DNA of 64,000 nt, taken from assembly GCA_009746045.1 (NCBI GenBank), contig RPFO01000065.1, positions 2,167,484 to 2,231,483 of the forward strand, in the 5' to 3' direction. Origin of the DNA: Mesostigma viride. Lineage: Eukaryota; Streptophyta; Mesostigmatophyceae; Mesostigmatales; Mesostigmataceae. Within the stretch, counting starts at the first letter, position 1, and every line of letters starts with the position of its first letter. Shown piece after piece: positions 1 through 64,000 of this stretch. The translations under genes and the position numbers were made by a program. Under the pieces are notes generated by a model, which saw only the letters and a program-made list of their open reading frames with translations, was not told the DNA's origin and searched no databases.

Positions 1-32
1 ACGCGATATATCGCGTTCTAATTAAAAAAACA

Positions 33-91
33 CGGGTTAATTAATTAATTAGGAACATAACTCCGTTGGGAGTATATGTAGCACATATCCC
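33..91 (-). repeat. LINE-type 3' tail, minus orientation
   Basis: TTAATTAATTAATT tract followed by ACTCCGTTGGGAGT and TATGTAGCACATATCC. Read on the minus strand this is the same hairpin plus TTAA-repeat ending seen in plus orientation at about 167-227 and 6388-6440. It looks like the 3' terminus of a related non-LTR element inserted in the opposite orientation. The body of that copy lies off the left edge or is missing. Confidence 0.55.
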
Positions 92-93
92 AG

Positions 94-239
94 AGTTGCT
101 TACATTCCCACCCTTGCATGAAGTAGCCTAGGATGTATTGGGTTAACAGCCATATGCCCCTTCTCAGGGATATGTGCTACATTGACTCCCAACGGAGTGA
201 TGTTGATGATTAATTAATTAATTAATATCCCAGAGTCCA
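94..239 (+). repeat. Truncated LINE/SINE-like 3' end
   Basis: Starts GTTGCTTACATTCCCACCC and ends with an ACTCC-CAAC-GGAGT hairpin and a (TTAA)n tail. The same 130-bp block recurs at 6314-6440. It is a short 3' fragment of a non-LTR element family whose reverse transcriptase probably recognises the terminal hairpin. That role is inferred from UnaL2-type LINEs; only the repeated hairpin and tail are seen. No coding sequence. Confidence 0.55.
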
Positions 240-892
240 AGCCACGAGCCACGAGGTAGCCATGGGGCTGACGGCGGAGCTCATAACTTCCACGTTTGGG
301 CACCGAATTCGGCCGTGAATATCACAATCGCTTCGTCTTTCTAAGACACACACGCTCATATCAAGGAGACAACCAGCGCAGGCCCGAAATCGGGAGAATC
401 CGGACCATGGTAGCTCGAGCCTGCCGTTATCTTGTCCGCGTGTTCGAGTCGTTCAGGATGATGAAGATGAATGGTGACTGATGGAAATGTGTAGCCGTGT
501 GCATTGAAATTATGGCTGGCTTACGTGTACTGGGGTCAAAGAATGCAGCATACCGTTGTTGGAAGCGCCAGGTGGCAAAAGCCAGCAGGCGCCCCTTGTT
601 GCGAAGTTGGCGAAAAAGGTCACGGCTTTGACTCCGTTGCCAGCACATCATCCATGAGATTGGGCAATCCAAGATACGCTCGGCCATCAGACGACGTTTT
701 TTGATGACGACGCTTTTTGATGACGAACACGCTGATCTAATTTTTGGCAGCCATCGCCCAGGATTTCGAAAGTTATCGCCGGCGGCCTGCCCAGCAGATA
801 TCGCTATTTTTTCTGCACGTTATGGCGGCACCACGCACGTGAGCCGTGCGCCTGCGCCCCCTGCCATCGTCTAGGTGCTATTAAACGTAGCC
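240..892 (+). promoter_or_regulatory. LINE-1 5' UTR (probable internal promoter)
   Basis: No convincing ORF. The first 100 bp match the start of LINE-2 at 27196-27330. Bases about 360-409 recur as a 48-bp near match in the casein kinase intron at 10911-10960. Non-LTR elements carry internal promoters in this region; the shared 5' block between two otherwise different LINEs suggests the promoter part, but this is inference. Confidence 0.4.
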
Positions 893-2068
893 ATGGAGGC
901 CCCCGCATCGTCTTCAGTTCTTGCTGCCGAGTCTCTCGAGGACAAACTTGCTGCAAACAAAATCGCCACCGACATTGCCGCGGCCAAGAAAGCCGCTAAC
1001 AAGCGCACCAAGACTTCGGCAGCGACTTCGGAAGCAACTCCGATAGCGGTTGAAACCTCCTTGCCGGACTCCATTTCTTCCTCATTCTACATGCCAGCCG
1101 CACGTTTGAGCCTGGACGACATCGCTGCCTTCCTTGGCTTCAGCGACGCCGAGGTGCGACGCGTGCTGCAGCTCCGCTACGAACACAACGCCCCGATTCG
1201 CCACCCTCGCACCGGCCAGGTTATGGACGCTCCTTCGGATACCATTGATGCTTTGGAGCCCAAGGATTGCCGTCTTGCATGTCTTATTTCGTGCTGCTCT
1301 GAACTTGTCGAGCTGCCGGCGACACCCATCGCCAGGCCAGCCCCCGCGACCGACACTACCGTGCCGCTGCAGGACCTCGCACAGTCTTTTACGACCGTGC
1401 AGGGCGACATTAAGGTCCTGAAGGAGACGATGCTGGAGCTGAAGAAAGCCATGGCAGCCCCTGCCAAAACTACCACGTTTGCCGATGTCACCGGCAAGCA
1501 ATTGACCACCATTGTTCAACAGGCGGCCAAGTCTGCAGCTACCGCTGCGGTCACCCAGAATGCAGTGCAGCAACGCCAACGCAATATGGTAATCAAAGGC
1601 TTCCAGAAAGGCGCGGCAGCACAGGAGACAGCACACTCACTTGCCGAGGAGCTGCGCGGCCCAGCGTTTCTGGGGAAGCTGCAGCTCCAGAACCGTGTTG
1701 CCATTGAACGTGCCATTCGGCTGCCAGGCCCTCTGGGCCTGGTCGTCGTCACCATGGCCTCCATGCACGACAAACGCCTCGTGCTGGGAGCACGTCGTCT
1801 GCTCCAACGCGATGACTTCAGCCTCGACGAGGACTACACGACGGCTCAACTGAAGGCGAGGAGCGCGGTGTGGAACAGCACCATCGTCCAGGAGACCAAG
1901 AAGCAAGAGACCAAGGGTAAGCGCATTAAGTTGCGTCTGCTTCAGGATGGCTCCTTTGCAGCATTCTTTGATGGGCACAGGATTACAGGTGTTCCGATTA
2001 ACACCCCCGGAGCGGAGTCTCGTCAGGCGTCTAGCCAGAAGGGTGCTGCCTCTGTTGGTAGACAGTAG
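893..2068 (+). CDS. LINE-1 ORF1 protein, RNA-binding type
   Basis: 391 codons from the first ATG (893); an upstream in-frame GTG at 875 is less likely. The N-terminal part is Ala/Ser/Thr-rich. A predicted coiled-coil stretch near residues 165-200 (VQGDIKVLKETMLELKKAM) precedes a C-terminal region with IKGF...LPGPLGLVVVTMAS and the DEDYTTAQLKARSAVW segment. The latter resembles the RRM plus C-terminal domain of L1-type ORF1p (LTPEQRKLR-like helix). Expected role: nucleic acid chaperone that coats the element RNA. No CCHC knuckle seen. It lies 74 bp upstream of ORF2 in the same orientation. Family identity rests on domain order and weak sequence likeness. Confidence 0.75.
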   Translation: MEAPASSSVLAAESLEDKLAANKIATDIAAAKKAANKRTKTSAATSEATPIAVETSLPDSISSSFYMPAARLSLDDIAAFLGFSDAEVRRVLQLRYEHNAPIRHPRTGQVMDAPSDTIDALEPKDCRLACLISCCSELVELPATPIARPAPATDTTVPLQDLAQSFTTVQGDIKVLKETMLELKKAMAAPAKTTTFADVTGKQLTTIVQQAAKSAATAAVTQNAVQQRQRNMVIKGFQKGAAAQETAHSLAEELRGPAFLGKLQLQNRVAIERAIRLPGPLGLVVVTMASMHDKRLVLGARRLLQRDDFSLDEDYTTAQLKARSAVWNSTIVQETKKQETKGKRIKLRLLQDGSFAAFFDGHRITGVPINTPGAESRQASSQKGAASVGRQ

Positions 2069-2142
2069 GTAGACAACCTTCCTCGTCGGCTCGCGGCTAA
2101 CAGGCTTCGGGGACAGCCTCTAAATAGTCCCGTTCCACTACC

Positions 2143-5100
2143 ATGCATCGACCTAACAGTCGACTGAGACACATGGTGGTGCCGGTATCTCGGGCCAGAA
2201 CGACAGCTCTCAGCAGCAAGATTAGCAACACCCAACGCATGCTAGATTTCCTACGCCTCTGCGTTGCGCAAGCATCCCCGAATACCCAGAGCAGGCGGCA
2301 GGCTCGCATCCTACGCTTGCAGGACAAAATAAATGCGATGAAAAGCACTATTTCTACCGCTTCCCTTCCCCCCTCCGTTTCACCCCCACCTCCACCCCCC
2401 GCCGCATCCACCCCCATCACCCATCGTCGTCCTCCCCTGGTGGGCCAGCAGGCATCCTTGGCCCTTGCCACTTTTAACACCCGCACATTGCTAGATGACG
2501 ACCATAGCTGCCGGGTAGAGGAGCTAGTCGCATTCTGCATTGAGCATCGTGTGTCTATATTAGGCGTCCAGGAACACCGCCGCACGGTGCCACTTGGCAT
2601 GGTGAGCACTGATCGCTTGGCGGGTGGCTGGCGGTTTTTCTTCGCTGGCAGCGGTACGTCTGGCCAAGGTGGTGTTGGTCTTTTGTGTTCGCCGCTGGCA
2701 GTTGCTAGCCTCAGCACGCTTAAGTTTCTAACGCCACGCCTTATGGTAGCACACTTCACCTCCGTCGAGGGGCGGTCTAAACACCACCTCACGGTGGGGG
2801 TGGGCTACGCACCCCATAGTGGTCTACCTGCGTTGGAACGCCAGAAGTTCTTCGAGGACTTGCATAGCCTTGAGGGGGCCACCCCGGCCCGCCACTTTTT
2901 GGTTATGCTGCTAGACGCCAATGCCACGCTCCCCGTGGGTACTGCTGGCAGTCGCTTTGCGCCTGCTGACACTGCTGCTAATGACAACACTCCCCTGTTT
3001 TCTGCCTTTTTGCGGGATAGCGGGATGGTTGCTGTCAACTGCCACTTCCAACGTCCCTCCCAGGACTTGGTCACTTTTCGTGGCCCTAACGGCCGTCAGG
3101 CCTGTCTGGACTACGTGGTGGTACGGCAGCCCAGGTGTACCTCGGTTCTGGACACCCGAGTGTTTGACACGCCCACGGTGTGCTCTGACCACCGGTTGGT
3201 GCGCGCGACCCTTCGGCTCCGGTTCCACGTCCCCGCGCGCCGCGCCCCAGTGGTCCGCCCTGACTGGTCTGCTCTACGTCCGGTCAAGGGAGATCCTGAG
3301 GACTGGACGGACGCCGAGCACGAGCGGAACTGGTGCCGACGGAAGTACCTGTCGGCACTGGACGCCCGGGCGGACGTCGACGAGCTGGACAAGGGTGCCC
3401 CCAACGCAGCCATTTTTGCGGGCTTTGCGGCCCGTGCCCCGTTGCTGGCGGCCCGGCACCTGCCGGTCATGCCCCGCCGCCGCCCCGGCCCGCTCTACCG
3501 CCAGGACCCCAAGGTCTTGGCCGCCCGGCACCGCCTCAAGCGTAACCGGGACCCGCTGCAGAAACCATTGCTCAAGGCCGCCCTTGTGGAGGCCTACGAG
3601 CACGCTCAGGACGCGGAGGCGGCCCAGTGCATCGCGGATGCCAAGGCCTGCCAGGCTCGCAACCAGGGCAAGGACATGTGGTACCACCTCGACCGGCTCG
3701 GCGGCCGGCGGCAGCGCACCCCGGTGGAGCACACGGGGGACGGCACGGCGCCGGTAAGCCTTGACCGCTGGTTGGCCCACAATGTTTCCTTGACCGGTGG
3801 GGCTCGCGCCCCCCCCCGCCGCTTCACCCCGAGACGGCCGCCCGCCTCGGGGTCGCCGGACCCCCGCCGCCGCCAGCGCCCCCCTCCTCGGCCGCGGACT
3901 ACCAAGTCCCCGCCTTGAAGGAGGGCTGCCTTGCCACCAACGACGTCGTCCACCCCTTCACTTTGGAGGAATTGGACGGCGCCCTTGCTCGCCTGCGGTA
4001 CGATGCGGCGGTCGGGGCCGACCACCTTTCTGCTGAGCTGCTGAAGACCCCTGATCTGGCGGTTAGGGATCTTCTGCTGGCGTTCTGCAACCGTGTCCTG
4101 CTCTCTGACGAGCCTCCGCCTGCTGAGTGGCAGACGGCCATCCGCGTCATGCTGTACAAGAAGGGCTCTGCTGCTGACCCCGGTAACTACCGGGGTGTCT
4201 GCCTCCAGAGCGCCGCGCTGAAGGTCTTCATGCGCATGATGCTGCACAGGCTCCGCGCCGCGCTGGACCCACACCTGGGTGAGTCTCAGATGGGTTTCCG
4301 TAGTGGTCGTAACACTGTCATGGCTGTGTTTGTCGCGCGCCGGTTGATGGAGGAGGTGCGTCGCCTTCCCCCTGACAGTTTGCCGCTGGTCCTCATTTTT
4401 GTTGACTATATCAAGGCCTTTGACACGGTCCTCTGGGAGGCTCTTTGGGCCATCCTAGCTCTGGACCGCGTGCCACCAGCGTTTATTGCTGCCATTCGCC
4501 GACTGTATGAGGGCTCACAGGCAGTAGTGCGGACTGCGGAAGGCACCACCCCACCATTCCCCCTTCACCACGGGGTGTGGCAAGGTTGTGTCCTGTCTCC
4601 ATACCTGTTCATTATTGTCGTGGACCACGTCATGCGCCAGGCACGTGCGCGCTTTACTGCTCTTAAGGGGTTCGAGCCAGGCTTGGACATCCTTAACGAG
4701 CGTGGGCACGGCGGGGTTAGCACGGGTTACCGCCTGGCTGACCTGATTTACGCGGACGACACCACCCTCATCGCGCGCCCCGAGCACATTCAGACCTGGC
4801 TGGACTGTCTGGGCCTGGAGGCGAGGGCGGTGGGGTTGGAGATTAGTGTCAAAACTGAGGCGATGGTGATTGGGGCCTCCAGTCGCCCACCGCTGCCGCG
4901 CCTGCTAGACGGGACGGAGGTCCCACTCCGCGACCGCTTCAAGCTGTTGGGGAGTTGGCTTCCGGACACTGCCGACGATGTGGACACCCGCATCGGCCTT
5001 TCCTGGGCCAAGCTCCGTTCGCTCAACACCTACTGGCGCTCCAAGGGCCTGGACGAGCACCGCAAGCGCATGCTCTTCAAGGTCCTCGTCCTCACGGTGC

Positions 5101-5612
5101 TCACGTATGGCGCCGAGGCATGGACACTCACGGCAACACTGGCAGCCAAGCTAGACGGCACGGTAACCCGGATGCTCCGACAGGTCCTGAATGTCGGGTT
5201 TTCTCAGCGTAGGTCCTTAGAGTCTTTGTATCACGGTATGCCGCGTATTTCGGACGAGATTAGACAGCGTAGGATAGCATTTGTAGGACATCTTGCTCGC
5301 ACCAGCCAGGTCGACACCGCCCTTGGTCTGGCCGGTCCCCAGCGGCTCGGCCAACCGGGGCGGCACATTTTGACCTGGCCTGGCCCCAAGAACATTCCTA
5401 AAAAGGTAGGGAAACATGCCATGACCTATACCCAGATGTTGCTGGACGACCTAGTGGTCCCAGCCCAGTTTGAGTACCGCATCCACTCTCTCTCCCGTCT
5501 TTGGACTGCCATGCAGGACAAGGAGCGGTGGAAGAAGATTGTCAAGGCACACACGCCCGACCCTGTGGGCAAGCCACCTCCCCCCAAGCGGAGGAGGCGT
5601 TTTGATGAGTAG
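2143..5612 (+). CDS. LINE-1 ORF2: AP endonuclease plus reverse transcriptase, one frameshift
   Basis: The first part (2143 to about 3817) has an exonuclease-endonuclease-phosphatase domain: LATFNTRTLL, GVQEHRR with the catalytic Glu, LLDANATLP, LDYVVV and the final SDHRLV. The second part (in phase from about 3818 to 5612) has the reverse transcriptase: NYRGVCLQSAALKVF, FVDYIKAFDTV, HGVWQGCVLSPYLF and the YADD box near 4749. After the RT come LTYGAEAWTL and RRIAFVGHLAR, a C-terminal segment common in RTE-like elements. The two parts are in different frames; the switch falls at a run of nine C at 3809-3817, where loss of one C would join them. This is either sequencing error or a single inactivating indel. 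Enzyme role: target-primed reverse transcription. Confidence 0.88.
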
Positions 5613-5682
5613 TGTAGTTAGGCTTTTCTAGATAGAGTTAGGATAGTTCGATCACGCGGCTTCCTCCACCCCATCCATCATG

Positions 5683-5740
5683 AAATATGTGCTACATGAC
5701 CTCCCCACGGAGGCATGTTATAATTTAATTTAATTTTAAT
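5683..5740 (+). other. LINE-1 3'-terminal hairpin and AT tail
   Basis: ATATGTGCTACAT is followed by CCTCC-CCAC-GGAGG (5-bp stem) and a tail of TTTAA/TTTTAA units. It has the same layout as the ACTCC-CAAC-GGAGT hairpins at about 183-199 and 6398-6414. Compensatory changes (CCTCC/GGAGG against ACTCC/GGAGT) keep the stem paired, which suggests that structure is selected. Confidence 0.6.
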
Positions 5741-6265
5741 CAGACGACGTGTGTGTGGGATGGGTTAAGTGGCTAACCCCCCGGTAGCTGCTCGCGGTGG
5801 GCCAGAGAAGGGCATGTTCTTTCCAGGATAGGTGAACAGTGTTTGCATGAAATAATGTCATTCCAATTACCATAATTCGGCAGAACTACAAGTGAAACAT
5901 CCATAAGCTACTGGAGGGGGGCGCAGCATACTGGAGGGGGGCGGTCATCCACGTTGACCACAAGCCCTGGCAGCCCCCTCCTGCCACCTCAGACTAGGAA
6001 TATATATACCAGTAGTGTAGATTAGTAAGGCTTAGCCTAGCATGTGGCCCACGCGCATGTGCGCCCATAATGGCCCCCATGGATGATGCCTTCAACATTT
6101 AGCCATGCTTTGTCTATAATGGGACCCCCATGGATGTTGCATTAAGAACTTAGCCATGCTATGCCATGCAGAGAGATGCTCTCTGTCGAGAAGCCATGCC
6201 CTAGCCCTTGCATAGCCATGATGATCTTCCTCCCCCGTGCCAGGATCCCCTTAGCTGGGTTGAAC
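5741..6265. other. Spacer without recognised gene
   Basis: No ORF worth reporting. It contains a short direct repeat of ACTGGAGGGGGGCG at 5911-5943 and ATGGCCCCCATGGATG/GGACCCCCATGGATG duplicates near 6070-6135. It probably belongs to the 5' part of the non-autonomous element ending at 6440, but no boundary is visible. Confidence 0.35.
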
Positions 6266-6440
6266 CTGAGACAGCATGGTGGTGCCGGTGCCCTTGCGGC
6301 ACCTAGAGCAAGTGTTGCTTACATTCCCACCCTTGCATGAAGTAGCCTAGGATGTATTTAAAGCCATATGCCCCTTCTCAGGGATATGTGCTACATTGAC
6401 TCCCAACGGAGTGATGTTGATAATTAATTAATTAATTAAT
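6266..6440 (+). repeat. Non-autonomous LINE derivative, 3' part
   Basis: GAGACAGCATGGTGGTGCCGGT resembles the start of ORF2 in LINE-1 (2166-2190). It is joined to the 130-bp 3' block shared with 94-227, then the ACTCC-GGAGT hairpin and (TTAA)n tail. A deletion derivative that kept both regions is the simplest reading. No protein coding capacity. Confidence 0.45.
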
Positions 6441-7462
6441 CCATAAGCTAGATGATATTCAAGCTACCTTACTCTCCACCAGATCTATGCCTTCAGTGCA
6501 TGTTAATGGTTTACCAGATCTAATCATGCTCTTGGCTCGCTTAACAGACAACAAAGCTGTGATCCGCGCATCACACTTCAATAACAATTGAAGTATGGAC
6601 TTTCTCACTGGCTTCGAACACTGATGGATGGCTCAAACTAGGACAGTGTACAAGCGCAAATGCCCCATCATTACAGCCAGTCTAAAATTCTCCAGAAAAT
6701 TACAAGTGGCAGTAAACCCTTAGCAGTACTTGCTTCCCATTTCAGTTCCATGGACCTAGACTCTTGCCAGGCTATATGAGATGGTTGCCCATGCCCTGTG
6801 GGGCATCATAGCGGGTGATAACACCAAAGCTCCTATTGGCCAATTTCTCGGTCGCCAGTCCTGAGACTAGTTGCCAAGAAGAAAATTGCTAGGAAATTTC
6901 CTGGCACTCCGCGCTCCACCCTGCTCCGGCCACCTGGTAAATTCCTGACCAGTGAGTTATTCTTTATTCCTATACGTCCATGTCGCGCAACCCCCTTTCA
7001 ACTGGCAAGCACCCACGGACGGGCTGAATGTACCCTCGACACTGGCAAAGGCTACCGACTGGCAGCACCCTTCCTGTTGGACACAGGGTTTGCCTTGCAT
7101 GCCAGGTAACCGGGAAACCGGCATCCCCCCCCTCCCAGGGAAGAAAACCAAGGGACTCCGGCAACAAACACTTGGCTGTTGCACGAGCGGCTACCACTAC
7201 AGCTCATCCTGCGCCGATCATGCTGTTGCCACTGGGGCAGCGCCAGGTCCCTGCAGAAAAGGCAAGAACAAAAAAAATAGAACGCCCATGGATTACCACA
7301 ATGTGCATCGTAAGTGTTCTGGATCTCAGCATCAACTGCAATAGAGCCAACCACCATGGACGATGACTCCTACAAGCCCCAACATTCAGGAAGCCCCAGC
7401 TCCCCAAGCAATTCCAGGATTGTCATGCCTAAGAAAGGAGAAAGACAAACAAAAACCTACAC
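6441..7462. other. Intergenic, downstream of casein kinase 1
   Basis: No supported gene. Short ORFs on both strands near 6952-7407 show no recognisable domain. Because the kinase is on the minus strand this interval would hold its 3' UTR and polyadenylation region. If the last exon is spliced rather than ending at 7463, an extra C-terminal tail exon could lie here. Confidence 0.4.
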
Positions 7463-12716
<5,254 letters not shown>

Positions 12717-14079
12717 CCCTGAAACCCGATCAGTCTCCGTGGTTGCTGTTGGGGTGTAGCGCGCCGGCGGTCAGCCAGGCGCGATGGTGTGAAAATTCCT
12801 GCTCACCCCGAAATACTACAGCCGGAATCGACCTAGCTTCCGAATGATCGCACCCTCATCCGGGACTCGCGATGCGACCCGCTATTTCTACTACAGGTGA
12901 TGGTCACAGCTACAGCATCCACATCGTTGACACCACCTATTTTTTCGACGAGGGCTATGGAGAAAGGGCGCTTCATATGCCGATAAATCCCGCACACTCG
13001 TGGAGCATATGACGCGAACACGTTGACAGAACCTTGGCGAGTTAGCTACGTACAGGTGCAACTGCCTTCCATACTGTGCGCCGGCTATCCAACCGCCCCC
13101 TCGGTTCTCTCACACACAGCTTCAATGGCGATATGCGCGTTTCCCAGCATGACTAAAACTGCCTGGGCTACGGTACGCTTTGGGGCCAAAAAAAGGGGGG
13201 CAGGGGTCACTATAACTGACTGTGAAGGTCACTGTACAACCTTTTTTTAAAACCTGGGAGCCGGGCCATCATCAGTCAGGTTTGTTGGCACTTGGCATGC
13301 TCGAGCTGCGTGATACCAGATCTGGTACATACACTAAACGCGCCGTCCATAGTGATTGTCTAGTTTTCGCATTGGATGATACTACAAATATTTTGAAAGA
13401 GTCACTACATTTTGAAAGTTTGCAGGTCATGGAACGTGCCACTTGTACAGCGGTCCTTTCTCCAGCGCGGTCGCGCCACGCCCGAGTGACTTACGATAGT
13501 AACGGTCGTGCGCTCTGCTGTGCTGCTGCGTTAGGCTTCATGTGTGCCGGGAAAGGCAGCTGTCGACACAAGACGCTAGAAACTACGTGAGTGACCCCCG
13601 CGGCCCGGCCCCGCTTTGACAGACCGCGCCAGTCGCAGGCGAGACCCCGAGCCGTCCCCGCCACGTGTCGAGCCCTCGGAAACCGACGCCGGCGCCCCGC
13701 CCCGTACGGCCCGGGACGCCCCGGCGCGTCCGGCCGGGTCCCAGGGCGGGCCTTGGGAGGCCGCTGTGAGAGGCTCCGCTCGGCCGATGGGGGGCGGAGG
13801 ACTTTGAATGAGAAGTCTTGCTTTTTTTGGTGATCAGTTTGATGAGTCCGCTCACCGACTATCACATTCCCGGCCCTCCTCGTCGGGCAGAAGTCCTTGA
13901 GCAATTAGGATCCTTGCCGTTCTCGATAGGTGGGGGCTCTCGGGATGCCTACTGTCATGTCATGTGTAGAAGCCCCCACCTACTGAACCCCTCCCCTTAC
14001 ATGCTGACCCCCCCCTACCGCCTATATTATTTTCGAACAAACCCACCCCCTCACCCCTTATCATGATGCTGACCCGTAC
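12717..14079. other. Kinase upstream region and spacer
   Basis: No supported gene. The first part would contain the kinase promoter and 5' UTR (transcribed leftward). A GC-rich, CpG-rich block lies at 13590-13805. T-rich and C-rich tracts occur at 13240-13250 and 13975-14060. Overlapping ORFs in the GC-rich block are unconvincing. Confidence 0.45.
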
Positions 14080-14688
14080 TGTTGCGGCCCGACCCTTAGG
14101 ACGGGCGCAACAATGGAATAAATTACTAAGGCCGTTTGGCCTGTTGTTCTAGTTTGTATGGATCTTGGTAGTCATGTGAATTGGACTAGTTATTTTAGTC
14201 CTAGGTCGTTATGTGTGACCTTCTAGGGGCCGGTGCAGTCGCGCCGCGCCAGTTGAGATCTTGCTTGTACTTATATGCGTGGATCCTGTAGTTGAGGGTC
14301 GATGTCGGCCCGAGGATCTTGCGTGGAATGCATGCTTTGGAATTTTCTAGAGGAGCGGCGTTGTATCTGCGCAGCCACAGGCCTAGGTTAAATTAGTCCA
14401 ATTAAGGACGAGAGTCTCGTTCTCTCTTGGTTTAACCCATGGGTTAATGAATGTAAAGTGCGATGACGCCTTCATATTGAACCTGGGGCAACTATCCATT
14501 TGTAATTGGTATTGCTAGCCATTATAAGTGTGTATCAATTAGCTTGGCATCAAGCCGCGGTGCCAGATATCTCACGACTCACGTCGTGAAGCGCAATCTA
14601 CGTTAGGCTACCTTGATTATTCCTAATTTCGGCATGGTGGATCTTTCGCTACGTAGCTCAGGTTAGGTGTCTGGGCTGGGACGTAACA
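14080..14688 (+). repeat. 5' LTR
   Basis: 609 bp, beginning TGTTGCGGCC and ending GACGTAACA, so it has the TG...CA ends of an LTR with a TGTT/AACA inverted terminus. It is followed after one base by a primer-binding site. An early inverted motif (CGACCCTTAGGACGG) occurs near its start. No second copy in the window. Confidence 0.75.
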
Positions 14689-14689
14689 C

Positions 14690-14700
14690 TGGTATCGGAG
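14690..14700 (+). other. Primer-binding site
   Basis: TGGTATCGGAG sits one base after the LTR end. It matches the start of the usual TGGTATCAGAGC site that pairs with the 3' end of initiator methionine tRNA in many plant-lineage LTR elements, with one difference. It marks minus-strand DNA priming and fixes the element orientation as plus. Confidence 0.8.
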
Positions 14701-16098
14701 GGAAAATGTGCTGGAGAGGTTAGCTAACTCTCGCGGAGAGGGTTAGTGAGGCCAATTAGGATACCAAGGCGGAGCTTGGTGTAGATAGAGGTTCCTGTAT
14801 TCAACGATTGCTGACAGGTCGGCGGCCAGCCCGTAAGGGATTCAACGGCGATTTAGACAGCGAGCGGCCAGTCAGGGATACTCGGCGGGGCCAACCATGG
14901 TCCTGTGGTGAGGTGCTATCGACAGTAGCGGCCATTTAATACCCCAGTTTTCAACGACACCTATAGTGGCGGCCAGAGCTCCGGTTTTCAACGACACCCG
15001 GTGGCGGCCAGTTCCGGGGTTCTCAACGATATTAACGATGGTACGTCACTTAGTTAGATTTAAAATCTTTATGAGCTATGCCCGCTGAGGGCTAGTTTAA
15101 GCGCTTGCCTTCTCTCCCGGTCCGCACGCGTAGAGGGATTTATGTTAAATGTCGTGCTCTCTATAGGCGTTTCTATGTCGTTTGTGCCAATGGACGTCGC
15201 GGAGACGCTCATCTTGTTTGACCTGCAACGGGTCATGGGGTGGATACCGTCTGGCTGTTGCCGACTATGTTGACGGTGTCTACCTCTGTGAGCCCCGCGG
15301 AGGGGAGCAGCGTATAATGTGCACTTGCTCGCGTAGACTGAGCTCGTGCGTGTGCCGTGGTAGACTCTGTCCTTCTTCCTCGTTGCGTTATGTGGTAAGG
15401 TAGTTAACGTAAAGGATTTACGTTAGATGGATAGAGATTGTTACGCTCTTTCCAACGGCACCTTGAACGCCTCATTTGGTTAAGGAACGTAAAAGTTATG
15501 ACGTTTCCTAGGCTGTGCCGACAGTACCCGGCGCGCCACTGTGGGCGCGTACGGACACAGGATGTACAAGTGTCACTTTGATAGTCCGCAGGACGTTGAC
15601 AGGACTTGTACAGGACTTGATGGTCAATTGATAGGTAGGCGCACTGTAGCGCGCCAGGACCTATGAGACAATTGATGCTGACTAGTGTACGGATAGGTCC
15701 ACAGGACTAGCCGTATGGACAATTGATAGATCTGCGCGCCAAAGGCGTGCCAGAGTCTGTGTAATCAATTGATTGACAGTTCAGCTGTGACAGTGCAGCT
15801 GAATACTTGGACGCGTCCCTAGTAAGCTATATGAGTGACTTGGTCACACCGGGACGCTAGTTCTTGCGTGCACGTTCTCTTGGCACTGCGACCCTGTCGT
15901 CTGTGCTGCGTGCAGTCTTGGAAGTGACGTGACTTACGTCTGTGTTTCCTGATTGTTAATAAAGGCAACTTCCTGCAAGAACCATGGCGGAATTCGTGGC
16001 ATTCTTACCCTCACAACTAAGGTCACTGCACTTATTAGATGTATTCCTGGGATCCCCTTTTCTCCTTCTTGCAAGCTTCTGCTAGCCTATTATGCAAT
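14701..16098 (+). other. Untranslated leader with short repeats
   Basis: No convincing ORF. It contains imperfect copies of a unit ending GTGGCGGCCAG and TTTTCAACGACACC between about 14810 and 15030, and several GACAATTGAT-type motifs between 15610 and 15780. Such a long structured leader could hold the packaging signal; that is inference. Confidence 0.4.
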
Positions 16099-16455
16099 AT
16101 GTCCTTGAAGGGCAAGCGAAGAATAAATAAGGGAGGGCAATCAGGGTACCCTTACTATGCAGTGGCCCATGACGGGGGGGATGGTAGACCAGCCATATTC
16201 TCTAGTTGGAAGACGTGTGAGGAACATATTAAAGATAAGATAGTGTCTAAGAGCTCTAATGCTAAGTGGAAGGGGTTTGATAATATAGTAGATGCATATA
16301 GGTTTATTAGGGAGCATATGCCATTGCTTGATGAGGGCGTGCACACCACTCGTGAATGCTCTAAGCCTCCCACTCACAGCAAAACAGACAGCACTCAGCT
16401 AGGAGCTGGGGACAGTAGTGACAGTAACCTTCTCTCAGCTGACCATTGGCTCTAG
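16099..16455 (+). CDS. RNase H1-type hybrid-binding domain protein in LTR-element leader
   Basis: 119 aa from ATG 16099 (an in-frame ATG lies at 16039). Residues about 15-75 carry YPYYAVAHDGGDGRPAIFSS, then W-x(2)-C, and KWKGFDNIVDAYRFI. This is the pattern of the small domain at the N terminus of RNase H1 and in caulimovirus P6 (YYAV...G..PGIY..W..C...V.G...A.FKSF.....A..F). Known role: binding of RNA:DNA hybrids or dsRNA. The C-terminal 45 residues are Ser/Thr-rich and low complexity. The ORF ends 65 bp before a long CT repeat and is followed by the gag-like ORF. Its place between primer site and gag suggests it is part of the element; a captured host fragment is the alternative. Confidence 0.65.
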   Translation: MSLKGKRRINKGGQSGYPYYAVAHDGGDGRPAIFSSWKTCEEHIKDKIVSKSSNAKWKGFDNIVDAYRFIREHMPLLDEGVHTTRECSKPPTHSKTDSTQLGAGDSSDSNLLSADHWL

Positions 16456-16513
16456 AGCAGACAATAGAGGGGATTATACTACTAGGGAACATAGCACTAG
16501 AGTACGTGGTTGC

Positions 16514-16755
<242 letters not shown>

Positions 16756-16799
16756 GGGGAGGTGTTGCCTGCAGTGTATAAGGTATCGGTACGAGCACC

Positions 16800-18172
<1,373 letters not shown>

Positions 18173-18176
18173 AAAT

Positions 18177-18790
18177 AAAATTCGCCAAGTGTATTGTATT
18201 CCTGAATAATAAAAGATGTAATAGAATAGATTACTCGCTCAGCGCCCAGCCCCGGACATGTCGACAACGTCGGCCATTGACAGCATTTGCTGCAACGTGA
18301 TTCAAAGCTTTCTCCTGCGTGTCGGCCTTTCACGCCGCCAAACAGCTTTGACTCAATGTTCCGCTTTAGGTCATCACCGCGAGTAGCTCTGTGGCTTCAC
18401 CCAACGCTGAGCAACGGCGTGGGCCTGAGAACGTACCCAAGTACAGACCAACCGAAATACACAAACATAATTCCAAACGACACTCCACAACATAACGCAC
18501 CGCAACCGAGATCAGCCCCACTGCCAGGACAAACAGTACGGAACCAAGGTTGCCCACGGAAGCAACGGTAATGGCCAGAACCCAAAATAGCCCACAATCA
18601 GCCAGAACCGACGACCCGTTGCCTGACCGTACACATAAATTCCCACCGACCGCCGGCCCAGTAAATAAACCTCAGCGGCGCTGCTGGCTGACCTCCGGAC
18701 TTAGCCAATTCCGAGCAGAATCAAATTCCAATACTTTATGTGACTGCGAGCCCACAATATAACACCAGCCCCTTTTCTTTCGAGCAGTCA
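18177..18790. other. Junction spacer, no recognised gene
   Basis: Lies between the end of the plus-strand LTR element and the minus-strand gypsy relic. AATAAA-type signals occur at 18174-18215. Short hydrophobic ORFs on the minus strand at 18366-18597 have no recognised domain. The sequence may include eroded gypsy RNase H, but I cannot support it. Confidence 0.4.
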
Positions 18791-19050
18791 CGTGATCCGA
18801 GGAGGGATTTTAAACAAACAAAGGCCGACTGACACTCATCACTCCAAAGGAAAGGAATATCTTTCTTTAATAGGTGATTTATGGGCGCCGCTATAGTGGC
18901 AAAACGAGGAATAAAGCGCCTATAATATGAGGCAATATCTAATACCTAGGAAACTACGTACACTCTTAACATCAGTAGGGGTACGCCAATCCTGAATAGA
19001 CTTGGTTTTATCCGGGTCAGTAGCGACACCGGCATCTGATAACACATGGC
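18791..19050 (-). pseudogene. Gypsy-1 RT, C-terminal part
   Basis: Reads GHVLSDAG, DPDKTKSIQDWRTPTDVKSV, RSFLG, then RFIPRFATIAAPINHLLKK and DIPFLW. These are the thumb and connection motifs of Ty3/gypsy RT (usual form: FLGHVIS, V..FLGL..YYRRFI..F..IA.PL..LLKK). A small frameshift lies near the YYR motif. The frame decays after about 18791. Confidence 0.8.
19046..19050 (+). other. Target-site duplication, left (ATGGC)
   Basis: ATGGC directly left of the left copia-1 LTR, matching ATGGC at 26359-26363 directly right of the right LTR. Five base pairs is the usual length for Ty1/copia integration. Confidence 0.9.
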
Positions 19051-19493
19051 AGTTAATAAACGAGTGGACCTCTCAATGCTCAATGGCCTAACGCATGTGT
19101 TTATTACAATAAATCACAAGCACCGCACCCAACGTGCACAAGGGCATTTAGCATTGTCGACAAGCAACGCTCTGCCTGGCTGCCACGTCTGGAGCAGCCG
19201 ACAGTGGCCGTTGGGCTCTGTGGTGCAGCCTGAGTGGCGCGACGCCACTGCTAGACTCTCAGGACCTTAGTCCAACATCCGACACCTCAATGTCAGTCCC
19301 GAGTGGGTACTGGCGACGCCGTACCGCCAATCCTACTTGGGTACTGGCGTCCGTCACCAGGACTCGGCTATCGAATAGTCTAGCCTGCCGAATCACATAT
19401 AGCCGGGACTTCTGACCGAGCCTACACGTGCGAAACCCCAGATAGCACATTGCTATCTGGTACTTAGCCTATGTCCACGACTAGAGGCTAACT
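19051..19493 (-). repeat. Copia-1 3' LTR
   Basis: 443 bp, AGTTAATAAACG...GGCTAACT on the plus strand, identical by eye to 25916-26358. It contains TTTATTACAATAAATC near its left end, a possible polyadenylation region for the minus-strand transcript. Confidence 0.95.
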
Positions 19494-19860
19494 CCAGTTT
19501 TATTCTTTTTTTTTTTTTTTTTTTTTTTAAGGCATCAGTGCTGCACCTCCAGTTTTTATTCCTTTTTGTTTTTTTCAGGTACTTGGCAATATCATGAATA
19601 AGACATTGGTACAGGAAAACTCATATCAGACCACAATGGACGTTGTGAATTAAAGCGCCCACAGACCCCATTGCCTTTAAATCTGACAGTGTCTTTGAGG
19701 TTTCTGAACCTAGGATCCCCTGTTTGTACAAGTCAGTGGAGTGATGAGTGGCTATGGAAAAACCAGGGGGCACATCAAGAAATTATTATGTTTGTTGCCA
19801 AGTTGCCACCAGCTGGGAAAGACCATAGTCTGCACCATTAGTCTGGAGTGCCCTATTTCA

Positions 19861-22800
19861 TCATCCATTTGTCTGACTAGACAGATAGGGATTCATTGCA
19901 TCACACAGAAGCTGGTACTGGGTTGCTGCTAATGACGGAATCTTGGTCAATGCGTCAGCCAGGTTCTCCTCGTCTGGCAGATGCTGCCAGCTGGAAAAAT
20001 AGCTTGTTTCCTGTTTCAAAATCACCCAGTCCAGATCAGTATGCACAGCAGCAGTCACAGATTTCTTGTTAAGGAAACTAATGACTGACTGACTGTCAGT
20101 GTGTAAGTGAGCATGCACATCAGCCTTGCTGCCAGCCTGAGTTTGCAACCAGGTTAGTATGTGCTGAAGGGATCGAGCATGCTGCACAGCAGACACCACA
20201 GCACGGCACTCAGCAGAGTTACTGCCAACAGCTTTTCTGCGATGCAATCTGCTGTACCACGACACCATGGACATATAGTCTCCCTTGTTGGTAAGGAAGA
20301 ACACCCCAGCCTCCCTGGCATCCATTTTTGTTATTACCCTACTCTCCATGGAGCTGTCCATCAGACAGTTAATGTGAATATCTTCCATGAGGTTGAGTGG
20401 ATGAATGACAAGGGAAGGTCCAGCCTTTAGTAGCTTCTGGAGATCCTTAGGTTTCATGGTTTGTAATACTGTGTCATCAATCCTGCTGACCACTGCCAGA
20501 TGAGGTGCACAGATAGCACTCAGCCACCCTAATTTTCCTTTGACAGTAGCACACATGTGAGCAGGAATGCACGGAATATCAAGCAGCTCTAGGCATTCTT
20601 CTAAGTACTGGGCAGGCGGGGATAGAGTACACACCCACTGTTCCTGTTGCTCTTCCAGTGCTAGCATTATGCCACAGAACTGTAGGGGTTCTGGCCCCAG
20701 CTCTGTCTGCTTTCCAATCTCATATGACTGCTGAACCTGCTGAATGAACTTGTCAACTTCAGCTCTTGGTCCACAAATCAGTTGGTCATCACCATGCCAC
20801 ACAAACAGGAGCAAGCCAGAGGGTGTGGGCACAGCAAAGAGACAAGGGTCCAGATCATCATAAGTGGCATTAAGTTTCTTGAACACCTCTTCTGCTGATT
20901 TTCTGAAGATAGTGGGAGCACTTTGCAAACCTTCCACCCCTAGATTTAGGAGTAGATATGGCTCATCAATATCATGTGCCCATGCAGCAGGGGTGGGAAC
21001 CACATAGACCTGACCCTTCCACACATCTTGCGCTTTATCAGGGTCCCCTCTAAGGAAAGCCCTTTTGATATCAGTAGCTTTGCAGGCATAATCTTGGCCA
21101 GCATTGAGATGGTGGAGGAAGACAGAGAGCAGTATCCTGAGGGATGTTTGCTGCAGCCCAGGAGTGTAGAGTTCACCCTTGGACAGTTTTGACATGCCTT
21201 TTAATTCTGTCACACATGGCCTAGCATGATATATAGGTGAGCCTACTGGCTGTGCCTTGTGTTTTAGCACAAACTTGAGTCTCAACTTTTTGGCACCTTC
21301 TGGAATTTCCCAGACAGGAGTGACAGGTGGCTTATAGTCAGGATGCTTAGGGTTTGGCAGCACCCACTCTTCGCGGGCTTGGTGCCTAATGGCTTGGATC
21401 CATTTTTGAAACCCTTTTTGTGTTTTGCATTGTTGGATTAGAGCATCATAGTTGTGAGGAGAGTGCATGGCTAAGTCCCACTTTCCAACCCCAAAGGACT
21501 GCGGGTGTGGCCTTTGATTGTGCACCTTTTTCTCTAGGTCAGGGATTTCACCTGGCCCATATTTGATGTTAATGGCCTTGATATAGGCATCTAATCCATG
21601 AACCAGTTGGGACAATGGAATCTTGTAGTGATCCAAGGGAATGGCTCCTACCCCAGTCACACGCAGCTGGCTAGCAGTGATGGTGACACCTGGGTAAGAG
21701 ATAAAGGGTTCTCCCAACAAAGCATTGCCCATGTACCCTTCCACTACCTGGAAAGGTGTCTGGATGCCAAGTATGGGGATCATTACTTGACCCAACACAT
21801 CTAAGGTTGTTTTGCCTGAAAAATCTTGCACCTGTGTCCATGGTGAGGGTGCAAGTTGCAGACCAGGAATGGCTTGTGCACTGATCACACTGACCTGTGC
21901 CTGAGTGTCCACAGCTAGGATGCAGGATTCCTGGCTATAATCGGAGCACACAGCAGAGACCTTGGCCAAACCTGAGGCTTGTTTAGCCTTGCTCTTGTGA
22001 GCCTTATGCAGAGCTGCCAGGGCTTTTTCTAGCTTGGATTTGAACTCAGCTGGATTGCCTTTGTTTTGCTCTGGTACCTCATGCCTGGTTGAACTCTGCC
22101 CAGAGGGACTTACACCAGGTTGTGGGGTGACACGTACCTCACTGAGGGGTGGAGGAATGACAGAGGGTGTGGTAGTGCCATCATCAGCTCCTGGTGTTGG
22201 AATGCTGGGTGGTTCTGCTTGCTCACCAGAGTTAAGGAGGGAATCCATGTTCAAGGACTCTTCCCCTGGCACGTCTGCCAAAGGAGGGAAATACTTCTTA
22301 ACTCTATGACTGCTCACCCTGTGTTTTCTCCCTGTTTCCAAACTTCGAATATCCATATTTTTTCCTTTTTTGGTCATTCTTAGAACAGTGCACGGACCAT
22401 ACCACATGCCTGTCTTGCCATGTTTGGTTTCTTTGAAATATAGGACTTGTTCACCCAGTTGGAATACTGTTCTGGGGTGTGTTATGTCCTTTTCAGCTAG
22501 CTTATCAGCCACTTTAGCTCTTACTGTGTTATACAGAGCTAATACCTCTGGAGGGTACACACCTGCCTGTAAGCCAATGGGAAGGATTTCCCCCCATGGT
22601 GCATGCAACACAGGTCTAAGGTTAAGTGTAGCACAGATTTCACTGCACCACAGTGCTCTGTCAGCATAGCTTCCAGATGTGGCTTTCAGGTCAGTGGATT
22701 TCGCCACTAAAGTTTTGACTGACCTGATGGTTCTTTCAATGACACCCTGCCCTTCATGATCTTGCAATCCAGCAATCTCAATATTAGCATCCCATCCTTC

Positions 22801-25800
22801 ACACTCAGCCAGACAGCTAAACTGTTGATCAAGCAGTATAGTGTCAACTGGGTAGAATCTGGGCAATGCTATCACAAGTGCTGCACGCAGTTGCTCTTTA
22901 GCCATTCCAGGTAGGGGTTCCATGACAGTGAATCTGGACCATGTGTCTTTTAGGATCAGATATTGTTCACCATCGATATGCACGACATCACCCACAATTA
23001 TTCCCCTTTGGGTGGGTGGTGTTGCGACATGCCATTTGGGAGGTTTTGGGCCATGGAACTGACATTGCTGGCAGTGTTTTCTAGCCAACCTGACAGCATT
23101 CCTGAGTCGTGAACCTCCTGCTCTTCTGGCAATCTTTTCTGCCACCACCTCATGACCCATGGCTATGTGGAGCTGGGTTGCTAGTTCCCTTAAGTCTACT
23201 GTGTCAACAGCAGCTGGGGTAAGAGCTTTGAGGTAGGGCAGTATCACATTATACGTGGAGGAGATTTTCTGAGCTGCCTCAAAATCTAGCAGTCCCTTGT
23301 CTTTATCCCCAATGATAATGAGATCATATAAATCCACATAGGCGTGCTGTGAGGACGTACATCCTTTTGGAGCCTTGTCCTGCCGGTCGCACCACGTGCC
23401 GGGGGGCAGATGGCGGGGGTGCTTGCAACCGAAGCAGAGGTCCACGTCGCCTACTGCGGGGTTCCACTTGCAGTCCGCCCGCTGGTGTCCCTTGGTGCCA
23501 CACCGGGTGCACTTGTTCTTGGGACCTGCATGGGGGGGCTGAGCAGTGGGTGCAGGGGTGGGTGGGGCAGGTGTGGGGGGGGTGGGCCGCCTCCACTGGT
23601 TTGGCTTGAGCTGAGCAGGCTGTCCCGGCTGGCCTTGGGGCTGGTTGCCCTTGGCCTTCTTGGACTGGCCGCCCTGCTGCCCCCCTAGCTGGCGCTTTTT
23701 TCCTTGCCCCTTCCCTTGGGTCTGTTGGACCTTGGGGGTTGGGGTTGCAGACGGAGCACCTATAGCCAGGGGAGTCAGGCAGTCTTGGATATGGTTCATC
23801 CCCGCCCGGAAATCGTTCCACAGAGGTTTGAGACCTGCAACCACAGTGGCGTACACAGCTTTGTCCAGGTTAGCATTTGACAACCATGAATACAGCAGGT
23901 AGCTAGCAGGCAGACCCCTGAGATCAGGGTCCTTTTCTACAGCCAACCTATAATTCTTGCAATCAGTGGCATAGTCTTGCTTGTTGACCTGGTAAGCATT
24001 AAGCCAGTTGAAACCACGGATGGATTCAAACTGTGTCCTATCCACCAGCAAGTGCTTAAGCTCATCCATGAAGGCTGGCCACAATGCAATTGCTAGGTTA
24101 GGTGTCCCAGCCTTTTCTTGGTAAATCTGGACCAAGGTTTTAATGGCTGGGGCTGACCTATGGATGGTGGTGGATGCACGCAAGGCACTGAACCAGTTCT
24201 GGACATTCAGAGACTCAAAACAGTAGTTCAGGCTAAACAAAAATTCCTTGGCCTGTTCCTGGGTGTAACCCTCAGGTAAGCCAGGGATTTCTATTTTAGA
24301 TTCTTTTTGTTTTGGGTTAAACGTACCTTTGACCGGGTCCTTCTTTTCAGCCAAGAAAGTCTTGACTGCTTGTTGAAGATCAGCCTCCTCCATGTTCGCC
24401 CTGCCCCTTTCCAGCTGGGAGATACTGGCCAGGAGGCCATCCAGCTGGGTGCGCGACAGGTCGTCCATGGGGTTGGTGGCCATGGTCTTGAGCTGTGCCG
24501 TGAGTATGGCAAGCAGCTCTTGGACGTCCCCCTTAAGGGTGGGTGGGGTTGGGTCCACTGGGGTCCCTTTTGCCACCGCCTTGCTCTTATCTGACTGCCC
24601 TGGTGTGGGTGCAGTCTGCTGGGCCTCCGCAGAAGGTGGTTGTGTTCCAGCTTGCTGTGCTAGTGCAGTGGCTGGTGGTGTTCCAGCTGCAGGCGCAGGG
24701 TCTTGTTCCCCTTGCCTTACTCCACTGCTGGTAGGAAAACCCTTGGCCTGGCCAAGCTGCTGCAGCGCTGCTGCTTGGGCTGCCAGGCCGCCCTCACGGG
24801 CTATCATGGCCTCTAGGAGTTTATTCTCCACCACCTTGCGGCGGTGGAGCTCCTGGGCATCCGGGTCACTTGGGGGTTTGCTGGGGGAGCTGGGGACAGT
24901 GCCCTGGCTCTTGCCCTGCAGCACCCTTGGTGACACGGCCCCTCCAACCACCCTTTGGCTCAAATCAGTGCCAGGGGTGGGGAGGGTATGTGCAGGGAGT
25001 GCAGGCGTTTCTGTTGCCTGCATCTTCTCCTGCAGCTTGGTCAGCTGCAACAGGAGGGAATTGAGTTGGTCCGCTGTTAGCGTGACCCCCTCGTCCCCCT
25101 GTGCAACAACCAGCTCATTGAAGAGGCGCTCATGGAGCACCTCTCCAGCTTGCATGGCAGCCAGCTGCTTTTCAGCAGTCATGTTGCGGGCCGCTGTCTT
25201 TTTGCGGTCCCGCTCTTGCTGTGCAAGACGGCGTGCCTCTACAAACTGGGCGGCGGCCTGTTCGACCGCCTGATTGAGTGGATTCATCTCAATCTCCCCA
25301 TCAGAAACCCCTGGGGAGAGGGTGACCTCGTCATCAGACAGCTGAATGCTGCCGATGACGGGTCCTGGGACCTTCTTGGTCCGCATTTTGAACATGTATG
25401 CGTCCCTCTTCAGCTTCCTCTCGTACCCCCCCGCTTTCTGAGCGGATGAGGGGACGATCGGCACCCCCGCTTGTTCTCCACCGCTTTTGGCTATTCCGCC
25501 CTCCTCCTGAGGAGGTTGGGACGGTGCCTTAGCGGGGAGGTCAGCGGGGCTTGCCTGAGGGCTGGGGGACCGCATACTGCTTACGGATTTTTGCGAGCTA
25601 GCTGGGCTAGAAAAAACAGATTTTTCGGCCTGTTCGGCCAAGGAGGTTACCTGTTTTTGCAGGGCTGCCAGCTGCCGCTCTTGGGCGGCTGCCTTGACGC
25701 TTTGCTGAGCCATTGCTGTCGCTAGCTGCCTAGCCACTAGCTGTTCCTGCTCCGCCTGCGCCCTTCTTGCTTTTTTAATTTTCTTGGCCGCAGCCTTCTC

Positions 25801-25884
25801 CTCTACTGTTGGCACCGTCTGCCAGCCAGCATCATCTATCCGCTTCTTTTTGAATTTCAGGCCTGGCATAATAGGATCTCCCAT
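19861..25884 (-). CDS. Copia-1 Gag-Pol polyprotein (2007 aa)
   Basis: Residues about 1-780 are gag, rich in Gln/Ala. A CCHC zinc knuckle follows near 790-804 (CTRCGTKGHQRADC), then a second Cys/His cluster (CFGCKHPRHLPPGTWC). Integrase: zinc domain H-x4-H at 906-911 with C-x2-C near 938-941; catalytic D971 (VVHIDG), about D1018 (ILLDQQ) and E1050 (GVIERTIRSVK). A protease-like domain near 1325 (AVDTQAQVSVIS, later NALLGEPF) lies AFTER integrase. RT follows with ICKATDIKRAFLRG-type and HGDDQLI (near 1698), where copia usually has YVDD. RNase H comes last (LMDSSMESR, SNSAECRAVVSA, HTDSQSV, LADALTK). The order Gag-IN-PR-RT-RH differs from the copia standard Gag-PR-IN-RT-RH. DTQ replaces the usual D-T/S-G. 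Confidence 0.93.
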   Translation of the reverse strand: MGDPIMPGLKFKKKRIDDAGWQTVPTVEEKAAAKKIKKARRAQAEQEQLVARQLATAMAQQSVKAAAQERQLAALQKQVTSLAEQAEKSVFSSPASSQKSVSSMRSPSPQASPADLPAKAPSQPPQEEGGIAKSGGEQAGVPIVPSSAQKAGGYERKLKRDAYMFKMRTKKVPGPVIGSIQLSDDEVTLSPGVSDGEIEMNPLNQAVEQAAAQFVEARRLAQQERDRKKTAARNMTAEKQLAAMQAGEVLHERLFNELVVAQGDEGVTLTADQLNSLLLQLTKLQEKMQATETPALPAHTLPTPGTDLSQRVVGGAVSPRVLQGKSQGTVPSSPSKPPSDPDAQELHRRKVVENKLLEAMIAREGGLAAQAAALQQLGQAKGFPTSSGVRQGEQDPAPAAGTPPATALAQQAGTQPPSAEAQQTAPTPGQSDKSKAVAKGTPVDPTPPTLKGDVQELLAILTAQLKTMATNPMDDLSRTQLDGLLASISQLERGRANMEEADLQQAVKTFLAEKKDPVKGTFNPKQKESKIEIPGLPEGYTQEQAKEFLFSLNYCFESLNVQNWFSALRASTTIHRSAPAIKTLVQIYQEKAGTPNLAIALWPAFMDELKHLLVDRTQFESIRGFNWLNAYQVNKQDYATDCKNYRLAVEKDPDLRGLPASYLLYSWLSNANLDKAVYATVVAGLKPLWNDFRAGMNHIQDCLTPLAIGAPSATPTPKVQQTQGKGQGKKRQLGGQQGGQSKKAKGNQPQGQPGQPAQLKPNQWRRPTPPTPAPPTPAPTAQPPHAGPKNKCTRCGTKGHQRADCKWNPAVGDVDLCFGCKHPRHLPPGTWCDRQDKAPKGCTSSQHAYVDLYDLIIIGDKDKGLLDFEAAQKISSTYNVILPYLKALTPAAVDTVDLRELATQLHIAMGHEVVAEKIARRAGGSRLRNAVRLARKHCQQCQFHGPKPPKWHVATPPTQRGIIVGDVVHIDGEQYLILKDTWSRFTVMEPLPGMAKEQLRAALVIALPRFYPVDTILLDQQFSCLAECEGWDANIEIAGLQDHEGQGVIERTIRSVKTLVAKSTDLKATSGSYADRALWCSEICATLNLRPVLHAPWGEILPIGLQAGVYPPEVLALYNTVRAKVADKLAEKDITHPRTVFQLGEQVLYFKETKHGKTGMWYGPCTVLRMTKKGKNMDIRSLETGRKHRVSSHRVKKYFPPLADVPGEESLNMDSLLNSGEQAEPPSIPTPGADDGTTTPSVIPPPLSEVRVTPQPGVSPSGQSSTRHEVPEQNKGNPAEFKSKLEKALAALHKAHKSKAKQASGLAKVSAVCSDYSQESCILAVDTQAQVSVISAQAIPGLQLAPSPWTQVQDFSGKTTLDVLGQVMIPILGIQTPFQVVEGYMGNALLGEPFISYPGVTITASQLRVTGVGAIPLDHYKIPLSQLVHGLDAYIKAINIKYGPGEIPDLEKKVHNQRPHPQSFGVGKWDLAMHSPHNYDALIQQCKTQKGFQKWIQAIRHQAREEWVLPNPKHPDYKPPVTPVWEIPEGAKKLRLKFVLKHKAQPVGSPIYHARPCVTELKGMSKLSKGELYTPGLQQTSLRILLSVFLHHLNAGQDYACKATDIKRAFLRGDPDKAQDVWKGQVYVVPTPAAWAHDIDEPYLLLNLGVEGLQSAPTIFRKSAEEVFKKLNATYDDLDPCLFAVPTPSGLLLFVWHGDDQLICGPRAEVDKFIQQVQQSYEIGKQTELGPEPLQFCGIMLALEEQQEQWVCTLSPPAQYLEECLELLDIPCIPAHMCATVKGKLGWLSAICAPHLAVVSRIDDTVLQTMKPKDLQKLLKAGPSLVIHPLNLMEDIHINCLMDSSMESRVITKMDAREAGVFFLTNKGDYMSMVSWYSRLHRRKAVGSNSAECRAVVSAVQHARSLQHILTWLQTQAGSKADVHAHLHTDSQSVISFLNKKSVTAAVHTDLDWVILKQETSYFSSWQHLPDEENLADALTKIPSLAATQYQLLCDAMNPYLSSQTNG

Positions 25885-25915
25885 GATTTTGTCTATGGTA
25901 AACGACTTTAATTCA

Positions 25916-26358
25916 AGTTAATAAACGAGTGGACCTCTCAATGCTCAATGGCCTAACGCATGTGTTTATTACAATAAATCACAAGCACCGCACCCAACGT
26001 GCACAAGGGCATTTAGCATTGTCGACAAGCAACGCTCTGCCTGGCTGCCACGTCTGGAGCAGCCGACAGTGGCCGTTGGGCTCTGTGGTGCAGCCTGAGT
26101 GGCGCGACGCCACTGCTAGACTCTCAGGACCTTAGTCCAACATCCGACACCTCAATGTCAGTCCCGAGTGGGTACTGGCGACGCCGTACCGCCAATCCTA
26201 CTTGGGTACTGGCGTCCGTCACCAGGACTCGGCTATCGAATAGTCTAGCCTGCCGAATCACATATAGCCGGGACTTCTGACCGAGCCTACACGTGCGAAA
26301 CCCCAGATAGCACATTGCTATCTGGTACTTAGCCTATGTCCACGACTAGAGGCTAACT
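25916..26358 (-). repeat. Copia-1 5' LTR
   Basis: 443 bp, same sequence as 19051-19493. As the upstream LTR it should carry the promoter for the minus-strand polyprotein, which starts 31 bp inside the element. Confidence 0.95.
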
Positions 26359-26363
26359 ATGGC
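26359..26363 (+). other. Target-site duplication, right (ATGGC)
   Basis: Second copy of the 5-bp duplication made by copia-1 insertion into gypsy-1. Confidence 0.9.
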
Positions 26364-27171
26364 CTAAAAAGGGTACACTCCTACCCGAGCGCATTTTAGC
26401 ACGGCGAGCCCACAAAGAATTTTCAGCCATTATCTCTAGAACCTTCTTTAAATCACGGAGGTGTGTTTCAAAATCTGGGGAATAAATAAGAATATCATCT
26501 ATAAATAAGCCTGGGCACAGGAACGATCGTGCTCAGCTGAAGAAACAGAGGAGAAGGAAGGATCTTTTAAATCAGAGGACACCTGGGGAAGGTGAGAATT
26601 GCCCATAACAGGCCTGAGAACTTCATTCATTAGCATCTGAAAGGAACCAGGGGAATTATCCCATAGCAGCTACTCTAAACTGGTAATGGCCAAAAGGGGT
26701 AGCAAAAGCAGTTTTATGACAATCCTCAGGCGCTATTCGCAACTGCCAAAAGCCATCTGCACAATCTAACACGGTGAAACATGTAGAACCCTTAACCTTA
26801 TTAAATATATCATCAATACGAGGTAGAGGATATTTAGACTTCACGGTGATATCATTTAATTTCCTATAATCAGTAACTAAACGAAACTTGCCATTTGGCT
26901 TAGATACTAAAAGAACACCAGCTGAGTAGGGGGAGTTACTAGGCTCTATTAATCCTGCTTCAAATAGAGATACTAAAATCTGTTTTAAATCCTTTAACTC
27001 GGTAGGGCCCATTCGGTACATCGGATAATGCGTAAGAACAGCACCGTCTTTGATAACTACACGGTGTAAAACAGAACATGGAGGAGGGTAAGAAGGAGTC
27101 TTTTCTTCAAAAACTTTGGAGGAGTCTATTACCGCCATGTATCTTACTAGTTCGTTCTCAGTAAATCCCAC
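26364..27171 (-). pseudogene. Gypsy-1 RT, N-terminal and palm part
   Basis: Reads YRMGPTELKDLKQIL, EPSNSPYSAGVLLVSKPNGK, FRLVTDYRKLNDITVK, YPLPRIDDIF, FTVLDCADGFWQLRI, KTAFATPFGHYQF, then after frameshifts SFQMLMNEV and FIDDILIYSPDFETHL. All are hallmark gypsy RT motifs. FIDD is the catalytic box. At least two frameshifts (near 26655 and 26520) make it inactive. Between QMLMNEV and FIDD there is an extra segment of about 35 residues (HLPQVSSDLKDPSF onward) that is also present in gypsy-2. Confidence 0.88.
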
Positions 27172-27195
27172 TCCTATGGTACAGCGTATCTATCA

Positions 27196-27973
27196 CAGCC
27201 ACGAGCCACGAGGTAGCCATGGCTGACGGCGGAGCTCATAACTTTCACGTTTGAGCACCGAATTTAGTCGTGAATATCACAATCGCTTCGTCTTTCTAAG
27301 ACGCACATGCTGATATAATTTTCCGACGCTATTACGCAATATACGATGAGCAAACGCCCATCGACGCAACGCAGCCTGACGGCTGCGCTCGGCAATGAAA
27401 ATACGTCTGCAGCTCCGGCTGCAGCTTCGCCATCAGGTCCGGCAGGCGGCAGTGACACTAGTCGCGCACTGGTAGTCGCCCAGCACCCTCCCGGGCTTCC
27501 TGCCTCGCCCTCAGCCTCGCCTGATCCCAAGCGCAGTCGCTCAGACGAACCTGGCTGGTCTGAGCGAGATTTTGACGTTGATCGGCTTTTTGCCACCTTC
27601 GACATCAACAGGCTTGCCTTTTTCGAAATGCCATGCTCCAAGTTACTGGAGCTCGTCTTTTACGGGTCCCACGCCTCACTGCTGGCCTTGTGCGAGCAGT
27701 TCCATTCCAGAAACCTTTTCCGCAACGGAGCTGACGGCCGGTTTTCCAACCGCCCAGCTGACGCCCCTACCTCGGCCAATTTCTGGCCGGCTGGCCTCGC
27801 CCCCGCCTTCAGCTCGCAGCTCTCTTTACCATCACTAAGCGCTCGGCCGACGACCTTTTGCAACCCTGCCCCGTTACCGAATCCACCTTCCTCCGCCACC
27901 TCCAAGACGCCTTCCACCAGCACGCGTCGCCCATTGCTGTCAATGTGCGCACGCTGGCTGCTGAGCTCCCCAC
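27196..27973 (+). mobile_element. LINE-2, 5' end only
   Basis: First 100 bp nearly match the start of LINE-1 (240-350). The sequence then diverges and leads to its own ORF1. It is cut at 27973 by the gypsy-2 LTR; the rest of LINE-2 should lie beyond the far end of gypsy-2, outside the window. Confidence 0.7.
27345..27973 (+). pseudogene. LINE-2 ORF1 fragment
   Basis: ATG at 27345 opens a Ser/Ala/Pro-rich N terminus (MSKRPSTQRSLTAALG), a basic patch (DPKRSRSDEPGWSERDFDVD) and a Leu-rich segment (LAFFEMPCSKLLELVFYG). After about 27800 the more protein-like reading is in another frame (ITKRSADDLLQPCPVTESTF), which implies one frameshift. Its identity as ORF1 is inferred from position after a LINE 5' block. 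The C terminus is removed by gypsy-2. Confidence 0.5.
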
Positions 27974-28752
27974 TGTAACGACTAAAAATGATCATCAGCA
28001 TCATCCACAGTCCAATATGAAAGATCTTTTACCTGGGTTGCTTTCTTGAGTTGCAGAACTTCAAGTATCCGAGCAACGTTGAGATGGAAATTCCACAGCA
28101 CGTGATTTAGGGAATCACAACCCCTTGTAGACACAAAGACAAGCTCGTGTATAGACGACCTCTGTGGAACTGAAAGACGTCTATCGCCAAGGGGGTCTTA
28201 TGAATGGACAACAAAGACAAGCTTTATTATACCATGATGGATCAAAACCAACGTTCCAACAATGGCGACCCCACGTCCTTGATATCGACGTGCTTGTCGA
28301 ACTTGCTCCAACCTTAGCCTGAGGAGAACCAATCAGAATCATGGAATTCTATACAAGATCTTCGTATCCATCCTAATCACACAAAACAGAACAACACCAC
28401 ACACAGCCTGGCAGAATCTTCCCATGAGATCCTAAATCTGTCGTAAGCACTGAAGTCCCAAAGGAGCATTTAAGACTCACTAGTACCAACCAACAAACTA
28501 CAACCCCACGTGGATCAGGCCACGACCAATGAGGGCTCCTATCAGTAGTACCAACCAACAAACTACAACCCTACGTGGATCAGGCCACGACCAATGAGGG
28601 TTCCTATCAGTTGGTTGACAAAGTATCAGCTCCAAGTACCGTCGTCTTAGAAACCTCATAACTTTCTCAATACTGATCCAAAAGTCCTCGAATAAAAGCC
28701 AAACATTCACAAAACAAAGGATGTAACAACAAAGTCATTTTTGCTTGTTACA
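27974..28752 (-). repeat. Gypsy-2 3' LTR
   Basis: 779 bp; on the minus strand it starts TGTAACAAGC and ends CGTTACA, so both ends share TGTAAC/GTTACA. It follows directly on the purine tract. It contains a tandem duplication at 28482-28611. The matching 5' LTR is outside the window, so the boundary at 27974 rests on the terminal inverted repeat only. Confidence 0.7.
28482..28611. repeat. Tandem duplication of 65 bp inside LTR
   Basis: Two copies of a unit starting AGTACCAACCAACAAACTAC and ending GAGGG(C/T)TCCTATC, differing at two or three positions. LTR enhancer regions often expand by such duplications; no factor site is identified. Confidence 0.85.
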
Positions 28753-28764
28753 TATCTCCCCCTC
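28753..28764 (-). other. Polypurine tract of gypsy-2
   Basis: GAGGGGGAGATA on the minus strand immediately before the LTR start TGTAAC. This is the expected plus-strand primer of an LTR element and fixes the LTR border. Confidence 0.8.
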
Positions 28765-29148
28765 AGAACTGGACCTCCCAGGTCCAATAGCCAACTCTTG
28801 AAGGCAGAGGAACATTGAACAGAAATCCACCATCTCTTGGGAAAAGCAGATGGGTTTTTACATCCCTGGAAACAGGGCCTCCTATCTCATAAACATCTAG
28901 TCACAGGTCTCTACAGCAGACAAGTCACTACCTTATCTACTATAAGTCCAGATAAACACATCTCATAATACAAGGTCTTCCATTCAGCATCCTGGAACCT
29001 GGAACTCTGGACAGTCTGGAACATCAGAACTGGACTGGAGCCCCCCCCCATCATCCATCCTGGAATCCCCCCCTCACACCACAATCCAAAGCACCTTCCA
29101 TGCTCTTCCATCATCCTTCCCCATCCTCTTCCTTCTCAGCTCTGTTCT
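28765..29148 (-). other. Gypsy-2 3' untranslated region
   Basis: No ORF of note between the accessory ORF stop and the purine tract. C-rich tract CCCCCCCC near 29041. Confidence 0.55.
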
Positions 29149-32100
29149 TCACAGGCTATACCAATCCCCATTCACACCATCCTTGCCCTTGGTCCCAAAC
29201 AAGGGAAACTGCTCCACCCTGTGAACCAATTCTGGCCAGTTCCTGCTGACCTGCAGCACCATGCACGTCTCAGCAGCCCCTGCTGCCATCTGGGCAACAT
29301 AACGCAGGCATGTCCCTGGGTACGAGAGAAGCACCACAGACTGGCTCTCAGGATCCATCACCCAAGTAGAAGACGTCCTGTGCCTGCTCACCCATGACCT
29401 GTACGCCCACCAGAACTGGAGAAAGGTCTTGACCACTGACCACTTAGCACCTATCAAAGGCACCAACACCCTCAATGGGGTCAGACGAACCTTGAGCTCC
29501 ATGGTGTACTTAGGCAACCCTGGGCTGCAGAAAAGGTTGGATGTCTCCAAAGGAAAGCACCCCTTGACCGAGCTGGAAGAAGAAGGAGCCAAGTCAAAGT
29601 CCCCCTGCTGAACTGACAACTCCAACAACTCCATGTAGGAGGCCTCACCCATGCTCACTGGCTTGAACTGCGTGAAGGCTCCCTTCAAAGCCTCAGGCAA
29701 GATGGTCAACATATCCTGCCCCTCTGCAGGTCTCATGTCAATCTCAGGTCCTGGAGTCAAGGTAAACATCCTGTGCAACAGGTGGGCCACAAAAGGAGAG
29801 CCAATCTCGTACAGGCTGGAGTGCAACTGAGACAAGACCTCCTCCACATAACCCTCAGGGCTCACTTCCCCCTCCTCCCTGTTAAGGGCAGCCAATGCCT
29901 TGGCCAGCGTCTCACAATGCTCACAAGGTCCCGTGCACTTCCTGTGATCCACATAGGCCACCACATTCTTGACAGGTACCACATGACGAGGAATCTGAAT
30001 GATGGGAGTGCTGCTGGAGCTGAGAGCTATGTTAAGGGGAGGGTCCCATAGAAATATATCAAAACTTACCCCCCCTAATAACTACAGAAATGCAACTGAC
30101 AACCACTGAATGATGTTTGGGGACCATAAACATGATGTTTGGGCATGCAAACCACCACTTGTTGGGGGTACTACCCCCAGCCATACACCGGCTATGAGCT
30201 AAAAATAGAAAAAAACGCTGTCCGGGGCACATCTTGCCCAGAACAGTGGGATAACCAGTTGCATGAAAAAAGTAATACCCATATAAAAATGTCATGGGAC
30301 ATGGTTTCTACCTTATTGGATCAACAAAATCAGCACATCCCTTTGAGTTATTAATTTTTGGGCCAAAAATACGCTTTTTTAGGCGGGGCGTCCCCATACA
30401 CACTCATAACACATCAATTAGGCCTAAAAAGTAATAGTCAAATTCTGTCATGACCATAGAAGGCACTGTCACAGTTTGGTGGCATTCTGAGCTCAGCTGT
30501 AGCAGTTATTAATTTTGGCAGTTGGCCACCTGTGCAGACGCTAAGGAAGGCATTAGTGAGTATTAAGGCACACTAACACTTCCTATGCCATCCAAAAGGC
30601 TCCTGACCATGCCCAATTCGACCACAATGTACAAGGAGGTGGCTGGGCACGTCATGTGCCCTTGCCTTACCTCGACACGGGCAACCTGTTGCGTGTGTGC
30701 ACAACAATGAGGCAGGTAGCTCTACATGCCTAGCCAACACTTCTAAAGCATATTCCAGGTTTATGGTGTGGGCATCATCCCAAAACCAAGCTCAAACACA
30801 CCCTAGAAAGCCATATCCACTAATTGCCCAACAAGGGTAACAACAGACAGTCCACAGAGAAAGCAGAATTATCATACATGCTGATTGCCAAGGCTTCTTA
30901 CCATGGTTACCTTGCCTTGCTAGCATATGAATTAGGGCTCTCCCATTTTAGTGGGAGAAAGGCCAACAAGACAACGATAACCCCTACCTACGTGCAGTTC
31001 CACCCATGCAGTATGCCCCTTAGAAAAACCACTGCCACCTTTCTTTCCAGCGCAATTGTTTGCCAAGAAACAAACTCAAGCTTGTGAGCCTCTAACCACA
31101 ATGAAGCCCCTGCTAAGAAAGGCCGCGTCAATATTCACACAAAACTGAGTGCTGTTAGCAATCTCCTTCCAAGAAACCACTCAGCAAATCCCTGACAACT
31201 TGACGATATGCCACGGTAACGCTTTGACACATCCCAGCCATGCAACGTACATAAAAACCACTGAAAGGTGCCAGGAATCTGGCGATGCGCAGCACGGAAT
31301 GGCATTATACCTGGCGCTAACTGCACGGAAAGAAGCCGAAAACTTGCGTTGATAACCCATAAAGGAAGCGAAACATTCATAGGGTCACGTTGATCACACG
31401 ATCGTACCATTACCGGCATTGTCCTTCGCCCAGCGGCGCAAGAAAGAACAACCTTCCATGGAATAATAAGACGCGCATCCCGCGAGCCTGGAGAGTGTCT
31501 TACCGATCATGACGGAAATCTTGCCGAAACCCAGCAAATTTTTTAAAGCTTTACCAATAACGATTTAAACGCATCCTTGACGCTAGGTAAAGCCCATAAA
31601 ACCTGACAATCACCGCCGCCAGCGTGCATTCTAATTTATTCCTCTCGACGAAAACATCAGATTGGACCCCCGTGGCGATGGTCATCAATAAAATCATCGA
31701 CACTGCAAAAAACGCGAACTCCGCTACGAAGTGGTATCATTTACTCATCGTCTTTAAGATTCGCTCAGTTTCTCTGCATTCCGCGAGCTATCTTTTTCTA
31801 CTCTGCCTGAAAGCACGTCGCCATGGCCAGCTCCGGTAGGGGTGCGCGCCCCGTGCACCACTTTTTCACGGTAAGTGCACCACTTTTTCACTTACGGACG
31901 GGTACCGCGAATTTTTCGGCGCCAAAATATTCGCGCCGGGACCGTCCCCTTAACACCACTCCCCATCTGGGGCTGGGACAAGGACAACCCCTGAAGAAGC
32001 TCCTGTAGCTTATCCTGCTTGGAGATCACTGAATGCAAGAGCTTATTAATGGCATCCATCTGCTGACCCCTCCTAAGGTCACGCCTGACAATAGTGTCAA

Positions 32101-32233
32101 ACAGGGATTCCACATAACTCATGGGGATGGGGGCCTCTGGATGCATACCCGTGACCCCTTCCTCCGTGGTGGCGCCCAGGCCCAAGTTGGGGTACGTGAA
32201 CTCCTCCTCCATCTGGGACCACACAGCATGCAC
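29149..32233 (-). CDS. Gypsy-2 accessory ORF downstream of chromodomain, split by TTAA element A
   Basis: Minus-strand ORF starting at 32233, 14 bp after the pol stop. It runs to the TTAA at 31950-31953, is interrupted by element A, and resumes at 30035 to a stop at 29149. Counting one TTAA, the two parts sum to 1167 bp (389 codons) in one frame. Recognisable features are few: an acidic N-terminal part, a coiled-coil-like stretch (RRGQQMDAINKLLHSVISKQ), CTGPCEHCETLAKALAALN with three Cys (possible metal site), and a C-terminal beta-rich region. No env, gag or nuclease motif is recognised and no signal peptide is seen. Position after the integrase chromodomain parallels env-like or antisense extra ORFs of some plant gypsy elements, but sequence likeness is absent. 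Confidence 0.7.
30032..30035 (+). other. TTAA target duplication, left of element A
   Basis: TTAA copy at the left end of element A; the partner is 31950-31953. Removing A and one copy restores the accessory ORF frame. Confidence 0.9.
30036..31949. mobile_element. TTAA element A: non-autonomous DNA transposon
   Basis: 1914 bp between TTAA duplications. Left end GGGGAGGGTCCCATAG and right end (reverse complement) GGGGACGGTCCCGGCG give a 12-bp inverted repeat with one mismatch. No transposase ORF. It shares interior blocks with element B: CACTTGTTGGGG.TACTACCCCCA near the left, CCATCCAAAA(G/A)GC in the middle, and the GCGCC/AATATT-rich right end. TTAA targeting is known for piggyBac, Kolobok and Sola3 families; which applies is open. 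Confidence 0.88.
31950..31953 (+). other. TTAA target duplication, right of element A
   Basis: Second copy of the TTAA target, adjoining the accessory ORF sequence at 31954. Confidence 0.9.
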
Positions 32234-32247
32234 GAAGAAACCATTCG

Positions 32248-32911
32248 TTAGTCCTGAGATATAGGAAGGGGAGCAGTGGTTTTCACCACCTCAGTATACC
32301 AAGAAGGAAGAGTGAGCCCCTTCTGTTGGCAATACTCCTGGACCACCTCATGGCAGTGAGTCAAGTCAGACAACCACAGCCATGTGGCAGTAGACTCTAA
32401 CTCTCCTTTCCAGTGCACCTTAAACTGCAGCTGCTTGGTCCTACCCTTTCCTTTGACTCTGTGAGCCACCAGCTGCTCCACTTCATATATCCTCTCCCCC
32501 TCAGTATCCAGCTCATATGGTAATGGAGCAGAAAGGCGTCCCTGCAAGGTGTTGCGTTTATACAGCTTGAGCTGGGCCAGGTGAAACACATTAGTCTTAA
32601 GCCTCCAGTGGGAAGGCACCTGGACTTGAACTACAGTTCCATAGTGGAAGGTGTCCAGTACAGGGTAAGGTCCCAACCACAAGGGTTGCAGTTTCCTGCA
32701 TTGCTCCTTTTCAGGTAGCACACGATTAGCCTCCAAGAGCACCAGGTCACCAGGAGCCACAAAGGTGTGTGTAGCCAACATCTGTTGCCAAGCATTGTTT
32801 AAATACTTGTCCTGTGCATGCAACATCTGAGCAGCAACCATACTGTGAGCTTCCTGGAAGGATGCTATCAGCTGGTGGATAGAGGTTAGGCGTCTTCTGA
32901 AGGGGCCTTCA
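32248..32911 (-). CDS. Gypsy-2 integrase C-terminal region with chromodomain
   Basis: Begins (minus) at the BIG insertion site and ends at 32248. It reads GDLVLLEANRVLP and KLQPLWLGPYPVLD, the GPY/F module of chromoviral integrase, then VPSHWRLKTNVFHLAQLKLY. A chromodomain-like segment follows: YEVEQLVAHRVKGKGRTKQL, QFKVHWKG, TWLWLSDL and a C-terminal helix. The WKG...TW pattern is diagnostic of chromodomains, which in chromoviruses guide integration to modified histone H3. Joined to 57995-56491 it gives 2169 bp, exactly 723 codons, so BIG split one integrase gene. Confidence 0.9.
32908..32911 (+). other. Target duplication TTCA, left of BIG
   Basis: TTCA directly left of the GGGTGGTCCC terminus, matching TTCA at 56487-56490. 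One copy joins the two integrase halves in frame (D-A-E-G-P-F). Confidence 0.9.
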
Positions 32912-33050
32912 GGGTGGTCCCACGCGGAATGGGGTCATTTTTGGCGCATTTTGCAAGAAAAAAACGCTAGTTTCAATCGTCCGATCGCGTTTTTTCGCGC
33001 GAATTTGGCGTTCGATCGCGTATTTTCGTGCTAATTTGGTGTCATAATGC
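32912..33050 (+). repeat. BIG left terminal inverted repeat
   Basis: GGGTGGTCCCACGCGGAATG onward. It can be read as a short ORF (GWSHAEWGHFW...EKNASFNRP) that resembles the right end (GWSHAEWGRFLQEKNANFNRP). This is a by-product of the DNA inverted repeat, since gypsy homology ends at the TTCA. Confidence 0.88.
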
Positions 33051-33208
33051 TTAATTCATGTCAATTTGAGCGTACATTCCACATCGAGAGGCTTGAAAGT
33101 TAGTAATTCATGTAAATTTTACGTGGAGAGACTCTCGAGACATCATCCTAACTTTGTATTAACCATAGGACGAGCATTGCCAGCGCATGTCCAAGTGCTA
33201 ACTTCCCC

Positions 33209-33773
33209 TCAAGCTTTCGAGGGCCTCTTCCGTAATTTCGCTTCCGCGATCTGCTGTTCCGTTTTCGACTTCCTCCTCTTGCTATCGATCTCCTTTGCAG
33301 GCGCCCAGACTTCCACATCCTTCCAGCTCTTGCTGCATCCGTCAGCTTTACCACCTTCATCGCGTAGTCCAGCGGCATCCACCACAACTTGTTCTTCAAC
33401 TTCCCTCCCTTCTCCCCCTCAGCGAAAAACTTGAATGCGACGTCCCTCCACTTGGTGTCGTATCCAGACACCTGCCCATAAAGCATGACGTCTTCTAGCT
33501 TGGCATACATTGGCGTAGCCGTATCCTTGTTCCCTGCTTGCATAATGGCTGAAGTCCACCCATCACACCAAAAGGCCTCTGGTGCTCCGAACCCCATTTC
33601 CCCGTCCATAAGTCTCATTTCCAACGTGGGCTTCTCATCATCCTCATCGCCCGCCTGACTGTCTTCCGCCCCCTTAGGCTCCTCCCGTCCGGAAGTGTCA
33701 GCATGTACAGCCGCTGGTCCGAAGCCCACCGCCACATTTGCCAAGCGAAGTAACTGCTCCACATCCTCCTTAC
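33209..33773 (-). CDS. BIG gene 1, last exon
   Basis: Starts after CTCGCAG, in phase with the previous exon (KEKAKKG joined to KEDVEQLLRLANVAV) across a 123-bp intron (33896-33774). Reads PTLEMRLMDGEMGFGAPEAF, WCDGWTSAI, WWMPLDYAMKVVKL, then after one frameshift SWKDVEVWAPAKEIDSKRRK to a stop at 33211-33209. The Trp-rich segment looks folded; no family recognised. Confidence 0.6.
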
Positions 33774-36700
33774 CTGCGAGCAAACCGATCATGCCATCAA
33801 CGCATGACTAAAATCGAGTTAGTAGAAATCGGACTGCCAACCGTAAAAAATCAAAACACTCTACATACCAGAATTCACTCGCAGATTTTTTCTTACCCTT
33901 TTTGGCCTTTTCCTTCGACCTCTGCTCGCAGGTAGACCCCGTCTGGGGTGGGGGGCAGGCGCTGGGGCGGGTTTGGCGGGCTCGGCAACATTGGCAGTCT
34001 TCGCGGTCTTGGGTAACTTCTTGGAAGCAACGCGCTCCTTTCCCCCGTCCTCCTCCTCTCCGCCGCCATCCTCCTCCTCCTTCTCCTCCTCATCGTCCGA
34101 ATCTGAAAGCACAACTGCTTTTCGACGCCGTTTCTGAGGCAGGGCAGGCTTGGCAGCCTTCCCCACCTTGGCCGATTTCTTGGAAGCAACGTGCTCCGCA
34201 CCCTTCCCACCCTTTGCAGATTTCTTGGTAGCAACGTGCTGCTCCTCCTCCTCCTCCTCCTCCTCCTCCTCCTCCTCCTCCTCCTCCCCTCCTCCTCCTC
34301 AGCATCGTCGTCGTCCTCCTCCTCCTCCTCCTCAGCATCGTCGTCCGAATCAGCCACTGCCACAAGTTGCTTACGAAGCTGCTTCTTCGGTACCTGAGAA
34401 ATGGGCTGAGTCCGCGGGGGAACCCGAAGCTGCTTCTTCGGTACTTGAGAACTGGGCAGAGGCGCCGGGGTGGGCAGAATCGGCAAGGGAACCCGAAGCT
34501 GCTTCTTCGGAACCTGAAAAACGGGCTGCGGCGCGGCAGGCTTGGAAGGCCCACCTCCATCATCCTCAACAAGTCACACGACTGCCCGTCGAGTCACTTG
34601 AGAAGCGGGCTTCTTCGAAGCAGGCGGATCCGCATCACCTTCAGGCCCCGTTGACCATCTGTTCGGCCTGCTGCGTTCTCACCTCGACGGGGGTCTCTCC
34701 GCGGTTAGACCCTCCTGCCGGACCTCCATCCCCTCCATCCCCTCCCTCCAACAACTGTTGGTCATCCCTCTCCACCACGGCGGACAATCCCCCAGCTTCG
34801 TGGGAAGCTTTTCGCTTCTTCGCCCTTCCGAGCCTAGGCCCCCCATCATCTTCCCCCCGTTCAAGCCGCTCCCACAATTCAGTCCCAATCCCGATCCTTT
34901 CCGTTATCTCTAGAAACCCCTTAATCTCCGGCCTGGTACCAAACACGATCACCATCGGTTCGAACCTGGAGAAAAACTCTTGGGCGCAAGCCTTCAGCAC
35001 ATGATCGTAGATCCCGCCCGGTTGGGGAATGTCCGATTCTGGCGGGCAATGACCAAACGACCACCACCTCTGAAAGTTACTCCACTTATCACCCCAAATG
35101 TTCGCCAAGTTCAGCAGGCTCAGGCACGGAAGGGACCTGCCCAAGGGAAAGTGGTGGGCTGAAGCTGAGGCAACCTCGCCTGCCACCTGCTTGACGAGCG
35201 ACTCGTCCTCTTTATCACCGAGGAGGACGTGACAGCAAAACCAGACCCGGCGACGGCCCCAGTCCACACTACGCCACTCATACACAACGTCCCACTCCTC
35301 CTTCCCCTTCGCCTCCTCCTCCTTCTTCGCCTCCGTCTCCTTCCCCTTCCCCTTCCCCTTCTCCAGCCCCTTCACCGGCCCCTTCATCGCCGCCTCCTTC
35401 GGCCCCCCTTCGAGTAATCCAACTCTTTTACCGTACTTCATGAACGCTTCCGGAGCCAAAAGTGCCAAACCCACCGTCTTGTCCTCGCTCTCTTTTAGCA
35501 GAATCTCCTGAAAGTCGATCTTGCCATTCATGAGATCCTTTCTCGGAATCCTCAGATGTGCGGCGTGTTTTTTGGCTTTAAGGGGAGGTGGCACCCCAAA
35601 AACCTTAAAATTTGACATATGCTAATATCACTTGAAATTCATTTGCACAATGCTGAATTATGATTGGGGGCACTAAATAACATCTCTAGTGAGTTGTCCA
35701 TGCACTTGTTGGGGTACTACCCCCATATATACTTGATCCCCCATATATACGCCAATAATGCGCTATAAATAGCAAAAGACGCTAATTAGGGCTGGGTATG
35801 CCCCAGCCAATGCACTTATTTGTTGGCTACCAAAAATCAAGGTCATATAGTTCCCTGAGTTTGTAGCTTGCTGAGCTATTTACATCATGGAAATGGCAAA
35901 ACCTTGAACAGTTATTAATTTTCCCGCAAAACAGGTCATTTTTTACCGGACATTGAGAATAAACACATCATAAACACTTCCGATAAGGCCACAAAATCAA
36001 CAAAAATTCCGGCTAACAGGGGGACAGCAGTGTTCCAAGTCCCGGGTCATTCCGACAAGTCTAGCTCAAGTTATTGCGTCAGACGTGTTTTCAGAAAAAT
36101 GCCCGCTAAAACAGAAAATGTCACTATATCAGCCCTTGTAAGCATCCTGCACAAGGCAGGCAGGGCAAAACCAATCCCCCTTGGGCTCCTTAGTCAACGG
36201 GGGTCAGCGCAGCACCCATGCAGTCCTCCCTTGCACCCGGATGTGCTGCACAGCAGGAAAGGGACACCGTCAATTTCATCCGGGGACGCACATGCAAGGC
36301 AAGGAATATCATCAACATCATTCTCATCATCACTGCTACCTTCCCCATCGCCCCCCTGCCCCTCCCTTTGCATCACGTCGTGACAGCCACCCTTAAAACT
36401 GGTCATTCCGACAAGTCTAGCTCAAGTAATAAGGTTATGCGTGCTAAAACCTGAACATAAGCTTAAGGGGGTTTTTCTTTGTATATGGCCACTTAGGCAT
36501 GCTGTTTTCCATCCAAAAAGCCAGAAAGCATGCCCCACTCAATCACAAAACATAAGCAAACGGCTAGGCACCACATCTGCCCTCACCTGCCCTCGGCATG
36601 GCCAACCTTGCCAGCGCAAGCATAGCAACACGATCGCTAGGCATACATGCCAAGAGAGCATACACTATACTCTACCCAAGGTTACCTTGTAAACTTCATG

Positions 36701-39700
36701 CCAAGAACTCAGCAAATCTATGATCAACAGCACATATAGTTAACTCTAGCACACTGATGACGACACATGCTCAAGGTTGGGGGTCACTGTGGCACGCACT
36801 GATGGGTTTCCTAGACGACCACTCACCACCTGACAAGGCGCTAAGGACCACTCAGAAAGCAAGTAAACAAAATCACACTTTTCATTCCATCCAACATGCA
36901 TCAAATCCATGCTGAATATGTTATGAAGTACAAAGGGGTGGCCACGCACCTCATACTCCTTCACCGTCCCTCGAGCATGGCCAGACTTATAAGTACGTGA
37001 ATAGCAATAATGATGATGGCACTAACATGCATTACCAGCATTTTCTATGTTTCTCCCAGGTTAGAATGTAAGGGTTATGCCAACCAAGCTTACCAACACA
37101 GCAACAACTCCTTAACTGCCCTACCCGACATGGGCAACAAACTGGAACTATGGAGGGCAAGGAACCAAGGAGATCATGGCATACAAAGCTTGCATGCAGT
37201 CAACCATGTCAACCATGGTTAGCTCAGCACATTGCTGTCTTGTCACATCATCATAACAAGGAAAGCTCAAAAAACCAATGATGGCAGCTATCTACATGCA
37301 GTCACACAAACGCAATATCTCCAACATGGTCGTCGATAAAAAAACTTCCTTCCCTACACGATCAAATGCAAAGAAACCAGTGGCGGCCGTTCAGCTTCTG
37401 ACCGCTGTGATGCCGCTGCGAGGAAAGGGTTCGTCACTATCACACAACAAGAAGCGTCCATACGCACAACATCCTTGCCAGAACACGTGCTATGAAATCC
37501 CTTACGCCTTCCCTAGGATCTATCGGCTGAGACTGAAGCGGATTTGATCAAGACATCAACGAAAACAAGCTAAAGCTGCCAGGTATTCGTCAACACGACG
37601 GCGAGCAACGGAGAGTTAACTGGCGGAAACTGACCAAAACGAACGCAAAAAACTTCGAACGATGAGCTCTTCGAAGAAAGAACTGATAGTAGATAACAGT
37701 CGCCACAAATCTATACCTTGCCCTCGTAGATCCCTCGCCCAGGCGCGCAACAACGGCCGTTCTTCCATGGAAGGTTCCGACGTGCACTGCGCAGGCCTGA
37801 AGAATTACTTACCGAGAATGGCCGAAAATGTAGCAAAAAGCACCAGTTCGGTTTGGAAGTCAATGCTACCGATATTAATGCATCCTTCACGATCAAAAAG
37901 ACCCCCAAAACTGAGAATTTACTGCCGCTATCACGAATTCTATTTTATTCCGCGCGACCAAAAAATGCAGTTTACCCCCCATGCCGATGGCAGTAAAAGA
38001 AAGCAGCGATATTGTAAACCAGCTACTTGCCGCCACAACCCAACATCATTAAATCATCGTATTCAACATTCGAGCAATTTTTTGGCATTTCTCTAGCCCT
38101 ACATTGCTAGTTTCGCCTAAACGCAGTCGCCATGGCCACTTCCGCAAGTGGTGCGCGCACGGAGCACCCACTTTTCACGGTACGGCCGGTACCGCGAATT
38201 TTTTCGCGCGGAAAATATTCGGCGCGCCACGTCCCCTTAAGAAGGTAGGCGATGTTCCTCGTTATGATGACGGCCACATCCCAAAATTCCCGGTATCTGG
38301 CCACAATCTCCTTCCTGCCGACCGGCCGAGGGAGAGGATGGAGATTGAAGACGAGTTCGAAAATATGAGACGCCACAAACTCCTTGCCATTTGCGTCCTT
38401 GCATCGCGCTTCCAGCGTCACATCCTCCTTGAATCTGGCGCAAATGGTCAGCCGCAGGCACTCCAGCACATCCTTGGCGATCTCCACCAACTTGGTGAGC
38501 TTTTCCGGTCCAACCTGGCAGCTCATGATGCAATCGATCACGGCGTCCATCATAGGAAGGCTGGCCAAGTTCCTGAAAGAAGTCCAAGAGACCTTCTGGC
38601 CTTTCTTCTCCCCCTCTGCATTCGCGAATTTGCACCTTTGCATCATCACCTCCTCAGGCGCGGGTTTCGTTGAGGCAGGATCATCAGTCTGCTCCTGTGT
38701 CAGACGGAGAAACGTGTTGGCCAGCGTGCGACTGTAAGCGGAATGCACTGAAGCAATGCTGTGGGCCGGCTTTTTCTTTCCTTCTGCTTCCTCCTCGTGT
38801 ACATCCACCCCTGCCGGCTCCACATTCCCTTCCCTTCCCCCCGCTTGCCGCATAGCCGGGAGGATGTACGTGAGCAGATTGGTATAGTGGCCATCCGCAA
38901 TATAGTGGCCCTTCCCACGCGTGACTTTGCCGTATAGATATAGCTTGTTGTAGTTCCACACGTCAAGCAACGCCTGGCCCAGCGTACGATCCGCCACGGC
39001 TAAGTCCTCCGAATTCGCCCCCTTGGCGATGTCGAACAGCTTCTCCAGCTTGCCGGTCAGCACCGCCTGCGACATCAATTAACATCGAGCGAGCAACGAC
39101 AAAACTCAGTCATAAAAGGCGAGGGGTATAGCTGCGGATAGACCCTAACAAAATTCGAAAAAGAAACGGCCGACAATACGCAACGAAAATTCCAACAAAA
39201 AAAAGGAGAGGGTCTAGCTGCAGCGAGACCCTCGCAAAAAACTTGAAGCGCACACAAAAAACACCACGAAAATTCCGAGGGTCTACCCGCAGCTAGACCC
39301 TGCCAAAATAGATAGCTTACATCTTCTTTTGCTTAGGTAGATTTCGCTGCTCACTCCACGACGGGAGCAGGTCGCCACCCTTGAGAAGAATGACATTCGT
39401 ACCCATGTAACCACCACGGAATTTCCGCAACAGGTCCTGGAATGCGTGCTCCGCCTCCTTAGGAGTGTTTGCGAAATTGGACTCCGCCCCACCCTCGCAC
39501 ATCATTGCCCGAACCTCTCCCCACCCGCCATCCGGCCCTGAGAAACGACTTTAACCCCTTAAAGTAGTGGTTCCATCCACCACCGCGTACCGGAGAACCA
39601 GATACGGTACCGGTACCCGTTCCTCAAAAAATTTCGGATCGTAGGACTTCATCGCAGTATTGCACAGCAGGTTGAAACATCCCGACTGCCCTGGATGTCC

Positions 39701-42700
39701 TGAGGCAAAGCTGCTTCCACCTCGTCCACCCTGGCGTAGGTACGCCACTCAAGTCCTCTCGCGAGGAAAGAGGTGGTGGACTCCGTGTTAAGCCACACGT
39801 CGACTTCAGTATCCGAAAGGGGCCGGAAGTACCTGGACCCCACATCCTCCGCGTCAATCTTGGCGCCGTGGTGAATCTTCAGCCACTTGACGAAATCCGG
39901 CATGCACAAGATTTGCTTGTCGAACAGGTCAGGTTGAGATTCGGCAAGCGCCTGGAAAGGGAACTGCCAGACCGGGACAACAACCTTGAAGTGCAAGCTG
40001 TTGTCCCGCGCATTGAGGAGAATGCGGCCGTTCTCCTTAATGGTTTCAAGGTTTAAACGCCGCTGCCTCAAAGCCTCTGGCAAAATAAGCGCGTTGACCG
40101 TCTGGATCCGCATACTGAAACATCCGGTCTGCTTAAAATCGGCCGGCCGAATCCAACGCGTTTCCCTGAGAGAATTGGCCTTCCGGATGTTCTGGTCCCT
40201 GACCTCCTTGTTCGAGTCGACCTTTTTCGAAGGCTTCCAGCTTTCAATGATAGGGTCGGTGTCCGGGTTCCCACTGCTCGTGAGCACCCCCTCCTTAAAA
40301 AGCTTGTTGAGTGACCGGAGCAGCTCAAGAAAGGGGGAGAACTCGGGCCAGTTTGGCAGGTCATCGACGTCCGCCATCCGCCTACTCGAGCAGTACTTGA
40401 GCATATCCTTCACCAGCGCGAACACGGCGTCATGACCAGGTAACTTCTTCTCCACCGTGGCGTCTTCGTCCCCCCGTCATCCTGAAGTAAAAAATCGAAA
40501 AGGACCGCAGGATTTGCTCAAGTCAGTAATATTTAGGCCGACCACGACATCCTGTTCAGGGACGAACAAAGTTCTGTTGGAATAATACCTTACTGACACT
40601 AAACACCAAGTCCCGCAGCCAGTCAGCGTCTACCCGCAGCGAGAGGTCTAAATTTTCACAACAATCGTACCTGTCCAGTTTTCTGCTGCTTCTTGGCCTC
40701 CTTAGCCTTCTCCTTCTCCGCCTTCTTCGCCTCCTTCTCCGCCGCCTTCCTCCGCGTTCTTCTTACTGTTAGCCTTTGCCACCGCATTCAGCGCCCTTTT
40801 TCCCTCAGCGGCCCGACGACGAAAATCAGACTTCATGAATTTCTCGATCTTGTCAACCTTTGCCTCTGAGTACTCCTTAGGCTGCCACTTGAAATTCTTG
40901 GTGGCTTTCGACTTCACCAGATTTACAAATTCATATGCCAATTCACTTAAAGGTAGCGGCACCCAACACCTCCGTATCGAAATCGGCATCGACTTCCGCC
41001 TCAAGTCGTGTCAGGTACTTGCGAAACTCGGACCCCGCAGGTCCCTCCGAATCGACGCCATCGGGCGGAGACTTAAGCATGATCAGGCCAACAGCAATAA
41101 TATGATCCTTCGCAACCTTCTTGCGGGAATCCAGCTTTTCCCTTTCATGCTCAGTCAATCGGGCTTCGCCGCCTTCCCCCCCGCAGTACCCCCAGCGACA
41201 GCCCCCGCCTGCATGACAAAAAAAAACGAACAAGAAGGGACTTGACCTCAGTTCGATTGTTGCACCATCGTCTCTCTGCGGAGATACCCCTCAGCACGAA
41301 AAAAATCACACGAACTCGCGGCGGATGAACGTACCTGCACAGCCACTTCTCCCTCAGCGTCTCCCCCATCCTCATCTCCTCCAGCGTTTTCATCCCCCCC
41401 ATCCTCATCTCCTCCAGCGTTTTCTTCCTCTCCGGCAGCGCCTGCTGAGGCCAAACCCCCCACCTGTCAACACCGAATACGACAGCTCATTGGAAATCAA
41501 AATTAGTCGACATTTGTATATTTCGCATAATGCGCTCACTAAAACTTCAGGCGAAATGCAGACATCCGGATATCGTTTAATGCTTACCATTTCCATCTCG
41601 AGTCCAGACCAAAGACCAGCACTGTCAACAGCCATCGCCGCAGCCGCCCCCTGAAAAAAGACAACAGATTGGTGGGGGCACCGTTGAAATTAGCCGAAGA
41701 TGTCAGTCTCAATAAAAGGGTGAGGGTCTACCTGCAGCTAGACCCCATGTAAGATGCTCGTGGAAACTCGACGGACAAGCACCCACCTTATCAACCAAGT
41801 CTGACAAATTCGTTACATCCTCCGATACGTCCCCTGGCATGGAGCCCCCCTGCATGATATGACAGGACAAACCATGAAGGTTGGTCAGCATATAGAGCCC
41901 TATTCAGGGAATGGAAACAAACCAAATCGATAAACGATATCGGCAAGTTAACGTACCGAAACGTAGAACTTCCACCTCCTCAAAATCTTCCCCAAAGGCC
42001 ATATCGGCACTTGATGGGCTCTCTCCTTTTCCAGATTACGCCTCAATTCCGCCTCGAAGAACAACTCGAGGGACTGCCAATGGCCTCCCGCCTCTAAATC
42101 AGACCACTCCGTGTCTAACTTGGTTCGGATACTCTGGAGACAATCAACCAACGAGATTTGATCCAACCATTCCTGGACGACTTCCCGGTGTGGCTTATAT
42201 GTCTGAATAACATGGAAGTCCCCCGGTGCCGGAAACTTTGGATCACCTGTCCAGCCCAATCCAAAAAGAAAGCGACCGCTTCCCGCGAAAGGCTGGCGTC
42301 CGGGCTGACAAGAAAGTCGGTCCGCCACTTAACAAAAGATTGCAGTAAGTGGTCTCTTGTCATGTCCAAATGCGCGATCACTTCATGTGCGCGCTCCTCC
42401 AATCCTCCTACGTGATTCATTCTTCCCGGCACAATTACGATAAAGTCACTGTTGGACATGTCAACAAATCCTTTCCTGACAATATCAAACACTTCATCTT
42501 CCGACAGTGAAGCCCTCGAATCCGCTTTCATATCTCCAGTCATGAGTTTAAAGAGCTGATGCAACGCAGTGATTTTCAAGGTTTCCATATAGGAAGCCTC
42601 GAAATGTGACGCCCATGTGGACCTCGAACTTTTCAACCTCATCAAAGAGCGTCGACCATATTAAAGCACGACGGGGAAAGTAACGTCCGACATCCTCCTT

Positions 42701-44391
42701 CAGATTAAGGATGCACGACTGCGCGATCTTCAAAACCTCATAAATGTCGTCACCAACGACCCTCTTCCCATTAATGGCTCGCTGTGTGGCTTCGAACAAT
42801 GCAAGACGGCCCAGGCGGTCGTTCTTCCAAATTATGTCTGCCGACTCCGGACGGTCCACGACGACACCGGACTTCTCTGCAAACGCTATCTCGGCCGAAA
42901 GAAAGCGGATCAAGCCGATCAAGCCCTTTTCGGCTTTACGACTCGCCCCAGACTCAGACTCAGCCTGAGCCAGGTACTGTTTCAGAATGGCCACCGTGGA
43001 GGGCTGCAGACAACAAGAGTAAAAAAAAGGCCACACATCGTCGTCGTCGTCGTCAACAACCTTAACTCCTAGGTCAACGTCTCTCCGCAGATAGACCCTT
43101 ACGATCAAAGTATGACATAAAATCCCACCCTTTCTACGATACACACACGCCGTTCAAAAGCCATCTGAGAAATGTACGTCTCACATAAATAAACATACCT
43201 GATAATCGACTGAACATCCTTCGGGAGCCCACCCCTTCTTCACGTTCTCGTCCTTCTCCCCCTCAACCGCCTTCGCAGCCTCCTCCTCCTTCCTCGCAGC
43301 CTCGTCCGCCTTCATCCTCTCCTGTCGCATCTGCAAAAAAACAGCAGCCTCCTCCGCACGAAGTCCTTCGCTGCCGCCTCCGTCTTCTTCTTCGCCTCCT
43401 CCTTCTGCTTCGCCACCAGGATCCTGTGCTCCTCTCCTGGGCAGCCTTTTTCTCCTTGTACTCCCTCTCCTCCTCCTCCCTCTCCGCCTTCTCCAGCCTC
43501 TCCTTCTCCTCCCTCTCCACCCTCTCCCTCTCCGCCTTCTCGATGGCCTCCCTCTCCGCCTTCTCCTTCTCCTTGTCCTTCTTGTCGAGAGCCGCGTAGT
43601 CGTCAGCAAATGTTGCGGCCATTGCTAACAAATCGGACAACAGCTCCGACGCGACTCCCGAACCGGCGAGTCCGGGTCTTCAGGCCTCCCGTTAGTCTTA
43701 TCGCGCTCGTCCTCCTCAAAGCCAGATTGATAGACTTCCTCAGCTTCCTGAGCTTTTGGTGTGGTCGTCTTCCTCTACCCACTCGGCGCAGGCTTACGCT
43801 TAGAACTGGAATGCTTGGGGGACGGCGAGCGGGACGCAGAAGCGGGGGACTTGGGTGGCGGCGAGCGGGACGCAGAAGCGGGGGACTTGGGTGGCGGCGA
43901 GCGGGACTTGGGGAAGGAGAGCGGGACGGCGAGCGGGACGCATTTGCGGGGATCTTGGTTGACGGCGAGGGGGACTTGCGAGAAGGAGAGCGGGACGCGG
44001 TAGCGGGGGGAACTTTGGGCGGAGAGGGGGACTTGCGGGGCGGCGAACGGGTCGCAGTTGCGGGGGACTTGGGGGACTTGCGGGACGGCGAGCGGGACGC
44101 AGTAGCTCCGGCCGACTTGGGGGCGGCGATGGAGACTTACGGGGCGGAGAGCGGGACGGAGCGCGAGACGCAGCAGCGAGAGAGTTGGGGGGTAAAATTC
44201 TGTCCAACTCGCTGGGGGGCAAGGAAGACTTGGAGGGCAAGGGGGACTCGGTGGGGGGGACCTCGCCAGAGCATTTACGGGACCGACCGGCAACCGAGGA
44301 AACCTGTTGCCGTTCGGTCCGGCGAGGTGTTCGACGTCATCTTGGGTGAAACGGGAGTGGCCTTGACAGAATCGGAATAGGAGGACGACAT
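33209..44391 (-). CDS. BIG gene 1: large multi-exon Lys/Glu-rich protein of unknown function
   Basis: Exon blocks (-) with GT-AG borders: 44391-43203, 43003-41957, 41849-41787, 41650-41588, 41463-41335, 41210-about 40670, about 40487-39321, 39066-33898 (interrupted by element B), 33773-33209. The four borders around the three small exons (21, 21 and 43 codons) are all phase 0. Frames inside the large exons shift several times, mostly at runs of G or C. The protein has a Pro/Ser-rich repeat N terminus, a charged coiled coil, a globular middle without recognised domain, an acidic/basic repeat region (QVPKKQLR, DSDDEEE) and a basic C terminus ending KLRKRPSKA. No catalytic motif was recognised. 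It faces away from gene 2 and makes up the left arm of BIG. A structural or DNA-binding partner of the transposase is one guess. Confidence 0.6.
33893..34620 (-). repeat. Low-complexity acidic/basic repeat coding region
   Basis: Includes three or four copies of a roughly 60-bp unit encoding QVPKKQLR, a (CCT)n run of about 16 units at 34236-34288, and two VASKK/VATKK copies. The alternation of acidic runs with Lys-rich motifs resembles chromatin-associated proteins; no specific function can be claimed. Confidence 0.75.
33898..39066 (-). CDS. BIG gene 1, long exon interrupted by TTAA element B
   Basis: From 39066 to the TTAA at 38237-38240, then from 35581 to 33898. With one TTAA the first 1767 bp form 589 in-frame codons. 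Seen: AVLTGKLEKLFDIAKGAN, a helical Leu-rich domain (LASLPMMDAVIDCIMSCQVG, LVEIAKDVLECLRLTICARF), then LRIPRKDLMNGKIDFQEIL, a Lys/Glu linker and WSNFQRWWSFGHCPPESD. A low-complexity tail follows with at least three QVPKKQLR repeats (plus strand 34370-34520), poly-Glu from a CCT/TCC run at 34240-34300, and VASKK repeats. Frameshifts near 34650, 34570 and 33950. No known domain. Confidence 0.62.
35578..35581 (+). other. TTAA target duplication, left of element B
   Basis: Pairs with TTAA at 38237-38240; one copy restores the gene 1 exon (N-I-A-Y-L-L-K-A-K-K across the site). Confidence 0.9.
35582..38236. mobile_element. TTAA element B: non-autonomous DNA transposon inside BIG gene 1
   Basis: 2655 bp between TTAA copies. 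Left end GGGGAGGTGGCACCCC and right end (reverse complement) GGGGACGTGGCGCGCC. It shares blocks with element A, including CTTGTTGGGG.TACTACCCCCA, the CCATCCAAAAAGCC region and the ACGGTACGGCCGGTACCGCG / AAAATATTCG right end. Contains GGTCATTCCGACAAGTCTAG twice (36046 and 36402). No transposase ORF found; small ORFs are unconvincing. Confidence 0.88.
38237..38240 (+). other. TTAA target duplication, right of element B
   Basis: Second TTAA copy at the gene 1 exon border. Confidence 0.9.
39067..39320 (-). other. Intron with three copies of the BIG palindrome
   Basis: GTAAGC...GTCGCAG intron of gene 1. It holds palindromes near 39120-39150, 39208-39233 and 39277-39302 (types GGGTCTAGCTGC.., GGGTCTCGCTGCAGC.. 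and GGGTCTATCCGC..). All keep the outer GGGTCT/AGACCC arms. It shows best that the palindrome family is spread through intronic sequence. Confidence 0.75.
39321..40487 (-). CDS. BIG gene 1, exon with MEKKLPGHDAV-type domain
   Basis: Acceptor near 40488 (TTTTTTACTTCAG). Reads KKLPGHDAVFALVKDMLKYC, LPNWPEFSPFLELLRSLNKL, RWIRPADFKQTGCFSMRIQT, NARDNSLHFKVVVPVWQFPF, FVKWLKIHHGAKIDAEDVG, then after a shift near 39690 DPKFFEERVPVPYLVLRYAV. A final part reads KEAEHAFQDLLRKFRGGYMG and ends at 39321. It looks like a compact alpha/beta domain but I do not recognise it. Frameshifts occur near 40470 (run of six C on the plus strand), 39690 and 39550. Confidence 0.58.
40670..41210 (-). CDS. BIG gene 1, helical exon
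   Basis: Reads RLTEHEREKLDSRKKVAKDH, GLIMLKSPPDGVDSEGPAGS, EFRKYLTRLEAEVDADFDTE, then after a shift LSELAYEFVNLVKSKATKNF, KWQPKEYSEAKVDKIEKFMK and a Lys/Glu tail to the donor near 40669 (CAG|GTACG). The shift at the 5' end falls at seven G (7 C on the plus strand, 41176-41182). One extra base would keep the frame. Confidence 0.55.
41335..41849 (-). CDS. BIG gene 1, three small phase-0 exons
   Basis: Exons 41849-41787 (21 codons), 41650-41588 (21 codons) and 41463-41335 (43 codons). All have clean GT-AG borders and whole-codon lengths. The third encodes a duplicated acidic unit, ENAGGDEDGGD. The intron 41786-41651 carries a palindrome at 41726-41750. These unshifted exons are the best proof that gene 1 is a real spliced gene. 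Confidence 0.72.
41957..43003 (-). CDS. BIG gene 1, globular exon
   Basis: Reads PSTVAILKQYLAQAESESGA, GLIGLIRFLSAEIAFAEKSG, VVDRPESADIIWKNDRLGRL, GDDIYEVLKIAQSCILNLKE, then after shifts near 42595 and 42250 HQLFKLMTGDMKADSRASLS, FLVSPDASLSREAVAFFLDW and YKPHREVVQEWLDQISLVDC. Ends KFYVS|GTACGT. Largely alpha-helical by appearance; no family recognised. Confidence 0.6.
43203..44391 (-). CDS. BIG gene 1, N-terminal low-complexity exon block
   Basis: ATG at 44391 directly follows a CTGCAG acceptor-like site, so the true start may be this ATG or lie in an upstream exon. Encodes SSSYSDSVKATPVSPKMTSN, a Ser/Pro/Arg region with tandem SPPPKSPASASR units (43835-43900), then an acidic linker and a long Lys/Glu coiled coil (KEKAEREAIEKAERERVERE). 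Ends YQ|GTATGT. Several frameshifts in the repeat parts. The SP-rich repeats resemble SR/CTD-like disordered regions. Confidence 0.5.
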
Positions 44392-44466
44392 CTGCAGAAC
44401 AATATTAAAAAAGCAAGTTTCACAAATGTCATTCAGAATCTGAATCGCCGGCAGAAAAACGATGGG

Positions 44467-44932
44467 GAGGGTCTCGCTGCAGCTAGACCCTTTCGTGGAT
44501 TCTAAAAGGGACATTTACTTTATTGCAAAACTTTGGCGTCTCGCTGCAGCGAGACCCTCACGTCAAGCAAAAACAAATCATTTTTAGGGTGAGCAAAAAA
44601 AGCAACCTCCCATCATGCAAACATAAAAAGTATACATTCCTGAAGGTCTCGCTGCAGCGAGACCCTAACGTCAAACAAAAACAAATCATTTTTAGGGTTA
44701 GCGAAGAAAGCCCCCTCCCATCTTGCAAACATTAAAAGTCGACATTCGTAGGGGTCTCGCTGCAGCGAGACCCTAACACCGATACAAAAACAAATCATAA
44801 GGGAGAGCGAAGAAAGCCCCCTCCCATCTTGCAAACATTAAAAGTCTACATTCGTAGGGGTCTCGCTGCAGCGAGACCATTACGTCAATACAAAAACAAA
44901 ATTCCGAGGGTCTACCCGCAGCGAGACCCTTA
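44467..44932. repeat. Tandem repeat block carrying the BIG palindrome
   Basis: About four units of 107-110 bp (starting near 44535, 44644, 44752 and 44859), each with GGTCTCGCTG + CAGCGAGACC followed by AAAACAAATCAT and TCCCATC(T/A)TGCAAAC. Single palindromes flank it at 44467-44492 and 44907-44932. It lies just upstream of gene 1 and may be its regulatory region or an internal transposase binding array. Function is inferred, repetition is seen. Confidence 0.85.
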
Positions 44933-44984
44933 CGTCCATGCGTGAATTCTATCACAACAATGAAAAACATTGCACAACCAAATT

Positions 44985-47440
44985 TTTTTCATGCCAGCAC
45001 CCCCCACATTTATTTATTCATGCCATCACACCCCCACATTCATTTATTCATGCCAGCACCCCCCACATTTAATTATTCATGCCATCACCCCCCACATTCA
45101 TTTATTCATGCCATCACCCCCCACATTTAATTATTCATGCCAGCACCCCCAACATTTATTTATACGTAGCAGCACCCCCCACATTTAATTATTCATGCCA
45201 TCATCCCCCCACATTTAATTATTCATGACAGCACCCCCCACATTCATTTATTCATGCCAGCACCCCCCACATTTATTTATTCATGCCATCACCCCCCACA
45301 TTTAATTATTCATGCCATCACCCCCCACATTCATTTATTCATGCCATCACACCCCCACATTCATTTATTCATGCCAGCACCCCCCAACATTTATTTATAC
45401 GTAGCAGCACCCCCCACATTTAATAATTCATGCCATCATCCCCCACATTTAATTATTCATGACAGCACCCCCCCACATTCATTTATTCATGCCAGCACCC
45501 CCCCACGTTTACTTATTCATGCCATCACCCCCCCACATTTAATTATTCATGCCAGCACCCCCCCACATTTATTTATTCATGCCATCACCCCCCCACATTT
45601 AATTATTCATGCCAGCACCCCCCCACATTTATTTATTCATGCCATCACCCCCCACATTTAATTATTCATGCCAGCACCCCCCAACATTTATTTATACGTA
45701 GCAGCACCCCCCACATTTAATAATTCATGCCATCATCCCCCCACATTTAATTATTCATGACAGCACCCCCCACATTTAATAATTCATGCCATCATCCCCC
45801 CACATTTATTTATTCATGCCATCACACCCCCACATTCATTTATTCATGCCAGCACCCCCCAACATGCATTTATACGTAGCAGCAACCCCCCACATTCATT
45901 TATTTATGCCAGCAACCCCCCACATGTATTTATTCATGCCAGCACCCCCCCACATGCATTTATACATACCATCCCCCCCCACATGTATTGATACGTAGCA
46001 GCGCCCCCCCACATGTATTGATACGTAGCAGCACCCCCCCACATGTATTGATACGTAGCAGCACCCCCCCACATGTATTGATACGTAGCAGCACCCCCCA
46101 CATGTATTGATACGTAGCAGCACCCCCCCACATGCATTTATACATAGCATCCCCCCCCCACATGTATTGATACGTAGCAGCACCCCCCCACATGTATTGA
46201 TACGTAGCAGCACCCCCCCCGGCACATGCATTTATACATAGCATCCCCCCCCACATGTATTGATACGTAGCAGCACCCCCCACATGTATTGATACGTAGC
46301 ATCCCCCCCCACATGTATTGATACGTAGCAGCACCCCCCACATGTATTGATACGTAGCAGCACCCCCCACATGTATTGATACGTAGCAGCACCCCCCACA
46401 TGTATTGATACGTAGCAGCACCCCCCCACATGTATTGATACGTAGCAGCACCCCCCACATGTATTGATACGTAGCAGCACCCCCCCACATGTATTGATAC
46501 GTAGCAGCACCCCCCCACATGTATTGATACGTAGCAGCACCCCCCCACATGTATTGATACGTAGCAGCACCCCCCCACGTGTATTGATACGTAGCAGCAC
46601 CCCCCACATGTATTGATACGTAGCAGCACCCCCCACATGTATTGATACGTAGCAGCAACCCCCACGTGTATTGATACGTAGCAGCACCCCCCCACATGCA
46701 TTTATACATAGCATCCCCCCCCACATGTATTGATACGTAGCAGCACCCCCCACATGTATTGATACGTAGCAGCACCCCCCACATGTATTGATACGTAGCA
46801 GCACACACCCACATGTATTGATACGTAGCAGCACCCCCCCACGTGTATTGATACGTAGCAGCACCCCCCACATGTATTGATACGTAGCAGCACCCCCCCA
46901 CATGTATTGATACGTAGCAGCACCCCCCCACGTGTATTGATACGTAGCAGCACCCCCCCACATGTATTGATACGTAGCAGCACCCCCCCACATGTATTGA
47001 TACGTAGCAGCACCCCCCACGTGTATTGATACGTAGCAGCACCCCCCCACATGTATTGATACGTAACAGCACCCCCCCACATGTATTGATACGTAGCAGC
47101 ACCCCCCGTGTATTGATACGTAGCAGCACCCCCCCACATGTATTGATACGTAGCAGCACCCCCCACATGTATTGATACGTAGCAGCACCCCCCCACGTGT
47201 ATTGATACGTAGCAGCACCCCCCCACATGTATTGATACGTAGCAGCACCCCCCCACATGTATTGATACGTAGCAGCACCCCCCCACATGTATTGATACGT
47301 AGCAGCACACACCCACATGTATTGATACGTAGCAGCACCCCCCCACATGTATTGATACGTAGCAGCACACACCCACATGTATTCATTCATGACAGCACCC
47401 CCCCACATTTAGTGATTCAGGCCAGCAACCCCCACATGTA
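44985..47440. repeat. 2.45-kb minisatellite in the centre of BIG
   Basis: About 80 units of 29-33 bp. Left part (to about 45950): CACCCCCCACATTTAATTAT-TCATGCCAG type with higher-order order. Right part: CACCCCCCCACATGTATTGA-TACGTAGCAG type, more homogeneous. The C run varies from 5 to 8. A 482-codon ORF across it is a repeat artefact (AATYQYMWGG). The array sits between the two divergent gene arms. Confidence 0.95.
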
Positions 47441-47441
47441 A

Positions 47442-48090
47442 ACGCCGTTTTGATAGAACAATTTTAGTCAGCCTACCATCCACGTTGCGGCAAAAGATCA
47501 CCTTTTTTTGTGTTTCGGCGCAATGAAGATTTCTTGCAAACTATCGTTATGCAGGCAGGTAGCAACGTCCGATGTTATAATCCGGCAGGTAGCATGCAAA
47601 CGTCGAAACGATATGAAGGGGAAAAAAAGCATCAAACAGGAGCACCGATTAGAAACGCAGCAAATGCAGTATGTGCACATCTACACCTATAACCTAACCA
47701 GACCAAAGGCATAGCAAACATGGAAAGGGTGACCCAAGTGAAAGCCTAGCACCACCATGATCGACATGTGCGAGACCAAGAAACGCTCCATGGCAACTAG
47801 ACTAAAGGGATGGATGCCAGATGTGGATTAGGATCGGCTTATCTGACTCTACCGAGATGTCTGCAGGGTTTAGCTAGCAACGACAAGAAGGAAGCCAGAC
47901 AGATTTATCACTCTTGCTGCAACATAAAGAGTTTCTTGCGATGGCAACAAAGACATAGTCGTCGCCCAGCTGGCTAACTGTGTCGTCGGCTTGGATGCGC
48001 TGTTTTGTTGCCGTTTTTGATAGAACAAATTTTGTCAGCCTACCATCCACGATGCGGAAAAAGCTCACCTTTTTTCTTTATGCGGAAGAC
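47442..48090. repeat. Direct repeats of about 78 bp
   Basis: 47442-47519 and 48010-48087 share TTTTGATAGAACAA, TCAGCCTACCATCCACG and TCACCTTTTTT blocks, 570 bp apart. The second copy is followed by a tandem repeat of TTATGCAGGTATCG (48110-48172). It could be an eroded duplicated promoter or terminal repeats of a small insertion. Confidence 0.6.
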
Positions 48091-48249
48091 CGATTTCCTT
48101 TCGTTATGCAGGGGTATCGTTATGCAGGTATTGTTATGCAGGTATCGTTATGCAGGTATCGTCATGCAGGTGGCAGCTTACCCTCTTTCAGCTATGGGGT
48201 CTCTCTGCGGCTGCGCTTCTTTTTCGATGGGCGATGGGACGGTTGCAAT

Positions 48250-48560
48250 TCGCAAACCGGACGCGGCGTCACAGGGCTGAACGGTATTGAAAAAATTGGA
48301 AACGTGGCATCCTCGTTCCTCCCCACGGAACTGAAAACTGGAAGCGCGGCGCTGGTGCAAAGGCTCGATCCCATTTTTTGGACACCAAGCTAGCGGATTG
48401 GACGACATCCAATATGCCGTCACCCGTGCTTGTGGCCGCAGGTATAAAAAGAGACGACCTCCAGCCAATTTACCCCGGAACATTCGGATGTTTGGTTGAC
48501 ATCGTTACCATGCAGAAATGTACAATGAGGTTCTGGGTTCGATTCCTGGTGTGGTCATGG
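48250..48560 (+). CDS. Candidate upstream exon of BIG gene 2
   Basis: Reads GLNGIEKIGNVASSFLPTEL, KTGSAALVQRLDPIF, then (one shift) DTKLADWTTSNMPSPVLVAA, DLQPIYPGTFGCLVDIVTMQ. It looks protein-like and lies upstream of gene 2 on the same strand, separated by element C. Its end overlaps a tRNA B-box-like GGGTTCGATTCC (about 48534). Membership in gene 2 is inferred only. Confidence 0.35.
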
Positions 48561-48957
48561 TAATAAATTTTTTTCTGCACATCTACTGAAATCAGTCATA
48601 GCACCAAACGGTCACGCTGCAGCGAGACGCTATAGCCCTGGAGGCCGCTGATAAACCTGCCATCCGGTATGTCTTACTATTATAGATTGCCGAACTATAA
48701 AATAATAATACTGTATACCACTTTTTCTTGTAAATGATTTCCTAAATAATGGTTCTATATACTTTAACATACCATATTATTAAAGTATGTGGAAATTAAT
48801 CCATGCTATTCACAATATATTATAAAATCTTTTGCAAAATGTATTAGTATAATATTTTCTAATAACCGTTTTATCAATGCTACTGTGATATTTTTGTTAT
48901 TCCCGCCATGCAGGTATCTGAGTGTCCTGGGAGAACTAATAATGTCTATCTACCTGG

Positions 48958-50728
48958 AAAAAGGCCTCAATTGAGGCCTTTTCATAAATTGGGTGTTGCA
49001 TGTAATTACAATGAGCCAACAAACTTTATTCCAAATATGAGTGAAGGCCATGCATTATTATGATTGTTTTGGGGTTCCCAGCACTTAACATCAGTCATAT
49101 AGCCCTAATACATATTTAATTATGATTTAATAAAACAGGTTGTCGCTGCGACGGCACCATCAACACAACATGACAATAGACACAAGCGACCAAAAGGTGT
49201 CAGTACTCAGTTCCATCTGCATGTAACGTGTCTTTTGGACCTTACGAGGTTCCCCCACGACATGGTAAGCATGGCATGACATGGCATGCTCCCAAGGGAC
49301 CCCTCACACACACTTGCACGGCCGGGGCTGTCGCGCAGCACTGCAGGCAGCAATAGCCTGCCATGGGTATTGCACGTAACCATGAGGAATCCAAAGCCTC
49401 TATTACAAACACGCACAAGGATCATGCATTATAATGATAGGTGTGACCTTCCAAGCGCGTAGCTTCACTCACATAGCCCCAATATCTAGGTTGTTACGGT
49501 ATATTATGACAGGGGTTTGCTGCCGCGGCAGCAGATGAACAGCACATGGCAAGATATACAAGCATAACTGGACAACATTTGCACAGCCTACTAGACCTCT
49601 TAGCTTGATTTCGGGCTTTGCAAGGGTTGCCTGAGACATGGCCAGCATGGCAGGAACTGCCATGCTTCTTATGGAAAGCAAACACGTCTATAAGGCGGGG
49701 GCCAGCCGCAGAGCACTGCACGAAGTACTGTAACCTGCCTTACGTCACATCGGCACTAGGCGCCGATAGGCAGCTAAAAACTGACGATATCACAAGCAAA
49801 TCGATGCCATTACCTTACTACCACCAGGACGCACTTACCTTTCACACCCCTCACACCCGGGATCACTAGGCACGCATATGCGCTGGCGCTGAACGTGGCT
49901 GCATTAGAAAAGCTGTTCAAGCTCGGCGTTTTCAAGTTGTCCGGAAGCGATGCAGCCCGCAAATCTGGCCGGACAGACGCTCCATGCGTCGTCCATTGAC
50001 GTATGAAAGCGGCTGCAGCGGCCTCACCAGCGCTGTTCGCATAATGGCGCTCCCATAGCTGGGGGCGCGCGCGCGTTTATTGTCCGCATCCCAGTTTTTC
50101 CTAGCTAAAACACCCCTTCCTCTACCTACGGATCCACGCCAAAAGGCTCGGAAATAGCCAGTGCCCCTTTAGTCACGGCTGCCCCAACATCCCCCCCGCC
50201 GTTCCGCTAGTCTCTTCCCAGCATATCGAAGCACCGGCCTGCTGGCAGGCGCACTATCAACGCCAATTACGCCCCAGCTGAATTTCACTAACCTGGCATT
50301 CAGCACACAAATAACGACCCCACGAATTTAGAAACTGACTTCTGACCCATTTAGCGATCGGGCTAGCTTCACGGATAAATTATCTACCCAACGAGCTCCT
50401 TACTGGTCGAAATGATGCACGAACGTGGCCATACGGTCTATTTTACTCGAGGCCGCCATGGTCGTGCATTCGTGAAAATTCGTCGTCCGGTTGCACGACA
50501 GTGGGCCAAAAATAGGTTACCTTTTCCACCTCAACATATCTTTTCAGTAACGTCGACCCTGGTCGACCCCCACGGGTCAGGACGCTCAGCAACATATACC
50601 ACGAATTCGCGCGCACTGGGGGCGAGACGACCCATAGGACCGGGTCCTTCCCGCCAAAATTACCGTCCCCTTCATGTGGACCTTTGGTGAAAAGGCCTCA
50701 ATTGAGCCAAAGGCCTCAATTGAGGCCT
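48958..50728. mobile_element. Element C: palindrome-ended insertion (tentative)
   Basis: 1771 bp between CTGG at 48954-48957 and CTGG at 50729-50732. Both ends carry the palindrome AGGCCTCAATTGAGGCCT, and both share CTCAATTGAGGCCTTTTCA reading inward; the right end has an extra copy. No transposase ORF. Near the right end, ATTACCGTCCCC followed by TTCA resembles the terminus of the TTAA elements. Borders are uncertain. Confidence 0.5.
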
Positions 50729-50740
50729 CTGGGTAATGGA

Positions 50741-51100
50741 GCAATAAGAGAATGAGGCCGCGAAGGTGAGGAAAGCCTGGAAATCATTTTCCGTCCTTAT
50801 TGGGGTCTCTCTGGCAGCTAGACCATTTCTAACCACAAGCATAGCTTAATTCAAGGGTCTCGCTGCAGCTAGACCCTCGTTTATGGTTACTATAAAATTA
50901 ATGAATCAAGATGTCTGTGGATTTAATCAATCGCACGCCGCAATGAAGGGTCTAGCTGCAGCGGACCCCAATCTTGGTTGGGGTATGGCTAAGTTCACCG
51001 CATCCGGTATATCTTTTCGTCTAAGGAAAAAGCCCCTTTAAGAGGTCTATGCTGCAGCTGACCCCAATTCGTGGTAAAATGATACAACTTTCGAACTTTG
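50741..51100 (+). other. Intron-like region with four palindromes
   Basis: A possible donor GTGAGG at 50767 follows WSNKRMRPR-like coding sequence. Palindromes near 50801, 50857, 50948 and 51040. No ORF. It probably is an intron or 5' region of gene 2. Confidence 0.45.
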
Positions 51101-51189
51101 TCTGTAAATTGTCGGCTTTTCCCAACTGAATACTCGATTTTCATGGATTTCGTTATGCCGGTCGTCATGGCAATGCAGCACGCGAACGG

Positions 51190-54100
51190 GTGGGAGTTTT
51201 TCCGCCTTGCGTCGGTCGTCCAGGATTCAGTGCAATTAAGTTTAAACACCGGGACGAAGCAGCCAACTGGCGCAAAAAGGTTTTCGGAGATGAGAACCAG
51301 AATCCAGCGCAGCCTGAAGCCAAGGAAGTCAAGCGGCGGGAGAATACAAGAAAGCCAAAGAGGGTTATTGGGGAATTTTTCGCTGACAAGGCGTTTGAAG
51401 CGGCTCAGGCGATGACAAAACCCGAGGGGCGGGGCCGGCATTCGAGCAGATGATTGCTGGCTTTAAACTCTAGGGCCGTGAACTAGGTCACGGGCTGTAT
51501 CATGAGGAGGCGAAAAAAACTTTTACAATCAGGATGGATGGCAGAACTGAACAGGTTCGGGTGGCTCGGATTAACGCTTTTTGTGGTCTGACAAAAAGCG
51601 ACCCAGACAGAGACGTCAGAATGGTGCTGATGTCCACGCTTTTACTGTGGTGACGACTTGGAGAAGGAGTTTTCGGCCGCGGAGTTGGAGAAGCTGACGG
51701 GGACGGACGCCAAGAAGATTCGCGGTGAATTCGCGCGATTCGAAGGCAGCAGAAGCTGACTACCTCAGACACGCGCAGGCTCGCCAGGGGCGCCCTGTGC
51801 CGCAATTCGTGATTGACGGCGATAGTCGGATATACGCGTGGATGCACGATGATGAGTCGCGCGCCTCCTCCCAGATGAAGGATGTCAAGCGCACTTACAG
51901 CAGGGAGGGTCATGGCAATCGCGGGGTGCTCGTCGCCGTTGAGGGAGCGCGCTATTACATGACTCCAAGGAGGACATGTACAATCACTTTCTCGAAAAGC
52001 ACGCGTACTGGAACAAAAGGAGTGACCAGTATGATAAGGACGGGGCATTCACGTGGGCTACACGACCTTCTGCAAATACGCGCCCGATTGCATCAAGGGC
52101 AAGTGGAAGGAGAGAAACCTGTGCGCGTGTGAGAAACACGTCACCATGCAGTCGGCCATGGGGCGTGGACCAAGCACTGCAATGCGAACCACGGCAAGAA
52201 CTGCAAGTGTGGCGCGGAGTGTGCGGGATGCTCCAAGTACAGACTGCCGGACGGTACTTGCGGAATGTGGAAAGCCATTCACTCGACGGGACTGGATCAA
52301 GCACTTTCACTGCCCGGTGTCCGCCGAGACTGACGGCAGGGATAACGGGCTGCGTGAAGGGGGCGGAATGGGCGGGGGGATGGAAGAGGGGGAGGGGGAA
52401 GATGAATGGCGGGGACGGGACCTGGAAGACCTCGACATTTCTGAGAGGCTGGTGGAGGACGAAGATGGGGTGCCGAGGACGGAGAGGGTTCACCGCATGC
52501 TGAAGATGGCGTGTGTGGAGGGGTTCTGTCCTGAGGAATCATGCGGCATCCATAATAACTGGGTGCAGTGTGATCGGGACAAGAATTCCACGGAGATTCT
52601 GAATTGGTTCAAGTTCGAGATGGTGGAGCAGACTGTGACCCGAGGGGTGAGGGTGAGTAGATTTCGATTTCTTTTCTCCGCGTTAAAATGTTGTTGACTT
52701 TTTGTTTTTGTGACCTATAGCTGCAGCGAGACCCTTTGTGAGTTGCAGTTATCTGATCGAAATGCGATTTTATTGCAAATCGAAACTTTTTGCGGACCTT
52801 TGCGAAACAGGGCGAGACCGATGGCAGGGCGGCGAAGAAGGTGAAGCGGCCCGAGCAAGTCCCAATGAGGTCCACCCCAGCTGAGCTGCGGGACGAGATT
52901 CTTAAGAGGTGGGACAAGTTCACCGTGCACTGCTTTACGGCCTGGTCGCAGGCGGATACATCAAGGATCGGGAGAAGAATCTGAGAGAGGGGGACGTGCT
53001 CGTGCACGGCGACTGGGCCGAGAACTACGAGAACAGCAACTACGTCCAACTGCCAGTCGCAGTACTTCCACAAGCGCAGCCACATCCTGATGCCCATGAT
53101 CGTGTAGCGCGTGGCGGTTCTATCGGCTCCCAACGGCCGATAGGCTCGGAAAGCGCGTCTTCTGTTTCTCTGGGGGATTCATGGTATCAACGCTGCCGGG
53201 GAGAGAAAGCGGGACGCACGCTCCGCTTTAATACGTCTCTTCGCAAGATTCTCGGGACGCTGTTGGCCGGGGGAGTAGAGAGAATCAAGGGGTAGGAGTG
53301 GTTTGGAAAGCGTGTACTACAGAGGTGTCGAGAAGCTCGGCGCGGGACAGTTTAAAGTGATTCCAGAACGGACTGCCAGGAGGGACGCCGCCGATGCAGG
53401 CCGAGTCGCACTACGTGGAGATGACAAGATGGAGCCGATACAAGACAAGTCAGTCGTCTTAGATGGGCCTGAAACCTAGACATACTTGAACCAGGCACGC
53501 TAGGCACGTTCTAACCGAGTACTGGCAGGGCAAACATCGAGCAGGGAGTCGGCCCGCGCGGGCCGAGAACGTCACTCGCCACTTCTTCTTTTCCCCCGGT
53601 ACGGAATTTCCTGTTATTTCAGGTTTTAAGACGTCAACTGCCGATGTCTACAAAAATTCAAACCAATAAAGGTATCTCTGCAGAGAGACCTATATACTGT
53701 CAATGGGTTGCTTTTCTTTTAGGTATGAAATTTCTATAGTTCTATCGGTATGAAGGGGTCTCTCTGCAGCTATACCCTGTGTCGATTTTCGATCACTTGA
53801 TATCTTGTCGTACGTTGTTATTATGATTCGAATGGGGTCTCTCTGCAGCTATACCCTGTGTCGAATTTTGATGACTGTATGTCTTGTCGTTATTTTTTTT
53901 TTTTTGTAAGGGGTCTCTCTGCAGCTATACCCTGTTTTATTGATTTTTGGTCAATTTTGCTAACTTGAACGGTATTCTTTTTGTCCTAACTATTTGATGA
54001 CAGGACGTCGAGTCCGGCCGACGCGCGGAGGTGGAGGAGGTGCCTGGCATCAAGCAGGCGCATTGGTGGCGACTGGACAAGTCCGACCCTGGCCTTTTGA

Positions 54101-54754
54101 TGATTAGGCGCTATTCCTGCTACTGTCCGCCCTGTTTGGCTGGGCGGTTTGAGGGATGTCTAAGCGAGTGGTCGTTTATCATCGAGTTCAATGATGCAGG
54201 AAGCTCGATGAAAACTGTCCGTTTGCTGCCACCGAGCCAGCCCAACCCTCCGGTTCGCATGGTGACGGCGGGGGAGCAGCTGAAGGACAAGCGGGAGGCG
54301 ATGGGCCGGCAGATGAGACTCCACGACTATGTGGCAGTTCCATCGGACAAGGACACGGATCACGATCCCATCCACCCGTTCTGGTTGGCTGAGGTTGTAA
54401 GCGAAGCCGGGCCGATCGTGTTAGACGAGAACTTTGAGAGGTGGGTCGAGGGCCGGAACGGACGGGAGAAGGAGCTGTCAGTCCTCGCCGGGAATGGCAT
54501 TCTTCCCGTTCGGATTTGGAAGCGGGATAAGCATGACCCCCTGCATTTCACGCTCAACGTTGAGGATTGGCCACCGTCACGCCAGCCCGAGCTTGTGAAT
54601 TGCTATCTCTGCGTCGCTCCGGCTCTCCGGCTAGAGCAGACGCGTGCGCAGCGACGGAATGTGTGCCGACATCAGGATGAGCAAGGAGCTCGACAAGTGG
54701 CTTACTGCGCTGGTGATCAAGGATGAAGCCCCGGAGGGGCCGGCACCGACTTAA
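51190..54754 (+). CDS. BIG gene 2: Cys-rich GDWAENY protein, candidate transposase
   Basis: Coding blocks near 51190-51450, 51500-51770, 51780-52650, 52812-53110, 53300-53480 and 54003-54754, with introns at 52651-52811 and 53480-54002. N-terminal part: KFKHRDEAANWRKKVFGDEN and TFTIRMDGRTEQVRVARINA. Then CKYAPDC, NLCACEKH and a Cys-rich segment CNANHGKNCKCGAECAGCSK. A zinc-finger-like CGKPFTRRDWIKHFHC follows, then the Glu-rich linker, GFCPEESCGIHNNWVQCDRD, LRDEILKRWDKFTVHCF, KDREKNLREGDVLVHGDWAE-NY and QYFHKRSHILMPMIV. C-terminal exon: SCYCPPC within LLMIRRYSCYCPPCLAGRFE. I associate W..F..H.F...Q....DFAENY and later S-C-x-C-x2-C motifs with uncharacterised, probably transposon-derived proteins of invertebrates and protists. 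The Asp of GDWAENY could be catalytic; this is inference. Several frameshifts. Confidence 0.6.
52651..52811 (+). other. Gene 2 intron with palindrome
   Basis: Donor GTGAGG/GTGAGT near 52646-52660, acceptor GCGAAACAG near 52811. Palindrome CTATAGCTGCAGCGAGACCC at 52718-52737. Confidence 0.6.
53481..54002 (+). other. Long gene 2 intron with four palindromes
   Basis: Acceptor TTTGATGACAG at 54002. Palindromes near 53672, 53757, 53835 and 53910; the last three share GGGGTCTCTCTGCAGCTATA and are 75-78 bp apart, a small tandem array. Confidence 0.65.
54003..54754 (+). CDS. BIG gene 2, C-terminal exon
   Basis: Reads EEVPGIKQAHWWRLDKSDPG, LLMIRRYSCYCPPCLAGRFE, GCLSEWSFIIEFN, KTVRLLPPSQPNP, HDYVAVPSDKD, PIHPFWLAEVVSEAGPIVLD, then after a shift near 54625 MSKELDKWLTALVIKDEAPE and a stop at 54752. 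The HPFWLAEV segment resembles a BAH/Tudor-like beta barrel opening (V..D..HPFWLA.V), common at the end of related transposon-encoded proteins. One frameshift only. Confidence 0.65.
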
Positions 54755-55039
54755 ACAAGAAATTGGGGTCTCGCTGCGGGTAGACGACGCCCTAGTTTTG
54801 GCTCGTATTATATCTTTAGAGTGGGGCTTCAGTAGGGTGTAAAAAGGTGCCCGCATATATTGTATATATTTTTCGAGATCTTTCTGTGGTCAAGTTTAAG
54901 GGTAGTTGATAAATTTTTGCGGCCTTCAATTAACAGTTATTTTTTACTGCATTATTATTTTATGCTGTATATTTAAATAATGATAAGGATTTCGATATTT
55001 TTTTGCACAATCTATTCGACATTTGTTTCTGCAAATGTC
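54755..55039. other. AT-rich spacer
   Basis: No gene. One palindrome at 54766-54790 in the presumed 3' UTR of gene 2. Confidence 0.5.
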
Positions 55040-55258
55040 GAGAATTTATTGCTCCACCCCCACAAAAAAAATCGTTCCGGAACTGTTCGAAGAGAATAGC
55101 AATGACAGGATTCGAACCCGGGTCCACACTGATGTTCGGAGTGAGGTAGGCCAGCCACCATGTTCCGAACTCAAATCTGGCTCGGGTCCGATCCCTTGCA
55201 GTGCTCTTCGCTTCGAACAGCTCCGGAACAAGTTTTTTGTGGGGTTGGAGCAATAAAT
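55040..55258. repeat. Palindromic MITE-like repeat
   Basis: About 200 bp forming a near-complete inverted repeat. The left arm begins TTTATTGCTCCACCCCCAC and the right arm, reverse complemented, begins ATTTATTGCTCCAACCCCAC. The arms share GTTCCGGA.CTGTTCGAAG and AGCA.TG blocks. A GGTTCGAATCC (tRNA B-box-like) lies on the minus strand near 55110. It is either a foldback transposon or two head-to-head copies of a tRNA-related SINE. Confidence 0.7.
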
Positions 55259-55578
55259 ACTTATTTGCCGGGCGCAGTTGTCATTCCGCCTAGTACAATT
55301 GCGTCACTAGTACAATTTTTGTCTGGGTACGGTACGAACCAATAACGCAATATTTAGTATCTAATCGCCGCTGCTCTTGCTGAATTTTAACCGGAAGCTG
55401 AAAAAGGTGTCCGGTGAAGCGAATAGTAGTGACTGGTGGTCGTGCCCTTCCATTACTCCTTATCGACAAATTTTGGGTTCTACCTGCAGTGATAACCCTT
55501 GCGCGTCTGGCTGTCGGGGTCACCAATTTCCTGTCGATTGCAAGCAGCCAAGCTTGCCGAAATTTAACACTGTCACAA

Positions 55579-56016
55579 ATGGAGCAGAGCGATATTTTCG
55601 GTTCTCAGCATACCTATGTGATGGTCGACAAAAATGAGCACGCTGCAAACATCAGAATTGATGTAGAGTTGCTCGGACCTTCTGCACAGTGGGGTGCAGG
55701 TGTCATTGCGTTCGGCAATGGCATGATCGATCTGGTGCCACCCGATTCAGATTTGAACCCTGCTTACCAATGCGTGCCTGACAATCGGGCGAGAGTGGTG
55801 GTGGAGAGCACGGAAATTCCGGGCTCTCCCAATGTATCAATGATGCGCCTGAGGGCTGAGGCCCAGCAGGAGTTCCTGGCTGCTGCGGAGAACGGCGGGG
55901 CCAAGTGGAACACCAAAATGTATACAGGCGAGCCTCCCAACTACAGGGAAGACCTGTACCAGGGAGTGTACTCCTTCGGCGATTTTGACATCGACGGATG
56001 GGGCACCTTTTTCTAG
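55579..56016 (+). CDS. BIG gene 3: small protein near right end
   Basis: 145 codons from ATG 55579; the frame is open upstream to 55414, where an exon may begin after the palindrome at 55478-55502. Reads SDIFGSQHTYVMVDKNEHAA, NIRIDVELLGPSAQWGAGVI, AFGNGMIDLVPPDSDLNPAY, RARVVVESTEIPGSPNVSMM and YSFGDFDIDGWGTFF to the stop. Beta-rich, no known family, no Cys cluster. It is the last gene before the right terminus and is unshifted over its whole length, which suggests it is functional. Confidence 0.6.
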   Translation: MEQSDIFGSQHTYVMVDKNEHAANIRIDVELLGPSAQWGAGVIAFGNGMIDLVPPDSDLNPAYQCVPDNRARVVVESTEIPGSPNVSMMRLRAEAQQEFLAAAENGGAKWNTKMYTGEPPNYREDLYQGVYSFGDFDIDGWGTFF

Positions 56017-56339
56017 GCGCAATGCCTAAGTTGTCAAATACTCGACAATGTCGACTTTATGTGCACATATTATTTATATTCATTGAGAATGATAAAATTA
56101 CGGACATGTGCACATTATATACTGATTCAATAAAAAATTTCGGCAATTTTTTCCGGCATTGATAATCAAAAGCTGCTAGCAGGCCAAGGACTTCAAAAGT
56201 GGCAATAGATCGATGTAGGTCGTCGCTAAACTTGTCTAGTCGTCATATTTCGGTCGCAAAATTCGTGCGTGGCCTGCAGGCATCGGACAAAGTGCACGCA
56301 AAAGCAGGAATCGGTTGAGTTCGAAGCACGGCAGACAAA

Positions 56340-56486
56340 AAAATTCGGCGCAAAGTCCGTCCGGCGAAAAATTCGCTCGGCTGCCAAATTTTCGGCAAGA
56401 ATTTCGGCGCAATGTCCGGTTTTCGGACGATTGAAATTAGCGTTTTTTTCTTGCAAAAATCTACCCCATTCCGCGTGGGACCACCC
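56340..56486 (-). repeat. BIG right terminal inverted repeat
   Basis: On the minus strand GGGTGGTCCCACGCGGAATG, then GGGGTAGATTTTTGCAAG and AAAAAACGCTAATTTCAATC. Pairs with 32912-33050. Confidence 0.88.
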
Positions 56487-56490
56487 TTCA
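56487..56490 (+). other. Target duplication TTCA, right of BIG
   Basis: Second TTCA copy; gypsy-2 integrase sequence continues to the right at 56491. Confidence 0.9.
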
Positions 56491-57905
56491 GCATCCCTGT
56501 CAGGTAACTCCAGGTCAAATGGAGTCAAGGGGCACTGGCCATGGCAAATGACAAATGGAGACATTTGGTGAGGAGCCAGGGGTGAGTTGTTGATGGCAAA
56601 CTCTATGAAGGGAAGTTTCTTGTCCCATTCCTTGTTATCATGGGTACAATAGTGCTTCTGGCATTCCCGTACAATACGGTTCAGCCTCTCCACAGCCCCC
56701 GTGCTGGCACACCTGTATGCTACTCCAAAGGCCAACTTAGTGTCCAGGATGTCAAAGAAGGACTTCCAGAACCCAGACATCCACAAGGGATCCTGGTCAG
56801 TGATGATTACACGTGGCATGCCATGCAGTCTGTACACCTCCTTCATGAACAACTCTACACACTGGGCAGCTGTGAGATGGGCATTGCAGGGGATGAGATG
56901 GCACATTCTAGACAGCCTGTCCATCACCACCAGTATCCTGTCATTGCCAGCATCAGAAACAGGCAAGCCACAAATGAAGTCCATGGTCACACTGATCCAG
57001 GGTCGGAGGGGAATAGGCATTGCCATAGGAAAGATAGGCACTGCCTGAGTCCTAACCTTATTCCTTTGGCATGAGTCACAGGAAGCCACATAGGCTTTGA
57101 TATCACGAAACATGCCAGGCCACCAAAACCTCTCTTGTACCTCATGGAGAAGCTTAGCATACCCAGGATGACACGCAGTCACGTCGTCATGGAAGCAATG
57201 ATGCAACACAGTGGGAATGGCCATTTCTGGCACATAGACCTTCCTGGTCACTACATGATCTGCATCCTGGGTGTGGACATAAAGGACTCCCTCCCAGTAC
57301 TCCACAGGCCTGTTTCCAAAGCTTCCTTCCTGAATGGCCTTAGTGGCCAGGTCCTCAGTTTTAGTGAAGGCCTTAATCACGTCCAGCAGGGCAATACTCA
57401 TAGGGTTAGGCAGGACTAGCTGTTTGCCAGGTCCTAAAGGCTGCAGCTGCAGCACCTCACCCTCCTGCAGGTGACTAGTGACTAGATGCTTGGATGACAG
57501 AACATCAGCCACAGGTGTACGTGACTTCTCCTTGATCTCAGCTGCCAATCTTCTAGATTTGGACAGCATCCCTGGCTCCAGTATCCACTTCCTGGGCCGT
57601 CCCCTCCCCCTCCTAGGATTCTCTGTGCTTGATTGTGTTGTGAGAGTGGACTGGCTACCAGCAGGACCCTCCCTAAGACTGCCCTGCAGTGACTGATCCC
57701 CACCCTGGACGCCTGTCGACCCTGGGACAGAGCCCTGGTCAATGAGCATCTCGTGACTAAAGCTAGCCTCTACAGGGGGTAGACTCAGCTTGGAGGTTTG
57801 CTGGTTAGCTGCCTGTGCCCTTGTGACAGCACCACACTCTACCACAGAAACCATGGCAGCACAAATATCCAGATCCTCGTGAAATGTTCCCATCAGATCC
57901 CTTCT
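56491..57905 (-). pseudogene. Gypsy-2 integrase, zinc and catalytic domains
   Basis: Zinc domain: HHCFHDDVTACHPGYAKLLH with SCDSCQRNK. Core: MDFICGLPVSD (first Asp), VIITDQDPLW (second Asp), STGAVERLNR (Glu), then FIEFAINNSPLAPHQMSPFV and LTPFDLELPDRDAE up to the BIG site. STGAVERLN departs from the usual TDGQTERVN. The N-terminal linker before the zinc domain includes an AT-hook-like GRGRPRKW. Joined in frame to 32911-32248. A frameshift near 57905 separates it from RNase H. Confidence 0.9.
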
Positions 57906-58459
57906 CCTATAGAGAGGGCGTCTGGCACCACATTCTGTGAGCCTGGGACATACTGCACAGAGAAAGGATAGAATCCCCCTAGGTACTCCATCCACCCCGC
58001 CATCCTCTTACTCATCCTACTCTGTTCTAGCACATGCACCAAGGGCCTGTGGTCAGTCATCAGTGTGATAGACTCTTGCCCTAGCCCATCGGTAGCACTG
58101 CTAGCCACAGAAAACTGAGCTCCTTTCAACAGATGCTCCCACTTGTGACATGCTACCACTAAACCCAGCAACTCCTGCTCGTGTACAGGGTAGTTACGTT
58201 CAGCTGAGCTCATGGTTTTAGACATGTACTCCACTGGCTGTGGTCCATAGCCATGGTCTTGCATCAGCACAGCACCTATGGCGCCTTGAGAGGCATCTGA
58301 CCTAACCTGATAAGGTAGATCTGGATTAGGACCCACTAGCACAGGGGTGGATGTGAGCTTCTGCTTCAACAGGTCAAAGGCCTGCTGACACCTATCTGTC
58401 CACTCAAACTGAACATCCTTCTTGATTAACTCAAGCAAGGGGGTGGAGATGGCAGCCAT
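57893..58459 (-). pseudogene. Gypsy-2 RNase H
   Basis: Reads RFIPDMAA-type start after a stop codon near 58471, then CQQAFDLLKQKLTSTPVLVG, VRSDASQGAIGAVLMQDHG, MSKTMSSAERNYPVHEQELL, TLMTDHRPLVHVL and VPGSQNVVPDALS. These are the standard gypsy RNase H motifs with Asp, Glu and Asp in place. About 14 residues after HLLKGAQFSV are an insertion (ASSATDGLGQES). Confidence 0.9.
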
Positions 58460-58471
58460 GTCAGGGATAAA

Positions 58472-59164
58472 TTAACGCCTGTACCACCCCACCATGCCCA
58501 GGAAGGACTTGACATCATGTGCAGACTGCAACACAGGCCACTCAAGGATGGCAGCAATCTTGGCATTGTCAGGTGTCATACCCAAGGAACTCAACTTGTA
58601 CCCTAGGAAACCCACTTCATGCCCCCACTCCACCTTAGACCTCTTGACAGACAAGTGGTATTGCTGGATGACCTTCAGGACCTCCTCCACGTTCTCCAGA
58701 TGCTCCTTGAACGTCCTTGAGTGCACCAGGATGTCGTCCATGTAGGCCACCACGCAGGTCCTGAACACGGGTCTTGCAGGGTCACACAGGTGGGCAATGT
58801 CTTTGAACCTGGGATTCCTGAGATCAGGGGAGATCTGAGGCAGAGAGTTCCCTGTCAGATGGCCAAAGATAGCATTCACAAACATCTGCATAGTAGCTGG
58901 GCTGTTGGAGGCCCCCATGGGCATCACAGTCCACTGAAACTGACCCCAGGGTGTGGAGAATGCAGTTTTTGGAATGTCCTCAGTGGCTATCCTGATCTGC
59001 CAGAACGCGTGTCGGAGGTCAAACTTGGTGAAGTAAGATGATCCAGCTGTCCTCTCTAGCAGCTCATCAATCCGTGGCAAGGGATACTTGGACTTCACTG
59101 TGACCTTGTTCAGGCCTCTCAGATCAATACGGCAACCGCCATCCACCATCATGCTTGGGGACAA
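58472..59164 (-). pseudogene. Gypsy-2 reverse transcriptase
   Basis: Reads CRIDLRGLNKVTVKSKYPLP, YFTKFDLRHAFWQIRI, KTAFSTPWGQFQWTVMPMGA, QMFVNAIF, YMDDILVHSRTF (catalytic box) and VEWGHEVGFLGYKLSSLG, SFLGMVGWYRR and a premature TAA directly before FIPDMA. Between NAIF and YMDD is an extra segment of about 40 residues (NSLPQISPDLRNPRF...), also found in gypsy-1. A frameshift near 59130 separates it from the upstream part. Confidence 0.92.
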
Positions 59165-60233
59165 GCAAACACCCAGAGCTGAAAGGACTATTGGCAGGAA
59201 GAATGAGTCCAGCTTCCAACAAGCCTGTCAAAATCACCTTCAGCTCTGCCATCTCAGCTGGCCCCATCCTGTACATGGGAACAAAGGGAGGTCTGGCACC
59301 ATCCACAAGCTTGATGACATGAGTGATTGGCCCTTCAGGAGGGTACTGTGGCATTTTGTCCTCAAAAATGGCAGCAAACCTGTCCAAAAGGGCATCATGC
59401 AGCTTCTGCTCCTCCTCCGTGACAGCTGGTACTGGGTTCACAGCATTCACCGTGTGGCCATGAGTCTCATCAGAGGGTGAGTTAGGAACCAGATGTAAGA
59501 GAAAGACGTGGTCCACTGGGTAACTAGCCAGGTAAGACAAGGTGTGATTGGCAGACCACACGTGCTTGAGTAATGCAGCACGTTTCTCTTCCAGTGAAGG
59601 CACCTTGACGTCCTCCTTGGCACCTGCAAACCCTCTCCCATCATTGACAGCCTCATTAGTAGAACAGCACTCTGTGACTGGTCTTTCTCCCCCCTTAATC
59701 ACTGTGGTGGCGTCCCACACTGACCCATCCTGAAACTGTACCACCTTCTCAGACCACAAGATGGCAGGATTAGCAGACTCCAACCATGGCATCCCCAGAA
59801 TCATATCAGCAGCAGTGAGTGGAATGACGTCTGCTGTGACTGACAAGGTTTGACGTGAGCACACTTGAAAAAGCAGTTGCACGTAGCCAGGTGAGTTACT
59901 CTGCCTACCATCAGAATATTGGACCTTGATGTCCAGGCACAGGGTGGGGAAGCACTGGTAAATGCAGCTCCTGCACCAAGGAAGTGGAAATGTAGTTACT
60001 TCCTGCACCTGAGTCAATCATGAAGAGACATAAAGGCTGAGCCAAAGGGACTGGCACGTTCAACAGCCTAGCCTGGAACTTCAAGAGTTGACTGGGGATA
60101 GGAGGGCCCAATGGGGTGGTGGAATCAGAGGCAGACAAGTTGTTCACAGGACGGACATGCACAGCAGGCAAACCAGTTAACTCCACCGCTGGACGTAGTT
60201 GGATGGAGACTAGGGACGACGAACAACTGCGAA
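59124..60233 (-). pseudogene. Gypsy-2 protease and linker
   Basis: Protease-like CLFMIDSGAGSNYISTSLVQ with D-S-G, then after a frameshift near 59950 SVTADVIPLTAADMILGMPW. The linker continues to the RT start YRMGPAEMAELKVILTGLLE, ANSPFSSGCLLVPKHDGGW. The upstream end near 60233 runs into LTR-like sequence of copia-2, so gag is displaced beyond the window. Confidence 0.85.
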
Positions 60234-60651
60234 AGCTGATAGCGAATGATGATTGTATTACAATAATACAATGAGAGAGCAATGAAAGCTGAGGGCTCAG
60301 AATGGAACTGGGCAAACTCGGGTGCTGTGGCACTCCCCAGTGCTACGCCTATATGCCTATGGCGGTGCTACCTGCAGCACACGACCAGTGGACAACTGTA
60401 CACTGCAATGCCATGCGACCACGTCACTAGCAACCAGCTAAGACTCGGCCCGTCAGGCCCGACTACACCGGACCTGGCGGGTCGAGCTAGCACCTAGGAA
60501 CAGTCTGGCACTAACCGCACATCGGTCCACATGACACCTCAGTACCGTACACCCTGCCGTACTGTACTGAGGTGTCCCGCTCAGCCGCGGTAGGCAATAC
60601 GCGGCGCGCAGGCCGGAAATCCGTGTGTCAGCCTAAGCATCTCATCTAACT
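60234..60651 (-). repeat. Copia-2 3' LTR (putative)
   Basis: Right end ATCTAACT matches the TAACT end of the copia-1 LTR. It is preceded (minus strand) by a purine tract GAAAGGAAAACATAATGGG. The left end AGCTGATAGCG is only loosely complementary, so that border is approximate. It contains GTATTACAATAATACAATGA near its left end, as in copia-1. Confidence 0.5.
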
Positions 60652-61716
60652 CCCATTATGTTTTCCTTTCAGGTTGAAGGCTAGCGACTTCAAGCCTGAC
60701 CCTGCCCAGCTAGGAGACTGACTCCAAGCTGACTGAGGTGCTGAGCAACTGACACCCATACTGCAACATCTGGACTGAAAAAGATGGGCCCCAGAACTCG
60801 TGCAATACTTGTGATGGCATCACGTTTAGCTCAACATGCCCGGGGAGTTCCTCCTCCTCGCGAGCTCACAAGGGAGATAGCTATGCCTGTCTGCCTATCC
60901 AGGGAGTGCATCACCAGCCAAGAGAGCCATTGTAAAAAAAATGCCAAGGTAACCGTTTAAGAGGTTCCATGTTGTTCCATCATCATCGCCCACTCAGAGA
61001 GAAAATACCCAGCCAGGCTGGGTCAACTGAGCTCAGGTTACCTGCAACCTGAGGAGTGACAGTGGACAGGTTTATTGCACCCTGCACTGTCCATGTTGTA
61101 CCTGCACAACATGTGAGGACCAGCCACCCCTGCCCTGCACAGAGGGGGCTGAAGTCCTAGTGACAGGTGACAGGACTATGACATCCTGGACCTGGCCACA
61201 TGCACCTGCACAACGTGTGAGACCAGCCACCCCTGCCCTGCACATGGGTGACTGAAGTCCTGGTGACAGGTGACAGGAATATTTCATCCTGCACCTGTGC
61301 TGAGCACGTTGTACTAGACAACATGACAGCACCCATGCCTTTACTGCCACTGAACAGAGGCCAGGTGGCCCAGGATATCCACAGTGAACTGGGGTCCTGG
61401 GTAACCACCTGTCAAGGGAGCTTTGACCCTCCACTTGAATGGGGGGCACCTGAGCCACTGAGCTCAAGGCCAATCCACCAAGGCATACGCCCTAGTGTAT
61501 AAATGTGTGAGACACATCCCATGCCCACCTATGAAGGTGTGCATAACGAAATTCCATGGTGTTGAGAAAATCAAAACAGATTTTATTGGGCATCGGGCAC
61601 GCAGATGTATGAAAACAGACTCCAACCAACCCCCCGTGCTGGAAGCCACAACCTACCCCTTGGACCTGCCCAAGGGGTACTGGGTGACCTAGGCGGCCCT
61701 GGTGAACAGGACCCTG
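60652..61716 (-). other. Copia-2 3' untranslated region with 105-bp repeats
   Basis: No supported ORF. Two imperfect copies, about 105-115 bp apart, of CTGCACAAC(A/G)TGTGAG, CCAGCCACCCCTGCCCTGCA and GTGACAGGTGACAGGA lie between 61100 and 61280, with a partial third copy to 61320. Confidence 0.6.
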
Positions 61717-64000
61717 CTAGGCGTCCCCCCTATGGGGCAGGGTTGCCTGCTTGCCATAGGGGTTCATCAAGTGGTACAACAGCTGGTATTGGTCAGCTGC
61801 CTGCTGAGGCACTTTAGTGAGTGCATCAGCAGCGTTGTGTTTGTCCTCCACGTGACGGGTGGACTCCCAGTAGGTGGACTCCTGTTTAAGGACCACCCAG
61901 TCAAGATCAGTATGCACAGCATAGGGGTTAGCAAGGAAACTGAGGACTGACTGACTGTCAGTGAGCAAGTGTGCCACCACCCCAGCATTGCTGCCTGCTT
62001 GCATCTGCAACCAAACCAGCACATGATTCAAGTACCTGGCATGAAGCACTGCTGACACCACTGCCCTGCACTCAGCAGCATTGCTGCTGACAGCCTTGCG
62101 TCTATGCAACCGGCTGTACCATGAAATGAGAGACAAGGGTGCATCATCATTCTGCACAAAATACAAGCCTGACTCCCTTGCCTGCAACTTGGTAATCTGC
62201 CTGGACTCCATGGAACTATCCATCATAGCTTGGATGTGAATGGTTTTGTGGAGATCCAAGGAGTGCAAGATAAGGGGAGGGCCTTCCTGAAGAGTTTTGG
62301 TGATGGCTTTGTGACCTACTTGCATCAAGACATCATCATCAACTCTGCTAACCACAGCCAGGTGAGGTGCACACGTTGAGCACAACCACCCCAGCTTGCC
62401 TCTAATGGTAGGACAGGCTCCAGGTTTGATTTTTGTTTGCAAAACCTCCAAGCAGCTGTGCATGTAATCATTGGGAGAATAAAGTGCACACACCCACTGG
62501 TTTTGATGCTGCTGGAGTTGTAACATTGTGCCACAAAATTTTATGGCAGTGGTGCCCAGCTCTACTTGCTTGCCAATCTCAAAATGCTGTGACACTTGTT
62601 GAATAAAATCATCCACAGCACGCCTTGGCCCGGCAATCAGCTGATCATCCCCATGCCACACAAAGGTGAGAATGCCATGAGGGTGTGGGACCACAAAGAA
62701 GCAAGGGTCTATGTCATCATATCTAGCCCCTAACTTTTCAAACACAGCCTGAGCTGACATCCTGAAAATGCGAGGAGCTGATTGCAGCCCTTCAACACCT
62801 ATGTTAGCTTTCAGGTACTGCTGAGGGATGTGTTTTGCCCAAACTCTGGGAGTGGAGACTACGTACACCTGACCATGCCACACTTGTTGTGCTATCTCAG
62901 GTGAGCCTTTCAGGAAAGCCCTTTTAATGTCTGTAGCCTTACAGATATAATCATCCCCGTCATTGAGATGACCCACAAAGACAGACAGCAGATTTTTAGG
63001 GATGTTTGCTGAATGCCTGGCGTGTACAACTCTGCCTCTGTCAGATCAGTGGTGCCCTTGAACTCTGTCACACAAGGTCTAGCATGAAAAATGACTGACC
63101 CATCTGCTGCTGGCTTATGTTTACACACAAACTTCAGGCGCAAATGCTTGCACCCTGCAGGCTTTTTGTCAATAGGTGTGACAGGTGGAGTATGAGAGGG
63201 ACTAAGAGGATCTGGCACTACCCATTCTTCCCTGGCCTTGTTAAAGGCCTCCACCCATTTTAGGAATCCTATGTGTGTGCGACAGTCTTGCTCTATCTGT
63301 TCATAAGAAAGAGGAGACATTTTAGCCACATCATGCTTGCCCAATCCAAATGAGTTGGGATGAAGTTTTTGGTTGTGAACCAGGTCTGCCACACAGGGTT
63401 CTTGCCCTGGGGCATACTTGGGTGTAGCAAATTTTACAGAAGCAATGTTGGTGTTAAGAAGTTTTTCAAGAGAAATTTTGAAATGATTCAGATCAACACC
63501 ACCCATGTCCTGGATGGATAGTCTATCACTTGATATGAGGACACCAGGGTAACAGAGAAAAGGATCCCCCAATAAAGCATTCCCTTTATAACCTTCCAAG
63601 ACCTGAAAAGGAGTAGGGATACCGAGTATATTCAACATGACCTGACCTAATACCTTGAGGGATGACTGCCCTGAGAAATCAGCCACATGGTGCCAGGGTG
63701 AAGGTTCCAAAGGCAAATGGGGCACAGCCAGGGCACTGATAATGCTTACCTGGGCTTGTGTGTCCACTGCAACCATAAATGGGCTATTGTCATGCTGCCC
63801 AACCTTCCCCACCTTAGCTGATCCTGCAGCAGTTTGCGCTTTAGCTCTATGAGCTGCTTGTAAAATGCGAACAGCGTCTGCTAGGCTGCGTTTGGAAGGT
63901 GCAGCTAGTGGCTGAGCTATGTTCACACTTGAAGAGGTGATAGGTTGCTGATCACCTGTTTTGCCAATGTGACCCTCTGCTGCAGGGGGCCAAGCCTGCA
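61717..64000 (-). pseudogene. Copia-2 polyprotein: protease, RT and RNase H (partial, one frameshift)
   Basis: Open at the right edge. Reads MVAVDTQAQVSIISALAVPH (protease-like, DTQ as in copia-1) and NALLGDPF, then VHNQKLHPNSFGLGKHDVAK, CVTEFKGTTDLTEAELYTPG. After a one-base shift near 62990 (at five A on the coding strand) it continues ICKATDIKRAFLKG, GVEGLQSAPRIF, VWHGDDQLIAGP (catalytic box with GDD), SSNAAECRAVVSAVLHARYL (RNase H), LTDSQSVLSFL and AADALTKVPQ. Protease again lies just upstream of RT, confirming the order seen in copia-1. Confidence 0.88.

Follow-up and report, generated by a model that had tools for sequence, protein, structure and literature searches.

The stretch of Mesostigma viride DNA analysed here (the window, 64,000 nucleotides) holds one member of what is very probably a family of giant cut-and-paste DNA transposons, about 19 kb long in native form and carrying a multi-exon DDE-type transposase of their own. 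The family has sharp inverted ends, makes exact 4-bp duplications, occupies many loci and has moved recently; it has also received nested insertions, and in another copy the core of the transposase is open.

In the window the element is a 23,575-bp insertion (32912-56486) with inverted ends of the form GGGTGG... and a duplicated TTCA at its flanks (32908-32911 on the left and 56487-56490 on the right). The terminal inverted repeats, at 32912-32984 on the forward strand and 56423-56486 on the reverse strand, share 24 identical bp, GGGTGGTCCCACGCGGAATGGGGT, and can be aligned across 75 columns when gaps of 1 and 10 bases are allowed, in agreement with a preliminary description made from the sequence, which had reported identical 24-bp ends (about 75 bp with a gap) and TTCA on either side. 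The insertion interrupts a reverse-strand gypsy pol gene, of which the C-terminal part, with the chromodomain, lies at 32251-32911 and the N-terminal part, with the integrase zinc-binding domain, at 56487-58007. The same description had placed a gypsy integrase and chromodomain in these flanks, and Pfam confirmed this, with Chromo and Integrase_H2C2 above the cut-off and SH3_Tf2-1 (C-terminal part) and rve (N-terminal part) just below it. When the flanks were fused with a single TTCA the integrase/chromodomain frame reopened, so the claim of an open reading across the join stood, its length being 726 stop-to-stop codons and not 723.

The window copy itself harbours two further, nested transposons, neither of them native to it. 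Nested transposon 1 (35583-38236; 2,654 bp, with the 5-bp repeat TTAAG) is missing from that place in copies C1435, C1890, C2111 and C1458, and nested transposon 2 (48943-50742; 1,800 bp, with the 5-bp repeat AATAA) is missing from its place in C2111 and C1458, the latter holding a 91% copy of it at another place. Because these nests sit in the window copy, the native length of the element is about 19.1 kb; the earlier claim of a 23.6-kb gene-carrying DNA transposon was thus right about the kind of element, its genes and its 4-bp duplications, but the size was swollen by the two nests.

The preliminary description had proposed looking for further copies by their ends and for 4-bp duplications at their flanks, and both were found at other loci. 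Exact right ends numbered 211 genome-wide, a count that may include duplicate haplotype contigs, against 0 for the reversed control. For 21 copies both ends could be paired, and 19 of these were flanked by an exact 4-bp duplication, with 18 different words in all. Pairs were accepted when the two ends lay plausibly far apart on the same contig and are not a random sample; the flanks were mismatched in C662 (TCCA/AGCG) and C310 (TTCA/GGCA). When predicted right ends were fetched, 12 of 17 showed the same sharp boundary, and those without the terminus were C47, C1458, C1912, C887 and C876, of which C47 was later paired with a different right end and C1458 has a left end only. The first stretches of C1435, C1890 and C1324 contained no exact right end, that of C1890 being found afterwards.

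Two of the members, C1691 (10,314 bp, duplication TGCT) and C2133 (10,562 bp, duplication TGCA), lacked the transposase when their DNA was compared with that of the window copy. Since these transposase-less members differ by only three substitutions, a single-base gap and an insertion of roughly 247 bp, the family has moved recently, and members of this type are presumably mobilised in trans. Among these members there are also a few open frames, 190-194 codons long, that match no gene described here.

The candidate transposase is gene 2 (51143-54754, forward strand, start and stop placed by eye), a multi-exon gene with a Cys-rich region, a DWAENY...SDNC...HGKGEVDG core and a C-terminal exon from about 54001. 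Its frame is broken in the window by a patch of small indels at about 53100-53560, missing from C310, and by further upstream frame shifts, missing from C2111, in which the frames are open across both the Cys-rich region and the core. The C2111 core is 49% identical to that of the metagenome protein P0001, and the two share acids in the conserved order D...D...E/D behind the Cys-rich region, the region of the third acid being common to P0002 also; the string GEQHGKGEVDG occurs unchanged in C2111, in P0001 and in a fragment from the dinoflagellate Prorocentrum lima. P0001 and the dinoflagellate fragment were the two relatives obtained from about 5.8 billion proteins in a search that requires shared 5-residue words and similar length, and that misses distant or much longer relatives. 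No relatives appeared in IMG/VR with the core as query, or among 84,980 prokaryote species (one genome each), and the C-terminal exon, used as a protein-search query, found nothing. Searches of Pfam, NCBIfam and PDB with gene 2 likewise produced no convincing match: Pfam had no hit at E up to 1 for the core or the C-terminal exons, and the Cys-rich exon was scanned against it as the broken window pieces. The AlphaFold model of P0001 was too poor (pLDDT 46.7) for a fold search. Gene 2 would thus be a DDE-type transposase gene with a putative RNase H/DDE fold in its product.

On the opposite strand lies gene 1 (33205-44391, start placed by eye at 44391), a multi-exon accessory gene with a charged, repeat-rich N-terminus and a last exon at about 33205-33765; its exon limits were drawn from open frames common to the window copy and C2111, and in the window copy it is split by nested transposon 1. 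Searches of Pfam, PHROGs and NCBIfam matched it to no family convincingly; Pfam profiles for ParB or methyltransferases did not hit it at E up to 10, and a DPPY-type motif was not found by eye. A VVDGNHYF motif in this gene resembles, by eye, a ParB signature. A structure modelled from the sequence of one gene 1 exon by itself was useless (pLDDT 37.6) and, like that of P0001, not good enough to be searched by fold. ORF 4 (55579-56016, forward strand), with 145 codons from ATG and open in C2111 too, may be a separate gene. Library searches with the main open frames otherwise returned weak matches, most of them of low complexity, PDB 3byi (E 0.71) and phrog_34140 (E 0.041) among them. Over nine exon stretches, most of them diverged by about 1%, dN/dS lay between 0.38 and 2.90, with no clear sign of selection and no power to detect it.

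The element also carries a 20-bp palindrome, GGTCTCNCTGCAGCNAGACC. All 21 sites in the window with up to 3 mismatches lie within the element and none in the two nests (shuffles expect 0.07), which upholds the earlier impression of a palindrome family of the element's own. By the open-frame layout, 20 of them are in introns or between genes (39125-54786), starting at 39125, 39211, 39280, 41725, 43078, 44470, 44537, 44645, 44753, 44859, 44909, 48610, 50856, 50949, 52714, 53671, 53757, 53836, 53912 and 54767, and the remaining one, a weak site at 34692, is in an open frame. Upstream of gene 1 they form an array with a 108-bp period (44537-44928), and next to it is the central satellite that had also been described (44995-47440, 30-bp period, 82.6 copies). 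Exact palindrome sites numbered 393 genome-wide, against 0 for the reversed control, and C1691 and C2133 keep 22 sites each, which in C1691 fall into two inverted arrays, each adjoining a different satellite of 30-bp period. Over four copies, two of which had too few differences to be informative, 9 of 1,160 palindrome positions were substituted or gapped versus 200 of 5,444 adjacent noncoding positions (9 versus 133 for substitutions alone). Changes in the palindromes are thus three to five times rarer than in the noncoding DNA beside them, in a comparison whose sites were chosen by consensus match in the window copy, which favours constraint, with the weak site at 34692 omitted and a weaker one at 41269 (4 mismatches) added. 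Because they change slowly and the transposase-less members have retained them, the palindromes are probably cis binding sites for a protein. More tentatively, the roughly 20 dispersed palindromes and the satellite could form a parS-like cis module bound by a protein that the element encodes, serving transposition, copy control or chromatin self-marking, with the transposase-less parasites surviving because they retain both the ends and the module, the latter in two inverted copies. The likeness to bacterial ParB/parS, a partial analogy, would lie in short palindromes repeated in one genetic unit and possibly bound by its own protein; the differences are that gene 1 has no ParB profile and that the element is not a replicon but an integrated transposon of a eukaryote.

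Could the insertion be something other than a transposon? That assembly joined gypsy halves from separate loci is extremely improbable: such chimeras do seem to occur, the small contig C310 fusing the window's left flank to a foreign right flank from another locus and appearing chimeric, but at the window locus the TTCA words match, the frame opens over the join, and 18 other paired copies have exact duplications. An endogenous virus or Polinton-like element, suggested by the large size, the several genes and the inverted ends, as well as by weak matches below the cut-off in an acidic low-complexity stretch (among them Pox_Ag35, E 0.0037, and Nucleo_P87, E 0.56), is also very unlikely. Polintons make 6-bp target duplications, against the 4 bp seen here; no capsid, polymerase, integrase or packaging domain exceeded the cut-off in the scanned frames of the element, and scans of viral contigs with the transposase core (two) or with pieces of gene 1 (two) found no relatives.

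Given a DNA transposon, its superfamily is the harder question. Sola1 makes 4-bp target duplications, and such duplications are common to Sola, Ginger and Chapaev. KDZ duplications are longer than 4 bp, and Pfam holds KDZ and tnp2-type models; no KDZ transposase domain was found (Pfam, core and C-terminal exons, E up to 1), nor was a tnp2-type Pfam match, and the element's ends are GGGTGG, which speaks against EnSpm/CACTA. Ginger elements share the 4-bp duplication with the present element but have TGT ends, which it lacks. A Ginger transposase would be gypsy-integrase-like, and here rve was found in the flanking gypsy and not in the gene 2 exons scanned (for Ginger see PMC2836005). The preliminary view that the element matches no usual family agrees with the lack of a convincing match in Pfam, PDB, PHROGs or NCBIfam, but giant DNA transposons have been published for the brown alga Ectocarpus, where they belong to KDZ, EnSpm and Sola-1, generally exceed 10 kb and reach 30.3 kb, mostly contain nested insertions, often carry extra genes and frequently have broken transposases (PMC12477816). 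The KDZ and EnSpm giants of Ectocarpus (PMC12477816) share with our element a length above 10 kb, accessory genes, nested insertions and non-autonomous giants, but the core and C-terminal exons of gene 2 have no Pfam match and the ends do not start with CAC. Compared by description, the nearest published element appears to be Sola1-1_Ec32, a giant of 21.5 kb with a gene for ParB-like and DNA methyltransferase domains on the strand opposite its transposase; the text of that paper has no word starting with 'palindrom' (PMC12477816). By analogy Sola1 would be the likeliest home, and we give roughly even chances to the element being akin to Sola1-1_Ec32, with gene 1 as its ParB/methyltransferase gene grown divergent. 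The 4-bp duplications, a similar native length, nested insertions in both, the long accessory gene opposite the transposase and the ParB-like look of VVDGNHYF argue for this, but neither profiles nor the search for a DPPY-type motif recovered the expected domains in gene 1, and its exon model is of no use for this reading. A new cut-and-paste superfamily common to some algae, such as the present host and a dinoflagellate, is a less probable alternative. The empty searches of the profile and structure libraries, of IMG/VR and of the prokaryote species, together with only two relatives in the word-based search, are consistent with it, but absence from Pfam says little, as Pfam is not known to contain Sola models. 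The 4-bp duplications are not distinctive either, and the motifs DFAENY and HGKG also occur in proteins of animals.

For a cut-and-paste transposon of either affiliation, the gene 2 transposase would act on the GGGTGG... inverted ends and cut the target with a 4-bp stagger, and the 10.3-10.6-kb transposase-less members would be mobilised in trans. The palindromes beside the 30-bp-period satellite may be bound by the transposase complex or by the gene 1 product, and the bound protein may help to unite the distant ends or mark the chromatin of the element. Giant transposons with accessory genes were already known from brown algae, and the present family bears on how ends some 20 kb apart are paired and on the roles of the extra genes. 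Its copies are numerous and exactly bounded, some mobile members are nearly identical and have no transposase, and its private palindromes are under apparent constraint, so that what a giant transposon requires in cis can be tested in it directly.

The giant element occupies 32912-56486 of the window, a locus of the 440-Mb genome, with TTCA flanking each side; its termini are identical over 24 bases, and their alignment spans 75 columns, interrupted by a 1-base and a 10-base gap. With the element excised and one TTCA kept, the gypsy pol gene reads open for 726 codons from stop to stop; the clean reopening claimed in the preliminary description stood, and its count of 723 codons was close. Chromo and Integrase_H2C2 scored above the Pfam cut-off in the flanking gypsy halves, with SH3_Tf2-1 and rve just below. 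Elsewhere in the window, 19864-25917 is one open frame of 2,018 codons that matches a reverse transcriptase of copia type (RVT_2), and at 2128-5609 two frames of non-LTR retrotransposon type overlap, matching endonuclease/exonuclease/phosphatase and RVT_1.

A left-end query returned 472 candidates, and all 40 that were scored had at least 97% identity. Exact copies of the right-end 30-mer number 211 genome-wide (97 forward, 114 reverse; reversed control 0), a total to which duplicate haplotype contigs may contribute. Among 21 copies paired at both ends, 19 carry an exact 4-bp duplication, in 18 different words (TGCG twice) with no target consensus visible by eye; other copies with the same termini and 4-bp duplications, for which the preliminary description proposed to search, exist. 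The two failures, in contigs C662 and C310, have mismatched flanks. Since the left side of C310 is the window's left junction and its right flank comes from a different locus, 92% like the non-LTR element at window 3719-4203, this contig looks chimeric. The element is a real DNA transposon family, giant and recently mobile, of a kind already known.

Part of its size in the window is due to nested insertions, each flanked by a 5-bp repeat. The stretch 35583-38236 is absent at that point from four other copies (C1435, C1890, C2111 and C1458), and 48943-50742 from the latter two; the second has a 91% copy elsewhere within C1458, which makes it an independent transposon. Subtracting both nests along with their repeats leaves ~19.1 kb for the copy in the window, and the C2111 copy, with other insertions, is 26,618 bp. 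Outside the element, 31500-31955 resembles by eye the right end of the first nest (...CGTCCCCTTAA) and is perhaps another copy of that nest's family.

The putative transposase, gene 2, can be read in C2111, where the plus-strand frame is open across a Cys-rich region, followed by an intron and the core DWAENYE...SDNCAVQFK...GEQHGKGEVDG. A metagenome protein, P0001, showed 49% identity over 99% of the searched core, and a two-sequence profile search added solely a Prorocentrum lima fragment, the three sharing 37 aligned residues, GEQHGKGEVDG among them. Two aspartates and a later acid follow DDE/D transposase order, which we take as a candidate assignment because the AlphaFold model of P0001 was poor (pLDDT 46.7) and no library (Pfam, NCBIfam, PDB) recognised the core. 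In the window gene 2 is broken, partly by scattered small indels at ~53100-53560 that C310 lacks; with clean sequence on both sides of this dense patch, they are apparently unpolished long-read error, not decay. Gene 1, on the minus strand, is long and multi-exon with a charged, repeat-rich N-terminal start, and had no recognisable domain in Pfam, PHROGs or NCBIfam; its VVDGNHYF motif has a purely visual likeness to a ParB signature. A fourth frame (55579-56016, plus strand) is open in C2111 too. Over nine exon stretches in three to five copies dN/dS was 0.38-2.90, uninformative either way at the ~1% divergence of most.

Ectocarpus is described as having giant KDZ, EnSpm and Sola-1 transposons; most of these contain nested insertions, many carry additional genes, and their transposases are frequently broken (PMC12477816). 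The nearest published element found is Sola1-1_Ec32, singled out in that paper, 21.5 kb long with a ParB/methyltransferase gene on the opposite strand, and like ours in size and gene orientation. Sola1 elements make 4-bp target duplications, with which ours agrees; the ParB/methyltransferase accessory domains outlined for Sola1-1_Ec32 were searched for by profile in gene 1 and not found. We therefore do not file the element as Sola1, and put its membership at about even odds. The host is probably a brown alga: the EsV-1-7 domain, which has proliferated in brown algae and is otherwise known mostly from giant viruses (PMC12477816), gave at least 150 matches (PF19114) scored out of 500 candidates in this genome and 0 in 14 control genomes, with tandem arrays in long open frames of up to 1,328 codons among the matches listed.

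The family also has short members, C1691 (10,314 bp, duplication TGCT) and C2133 (10,562 bp, TGCA), whose ends, gene 1 pieces and palindromes match those of the window element and which have no DNA match to its transposase. Between the two there are 3 substitutions, a 1-base gap and a ~247-bp insertion, which points to recent movement of the family. Nine further pairs of 10.2-10.7 kb, placed by end positions (C280, C429, C335, C69, C80, C1347, C36, C1413 and C1368), all have exact duplications, and five share the C1691 length (10,313-10,314 bp), which would fit the recent spread of a single non-autonomous master. We infer that C1691 and C2133 are mobilised in trans.

Allowing up to three mismatches, GGTCTCNCTGCAGCNAGACC is found at 21 distinct places in the window. 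Every one is within the element (shuffles give 0.07 matches); the two nests and the 40.4 kb of flanks contain no site. The stretches read of C2111 and C1458 have 23 and 22, and C1691 and C2133 22 each. Those of C1691 form two inverted-orientation arrays, each adjoining a satellite that has a 30-bp period but another sequence than that in the window. Across the genome the fully palindromic form is present at 393 places (reversed control 0), and 13 of 18 clusters among the matches listed are correctly ordered and no more than ~25 kb from a listed element end. Across four copies, at sites picked by match in the window copy, 9 of 1,160 palindrome positions were substituted or gapped versus 200 of 5,444 in neighbouring noncoding sequence (substitutions alone, 9/1,160 versus 133/5,444), a signal that comes from C2111 and C1458, C1890 and C1435 being too similar to inform. 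Restriction to the element, persistence in C1691 and C2133 and low change suggest that the palindromes, with the satellite, form a putative cis module that is retained. This module is private to the family and unusual, and poses a testable question.
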